A stretch of DNA of 29,091 nucleotides from Pezizomycotina sp. ARF18 (Eukaryota > Ascomycota), in assembly GCA_002224055.1 (NCBI GenBank), contig AZLU01000348.1:1-29091 (forward strand), given 5' to 3'. Positions 1-29,091 of the stretch are shown here, piece by piece. The position numbers and the translations under genes are program-made. The notes beneath the pieces were generated by a model. It was not told the DNA's origin. It searched no databases and worked only from the letters and a program-made list of their open reading frames with translations. The stretch's first letter is position 1. Each line of letters opens with the position of its first letter.

Positions 1-261
1 TACACGCGCAAGACGAGCGGGAACAACAGATCCACTTTCCCAACCCGTTCTGAAACCGAAATTTTTGCAAAGGTTCCTGCTGAAGCGGGGAATGCATCTT
101 CATTCGTGATCGACGTTCGCGAGGCGTCGGCCTCTTATCTCGGGATTGTGAATGTTTCCTCGCCACGCGATGATCACTCCCCGAGGACAACTAGGGGCCT
201 GCCTCCCTTAGAGGAACTCCAAATCAAACCACTTCCAAGCACGAAGGAAGCAAGAACTTAA
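1..261 (+). CDS. 5'-truncated open frame, unknown protein
   Basis: Frame 1 is open from the window edge to a TAA at 259-261, giving 86 codons without an ATG, so the start lies outside the window. The translation has ordinary composition and includes a Pro/Leu-rich end (residues about 70-83, with PPLEELQIKPLPS). No domain is recognised. The next open stretch (290-706) lies in another frame. The sequence TTCTCAG just before it could be a splice acceptor, but the only nearby donor (GTCAGC, about 268) would make a 29-bp intron, which is too short. The two may be exons of one gene or pieces separated by a frameshift. Confidence is low because 86 open codons can occur by chance. Confidence 0.3.
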   Translation, partial: YTRKTSGNNRSTFPTRSETEIFAKVPAEAGNASSFVIDVREASASYLGIVNVSSPRDDHSPRTTRGLPPLEELQIKPLPSTKEART

Positions 262-289
262 CAGAAAGTCAGCGCAGACGGGGTTTTGA

Positions 290-706
290 TTCTCAGAAGT
301 TCAATCCACAGAAGAAATAGAAAACATCCCCAGAATACCCGAGGAACCACGTATGGAACAGGCCGAATATGCGGAGGAGCAGACGCAGACAATAACCACG
401 GCTACGTTACAAACCGTCAGCGAAGAAGTTTCATCCAAACCCGCTCTGGCCGGTATGAGTAGTTCGCGCAGTGGTTGCTCGTACCACCGAACCCTTGGTA
501 GCCCACCGGAAGACTTTGAGGAGACTACGCGTTCCCAACGCGAAGCTGATTCCCTTGAAGCACTGCACGAGATAGTTAAAAATTTTATCCCAGAAGTCAA
601 ATCCACAGAAGAAGAACTAGAAGAAATTCCTAGAATACCCGAGAGAACCGCGTATGGGGCAGTCCGATATGCGGAGTCGCAAGACGCAGACAATAATCAC
701 GGCTAG
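290..706 (+). CDS. Acidic low-complexity open frame with internal duplication
   Basis: An open frame of about 138 codons follows the stop at 287-289. The first ATG is at 353, giving 117 aa, and the stop is TAG at 704-706. The protein is rich in Glu, Ser and Thr, with no membrane segment or known domain. Residues encoded at about 302-350 and 599-650 repeat each other (STEEIENIPRIPE and STEEELEEIPRIPE), and the nucleotide repeat is longer. The same frame continues past the TAG into the start of the STAND-like remnant at 707, so it could once have been an upstream exon or an unrelated neighbour. The opposite-strand frame over the same bases has no supporting signal. Confidence 0.35.
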   Translation, partial: FSEVQSTEEIENIPRIPEEPRMEQAEYAEEQTQTITTATLQTVSEEVSSKPALAGMSSSRSGCSYHRTLGSPPEDFEETTRSQREADSLEALHEIVKNFIPEVKSTEEELEEIPRIPERTAYGAVRYAESQDADNNHG

Positions 707-708
707 GT
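302..708. repeat. Direct duplication, two ~108-bp copies
   Basis: Bases 302-407 and 599-708 align over nearly their whole length. Shared blocks include CAGAAGAA, AGAATACCCGAG and GACGCAGACAATAA followed by CACGGCTA. The copies differ by substitutions and small indels. The spacer is about 190 bp. The substitutions are not biased toward C-to-T, so RIP is not the main cause of divergence. Confidence 0.75.
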
Positions 709-1640
709 GCCTTTAAACTTTGGTTTCTCAATCGGCGACGTTGTGGCGTCGGCAAGCTCGCCTACGATCTTGGCCAGCTTTTTACCGCTGGACGAAGGGT
801 GCGCCGGCCAAATACAGAGAGTACACGAATCATTCTTTAGTTGTACTCGACCTGGTTATTTTTTTTTAAATATATATATATATAATAAACATACAATAAA
901 TAAAGAAGAAAGAAAAAGGGAGAAGGGGAGAGAGCAGACTTGAGAAAGAACTGAGAATCTTGTTTGCTATTCTGAGCATGTGAAATGCTAAACGAATACT
1001 TCGGCGCACTTCTTTTTAAAGGTCGAAAAATCAGTTATTGCCCTGTCGTCATCCTCAACACCTTGCTGAAGGTCTTAAACGCCACGATCGATTCCCTGCT
1101 GTCGGGGCACTCGCCGCCCGGTACAGGACGCGGAGAACATGAAGACTATGCTGAGTAACTGCAACTCTACACTCGAGGCACTCAAGAATATATACGGACA
1201 AATACTCCGAACCGATCACGGCGGCAATGGCCAATTATATTTTTGCCGCACAAGCAGTACATCCCAAGCCAGAGTGGAGGAAGAAAATAGTTCAAAACTG
1301 GTATAAGGTTGGTGGACCACAGAAGGCGATGACATCAAGCACTTTATGAGCAACTTGGTGTCCACACCACCAGCATCAATATGATGTCGGCACAATTAAA
1401 AGGTTCGTCATTTCAATATTATGTGCGTATCATAGAGCTCGTGGTGACTGACCTATAAAAAAAAAGTTATTCCTATATGTAGCCATACGTCTACCAGTAT
1501 GTTGAGGAAATCTACAGATGGCATGAACGGATCTTCAAATCAGGAACTCAGCGACAACAACAATATCATAATATTTAGGGCAAGGTCTAGCGCCCGACAT
1601 GAAAGCAAAGATGTCCGGGAAAGATAAACTGGCGCTAGTA
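707..1640 (+). pseudogene. Decayed N-terminal domain of a fungal STAND/NLR-type protein
   Basis: Translation from 707 gives PLNFGFSIGDVV, matching the usual opening of fungal STAND proteins (M-x-FGFSVGDF-type). The expected ATG is GTG here. Further pieces follow in other frames. 1139-1303 encodes a helical stretch with STLEALKNIYGQILR. 1313-1384 encodes WTTEGDDIKHFMSNLVS, resembling the W-x-x-E-x-D-I-x-x-L-R-x-x-L-V motif that follows the predicted coiled coil. After LVS, one missing C in a CC run would restore SHTTSIN in frame. No NACHT, ATPase or repeat domain follows, so only the effector-like N-terminal part is visible. The family call rests on remembered motif patterns, not a search. The fragment may be a true relic or may contain sequencing indels. 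Confidence 0.5.
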
Positions 1641-2644
1641 ATTGCATATTATTCTTATATATAGATAGTACATAACTACCTCTTAAGTATTCCTTTATAT
1701 GACTTTAAAAACGGAAGAGATTGTTCTGGTATTTTTCTGGAGAGATAATAAGTAGTAGCAGCGACACTATTCCTTCAATCTAAAGTGATTTGTGATAATA
1801 TGCAATCACTAAGTATGATATATTAGACTTGCGGCCAGATTGCATGTTGATTTGAGGTAAAAAATTGATCTGATGCAAAAATTCAGACAATCGTTTTTTT
1901 TATTTTTTTTTGCTTCCGATTTCTCGTGTTGCACAAAGAAAAGGTCTGTGCTTCTAAAACAGCAAATTTTTGTGTGGAATATCAAAGAAATTCCGGCCAC
2001 ACCCACTGCCCATCCCCAGGACTCCGACCATTCTAAGAGAGAGACACGTAACCGCAAAATGTAAAATTCCTCCAGTTATTACATCAACCTCTTCGAAAGA
2101 TCAGAGGATTTGTCTAAAATAAAAAAAGACATCCCCTGTCGTGCCTAGGTTAGCTTAGCTGCACATTTTGGCAGAAAGCATTGGTAATTTTCATTGAGAT
2201 TTATGATATTTTCGATTTTCTCAGGATTAAGACCCTTGAACCACTGCTGCTCTGCCGCTAAATAAACGAAAATAATAATTTATTTAAACAGAGTTACTCT
2301 TGTTGCTTTAAAGGTTTTTTTTTTTTTTTTTTTTTTCATCATTATACAAAAAGATTAAAAAGGTTAACAATTTTGTACTGGAAACAGGAGTAGGAAACAG
2401 GGGGAAGATGAGAAATGATTTTTTTCAAGTTGAATAGACGAGTAACCAAAAAAAAAAAAAAAAAAAAAAAGAATTTGTATAGAAACGCAGCGCCTAGTTT
2501 GAGGTTCTTTTTCCCGCCTAATGGTGGTTGGTTGAGTGATGTTTTTGTTTTGATGCTAACGGCGGATGCTGTGCAGGGAATAAGGACTAAGATTTTGCTT
2601 GGTGACTGAAGAACAGAAGGGGGGAAGAAGAAAGCAAGCCTCCT
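1641..2644. other. Non-coding stretch with two long homopolymers
   Basis: No convincing gene is seen; short open frames here are made of low-complexity codons. A 22-bp T run (2315-2336) and a 23-bp A run (2448-2470) lie about 110 bp apart in inverted sense. The bases between them show no transposon ends. Composition is moderately AT-rich without the CpA depletion of the RIPped blocks. Confidence 0.5.
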
Positions 2645-3373
2645 CTAGTTCCCTTCATATAGGCATTTATGAGACTCTCTTGTCGAGAGACGTCGGACGT
2701 AGAAATTTTGTAGAGGGCGCTTCAAAATGATTTGGAAGCCGTCTGGTCGGGTTCTCATCCCCGGTGATACGAATGGTCTAGTATCAAAACAGCAGTTCTC
2801 TCTCCTCGAAGGTTTGCTCTTCGAAATGGATCGAAGCCGCACAATCAGGGAGACTTGGCTTTTATTAGCTTTCGTAAAATTCTATTGGGTACTGCCGGCC
2901 CAATGGTTGGCGCTAATTTCGGGATTGAGCGAGCGAGCTGGACGTTTCCGAGCAACATTGCTTGACCGGATATTCAAGCGATTTGTGAGGTTCATTGGAC
3001 GACGATTCGTGGGATTCGACGCATCACAGGGGGGGACGATTTGCCAAGTTTTCATCCCCCGAAGAGGCTGCGATTCTCAATGCTTAAAAAGTTTTGTTCC
3101 TTGGTTCGGAAGCAGCGGGCCGGTGCACAGAGTGGGTCTCAGTACCCATCTAGCAGGGAGTGACCGTGGCTTCGTTCTTATGGAGACGTTGCCCAGAAGA
3201 TGACAGATTTGCGAAACGTGTCGCAAAATTAGCATTTGGGTAGACCATATGATGTTATTATCATGAGGGAATTTCAGTGCAAGCAGTAGCACGTTAAGGA
3301 ATCTAAATTGTGTCGGCAATTGGAAGATCGATCGGAATATTCTAGCACGACGTCTTATATCAATCCGAGCCAA
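2645..3373. other. Ambiguous open region, possible decayed gene on either strand
   Basis: The plus strand has a 158-aa ATG frame (2727-3203), Arg/Phe-rich in the middle, with no recognised domain. One minus-strand frame running from 3373 to 2645 is interrupted by only two stops, both TAA; one follows FKH near 3077 and the other lies near 2880. One or both could come from CAA by C-to-T change. I could not decide which strand, if either, was coding. No intron signals or upstream promoter context favour one reading. Confidence 0.25.
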
Positions 3374-3779
3374 AATTACCTCTCAATTAATTTTGTGATC
3401 TGACATGCTAAGAGCCAGACTAAACTCTTTATACGTCGACTCAGAACAGCTACGGAGGAATACGATCACGAATAAGTGAGACGCCTTACGGCGCAGACGC
3501 ACACTTTACTCCTAGAAGGCTGTCCCAGTTCTTGTTATTTGAGAGATGGGCTAACTTAGACAGGAGGTCAAATAGATTGTCAATTTTCATTTTCTTCGCG
3601 AAAAAGTAATTCCAACTGTTTTATAGAGACGAAAGTAAGCTGGTGTTCAATTTTAACAATTAGTGTAGGGATTAGTTTCTAGCATAGATAAAAACCAAAA
3701 CCCAAATGGCGCAAGCAGCAATGGACTCTGATCCTTCTTGCTTCTCTAGATGCTTGCCATACTAGAAAATCTTTTTCTC
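3374..3779. other. Spacer without a supported gene
   Basis: Short frames in all directions are broken by stops and I see no splice signals or repeats. It lies downstream of the small minus-strand gene at 3780-4118 and probably holds its 3' untranslated region at the right end. Confidence 0.4.
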
Positions 3780-4118
3780 CTACTTTCCACCATCGGCTAC
3801 CTCCTGGTCGATATCGCTCATCTTGTCCTGCACTCGCAAAGTCTTGCTCCAAGCTTCAAACTCCTCGCTGCCTTCCTCGCGCTTTTCGCATTGCGCATCG
3901 CAATACTCCACAATACTGTTCTCATTGGTATATAGAAAATTAAACAAATAAATACATATTTTTTGGAGGCCGTTTTTTGGCCCTTCTTCATTTTCTCAAT
4001 TTGGATGCTATACGAACCGAGTGCACTCTATCATCTGCTTCAATCTAATCTCGATCAATGCTTGGCCCTTCTTTTTGGCCTCAGCTTCAAAGTCTTGAAG
4101 GAGCCGACGTGTCGTCAT
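3780..4118 (-). CDS. Small two-exon gene, charged helical protein
   Basis: Exon 1 begins at ATG 4118-4116, preceded on the coding strand by ACTCAAC, a favourable fungal start context. It encodes MTTRRLLQDFEAEAKKKGQA and continues to about 4018-4014. Two donors are possible: GTTCGT (intron begins 4017) paired with acceptor AACAG, or GTATAG (4013) paired with AATGAG. Both preserve the frame into exon 2, which ends at the TAG at 3782-3780. The product is about 80 aa, rich in Glu, Lys and Asp with a Cys pair (EYCDAQCEKREE), and probably alpha-helical or coiled coil. There is no signal peptide or membrane segment. I do not recognise the family. The frame on the opposite strand at 3750-3935 is hydrophobic only because it is the complement of this helix. 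The gene could have further upstream exons. Confidence 0.55.
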
Positions 4119-4732
4119 GTTGAGTGTTTTGCAATTTAGATGTTTCTGTTAGAGATATATATTGTCCTTGTTCGCCGGAAGTAGGAGAGAACCAGGGTAA
4201 GGATTTCGTTAGAATGCTGAACGACGGCCGATAATTTTTCCTGGTGGCTACCAATAGAGATATAGGTATATGGCTATTTAGTTTATAATCGTGTGTAGCT
4301 TATCAATTGTGCAAAACCGTATCTCCGTCTCGGTTTTGGAAAAAGGCGAAGTGCAATAAATTTAGCAATATGCGCGATATTGGAGTTGAAATACTAGACC
4401 ACGGTAGCGCCTAGTTGTGCTTGGTAAGCTCTACCCATTCCTGCTGCAGTGCCGCTATACTGTGGCCCATGCAGAACACTTTTCTCAGCCGCATTCAGTT
4501 ATATAATCTTGCGACTCCAAGAAGTGAATTGTAATCAATCGGCAATAGTATTTGTGATATTATGTCGTACAGCCGTAACGCATCTCATGCACGCGAAGAA
4601 TCATTAGGCAGACGCTGATAATGACGGAATGAATCTGAATGCGGGTGCTCCGCGCGGGGTAAAAAGGTAAAAGCCGGAGAAAATGGCTCTCTTAGTTTTC
4701 GGTCATGCTCCAATCGTTCTATCATCCATCCA
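4119..4732. other. Spacer and probable promoter of the minus-strand gene
   Basis: About the first 120 bp to the right of 4118 form the upstream region of the minus-strand gene. They contain an ATATATAT stretch and a CT-rich patch on the coding strand, compatible with a fungal promoter. The rest has no supported gene and no repeats that I can see. Confidence 0.35.
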
Positions 4733-4910
4733 TTGCTGGAACGGAATTCGAGAAAATCCTGCCAGCTCGAATACGGGTTCCGGTCGGCCGTCCCGCACAC
4801 ACATGGGTATATATTTGCGAATTTTGGCGGGGACATTGTCCCCGATTTGAGCCTCAACTCACGAGCACTAGCAATCGCCCAACAGAGCCACATAATAATG
4901 CTTGTTCGGT
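4733..4910 (+). pseudogene. Left part of a locus split by the 5-kb transposon
   Basis: An open frame without ATG reads from 4733 to the transposon edge and looks protein-like (PHTHGYIFANFGGDIVPDL, then LNSRALAIAQQSHIIMLVR). Right of the transposon, 9921-10116 is open in a frame one base out of phase with it after removal of one TA copy. Together they suggest an old coding locus interrupted by the insertion. I recognise no family, and other frames here are also open, so confidence is low. Confidence 0.25.
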
Positions 4911-4912
4911 TA

Positions 4913-4957
4913 ACGTGGGGCACTATCTCTACGAGCCAGTACCGGCCAGCGAGCTAG
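4913..4957 (+). repeat. Left terminal inverted repeat of the 5-kb element
   Basis: Pairs with 9876-9918 with a few substitutions and one or two small indels. It is GC-rich and has kept CpA/TpG sites, unlike the interior. Target TA at 4911-4912. Confidence 0.85.
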
Positions 4958-5377
4958 TTACTAAGATAACGGTAGCTACTATATAAAAAAAAAAAAAATA
5001 GCTATTTCTAGGTACTATCGTAGCTTCGGGCCCCCTATATATATATATCCTAATAAAGCTTATCGATTATATATATTATAATTAATAGAATTCTATTTAT
5101 TATATATTAAATAATACTAACGCGCTAGATATTATTATAGCTAGTTAACTATTATATTTAAGCCTAACGCCTAATAAAAAGAGTAAACGTCTAATAGAGC
5201 CCTTAATAGTAGCGCTAGAAATAGACTATCTCTTAATAAACGGTTTATTTTATAGAGTCCCCTCTTTAACTTAAAGTACTAAAATAAGGACGCCGTATAA
5301 AGTCCCTATATAAATAGCCTTAGCTATACTACAAGATAAGCAGCAACCTATCAGGCGTTAGCTCATTAATACCTTTT

Positions 5378-5491
5378 AAGCAAGATTTCCCTTACAATAA
5401 GTTTTTTCCCTTATAATTTTACTCTTTACCTTATAAGCGAGATTTTCCCTTCTAAACGAGTTTTTTACCTTATAATTTTACTCTTACCTTT
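5378..5491. repeat. Two 57-bp tandem units
   Basis: AAGCAAGATTTCCCTTAC (5378) and AAGCGAGATTTTCCCTTC (5435) begin two adjacent copies. Both contain CCTTATAATTTTACTCTT near their ends. The differences are mostly single C/T or G/A changes. It sits in the subterminal left part of the 5-kb element. Confidence 0.7.
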
Positions 5492-7074
5492 ATTTTTTTT
5501 AATAAAAAACTTTTTAATAAAACTCTATAAATTATTAAATAACCTCTTTTTCTAATACTTCTTCTCTTTTTTCTAAAGTAATCTAGTTATAATATTATCG
5601 ATAATAACGATCGCGATAATAAGAATTATAAACGAGCTTCTTAGTAGTATTATACGTTAAGCCTAACATTAAAATAGCTAGGTTATCGTAAGGGTATATA
5701 GCGTCAAGATAGCTAGAGCTAAGTTATTTAAGGTAATATCAACGAGCGTAACGTTATTTTTAATAATAGCGGCTATAGCGACTAAGGCGGCGATAAATAA
5801 GCTATTTTTTACTATAAATAGACAAAAAATTAGTAGGAGAAAAGGAGAAGAAGAAGAGAAATATATATATATATAATTAATTCCCTTTTTTTTTACCTTT
5901 ATAGCATTAAGTAGCGCTAAACGATCTTAGAAACGCGCTATTTAAGAGTTAATATATTAATAAATATATATAAAATGAATAAATAGAGAAAATACGTACG
6001 TACTAAGTAATATATAAGAATTAAGTCTCTAAGCCGGTAGCGATAATAGTTAACCTTTAGCGCGGGCTATATACACAGAGAGTAAGCGTTAAATATTTTA
6101 ATATAATAGAAGGGAAGAAGTAGAAGCTTATTACTTATAAGATACTTAGTATTTTAAAGTATACTTTAAGCTTAAGCTCTTTAGGAGTTTTTTACGTAGC
6201 GGGTTTTAAGTAGGAGGGGGTTCTTTTTAACGGGCTCTATTAAATAGGTTCAGGTTATAAAGAGAGATACAGAGGAAGTAGAGAGAGAAAGGGAAAAAGA
6301 TAGGCTAGAAGGTTAATTTATATTTAATTTAATATCGAGAAAAAAAAATTAAATTAAATTAATAAAAAAATTTTTTCTTTTCTTAGAGCTTTAAACGTAA
6401 ATATTAATTTATTTAATTAAAATTATAATTAGAATATTAATTAATATATAATAAATTCTAATTAAAATATAATATATAAGTTACTATGTTTAAAATATTA
6501 TACTTATTAAATTTTTTTCTTACTATATCTACGACGAAGCTATTATTATTATATATTATCTAATTATAGATTAGTAACGTTTTTAATTAAAATTTTTAAT
6601 TATATTATATATAATTTATTTTAATTAGAATTTTAATATATATATAATAATTAACCGCTTTATTTTACTATTTGATTACTATATCTAAAGTTCGATATAG
6701 CTTTTTAATATATATATAGTTATAATTAAATTTTCTTTAGTTTTTATTTTTTTTATTTTTTAATAATATGAATAATATAAGAGAAAAACGTATAGAGATA
6801 CGATATTATAAATTATAATTACCAATTTACTATTCTTTAGAGATATCCTTTTTTAATTAAAATTATACTATTATTAATTAAAACCCGACCGGCTTCTAAC
6901 AGTTTATTTTTTTTAAAAATAAATCATCGTTACTTACAAAATATTATATAAATTTATCTATTTATATTTATTAAGCTTAAACCTTTTATAAAAAAAATCT
7001 AAAAGCCTTATTATATCTAGATAAACTAAAATATACTCTAATTTAAAGCCTTTAAGGCTTTAATATATTTAAAA

Positions 7075-8268
7075 ATAAAACCTATAATATTTAAATCTAG
7101 TCTCTATAATAATTACTAATTACTTAATAAGTTTATTAAATACAAGAAACTCTTATAAAGAAAAAAGAAATAAATATAAACGGTAAGATTATTATTAGAG
7201 AAATAACTACTAAATTCTAATTAAAAATTATATTTATAAATTAATTAATTAATAAATTATTATTATTAAAGTACCTATCTAGCCTTTAGATTTTATAATT
7301 TAATAAAGGAAATATAAAATCGCCCGTCTTATAATAGCTAGATAGTTTTATAACTCTAATGCTAATAAGCTTATAAGACTTTAAAACTAGTACTTATAAT
7401 ATAGAATATATATTTAAAGAAGTTAAGGGTAAATATATCTATATCTATCTCTTTTAATCTTATATATTTATTTATATTTATATATAATTAGTTACGATTT
7501 AATTAGAAATTTAATTAAAATTTTATCTTAATATTATTTTTTAATCGATAGCAACTTTATTTATTATAAATCTTAAGCTTATACTATCTCTTTATTTCGA
7601 TTAAAATTATAATTACGACTAAATATAAAGCTACTAGATACTAAGTAATTATTAAAAATAAGGTAGTATAAGTAAAATTATATAGCCTCGTCTCTATCGA
7701 TAAAGAGTAAAGAAAGAATACGCGTAAAGATATCTATAATAAAGAGTAAAGAAAGAGTAGAAAAATACGCGTATAAGAAGCTTACGATAAAGAATAGAGA
7801 AAGAGTAGAAAAGAGTAGAGAAAGAATACAAGATAGCTTATAGTTAAGGCAGAGAGATAGTTATCGCCTCCTAATATATATATATATATATTTATTTATT
7901 ATTTAAACTATTCTAATTTATTGTTATTTTTTATCTTTTATTTTCTATTTTCGCTTTATTTTTTTTTTCTTTTAATAATTTTTTCGATTAAAATATAGCC
8001 TTTGATTAAAAATCTAAAATAATATACGTTAAAAAAGGTAAATTAATCTATAGTACGTAAAAATATTTAAAATTAAAAGGCGTAGTTATTAAAAGGTAAA
8101 ATTATTTAAAAGGTATTAAGTTTTTATAAGGTAGAAGAAAACTAGAAGGTATTAAGTTTTTATAAGGTAGAAAAACTAGAAGTATTAGAACCTCGCTAGG
8201 ACGACCTAAGCCTATTTTATTGTGTATATTAAGCACCTAACACGCTTATATGACTACTACTTATGATG
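7075..8268 (+). repeat. Module R, copy A (inside the 5-kb element)
   Basis: It aligns in reverse complement with 25995-27085 plus 28428-28578. Landmarks shared by both copies are the CTTATGATG end, the CCTAAGCCTATT block, twin 40-bp units containing GGTATTAAGTTTTTATAAGG, an (AT)n run, and a minisatellite of about 60-bp units (7690-7850) with AAAGAGTAAAGAAAGAGTAG and ACGCGTATAAG. No coding sequence is recognised in it. Its right end coincides with the ATG of the transposase relic, within a few bases. Boundaries are approximate because both copies are RIP-diverged. Confidence 0.8.
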
Positions 8269-9655
8269 AGTATAGCTTTTATTAACGCTACTAAAGTATT
8301 ATTAAGGCCTAATATACTAAATTAATAGCTAGGGCTTTTTTATACGCTATAAATACTACGTTATATAGTTAGAGAGCTAGCTAGTAGCGCCTAAATCGAT
8401 AAAAATTAGCTAAAGCGCTTTTTAAGACGATATCTTAAACTTTACGTGATATATTCGTATACTAGATAATAAGTATAGCTATATAGAGTATTAGTTATAA
8501 TAATTAATTATTTTAAAAGTTTTAAAACGCCTAATAAAATAAACTTAAAAATTACGATATATACGTTAATAAAAAAGGCTTTCTATAAAGATTTTATTAT
8601 AATAGTTAGATTATAGTCTAAAGGCCTATAAACTAAAAATTTAAGGTATATAATAATAATCGAGAGTTAATTACTATAATTAAGTAATTAATATAATAAA
8701 TACACGTACTAGCGTAATAAAATATTAAAAGTAAATCTTATCTATTAGATTAATATTAGGATATATATTATACACAGGGTAGTAGTAGCTATTAGTATAA
8801 TATAATTAAATAATAATTTAAGCGTTAAGTAGCTTTTATATATCTTTTACTATATACTTTTTAAGATTAAAGGGGGGGCTTATACTATATTATATTAGAT
8901 AGGTATAGTAGCTATTTATTAGTTAAATTTATAAAATTTATTTAGATAAAGAATATACTCTTTTATTATTTTTTATACTATTTACGTAATATAGCTATAG
9001 ATATTAGTACTTAGCGTCTATAGAAAAGATATAATAGGCTCGTTAAGAATTTTATATACTATAATAAAGCCTCGATAGTAAAAAAAACTTTATTAGCTAA
9101 TAACTAAGGCCCGCGACCTTAATTTTACGTCTAATATTATATAAGGCGCTAGAAGTACGCTAAAGCTATACTATTAAACCTAATACGTACTAGAATAAAT
9201 ATCTCGATTTAATAAATAGCTATAAGCCGGTAATATAAAGAACTAGCGTAGATATAAGAATCTTTTTTTTAGTTTAAAGCCTAGATCTAATAAATTTAGC
9301 TACCCTCTATAATAAACTAATCTAATATAGTATCTAACGACGCTAAAAAGATATTATAATTAAACTTAGGCTTTTAGCGCCTATTATATCTCTATTTAAT
9401 AAGATTTATAAGGCTATAGCTATGTCCTTTAAATAAATAAATATATAAAAGTAAAAAATATAATTACGCGCTTAAATTAGGATTAAAAAGTAGTAGAGCT
9501 CGATAGCTATATATATATTAGTAAGGCTAAAGTATTAGATAATAGTAAGCTATTAGCGGGTATTAATATTATAATATACGCGATTAGAATAAAAAATATA
9601 AAGTTAGAAGAGCTATACGGAGTAGCTAGCGTAAAGCTATATCTACGGGATGGTT
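8263..9655 (+). pseudogene. pogo/Fot1-type DDE transposase relic
   Basis: Transposases of this family have an N-terminal HTH, a CENP-B-like HTH, a DDE catalytic core and a Lys-rich tail. In the frame from ATG 8263, the translation shows IDKN-stop-LKRFLRRY (the family's GKNWVxRFLKRH block). It then shows IYVNKKGFL (family IYNxDEKGF, whose first catalytic Asp and the next Glu read as Asn and Lys, as G-to-A RIP predicts) and NNRELITII (family xxREFITLIE). NNLSVK-stop-LL, then GGAYTILY followed by a stop (family YRxLLxDGHxSH), and an LQPLDVGVF-like segment follow. The tail has YISKAKVLDN. Scattered TAA/TAG codons make it non-functional. The first HTH domain (about 60 residues) is absent: R lies where it should be. 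No stop-free path exists. Confidence 0.75.
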
Positions 9656-9875
9656 AAGAAAAAGAAAAATAAAAGAAAGAGGACTAGGGGCTAAAGCCCT
9701 AACTATTATTTATTTACTATATAATTACTATATAATTTTAAATACGCGGTAATTAGGACCCTAGATAGTTCTTTCTATTACTATTTCGTAGTTCTCGAGC
9801 CTTTGATTATTATTTTTTATATATATATAGAATTTTATGGTTATTTTAGTATGGTCTTAGTATTTCTTGGCATGG

Positions 9876-9918
9876 CTGGCTCGCTGGCCGTGCCGGCTCG
9901 CACGCTAGTGCCCCACGT
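9876..9918 (-). repeat. Right terminal inverted repeat of the 5-kb element
   Basis: Inverted partner of 4913-4957, followed by the TA copy at 9919-9920. The RIP signature stops before it, at about 9840. Confidence 0.85.
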
Positions 9919-9920
9919 TA

Positions 9921-10196
9921 CCCGCGATTTCCTGACAACAGAAAACTATTAGGCAACCCCAACGAGGAGCACCGAAATCTTCCACTCAATGGGGTATCTG
10001 TCTTCAAAACGATTCGCTCAACAGAGCCTCAAAATATTTGCTTCCGACGACCAGTCAGTAGATTCCGAATTTCCCAGGCTTACGGCGGCACTTATGTCTT
10101 ACATGCACGGGGCTGACGAAGAAAACTACCCTCCGAGCTAATACCTCTGCCCAAGCACGATCGAAAGATTGCGGAAAATACGGTACGTGAGTTGTA
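9921..10196 (+). pseudogene. Right part of the locus split by the transposon
   Basis: From the insertion point a plus-strand frame (YPRFPDNRKLLGNPNEEHRN at its start) stays open for about 65 codons to a TGA near 10116, then reads on to a TAA near 10196. The average composition is protein-like, but no family is recognised. It lies one base out of phase with the left part. The minus-strand frame 10055-10294 over the same bases is less convincing. Confidence 0.2.
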
Positions 10197-10901
10197 AACC
10201 TTGCTCTAATATCGTATGAGAGGCGGATTGTGCAAGCGAATAGAGTTTTACCAACAATGCAAATCCATAATATCACCAATCGATTTAAACACATGTCGAA
10301 TCGTGGTGGTTTTCAGTGATCCTTGTGTTGTATGTTATTAGCCATCAGCTAGCAGAGAGAGTTTTCCACAATGCAGCCAATGTGACACTCAACCAACATT
10401 GAGTGAACGTTTTTGTATTACCTCTCGGAGTTGGTAGCAACACTACACTTTTACCATAATATCAGTTCGTTTGACTGGGTTAATGCGGCTCTCTGCCGGG
10501 CTCTGCACTTTGGATAGAGTCGCAAATATCGCTCAAGCGAAATTGAGTGTACGTGGGGGGGGGGGGAAGGTGAGCGTGTACACGAGGTACATACCTCGCT
10601 CGCGAAGAGAGCTTGCTTTCCTATAAGAGTATGGAAGCTAAAGCTGATGAAGATGGTTGAGGCCTCGACTTTCCGAGGAAATACAAGTAAGACCTTGTTT
10701 CCGGCCTACATCAATGTGAATAGAGAGCTTCGTGGGACGCTAATAATATCCACGCGGAAATTAGCAAAAGGCTATCTTTTCTTACTCTATCCTTTAAAAC
10801 AAAAACTTCGGCACGCAATTAATCTCATCGGCTTTAAAAGCAAAGAAGATATTTCCCAATCTCGATTCGTTGTTTGACAATTCCTACCTTATCCATCGAT
10901 C
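10197..10901. other. Spacer; 12-bp G run and a weak 76-aa frame
   Basis: A run of 12 G lies at 10555-10566. An ATG frame at 10647-10877 (76 aa, Lys/Leu/Ile-rich) has no recognised domain and could be chance. The last 50 bp are pyrimidine-rich and lead into the small gene at 10902, so they may be its 5' untranslated region. Confidence 0.35.
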
Positions 10902-11152
10902 ATGCTCGACTCGTACGTTTCAAAGCACGAGACCGTCTACAACGACCTGGACATAAGGCCAAGTCTACCAGGGATAAAACCAAACTCCCGGTATCCGCAA
11001 GAGGCAGATGAAGGAAGCTGGAGAGTGAGCATTCATCCTGTAAAACCTTTAAAACTCCAAATTAATTTCTCGTGACTGACAATGAAATATCGCGTGTTCT
11101 TGGAATTTAGGCTCGCGGATCACTGCATGAACCAAGCCCTCAATTGCTCTGA
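10902..11152 (+). CDS. Small spliced gene, unknown product
   Basis: ATG at 10902 opens a 41-codon exon (MLDSYVSKHETVYNDLDIRP, ending ADEGSWR at 11024). An 86-bp intron follows with donor GTGAGC (11025), a CTGAC branch-like site and acceptor TTTAG (11110). Splicing in phase 0 gives ARGSLHEPSPQLL and a TGA at 11150-11152, 54 aa in total. The next frame of exon 2 is open further (LADHCMNQALNCSESK, to TGA 11190-11192) and looks at least as protein-like, so a one-base frameshift near the exon junction is possible. No signal peptide, membrane segment or known domain is seen. The splice signals are the main evidence that it is real. Confidence 0.5.
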
Positions 11153-11192
11153 GAGCAAGATTGAAAAATATAAAAACGAGGCCACCATCTGA

Positions 11193-11842
11193 ATGAAGGC
11201 AGGAGACTCATAGTGACCAAGTCGATGAGTTGGAGGTGACGACGACGTCGAAGACCTGCCCTGAGGACAACATTTGAAAAAACTTAGTATAGCAATATCA
11301 GCAATACGTTGTAATGTCCACTTGGAGAGCTAGTCCAACATTATATAAACAATGTATGTAGCTTCTGCCGGTAGAACAGTGTCTTCTAAACTGCAATACA
11401 GCGGAGATCTACTTGAAGTATTACAGTAGAAATAGAAAACAGGAGGTGTGATCTCATGTTGTTATGAAAATATGTGGATGGCCGATGGGCGCCAATCATA
11501 TCGTGATATCGACATTGAAAAAAAGAGGAGCACACCACGCGCCAGCCCAAAGTGACCGTCTGCCATGATTCTGTACTAATGTACTTTCTTCGAGTTCCGT
11601 GGGTGGAAGTGACTCTGTACAGACTAGTGGGAAATATGTCAGGGGAATCTAATCTTCATTCGTCTATTTGTCTAAGGTGGAACAAAGAATACCCAATGCG
11701 TTGCAATTGGGGCTCTGCCGCAGGGCCAGTCGTGATGTGCAATTGTCATTAAATAGCCGTCAGAACCTCAACTGGTGACTGCCTGCTGCCGACGAGTACA
11801 CATCGTCGCCCACCTTTTCCCCTCAGTGAGCATTGCATTCAT

Positions 11843-11878
<36 letters not shown>

Positions 11879-11923
11879 CTCTCCCAGAGTGACCAGGAAC
11901 GCAGGGCACTTGATTGCTTGCAT
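11193..11923. other. Spacer with 33-bp poly(A), upstream of HET gene
   Basis: No supported gene is seen; the plus frame 11552-11752 has no domain. A pure A tract at 11844-11876 sits 47 bp upstream of the HET start codon. It could be a promoter poly(dA:dT) element, which excludes nucleosomes, or the tail of an old retroposed insertion. I see no target duplication around it. Confidence 0.4.
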
Positions 11924-13970
11924 ATGGAACACTTCCTCTCCCCGCCGGCAAGCGCATATCCGGCCCGAATCTGACAAATGAGAAGTACATGTACCCGGTG
12001 AAGGTTTCGAGAGCTACCCGAACGCTGCGGGTGGAATTCCAAAGACCTAAAGTGAAAATAGCTTCGGCGGTCAATGGAGATGTTGCGGCCTTTTTCCAGA
12101 GCTGGCTGTACTTCGGCTTTGTCGTAGAAGTTCTACGCATCGCCAAGGTCCGCTTAAGACATCTATTTAACTCTCCGACGACGGGAAATTTGTTTCCAGC
12201 AAAATTACCAAGTCTTATCCGTAAATGGGGCCCAAAAGTGGGAATATGCGGTACAAGCGAACTACAACTGTCTCGGCTGGTCGACAACCCGGACCGGATG
12301 GAGTGGCCACCGAAACAGTCGGTAATAAAGCGAGTGACGGACTACGTGGAAAGGTATGTACCCCTTACTACACCTCCGTCCGGACTACGGCCTCCGCTTC
12401 AGGCCAGAACCCGCTGCCAGAGAAGGTTTGATGTCATAATAGGGCTTGACATACGCGTCGCTGCGGCTGCTACTACTATGAGATGAACGAGAACACCTTC
12501 CAGTGGAGTTCGTCGACATTTCTGGAACGGCGGATGCTGGCGAACGGCTGGTGTCCCATGGATGTAGACAGGGCACTGGCCCACATGGGGTCGACGGTCA
12601 CTATTCACATGTCCAAATGGGGAACCAGGAGGTGCACGTGGATCACAAGGAGTGCGACCGTAATGAGTGTAGAGCAAGGAACAGACGAGGACGTATAAGC
12701 AGAGACACGTTGTCGAGGGGTGTACATGTGAGAATGAAAGGTGTGGACAAAAGGAGCTCGTGAAAAATAGAGGACGGTGGCTACAATTTACTCTTCGACA
12801 TGAAAAAGAAGATTTCGAGATCAAGTCCTCAAAGATGATCGGAAAGGGAGTTCGGACCCGCCCTATGTGCGATTCGCATGTGTAAGAATATATATCACAA
12901 ACTGATCAAACTTCTGCGACAGCACTAACAATATTTTTCTTCGTTTGTTTCTCGCAATATTAAGTGGAGCGACGGCATGGAAACCCGATCGGCAACGACC
13001 CATCTCCTGTCAATGCGGCCCCGCGTCCAACGTACCGTCGATGCCTCATCCATCCACATCCGGGAGACACTCCAGTCCGCCATTTCTGGATGGATACGCT
13101 ATGCGTGCCTGTCGGCGATTCGCACACATGAAGGACCTCCGCTCCTCTGCATCCGCCTCATGCACGTATCTACAAGTCAGCTTCCGCCGTCCTCGTCATC
13201 TCCTCCACACTACAGATATATCCACGGAATCCAGCGACGCAGAGAAAGCAATGGCGCTGTTTCTGTGTAATTGGAATACACGCTCTGGACATTTCAGGAG
13301 GCATGCTCGCTAAGGCGCTGCTGTTCAGTCTTCCAACGCTGTCGTCCGTTAATGACATTACACAAAGGTTCGGCGTTGGCACGCGGCCACTGGCATTACC
13401 TCACTGGCCGTCGATCGGCTCGTCGTTAATCCTTTACGTTGCTTCGCAATCTGCTGCGATCCGACTATTTCGGAAATCGGATAAAACCTACGCAGCGACC
13501 CGTTCGCTATGTTCGTGGCATACAACACCGTTCACAAGCCGGAAGAGCGACGAGACAATCTGCGCGGGCACCATCCTCGATTAAAGATGAAAGTTGCAGG
13601 ACGTCGGGAATCAGATAATGCAAGAATATCATACGGAACGGCCTGGAACGCCCGGTAAAACCCGATGACCTTTCTCGCAGAGCGCCGGATGGAGAAATTC
13701 TACGCCATGGCCGCGTATTTTCCCCCGACATCGTGTTCAGCTCCACAGACGTCTGAACGGGACGGCTTCCGCTGGCACCTGCGTCTCTCATCGTACTGCA
13801 GCGGCGGTTTTGCCCGGCACTGGGGTGATGAAAAAACACAAGCCTCCCCGTCTTCGACAAGTCGCGTAACTGCTCAAGTACAAAGGCCCTGGCTCGTGTT
13901 ACCTCAATACAGCATCTTGCTACCGCAGCATCGTCGTCGAAGTACCCCCGGAAAGACGAAGAATCTCTAA
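11924..13970 (+). pseudogene. HET-domain (heterokaryon incompatibility) protein, frameshifted
   Basis: HET-domain proteins mediate fungal non-self recognition and trigger death of incompatible fused cells. The order of family blocks is intact. After ATG 11924 come LPLPAGKRISGP and FFQSWLYFGFVVEVL (N-terminal). FLERRMLANGWCPMDV follows at about 12520-12570, then a Cys/His-rich link and TYKQRHVVEGCTCE (12691 on). The HET core shows WSDG (12965), FWMDTLCVPVG (13084-13116), LWTFQEAC (13283-13306) and SDETIC (13546-13563). GFRWHLRLS (about 13760) and LVLPQYS follow. An 83-bp intron (12882-12964; GTAAGA donor, CACTAAC branch, TTAAG acceptor) splits SHV and WSDG. At least six single-base shifts move the frame. 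Several would be repaired by one base in a homopolymer, and few nonsense codons lie within the correct frames. It is either a young pseudogene or a gene with assembly errors. Confidence 0.85.
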
Positions 13971-14995
13971 AACTACGTATAACTACCAGACCAACGCCAG
14001 AGCATCCCGAAGGCCTTCATTGGATACCAGGAACAACATACGGGGTCATCGTTAGCAAGCCATCGATGAAACTGGGCCGTGATCGACTTTAACGCTGACT
14101 GGGATCTCAGCGCAACTCCGGAAAACATAACAGAACTGAGCATTGGTTTCGAAAGCTGTACCCAACGTACAAGCTCTCTGATTATACGGCTGACGCTACG
14201 ATGGGAATTGTGAAAGGCTTTGATGAAGTTGAAGTTGTAGTACCGATCGAGGAAATGAATGAAGAGAAAAATAACCTGCAAAGCGATCAGGCTATCAGAA
14301 ATAACAAGTCAGACAATGAGATAGCCGAAGCAAAGGAAAGCAGAAGCTAAATACGCGGCTGAACAATATAGAAATCCGGCAAGAATGTATCGGGACAGTT
14401 ACGCTGCTTAACCCAAAAGCTGTTCTGCCATTGCTGGATGATGACGATGACAGAGCTCCGATCCCATGACCCTCCGTAAAAGAGACTCGATTGAAAGACA
14501 AAGAGAAGAATAGTAAGGAAGGTGAAGACGACGAATGGGAAACGGACGAAGATGATCCAAACCTGGACTTGGGTGATGACACTATCAATGATAAATTGAT
14601 AATAACGAAGTATCGATTCAACAGCCGAAGATGATGAATACAATAGCGATGAAGAAGAGGGCCAGTCCGACTACCGCCTACTCCAAGTGAGGAGGGTACG
14701 AACGATCTTGGCCCTTCTAGCCTACCAACATCGACGAAGCCGACGACCTCTCCGTGTCCATCCCGACAATGATCTCGGATATCAGAGGACTATGTAAACA
14801 GCCTCCGAGCCCGAACGCAGCAGCAGTGACGGCGAAGAGTGGTCCTCTGATGGCGGTGATTTCTTGGATGATTTGAGCTCAGGTGGCTCAAACCATGAGT
14901 TGGAGGTGGAGTATTCTGATTCTGAAGAAGATATAATAGGCAGAGTACGTTATCTATCAAAGAAGACAAAACGATACTACTGCTCATGAGGACGA
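13971..14995 (+). pseudogene. Acidic coding remnants downstream of the HET gene
   Basis: The plus strand keeps protein-like runs in shifting frames: PEGLHWIPGTTYGVIVSKPS, KGFDEVEVVVPIEEMNEEK, GEDDEWETDEDDPNLDLGDD and DGEEWSSDGGDFLDDLSSGG. The last two form strongly acidic, Ser-rich tails typical of disordered C-termini. It may be the C-terminal extension of the HET protein or a separate decayed gene. The frames opposite the acidic runs (Ser-rich, minus strand, 14295-14643) are their complement. The end near 14995 is the last stop after a basic stretch (KKTKRYYCS). Confidence 0.4.
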
Positions 14996-15526
14996 TCGAT
15001 ATACTGGTCAGGTGTCCGCTGTCGCTACGGGGTATGGTACCGAGGGACGAAGTGGTACATCTACTGACTCTATTTTTTTACAACCCTCACTCTAGCGAAG
15101 AATAATTCTGAAATCCTCAGGTGGTGATAGGGGTTACTAAAAAGTACTAACGGTAACTGTAAATATTGATTATATACCTCTGGTAAATCAAATAAGCTCG
15201 CGATTTCTTGAGCCCCCCATCTAGGCGTATGGGGTTAAACTACTGGGATAGCCTCCCGTATTATCTTTGGTCTAGAGTATCTCGGTTTAGTGCTTACACG
15301 ATTTCAACTGCTCATTACTACCCCGGCTTTGACATGTCATCTGTTCGCTGCCTAGAATTTCGCGTTAATTAATTTCTCCTGCATTATATTGTTTTGATCA
15401 TTGTTATAATAAATATGGACTTTTTGTTTCCTACAACCAATAGCTTTCAATTTTAATTCTTCGAAATCCAATCGCGTTAAAACTGATATTATACGAGGCC
15501 GAATCCTCTGCCACTTGCAACCCTGA
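14996..15526. other. Spacer without a supported gene
   Basis: Mixed composition, no repeats or splice signals that I can link to a gene. The right part would hold the 3' end of the minus-strand gene that stops at about 15527. Confidence 0.4.
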
Positions 15527-15527
15527 G

Positions 15528-17030
15528 CTAGAGGAAAATCGTTTCTGTCTGCACCGCAAGATATTCCCAGACCTTCCCATTGGAGGTGTCGAAGACCATC
15601 TGGTGTCTGGCGCCCTTGATCACATCCAGACCTATGGCTACTTTCACAAGATCCATGCCGCGGCATATCCTGAGTTCGACCTCGTCCTTCAGCCTGCCTT
15701 GATCTTGCCCACATGTTCGGGGAAGAGGTTGCTGTTGGAAATCGTCCCCAGGTCCCCACAGGAAGACAAGGGGATTCAGCCTGCGTATCTGTCCCACCCT
15801 TGGATTGTAATGTTGGAGCCGCCTCCTGTTCCACATTGGCTGCGACAGATTCAATTTCCTTTCTCCGTCTCCGTCTTCTCGGCTTTCTCGTCACCGGTAT
15901 CGCCGAGGCGACCAGGTCCCCACTTCCTGTCGCAAGCTGAGTATTTCTCTGACAGTCCCGGCCGCGGTCATATTGAGGACCTTCTCCGTCGTGTTGAACC
16001 CTTCGTCAGTAAGCAGCTGGAGTATATATTGCTCGGACGTCTCGACGAGAACACAAGCGAGGGATATCATACGGGCTCTCCCCTTCCAGCGGGGGAGGCA
16101 GCAACGACGTTCGTTTTCGATCGCCTCTTAACTGTCTCGCGTCGAGACGGTTGGATACTTCCCCGTCAATATTGCCGGAGCCACTTTCGTTCCAGAGGAG
16201 CCAGTGGAACTCCTCCATTAGGGCGTCTTCCCAAGGCCGTAAGCCCAGGCCCCCCCGCAGGGTCCTGGAGCTGCCGGAGTTGATGTTCCTCGTAATTTCC
16301 AGGTACACCGCCCCCGCGCCAGTGTCGTAGCGTGACAGTGTATACCTCGAGGGCCTGTTGAGGTAGAAATGATATCCTGGTGCAATTCGTACACGGCGAG
16401 GCCGATCTTCTTTTCCCCCTTCTCGTTTGACCTGGCTGTTCCCCTTGCCATCTTCCTCCGAGATTGACGACCGTCTCCCTTTCTTTCCCTCCATTAGCCC
16501 CGGCTTCATCGTCGGAGTTGGATCTTTCGGGAGTCTCCACCTCGCTGATGCATTTCTCGTGGGTTAAGTCGTACATCCATAGATAGCCCTGCTCCCTCAT
16601 CATCGCGTAGCGCGGTCTCTTACCCTTCGACACCAATTCGACCTCCTCTGGCTGCGGGGTTCGAGTTGAGGCTCCGAGTCGACCGTCGACAGCCGGTCTA
16701 TTATCGCGTAGTATAGCAAAAGCGAGATTATTTTGGCGTTATACGGCGTCGTCGTTAAAGTCTGTTAGATGTCCGTATCGTCTCCGATTTGCACATCGAG
16801 TAGGTGGCGAGGAGCTCCACCTCGATCCGAGGACTAAACTTCACATCAATTTTCAAATCTGCGCCGAGCCCTGCCGCGATAGCGGACGGACTGAGCTCAA
16901 GAACTATAATATCACGCCGTAGAAAGCCTGCGAGGTATCTACACCGCCGCCCAGGAACATGTATTAGAATATCGCCTGCGGGCTAGTCTCGGTCTGCCGC
17001 TCCGTGTTTAACTCCTGCGAAGAGTTGTAA
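15528..17030 (-). pseudogene. Unrecognised fungal protein, frameshifted
   Basis: The minus strand reads coherently in blocks in changing frames. From the 5' side: LELSPSAIAAGLGADLKIDV, then FSPRIEVELLATYSMCKSET (about 16900-16780). Next come YAMMREQGYLWMYDLTHEKC (about 16600-16530) and RPSRYTLSRYDTGAGAVYLE, then WEDALMEEFHWLLW (about 16230-16190). EQYILQLLTDEGFNTTEKVL (about 16030-15970) follows, then VELRICRGMDLVKVAIGLDV and HQMVFDTSNGKVWEY before a TAG at about 15528-15526. The product would be about 480 aa, soluble, mixed alpha/beta, with no signal peptide or membrane segment visible. I do not recognise the family. The plus-strand 226-aa frame (15603-16283) is Pro/Ser/Arg-rich complement and is not preferred. 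Several in-frame stops lie in the N-terminal part (16650-17030), so that end is uncertain. Confidence 0.5.
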
Positions 17031-17448
17031 GACAAGTTATACCGTACCTAATTTGTTCTTCGAGCTAACGCACGAGTTGATTTAGCAGGATTATTAGGGG
17101 TGATGGCGTAGTAAAGATGAAAAAATTTAATAGGAAGTGTTTACCGTATCGGTGTATTCCCTGCTATGTTCAAAGTTATAGCTATTTTTTACGCTGTTAA
17201 CGCGGATAGTCGTCGAAGACTCGTCGCCGCTACCATAGAAATTATAGTATTAAAACCCTAATGTCAACGTTGATCACGGACGAAGATTTGCGAGTAGGGA
17301 ACTAAGAAGCTATATCCCCGAGGCAGGAAACCACTAACTAATAGCATCACAACTCGAACTTTATATAAAATAATTCCCAAATCAATGTGAAAATGCGAAA
17401 TAAAATATAAAATTATATGGAAAGATCTATAAATAGAATTATTTTTTA
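17031..17448. other. Spacer up to the MITE
   Basis: No supported gene; composition becomes AT-rich toward the MITE. It probably holds the 5' region of the minus-strand gene. The last eight bases (17441-17448, ATTTTTTA) are one copy of the MITE target duplication. Confidence 0.4.
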
Positions 17449-17913
17449 CACCCCAGGCACATGCCCAGTTACCTTTATAAAGCGGGTAAGCAAGCAACTC
17501 TCCTAGGCTTTATAAAGCTAAAATAAAGCGCCTACCTCTAATTACTAAACCGCCCAAAAAAATTAAAAATTAAAAAATTAAAAAATAAAAATAAAATAGA
17601 AATAAAATAAAAAAACAGAAAATAATTTTTTATGCTTATTATAATAGCATCCTACTTATAAGATTGATTGTAATACTAATTATAGCCATGTTCTACTATT
17701 AATCTTTTAAAACTGGCCCAATTATAATTTTACAATGCGTAAATGTAAGCTAGGTTCTACCTTTTCTAAAGCTTTCGTAAAGTATTTTTTAATTTTATTT
17801 TTTTAGGCAGTTATTAGTAATTAAAGATGAGCGTCTATATTTTAGCTTATAAAGCCTAGGAGAGTTGCTTGCTTACCCGGCTTTATAAAGCTAACTGGCG
17901 TGTGCCTGGGGTG
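17449..17913. mobile_element. 465-bp MITE with ~140-bp terminal inverted repeats
   Basis: The left end CACCCCAGGCACATGCCCAG matches the reverse complement of the right end (CACCCCAGGCACACGCCAG). Pairing continues through GGGTAAGCAAGCAACTCTCC, TAGGCTTTATAAAG and TAATTACTAA into A-rich sequence, about 140 bp in all with few mismatches. ATTTTTTA occurs at 17441-17448 and again at 17914-17921, an exact 8-bp target duplication. No open frame, so it is non-autonomous. An 8-bp duplication fits hAT-type mobilisation, although the termini are not the classic TAG/CAG-G form, so the superfamily is an inference. Mismatches are few, suggesting recent or unmutated insertion. Confidence 0.9.
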
Positions 17914-17934
17914 ATTTTTTATATATAAAATGTC

Positions 17935-18890
17935 TTGGCAGGTTAACACGGACCGGCCGGGCCGCGCCGGGTTACCCAGCAGGCGGGTCAAAGGGTGCCT
18001 AAACCCGGCCCGGCCCGCTCGACCTCGAATGCTAATTATAATAATATAGTTATAGTATTAGATAAAGCTTTATTTCTAAATAAATATTAAAAACTATCAT
18101 ATATTTTAGTAAAAGTTAAATTAATAAATATTATAAATAATAGTATAATATATAATAATTTCAAATATATTAAATAATATATATAAGAATATAAATATAC
18201 TAATAATATATAATATAATAGATATATAGGATAATAATATTTAATAATAAGAAATAATAATAGATAGTAATATAGTATAATAATATAATAATACAAAAAT
18301 AATAATAGTTTATTAAATAACCGTATTATTAAAGATAACTATATTTAAAATAAGTAATATATATATTATTACTTATTAATATATTTAAAGAGGCATAAAA
18401 AATAGGAAAAGGTTTAAATTATTATAAAAGAAAAAAGATTAGCCTTGTTTAGATTTTAAGGTTTTAAATTAGATGGGGGAAAAACTAAAACCTAAATTAG
18501 AAAGTCCATTCCTAAACCGTAAAAAAAGGGCCAAAAAATTTATTTCTTGAAAGTGTTCTTTTTTTGGAGACCACTTTAGGGAAATTGCAATTTTAAAATA
18601 TTTTAGCTAGAAAAATAAAAAAATAAAAAACCCTAAAAATTTACTTGAATTTTTTTTTGCAAGATAAACCGAGTTTTGATTCGGTTTAACTTAAAAAAGA
18701 AAACAACAGTTGTAATATAATTGGCTTAAAATTTTTAAAAATCTTTAACTCCAAGAATTTACAACACTCCCATCAATAAAAGGTTTCACGAAGGTATTCG
18801 CGCGAAATTTTATAATAGCTAGCATTAAAATACCTATAGCACTATTTAAAAGACTCTTTACCATATAAACTATTTACAAATTAGAAAATA
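17935..18890. mobile_element. AT-rich transposon debris with a GC-rich hAT-like end
   Basis: At 17939-18030 a GC-rich patch (GGTTAACACGGACCGGCC, then CCCGGCCCGGCCCGCTCG) resembles in layout the GC-rich subterminal region of the hAT-like element at 24464. It then passes into RIP-like AT-rich sequence. I found no matching second end or target duplication, so it is likely truncated. Around 18750-18776 the minus strand reads TGATGGGAGTGTTGTAAATT, reminiscent of a copia-type LTR start. A short hairpin (AAACCGA...TCGGTTT) lies at about 18666-18688. No coding is seen; the 69-aa minus frame at 18087-18296 is Tyr/Ile low complexity from AT-rich DNA. Confidence 0.45.
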
Positions 18891-19795
18891 AAAGGTCTAC
18901 CATGCATTGGTTCCAGTCATTTTGACTTCTCTTCTCTCCAGTTTTATATGGTTAACGGACGATAAGAGAATTGGAAGGTTTCCAAATCAAAGACAGCTGG
19001 AAGGTAGATGCATCGGCGATGTTGCTGTAAAAAGGTACGTCAATCCTGAAGGAAATATTTAACGACCCGACAAAGAGAGTTTCGGTGTTTTCAATCCTTA
19101 CGCAGACCTTTTGAGGAATATTTAAGAAAATGGAGTAACAGACAATTGAAGTTCAAACAATTCAGCAAAGCCGTTGTGCACCGACGTGTATTTTTTAGTA
19201 GTCCAGTACACTACAAATTGACATAGATTTACTTTTTAAGTTAAGTACGGTTTTGTTATACAGATCTTCTATTCAGGAAAGCAGGAAGGAACGAGGTTGG
19301 TTTTTCCAAGTCCCTTTCTACCTGTCGTAGATTACTGAGAAAGTATATATCTAGATGTCTTGGTATAACGGACTAACACCCAGAATGACGCATCAGTACT
19401 TTCGTCTCGTGCTCTTGGAGACCTTCTTGAGACGTTTCAAACTACTAGTAAGAAGAAATAAGTAAGGAAAGAAGAAATGTTATGGTGTTTTCTTTTTTTA
19501 ACTTTTGTATATGATGAAACAATAAACAGTGTAAATTGCTCGATTGTAAGAAACAGAAGAGTACAATTGTCGTATACAACGTCATGACTCGATCTGGCCC
19601 TGGTAAGTTTACTGAAGTTCTTTCTCGATATTGATTTGAGAAGCGTCTAGAATCTTCGAGAGTTTGGTTCATTGTCCCCGAAGCCTCTGATTTTTCAACC
19701 CCTATAGCTACAATTCTAGGTCTCGATCGGGGCATCTCTATACTAAATTTACTATCGCTTGGTATCGAAATCAATGCCAGTATTTGCCTATTAAA
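18891..19795. other. Spacer with one weak minus-strand frame
   Basis: Balanced composition returns. A minus-strand frame at 19445-19774 lacks an ATG at its open start. Its first internal ATG gives MPRSRPRIVAIGVEKSEASG, which looks protein-like, ending in a hydrophobic low-complexity tail. No splice signals settle it. Otherwise there is nothing, and the right end should hold the promoter of the gene at 19796. Confidence 0.3.
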
Positions 19796-21201
19796 ATGAG
19801 AACCCCTGCTACTTACCTTCCACTTTTCCTGTTTTATATATTGCTCTTCTTTATATTATTTTCTCTTTTATATTTAGCACATTTACTACCATATTCATAT
19901 TCAGATAACACCAAACTCGTTTCTAATATTACCCATTGTCGAGACTCCAGCTCCTTTGTGTTTTGTATTCATTGTAATCGTAATACAACGTCACGATTTA
20001 CAAACGGCGAATCGATGTCAAATATGGTAACATTTTGGCAAAAGCTAATTTCATCTTACCGGCGTCGATCAATCACAAAGCAACGTGAAGCTGTATTCCA
20101 GCAACACTTCCGAACCCCACTCTCTCCTCCAACGAGGAACTGTGGCAATAGGTTCCCAGAGGACCGCCGCCGGTGTATAACCCTGACAATGCGTCATACC
20201 TAGAAGTTTCAAAACCCGTCAGCTTCCCCGTCGACGGCACAGTCCATGGAAAATGCTCTCGATAGTGCGCGTCGGAAGGTAACACTACGGCAAAGATACC
20301 AAGAACGTGGAACCCTTAACCTTGACGATTGGCACAGTAAGAGATGCACTCGCCCTGACATGATGACGTGGGACAGATTACCAACCTAATTATCCTTACT
20401 GTACCCAATGGATATAAACCAGGTTACCCAGATGGAAGTGTTATAGTCACATCGGCAATGTTATCTCACCTACGCGAGTTAGATGCCATTTACCCAGAAT
20501 TCGAAACGAAGAACGGCCTCCAATGTAGTCTCGCCAATGACTGTTACAACTTCACGTTACGTCGGCATCGCAGCCTCACTGAAACAGGCCCTCCTCCATC
20601 TCCAATCTTTGAATGGCACCAAGAAAGACATCAAGGGCGGGGAAACCCTCCCGTCAGCAAGGACCTAAGTATCGAAATTCTTGAAGTCGGCCGAAAATCC
20701 TTTCGACTGTTTGAGAGAGTCGCACGCGGTAGTTCACAAGTGATCTTGAAAAGTTGTATGGATTTTAAGGTGCGGAATATAATCCTCCACTCGCAAGCTC
20801 AATTGTCATGAGCAATATAAGAATAGGCACGTAAACGAATGTTGACTTTGTTTTTCTTACGTTTGATTCATATTAATATTAGATTCAGGGAAAGTCCTAC
20901 GAATACTGGATGCATGATAAAAAAACACGAGAAGTAATTTTTCCGTGCTACGAAATAATGCGAGATGCGGCAGAATGTATGGTCGAAGTCCTGCAAGGTA
21001 ACATTTCTTCAAGTCCTCTTGAACTCACGGCAATTTAATCCTTTATGAGATCGCATTGAGGTTGTTTTTTCTCTGAACTTACTGACGACATTTTTTATGA
21101 GCAATATAGCTGCACTCGATGGTTACGAGCAAGGATATCAGAATTGTCTTTGGACACTCTTCAACCAAAGCTCGATCTACTCAGACACAGATCCTAATTA
21201 A
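19796..21201 (+). pseudogene. Unrecognised multi-exon gene, frameshifted, single N-terminal membrane segment
   Basis: ATG 19796 starts a frame with a strong hydrophobic segment at about residues 7-32 (YLPLFLFYILLFFILFSLLY), a signal anchor or one membrane span. Later plus-strand blocks change frame: VYNPDNASYLEVSKPVSFPV, DSARRKVTLRQRYQERGTLN, NLDDWHSKRCTRPDMMTWDR, SAMLSHLRELDAIYPEFETK and RYVGIAASLKQALLHLQSLN. The 3' end is well supported. A 58-bp intron (20831-20888, GTAAAC...CAG) precedes an exon reading KSYEYWMHDKKTREVIFPCY. A 112-bp intron (20998-21109; GTAACA donor, ACTGAC branch, TATAG acceptor) leads to a last exon ending DTDPN and TAA at 21199-21201. Family unknown. The N-terminal hydrophobic frame may belong to the upstream region instead. 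The minus frame at 20073-20285 is open but lacks splice support. Confidence 0.5.
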
Positions 21202-23058
21202 TTTATTCTCTTAAGATTTTGGATGAATGGACGAGAGCGAAATAGGTACATGAACCCTACTCTTGGTAGGTGTTCATTTCCCTATCAATTATTCAGATTC
21301 TGATATACAGCGAGACAAAAACTGAATATAAATTCATTGATTACGATACAGCAAGGTAGATCCGTCGGAAATCCGACCCTAATGAGCCCATTAAGACATT
21401 GATACTGATGGCTTTTCGCGATTGTCGTGGTAAGGAGCGAATGCATCTTCCCGTGTACGTACCAAGCGGCAAGCGACCCCGAAAGGAAAAATCATAACAA
21501 ATGACCAGACAGAATGATAGTCTTTAGAAGTTCTTTTCTTGATAGAGAATACCGTCCAATTGTTCTTTTTCATCGCAAATGTAGAAGGACAAGTTTTTTT
21601 TATACGTTGCTTGATTGATAATAATGTGAAAAGGGCCAAAAACAAAAAACAAAAAACAAAAATGAGACAACTAAACTAACTTGGAGCACTGATGATATCC
21701 ATAGCGAGTTTTACCAAGTTGACGCGGTGTAGGCATCCTTGGTGTTAGTCTTATTCTTTATAACCACGAGCATGCGCATGTCGATGTTGCCAACTGCCAT
21801 GATCACCCTTTCAGATCAAAGTGAGGTAACTGCTGCTCGCTGGAGTTACATGGATGTTGAAGATAAGTGCCTGGGGAATTGAGACTATTAAATAAATTTC
21901 CGTTGAGGTTTTTGGACTTTCGCGACACCAGCAGTCTCTCGCGATATTACAGGCTTTCTAATCATTCTTCCTCGCTGTAGTATTATAGATCCGCTGGTAG
22001 CTGACTTTGAGATAAGTTTTGATTTACTAGGGGAGTTAGCTCTGTCGTTACATTGTCCTAAGTCAAATCAAATGCCTTCAGAAGCTGCATCCTATCCGAT
22101 AATTTGTATTAACCTGACGAATGTATTTGTATTAAAAAGTAATCCATCGACATAGGTATGTAATGCCCATATATTATTAACAGTGAAACCTCAGATAAAA
22201 GTCTAGGGCGAGCTCACCAGGGAGCTAGCTATACAGCTGCAATTAATTCTCCGCGTGGGGAGCACAGTCGTCCTTGGCTATAGAACAAAATTTGGACCGC
22301 TTCTAGCTAAATATCAATAAACAGCAAAACTCTAGGTTAACCGCTGAACGTGCAGATACATGCAACTGGCAGAGCTTTTCAATAACAGTGGAGATTGGGA
22401 CGCCTTGGTAAGGAGGAAGGGGAAGCACATTATTATGAGATTCAGCAGCTATGAAATCAAGGTGTTTTTACATTGAGATCGGCCAGATATCGAGCGTGGA
22501 CGATGGCTCTCCTATACACTAAATCGACGCAATATACTTGCAAGCTAGAGTCACTCCTACAGGGCTTCCTTGATTTACGATTTTTTAAAGTTCCAAATAT
22601 CGACGTTCCAAAACATGCTGAAAAAGAAACCAAACATTGTCGACAAAACCTTGTTATTAGATGATTTATAAATTATTTTTCTTCACATTATCGTCAAGAC
22701 TCTATGGATGTATAATAAACCGTGGATATTTGGAGCTTGGAGAATGGGAGAAGAATGCTGAAATATTTGTTGCCACGACTAGACTTTTATTGATTTTATA
22801 ATTTAATTTCTCCAGATTATTACCAGTATAGAGCGGTGATAGCTTCCTTTGAAGCTTATAAGGTAATTCACGACGACCTTTTCAAAAAAAAAAAAAAAAA
22901 AAAAAAAGAGTTGTCAAATTTCAAAAAATTTTAATTCATAAATTATTCATCATTATTATCATTATTGTTATTTCCCTTTTTTTCTCTTTAAGTTACTTCT
23001 TCCATAACATACTTCAATCTTGTACTCTGCCCAAGAAAAGGAAATAACAATATCGAGC
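21202..23058. other. Long spacer; small weak frames and a poly(A) tract
   Basis: No gene is supported. A minus-strand ATG near 21802 opens a 29-codon frame (MAVGNIDMRMLVVIKNKTNT) that could be the end of a decayed gene. A plus frame at 22473-22664 has no domain. An (AAAAAAC)n-like run lies at about 21640-21662 and a 24-bp A tract at 22884-22907. From about 22960 the plus strand is pyrimidine-rich (TTTCCCTTTTTTTCTCTTT), a common fungal promoter feature, leading to the ATG at 23059. Confidence 0.45.
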
Positions 23059-24295
23059 ATGTCTGTAGACGAGGCGGCCGCCCAGGCCATTCGAGATGCA
23101 CTCCAACGGAGTTCGGCCAAGTCGCAGCTCTCGCGGGAATGCTGAACAATTGCGCTGCTAACCTTCACACTTCCTCAACAGTATCGGGGCAGCAGCAGTA
23201 CAACCGCAACCCAAGCGGTTTAGCACCTGGAAACTCATGTATGTCTCTCGAAGGTTATCGCAGAACATCTCCCAGCTTCGCTTTTACTAATGGAGGTTGA
23301 TTTCTCAACAGCTTGGGCGCCGCGGTTGTCGGCACCCTCACGCTTGCGCAGTTTATAGGGACATTCGCCGTCGTCGCGATGGTATCAGTGCATGAAACTG
23401 GATTCATCGACCCACTGAAACTTCCTATCTCCACCATCCTCCCCTTTGCTCGTTCCTCATCTCCTATCAAGCAGCCAGATACCTCACATGTACGATGGAG
23501 GAGAAGGGATCCGAATGGGCCACTTGGGCACAAATTTCTTTTCTTATTCCCTGTCATTCTTAGGAGTCACAGGGTGGTTGCAATATAGACCAGAACCCTT
23601 GAAGGAGTCTCCAGAGGTAAGTATTCTTCTATTTCCGGACCGCATTTACCGTTTTCCCTTTACATGTTTATTTGAAAGCGGTGTTAACTCAATTGTACTT
23701 AGTTCAACCGTCCAAACATGAAGCGCTCTTCGTTGACACTCCAGAGACCGCCTCCAAGTATAGAGAAGCCGACCATTCCTGCTGGCACATTGCCCGGCTG
23801 GTTGATATGTTCTGTCTTCTCTTGCTCGCGTTCTTCGTCATCGCCCCTGTCCTTAAGGGCTGCACAATACCATCAACAGTCACCTGAAAAGGATGAGGAA
23901 ACACGCCACCATCCCGGGAGGCACCTCCAACACCCCGCCGCCCTCCGCCCCACCGTCGGCGTCGCCCAGGTCTCCACCGCCTCCGGTTCCACCACCACCC
24001 TCTCCACCTTACAGATCAACGGGATCCCTTCCACATCCTCAACATCGTCACCGTCGAAGTCCCCAACGTCTCCGTCGTTTTGCCTACGCTCACCATAGGC
24101 GGTAGCGTTAGCACCAGTAAAGTTCAGCCGGTCCTCGATACGCCGCAGCTGAAGGTGTTTCAGAAAAGGGCCCTAAGCTGAAGCAGAGCGAGGAAAAGCT
24201 GCACGTTAGGCTCAGGGAGATAAAGAAGCTCGAGAGGCAGAGGATCGAGCTTGGGAGAAGAAGCAAAGGCTTAAAAGCGCCTTGCCATAAATGTA
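23059..24295 (+). CDS. Multi-exon membrane protein gene, unknown family, with frameshifts
   Basis: ATG 23059 begins MSVDEAAAQAIRDALQRSSA. Intron 1 (23121-23181; GTCGCA donor, GCTAAC branch, CAACAG), exon 2 (23182-23238), intron 2 (23239-23311; GTATGT, ACTAAT, CAACAG) and exon 3 join in frame. Exon 3 encodes a membrane segment (AAVVGTLTLAQFIGTFAVVA). Near 23440-23480 the frame shifts, continuing GIRMGHLGTNFFSYSLSFLG to donor GTAAGT. Intron 3 (23617-23702) precedes exon 4. A missing A in the AA of ATGAAGCG would restore LFVDTPETASKYREADHSCW and a second membrane segment (DMFCLLLLAFFVIAPVL). Further blocks read FHILNIVTVEVPNVSVVLPT and a charged coiled-coil-like tail (EEKLHVRLREIKKLERQR) ending near 24295. 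It is probably an integral membrane protein. The Pro/Ser-rich frames overlapping exon 4 (23718-24105) are less likely. The coordinates are those of the decayed gene as a whole. Confidence 0.55.
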
Positions 24296-24455
24296 ATTTG
24301 TACTAAAGTTTTTGGTTACACAGCACGACGATGCTGATATTAGTAGTCTTGGCATAAATGTAATTTCATGTAATGTTTGGATTGAAGATTTGCGGCGTCA
24401 TGATGTGTTGCCCATAGTACAAGAATACTGAAGTACAAAAAGTACTAGGAAAGGG
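24296..24455. other. Short spacer before the hAT-like element
   Basis: Contains two copies of a 12-bp string CATAAATGTAAT (about 24286 and 24352), no gene. Probably the 3' untranslated region of the gene ending near 24295. Confidence 0.35.
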
Positions 24456-24463
24456 AGTTAAAG

Positions 24464-25565
24464 TAGTGTTTAACATCGGGTGGGTTGGGCCGACCCGAAG
24501 GGGGTATTGACCCGCCTATGCTGCCCCGTCGGGTCGCTACTACTGGCCCGGCCGACCCGGCGGGCGGGTCGGGCGGTTAATCGGGTTGTTAAATTTCTAA
24601 AAATAGTATAATATAATACTAAGATACTAATATTTTATTTAATTTTTTTTATATTTTTATTAGTTTATATATTTTTTATTAGTTTTATATTTTTTTTTAA
24701 TATTTTATTAGTCTAGTTCTAATAAATTATTAAATTTTAAGTAGTTTCTTATAAAATATTAATAGTATTATAGTATTTACTAAATAATCTTTATAGTCTT
24801 TACTTAAATGATTTAAGTCTCTTTTATTATAATACTATACTTCTATTAAACCTAGCTCTTAAGGAATTCTAAAATATATAGAAAAAGTATTAAAATATAG
24901 GTAAAATAGTAAAAATAATAGATTTAATAAGAAAAATTATAGAGAGTTTAAGAGTATAAAGAGTATTAAGGGAGGCTAATCTTCTTTATATATAGAAAGA
25001 TCTTAGTTATAAAGAGAGAGGTCTTAATTATAAAAAGAGAGGTTTTTAAATTTTAGAATTTTATAAAGTCTAATCTTTTTAAATAAGAATAGAAAGAAAA
25101 GAATTTTTTCTTTTAAACTTTAAATTTTTACTTTTTTTAGATAATATTTATTAATTTTAGGTAAATTTTAGCTTATAAACGTTTAAAAATTTTTTTTAGA
25201 AATTTTAAAGTTTATAAGAGCTAGGTTTAAGAGGAGTATAGTAATATAAGAAAACTTAGAGAGATTAAATTAGAGCTATAAAGATTACTATTAAATAGCT
25301 ATTAATAATTAGATTTTATAGCGTTTTTAGTAGTTTATTTAGTAAAATTAAATATAGACTAATAAAAAATTTTTTAATATAATTTAGCTTAATTAAGCGC
25401 TAAAAAACTAAATTTTTCGGGTTTTACTAAGATTTTATCGGGTTATAAGGCCCTTAGCCCGTTTAAAAAAACCGACTCGGGCCGGGCTATAACGTTAGTA
25501 GCCCGCCCATTATAGGGTCGGGTTAATCGGGTCGGGCCGAAACCCGACCCAACAGTAAAACACTA
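24464..25565 (+). mobile_element. Non-autonomous hAT-like element, 1,102 bp
   Basis: It begins TAGTGTTTAACATCGGG and ends with the complement of TAGTGTTTTACTGTTGGG. AGTTAAAG occurs exactly on both sides (24456-24463 and 25566-25573), an 8-bp target duplication characteristic of hAT elements. About 120 bp at each end is GC-rich and dense in GGGTCGGG/CCCGACCC motifs, a plausible transposase-binding array; the 850-bp interior is AT-rich and RIPped. There is no open frame or hAT dimerisation motif, so it needs a transposase supplied elsewhere. A second copy of its right end starts at 28926. Confidence 0.9.
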
Positions 25566-25573
25566 AGTTAAAG

Positions 25574-25994
25574 AGCTATAATAATAGAGGCAAGGTGTAA
25601 GGTTAGCCGCTTATACTAATCAACTGTTTGAGTTCAACCGAGGCCAGAAAAGAGGCGCGATAAAAAAATTTTCATACCTCTCTTATAGAAGTGACTACTT
25701 CTAGAAATTATAATTTAAAAAAAGAAAAAGTTATTTTCATTTTTTTAATCTTATTTATAAACTTATTTATAGAAATAACCAAAGCTTAGTAAAAAATAAA
25801 ATTAAAAGGAAAGAGGCGTGTCTTGAGGCAGCATGGGTTTAGGATATGCGAGTCTCTATAATACTTACTATTTGTATGATCTTAACTTTTAAATAATTAT
25901 ATTAAATATTTATATATATATATTATAGAAAGATAAAAAGTAAAAATCTTATAAATAAAAAATTTTTTTTAAAAAAAAGTAATAGATTTTAAAT
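25574..25994. other. Partly RIPped spacer between hAT element and module R
   Basis: The first 110 bp and a patch at about 25815-25880 keep normal dinucleotides (for example GTGTCTTGAGGCAGCATGGG); the rest is AT-rich. I see no gene and no transposon ends. Confidence 0.4.
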
Positions 25995-27085
25995 ACTCTG
26001 CATCATAAGTAGTAGTTATATAAGGGTATTAGGTACCTATAATATATATAATAGAAATAGGCTTAGGTTGTTCTAAGCGAGGTTCTAATACCTTCTAGTT
26101 TTCTTTTACCTTATAAAAACTTAATACCTTTTAGTTTTCTTCTACCTTATAAAAACTTAATACCTTTTAAAATAATTTTACCTTTTAAATAAAACTACGC
26201 CTTTTAATTTTTAAATATCTTTAACGTACTATAGAATTAATTTATCTTTTCTAATATATATTACTTTAGGATTTTAATTAAAAGGCTATATTTTAATCGA
26301 AAAAAATTATTAAAGAAAAAAAATAAAGTAAAAATAAAATAAAAAAAATAAAAAATAAATAATAAATAAATTAGAATAATTTAAATAATAAATAATATAT
26401 ATATATATATATTAAAAGCGATAACTATCTCTTAATCTTAATTATAAGCTATCTTATACGCGTATTCTTTCTCTACTTTTTTTCTACTCTTTATTATAAG
26501 CTATCTTATATACGTATTTTTTCTACTCTTTCTCTATTCTTTATCGTAAGCTATCTTATACGCGTATTTTTTTTCTACTCTTATTAATAGAAGACGAGGC
26601 TATATAATTTACTTATAATTACCTTTATTTTTTAACGATTAATTAATATCTAGTAGCCTTTTTAATATTTAGATTATAATTATAATTTTAATTAAAATAG
26701 AGATAGTATAAGCTTAAGATTTATAATAATAAAGTTAGCCTATTAATTAAAAGAAACGATATTAAGATAAAAATTTTAATTAAAATTTTAATTAAATCAA
26801 TAACTAATTATAATATAAAATATAAATAAATATAATAAAATTAAAGAGATAGATATAGATATAATTACCTTTAACTTTTTTAAATTATATATTCTATATT
26901 CTATAAGTACTAGTTTTAAAATCCTATATAGCCTATTAAGAGTTAAAGCTATATAAACTATCTTAGACTTTTTATAAGGCGGGTATATTTATATATTTTC
27001 TTTATTAAATAATATAAAATTTAAAGGCTAGATAAGATACTTTAATAATAATAATATTATATAATTAAATTAATTATAAAATATA
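25995..27085 (-). repeat. Module R, copy B (inverted), main part
   Basis: Reverse complement of 7240-8268. The same landmarks occur in reverse order: CATCATAAG end, AATAGGCTTAGG, twin CCTTATAAAAACTTAATACC units (26100-26165), an (AT)n run and the minisatellite (26440-26580, about three 60-bp units with TCTTATACGCGTATT). Unlike copy A, no transposase follows its CTTATGATG end. It is cut by the TRIM-like element at 27086-27090 and resumes at 28428. Confidence 0.8.
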
Positions 27086-27090
27086 ATATT

Positions 27091-27264
27091 TATTATACTA
27101 GTTCTAGCCTCCGGCTGCCGGTATACGGCCTATACGGGTATAAAGGGGTACCTATACCCCTTCTACGAACTCTTATAGATTATATAACCTAATAGGCTAC
27201 CCCTTATTATATAATACCCTTTATACCTATAAACCTACCTCTTACCTATAGGGTAAGCCTTATA
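27091..27264. repeat. 5' long terminal repeat (174 bp)
   Basis: Direct repeat of 28248-28422. Common blocks include TACGGGTATAAAGGGGTACC and TATTATATAATACCCTT. Differences are nearly all C/T or G/A, so LTR divergence here measures RIP, not age. Confidence 0.85.
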
Positions 27265-27507
27265 TTATAACCTATACCTCTAGTAGAGAGGTAGCGTAGC
27301 TTCGCGGTTATAAAGATAGTAGCTAGCGCTAGGCTAGCGCTACGAAGCTAGCGTAGGTATAGAGGTACGGTAATAGTAGTAGCGGCTATAAGGCTATACC
27401 TATTCCTCTATAGTTAGTAGCGGCGAGTCTTCTACGGTTAATAGCGCGGTAAGATTCTATAGGTAATAGTAGTAAGGCTCCGCGACGGTAGCGGTAAGGC
27501 TATACCT

Positions 27508-28005
27508 ATAAGCCTTCTTTATAGCCGATAGTAGCCGGTAGTACCGTGCCTATAAGTTCTCTACGGTCGGTAGCGGTAAGGCTCCGCGGATAATAGCGGC
27601 AAGGCTCCGCGGACGGTAGCAGTAAGCCCTACGGTCGTAGCGGTAAGGCCCTACGGTTAGTAGCGGCAGGCCATACCTACGAGCTATAGACGGCGGTAAC
27701 GAAGGCCTCAGAAAAGAGAAGGGAAGAGCATAGCTAGAAGCTATATATAGCTAGTACCTGTAAGTCCCCTATAGTCGGTAGCGATAAAGCTATACCTACG
27801 AGCCTTCTCCGTAGCAATAGTAGCGGTAGTACCGTGCCTACAAGTCTCCTACGATCGGTAACGCGGTAAGGCCCTACGGACGGTAGTAGTAAGGCCCGCG
27901 GATAGTAGCGGTAAGGCTATACCTATAAGCTATAGACGGCGGTAGCGAAGGCCTTAGAGGGAAAAAAAGGAAGAGTATAGCTAGAAGCTATATATAGTTA
28001 GGTAG
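27508..28005. repeat. Internal duplication in the TRIM-like element
   Basis: 27508-27755 and about 27795-28005 repeat each other in order: TAGCCGGTAGTACCGTGCCT-like start, several GCGGTAAGGC units with CTCCGCGGA or CCTACGG spacers, CTATAGACGGCGGTA, a purine-rich stretch and AGCTAGAAGCTATATATAG. The second copy is shorter by about one GCGGTAAGGC block. Confidence 0.75.
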
Positions 28006-28185
28006 AGTACGCTATAAAGAACCGGTAGCTAAGGTAGTACTAAAAATAGTAGACGAGGTACTACTACAGAGGACCGGTAGCTAAGTAGCGCTAAAGTAGT
28101 AGACAGGGTACTACTATAGAGAACTAGTAGCTAAAGTAGCGCCAAAGGTAATAGATAAGATACTACTATAAAGAACCGGTAGCCA
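28005..28185. repeat. Minisatellite, ~50-52-bp unit, about 3.5 copies
   Basis: Units start near 28005, 28057, 28107 and 28159 with GGTACTACTA-like sequence and contain AACCGGTAGCTAA and AGTAGTAGACA. It lies near the 3' side of the TRIM-like element. Confidence 0.75.
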
Positions 28186-28229
28186 TAGGAATAACCCTCA
28201 TAGGAGCGTCGGCGGCTAGCTAGCTATAG

Positions 28230-28245
28230 GCGGGGAGGAGAAGAT
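28230..28245 (+). other. Polypurine tract of the TRIM-like element
   Basis: GGCGGGGAGGAGAAGA sits two bases before the 3' LTR, where plus-strand synthesis of an LTR element is primed. One pyrimidine interrupts it. Confidence 0.7.
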
Positions 28246-28247
28246 AA

Positions 28248-28422
28248 TATTATACTAGTTCCTAGCCTCCGGCCACCGGCATACCGGCCTATACGGGTAT
28301 AAAGGGGTACCTATACCCCTTTTATAAACCCTTATAAGTTATAAACCTAACGGGCTACCCTCTATTATATAATACCCTTCATACCTACGAACCTACCTCT
28401 TACCCACAGGGTGAGCCTTATA
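28248..28422. repeat. 3' long terminal repeat (175 bp)
   Basis: Partner of 27091-27264. It keeps slightly more CpA sites (for example CCGGCATACC, TACCCACAGG), so it is less mutated than the 5' copy. Confidence 0.85.
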
Positions 28423-28427
28423 ATATT

Positions 28428-28578
28428 TTAATTAGAAATTTAGTAAGTATTTCCTCTAATAATAATTCTACTATTATATTTATCTTTTCTTCTTTATAAG
28501 ATATTCTTTATTTAATAACTCGTTAATATAATTAGTATATTATTAAGAAACTAGATTAATATATATATAGGTTTTATT
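28428..28578 (-). repeat. Module R, copy B, distal part
   Basis: Reverse complement of about 7075-7225: AATTAGAAATTTAGTAAG, then TTCTTTATAAGA and TAGGTTTTATTTTT. Similarity to copy A stops at TTTTATTTTT, so this is either the end of R or a break made by the next sequence. Confidence 0.75.
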
Positions 28579-28925
28579 TTTGTTGTTGGAGTGAGGACGT
28601 TCAAGGCCTCAACTAGCGGGCAATAACCTCGGTAAGCTTAGAGTTAATTTATCTTTACTAAGGATATATATATATTCTACCTTACCCCGCTTTCCTTACT
28701 TAATAAAAGAAGAATTACGTAGTAAGATAGATTCTACCTACATAACTATTTTTATTAATAATAGATTAAAAAGTCCTAATAACTCTATAACTTAGGATAA
28801 ACTAAGCTATAATCATTAAAAGATATATTTATTTTTAATAAATATTATTATTACTAAAATTAATCTTTACTCCCTTATAGAATTTATAAAGTTTACCTTA
28901 CCTAGCTCTATATAAATTTACTTAC
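28579..28925. other. Spacer, possible LTR start
   Basis: At 28583 the sequence TGTTGGAGTGAGGACG begins an 80-bp non-RIPped patch, then turns AT-rich. It could be the 5' end of an LTR (TGTTGG is a frequent LTR start) inserted next to R, but no second end or duplication was found. No gene is seen. The last eight bases, TTACTTAC (28918-28925), would be the target duplication of the next hAT copy. Confidence 0.35.
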
Positions 28926-29091
28926 TAGTGTTTTACTGTTGGGTCGGGTTTCAACCCGACCGTTAACCCGACCCTATAATAGGCGGCCACTAATATTATA
29001 GCCCGGCCCAAGTCGGTTTTTAGACGGGCTAAGGGCCTTATAACCCGATAAATATCTTAGTAAACCTAAAAAATTTAGTTTTTAGCGCTTA
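28926..29091 (-). mobile_element. Second hAT-like copy, cut by window edge
   Basis: TAGTGTTTTACTGTTGGGTC and the next 150 bp match the reverse complement of the right end of the element at 24464-25565, including TAGCCCGGCCC and GGGCTAAGGGCCTTATAACC. It is therefore in opposite orientation, and its other end is outside the window. Confidence 0.85.

Follow-up and report, generated by a model that had tools for sequence, protein, structure and literature searches.

The genes that appear broken in this stretch of DNA are very probably an artefact of indel error that affects the whole draft assembly. The window analysed here is contig C348 in its entirety (29,091 bases), one of 408 contigs in an assembly of 46,361,250 bases. 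Uncorrected indel error had been put forward as the cause in a first-pass annotation of the window, and this explanation is supported by housekeeping and 5S rRNA genes on other parts of the genome, which lose single bases at a similar density. Consensus errors, mainly single lost bases and favouring short runs of identical bases, would occur at about 5 to 7 per kb of conserved coding sequence genome-wide. Each kilobase of coding sequence would then gather several errors, and the genes of the window would come to resemble pseudogenes. As the likeliest source we infer a long-read assembly that was un- or under-polished with accurate reads. The window genes are presumably intact in the living organism; the alignment of the HET gene, at 31% identity, keeps two stops.

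The window and its HET gene

The features of the window that bear on this question are as follows.

707..1640, plus strand: putative STAND-like fragment, made up of short open pieces only (from open reading frame pieces)
5001..10000, no strand assigned: AT-rich block with the dinucleotide signature of repeat-induced point mutation (RIP); five 1-kb bins with GC 0.19-0.31 and a composite RIP index of 1.13 to 1.44
12573..13303, plus strand: HET-domain gene segment with several reading-frame changes and one called intron (12850-12922), from frameshift-tolerant alignment to the HET protein frame L005
15355..16738, minus strand: unrecognised gene at 15528, putatively coding, with overlapping open frames (from open reading frame lists; no Pfam match)
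19691..20808, plus strand: unrecognised gene at 19796, putatively coding, with two open stretches (from open reading frame lists)
23059..24295, plus strand: gene at 23059, with a weak hint of coding signal through three frames in 23910-24239 (from a noisy codon-usage scan)
25001..29091, no strand assigned: second block with a RIP signature, reaching the contig end; composite RIP index 1.11 to 2.26 in five bins

The HET and NACHT genes, the short introns, the dispersed 5S genes and the RIP signature point to a fungal source. AT-rich blocks alternate along the contig with gene-bearing stretches, the latter having a GC content of about 0.4-0.55. Part of the block at 25001..29091 is related to 7372-8275 in inverted orientation (86% identical across 892 aligned bases), and the AT-rich block around 17300-19000 has a weaker composite RIP index of 0.4-0.5. 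The index is -0.69 to -0.07 across 11001-15000, the stretch that holds the HET gene, which therefore has no RIP signature. Between repeat copies within the window there are both single-base gaps and numerous substitutions, and here age and error are inseparable. A run of 33 A residues survives in the window, although a method that shortens long runs would be expected to lose it. A haplotype or duplicate copy of the window elsewhere in the assembly was considered and rejected for 9900-17300 and for the piece 23301-23585, neither of which has a second copy in the assembly.

The HET gene gave the clearest result. Window positions 10500-15100 (plus strand) were compared, using an aligner that tolerates frameshifts, with L005, a HET-domain protein frame on contig C1 of this genome that itself reaches the PF06985 cut-off. 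Positions 12573-13303 aligned with a score of 102, compared with a maximum of 38 over 20 shuffles of window positions 12501-13700, bearing out the earlier claim that this gene changes frame by single bases. At a penalty of 17, 63 of 203 residues were identical (31%), a 73-base intron was called at 12850-12922, two stops were kept, and there were five frame changes (near 12643, 12684, 12978, 13214 and 13285), every one of them one base short. The gene changes frame several times where no intron would fit. The number of frame changes depends on the penalty, being eight at 14, five at 17 and four at 20; at 20 three stops were kept and the intron was not called, and at 25 and 30 just 48 residues aligned, with no frame changes and one stop. 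Of the places picked out in the first-pass annotation as repairable by one extra base, that near 12981 adjoins a called change at penalties 14 and 17, and that at 12882, read as a splice junction, falls inside the called intron.

A search of the genome with the PF06985 profile gave 15 matches and none on C348, and four open pieces of the gene had no match in Pfam at E values up to 1. The window gene, though alignable for some 200 residues to L005, is itself absent from the 15 family matches. It does not reach the curated PF06985 cut-off, and its relation to HET-domain proteins is taken from the alignment to L005.

The other named genes were less informative. Twenty of 210 open pieces (at least 45 residues, from gene-bearing stretches) were submitted to Pfam; 18 had no match at E values up to 1, two had matches below cut-off, and none reached a curated cut-off. 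No match at E values up to 1 was obtained for pieces 697-837, 707-940 and 1155-1346 of the STAND-like fragment. The NACHT profile matched nine places in the genome and none on C348, where broken frames may hide one. The gene at 19796 gave two Pfam matches only, both below cut-offs and both within 19691-20200, and three pieces of the gene at 23059 were without a Pfam match. In a codon-usage scan, the signal within 23910-24239 passed through three plus-strand frames, with scores of 35.0, 18.7 and 15.1 against a shuffled maximum of 11.7, in a stretch that has many proline and serine codons and a minus-strand segment (11.9) in between. Several further segments of the window also exceeded the shuffled maximum, some of them on the opposite strand, and the scan was rejected as a coding test for the unrecognised genes as too noisy. 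For the gene at 23059, the proposed frameshifting is accordingly a weak hint, from a noisy scan in a composition-biased stretch. The broader claim that nearly every multi-exon gene of the window is frameshifted holds for one gene, the HET gene; the remaining named genes gave a weak hint or nothing usable.

Housekeeping genes elsewhere in the assembly

Profile searches of the genome for essential genes yielded 33 pieces for Cpn60/CCT and 38 for Hsp70. At 29 of 56 joints between adjacent profile pieces (11 of 25 for Cpn60/CCT and 18 of 31 for Hsp70), the frame switches while the pieces overlap or lie no more than 3 bases apart, so that an intron cannot fit at those 29 joints. The Hsp70 gene on C49, for example, is in seven pieces, and five of its six joints overlap in the DNA. 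Overlaps reach 370 bases in places, the profile having continued there in the wrong frame. The other joints are intron-sized gaps, longer stretches or unclear. Pieces matching ATP synthase profiles were left out of the count, as the gaps between them are mostly intron-sized.

Frame changes were then counted with an aligner that permits both introns and frame changes, comparing 17 loci with E. coli DnaK, GroEL, AtpA and AtpD. Twelve loci scored at least 80, those below this value being two on C53, the CCT gene on C24, and one each on C20 and C215. The seven genes with scores above 800, which lie on six contigs (two on C70 and one each on C49, C3, C303, C24 and C404), were counted. At a penalty of 20 they contained 57 frame changes in 11,079 aligned coding bases, or 5.14 per kb. 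All seven were affected, with 4 to 13 frame changes per gene and densities of 2.8 to 8.1 per kb, the highest of which was found on C3 (759 kb), the largest of the six contigs. Forty-three of the 57 changes were one base short, eight were two bases short and six were one base over; the last two types (14 of 57) belong to the same frame-shift class. The total was 75 at penalty 14, 65 at 17, 55 at 25 and 53 at 30. The five loci dropped for low identity (29-33%) showed fewer frame changes, at 0.7 to 3.4 per kb (four on C208, three on C44 and one each on C139, C99 and C54). Two frame changes were found when the C24 gene was aligned to a second reference, and these were excluded from the count. The mitochondrial nad genes on C50 were not used as a high-coverage contrast, as their matches hold stops and are likely to be cut by introns.

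The aligner itself was tested on six intact bacterial orthologues (39-69% identity), in which it called no frame changes in 10,380 bases at any of the five penalties. When eight random deletions were introduced into each of 24 copies of three control genes, the 192 deletions led to 164 called frame changes, at a median of 2 bases from a true place. The bacterial controls are free of introns and so do not cover confusion between introns and frame changes; the overlapping joints described above are independent of that confusion.

The housekeeping density gives an expectation for the HET gene, of which 0.61 kb of coding sequence was aligned. Four frame changes were observed against 3.16 expected at penalty 20 (P = 0.39), five against 3.57 at penalty 17 (P = 0.29), and eight against 4.15 at penalty 14, which is marginally high (P = 0.06). 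An excess over housekeeping genes of the same assembly, as expected of a decayed pseudogene, was thus not significant at penalties 14, 17 and 20. The frame changes of the HET gene match the background density, and decay is therefore not needed to explain them. At penalty 17 the HET alignment keeps two stops in 0.61 kb, compared with two in 11.1 kb for the seven housekeeping genes, but it is only 31% identical to its reference. Either missed frame changes at this identity or real decay can cause the two stops.

5S rRNA genes and short runs of identical bases

Losses of single bases were also found in genes that are not translated. A search for 5S rRNA genes found at least 15 copies (47 of 1,990 candidates scored). 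Three divergent copies (L110, L111 and L112) were excluded, and of the 12 kept, two that are complete were used as the standard for their respective types. These references could show no change themselves, and ten copies, about 1,200 bases, were compared with them. These contained 16 single-base deletions and one insertion. L101 has two deletions and L104 three, and neither has any substitution. Sequence errors explain the 5S copies best, since natural divergence would be expected to add substitutions and translation is irrelevant to 5S RNA. In addition, at least 54 tRNA gene places were found in the genome (63 of 1,606 candidates scored).

Counted once each, the places hit by the 16 deletions number 13, and 11 of these are in runs of two or more identical bases, where 41% would be expected (P = 0.0016). 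L107 and L109 carry about 6% substitutions and may be real 5S relics. When they are left out, the remaining eight copies have nine deletions and one insertion, and all eight deletion places are in runs (P = 0.0008). Some deletion places recur, L106 sharing one with L108 and L104 with L109; such deletions may be inherited or may reflect systematic error.

In the first-pass annotation the case for error had been argued from frame changes in the window that one extra base in a short homopolymer would repair. This argument proved weak. Almost any position in the named genes (98%) has two or more identical bases in a row within five bases of it, and 84% do within two, so that nearness to a run does not discriminate. 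In the seven housekeeping genes, 4 of 57 frame changes (7.0%) have a run of four or more within five bases, compared with a background of 7.5%. Frame changes are thus not enriched beside long runs in these genes, in a test that is blunt because calls lie a median of 2 bases off and a lost base itself shortens the run. The coding genes being without an excess, the bias towards runs is drawn solely from the 5S genes, in which deletions can be placed exactly.

Alternative readings, precedents and meaning

RIP was considered as a cause of the frame changes and rejected. RIP alters bases and removes none, and the stretch holding the HET gene is without its signature. The ground between AT-rich, RIP-marked blocks is a usual place for decayed genes, and strongly marked blocks lie on both sides of the genes here. 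That the window holds true pseudogenes decaying between RIP-hit repeats, with little added by assembly error, would also account for the two stops in the HET alignment. We nevertheless consider this improbable, given that essential genes on large contigs are similarly broken, that the HET gene is not significantly denser in frame changes than housekeeping genes elsewhere, and that its own stretch (11001-15000) lacks the RIP signature. A mixture is more probable but still unlikely: most frame changes would be assembly errors, and at least one window gene, the HET gene above all, would be truly broken as well. The two stops, the marginally high count at penalty 14 and the RIP-signature blocks that flank the gene all lean this way. 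Against it, the frame changes do not significantly exceed the background, and apparent stops are to be expected from missed frame changes at 31% identity.

Alternatively, the organism might truly lack these bases in its nuclear genes, and supply them by insertional RNA editing or bypass the gaps by pervasive programmed frameshifting. The predominance of changes that are one base short (43 of 57) is what insertional editing would need. The 5S copies, however, differ among themselves, some being complete and some deleted, several of the latter without any substitution, and the losses prefer short runs, as do the long-read errors described in PMC12007338. We regard this possibility as negligible, and take uncorrected error in the assembly as the best explanation of the broken frames.

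Errors of this kind have precedents. Of 305 single-exon genes used as a test in nanopore-only assemblies of Drechmeria coniospora, less than one sixth were reported to be predicted at full length (PMC7500977). As here, conserved genes of a filamentous fungus were thrown out of frame by short indels, described in that case as mostly homopolymeric; polishing there is reported to have made more insertions than deletions (PMC7500977), whereas the changes found here are mostly missing single bases. The report on Kastor describes, in small genomes, homopolymer-associated indels that led to annotated pseudogenes, amounting to 23.3% of genes in one draft (PMC12007338). The gene-fragmenting indel error is of the same kind, but its extent differs, the errors detected there affecting less than 0.05% of the genome (PMC12007338) and the frame changes here about 0.5 to 0.7% of coding bases.

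Broken genes of this genome are overlooked by family searches, as the HET gene of the window was by PF06985. As conserved genes carry 5 to 7 frame changes in each kb, the frameshifts of this assembly are not readable as biology without accurate reads, and until such reads are at hand any frameshift, short open reading frame, 'pseudogene' or lost domain in it is suspect.

Transposon-like elements with inverted ends

Inverted-repeat comparison of the window delimited an element of about 1.1 kb, with a partial second copy, and a shorter element lies elsewhere in the contig:

24464-25565, inverted-end element, about 1.1 kb long
28926-29091, partial second copy of this element, in the opposite orientation
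17449-17913, shorter element (about 465 bases) whose two inverted arms are each about 100 bases long

The inverted ends of the 1.1-kb element are TAGTGTTT and AACACTA, and the identical 8 bases AGTTAAAG are present at both of its flanks (24456 and 25566). hAT-type DNA transposons leave 8-base flanking repeats of this kind. The second copy is incomplete, as it extends past the contig end. In the 465-base element, the arms mismatch by substitutions and several short gaps.

AT-rich repeat pair and RIP

An AT-rich repeat marked by repeat-induced point mutation (RIP) is present as two inverted copies:

7372-8275, first copy
25996-26930, second copy, inverted relative to the first

The copies are 86% identical over 892 aligned bases, and 85 of the 126 substitutions between them are transitions. 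At 27001-29091 the composite RIP index ranges from 1.54 to 2.26, exceeding that of the preceding AT-rich bins, and the GC content (0.33-0.43) is also higher than in those bins.

5S rRNA genes and a mitochondrial candidate elsewhere in the assembly

Another contig carries a 5S rRNA cluster:

C36:173881-186019 (about 12 kb), both strands, at least five 5S rRNA genes

Two sequence types are represented among these genes. Among the 54 listed tRNA matches in the assembly, for which 63 of 1,606 candidates were scored, 33 lie on contig C50. This contig also carries, in a profile search, all eight matches in the assembly to PF00361, which is found in NADH dehydrogenase subunits. All these matches on C50 lie on one strand, and they extend to position 230,876 or beyond. 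Because of these matches and their shared strand, C50 looks like a mitochondrial genome of more than 230 kb, which is large for a fungus.
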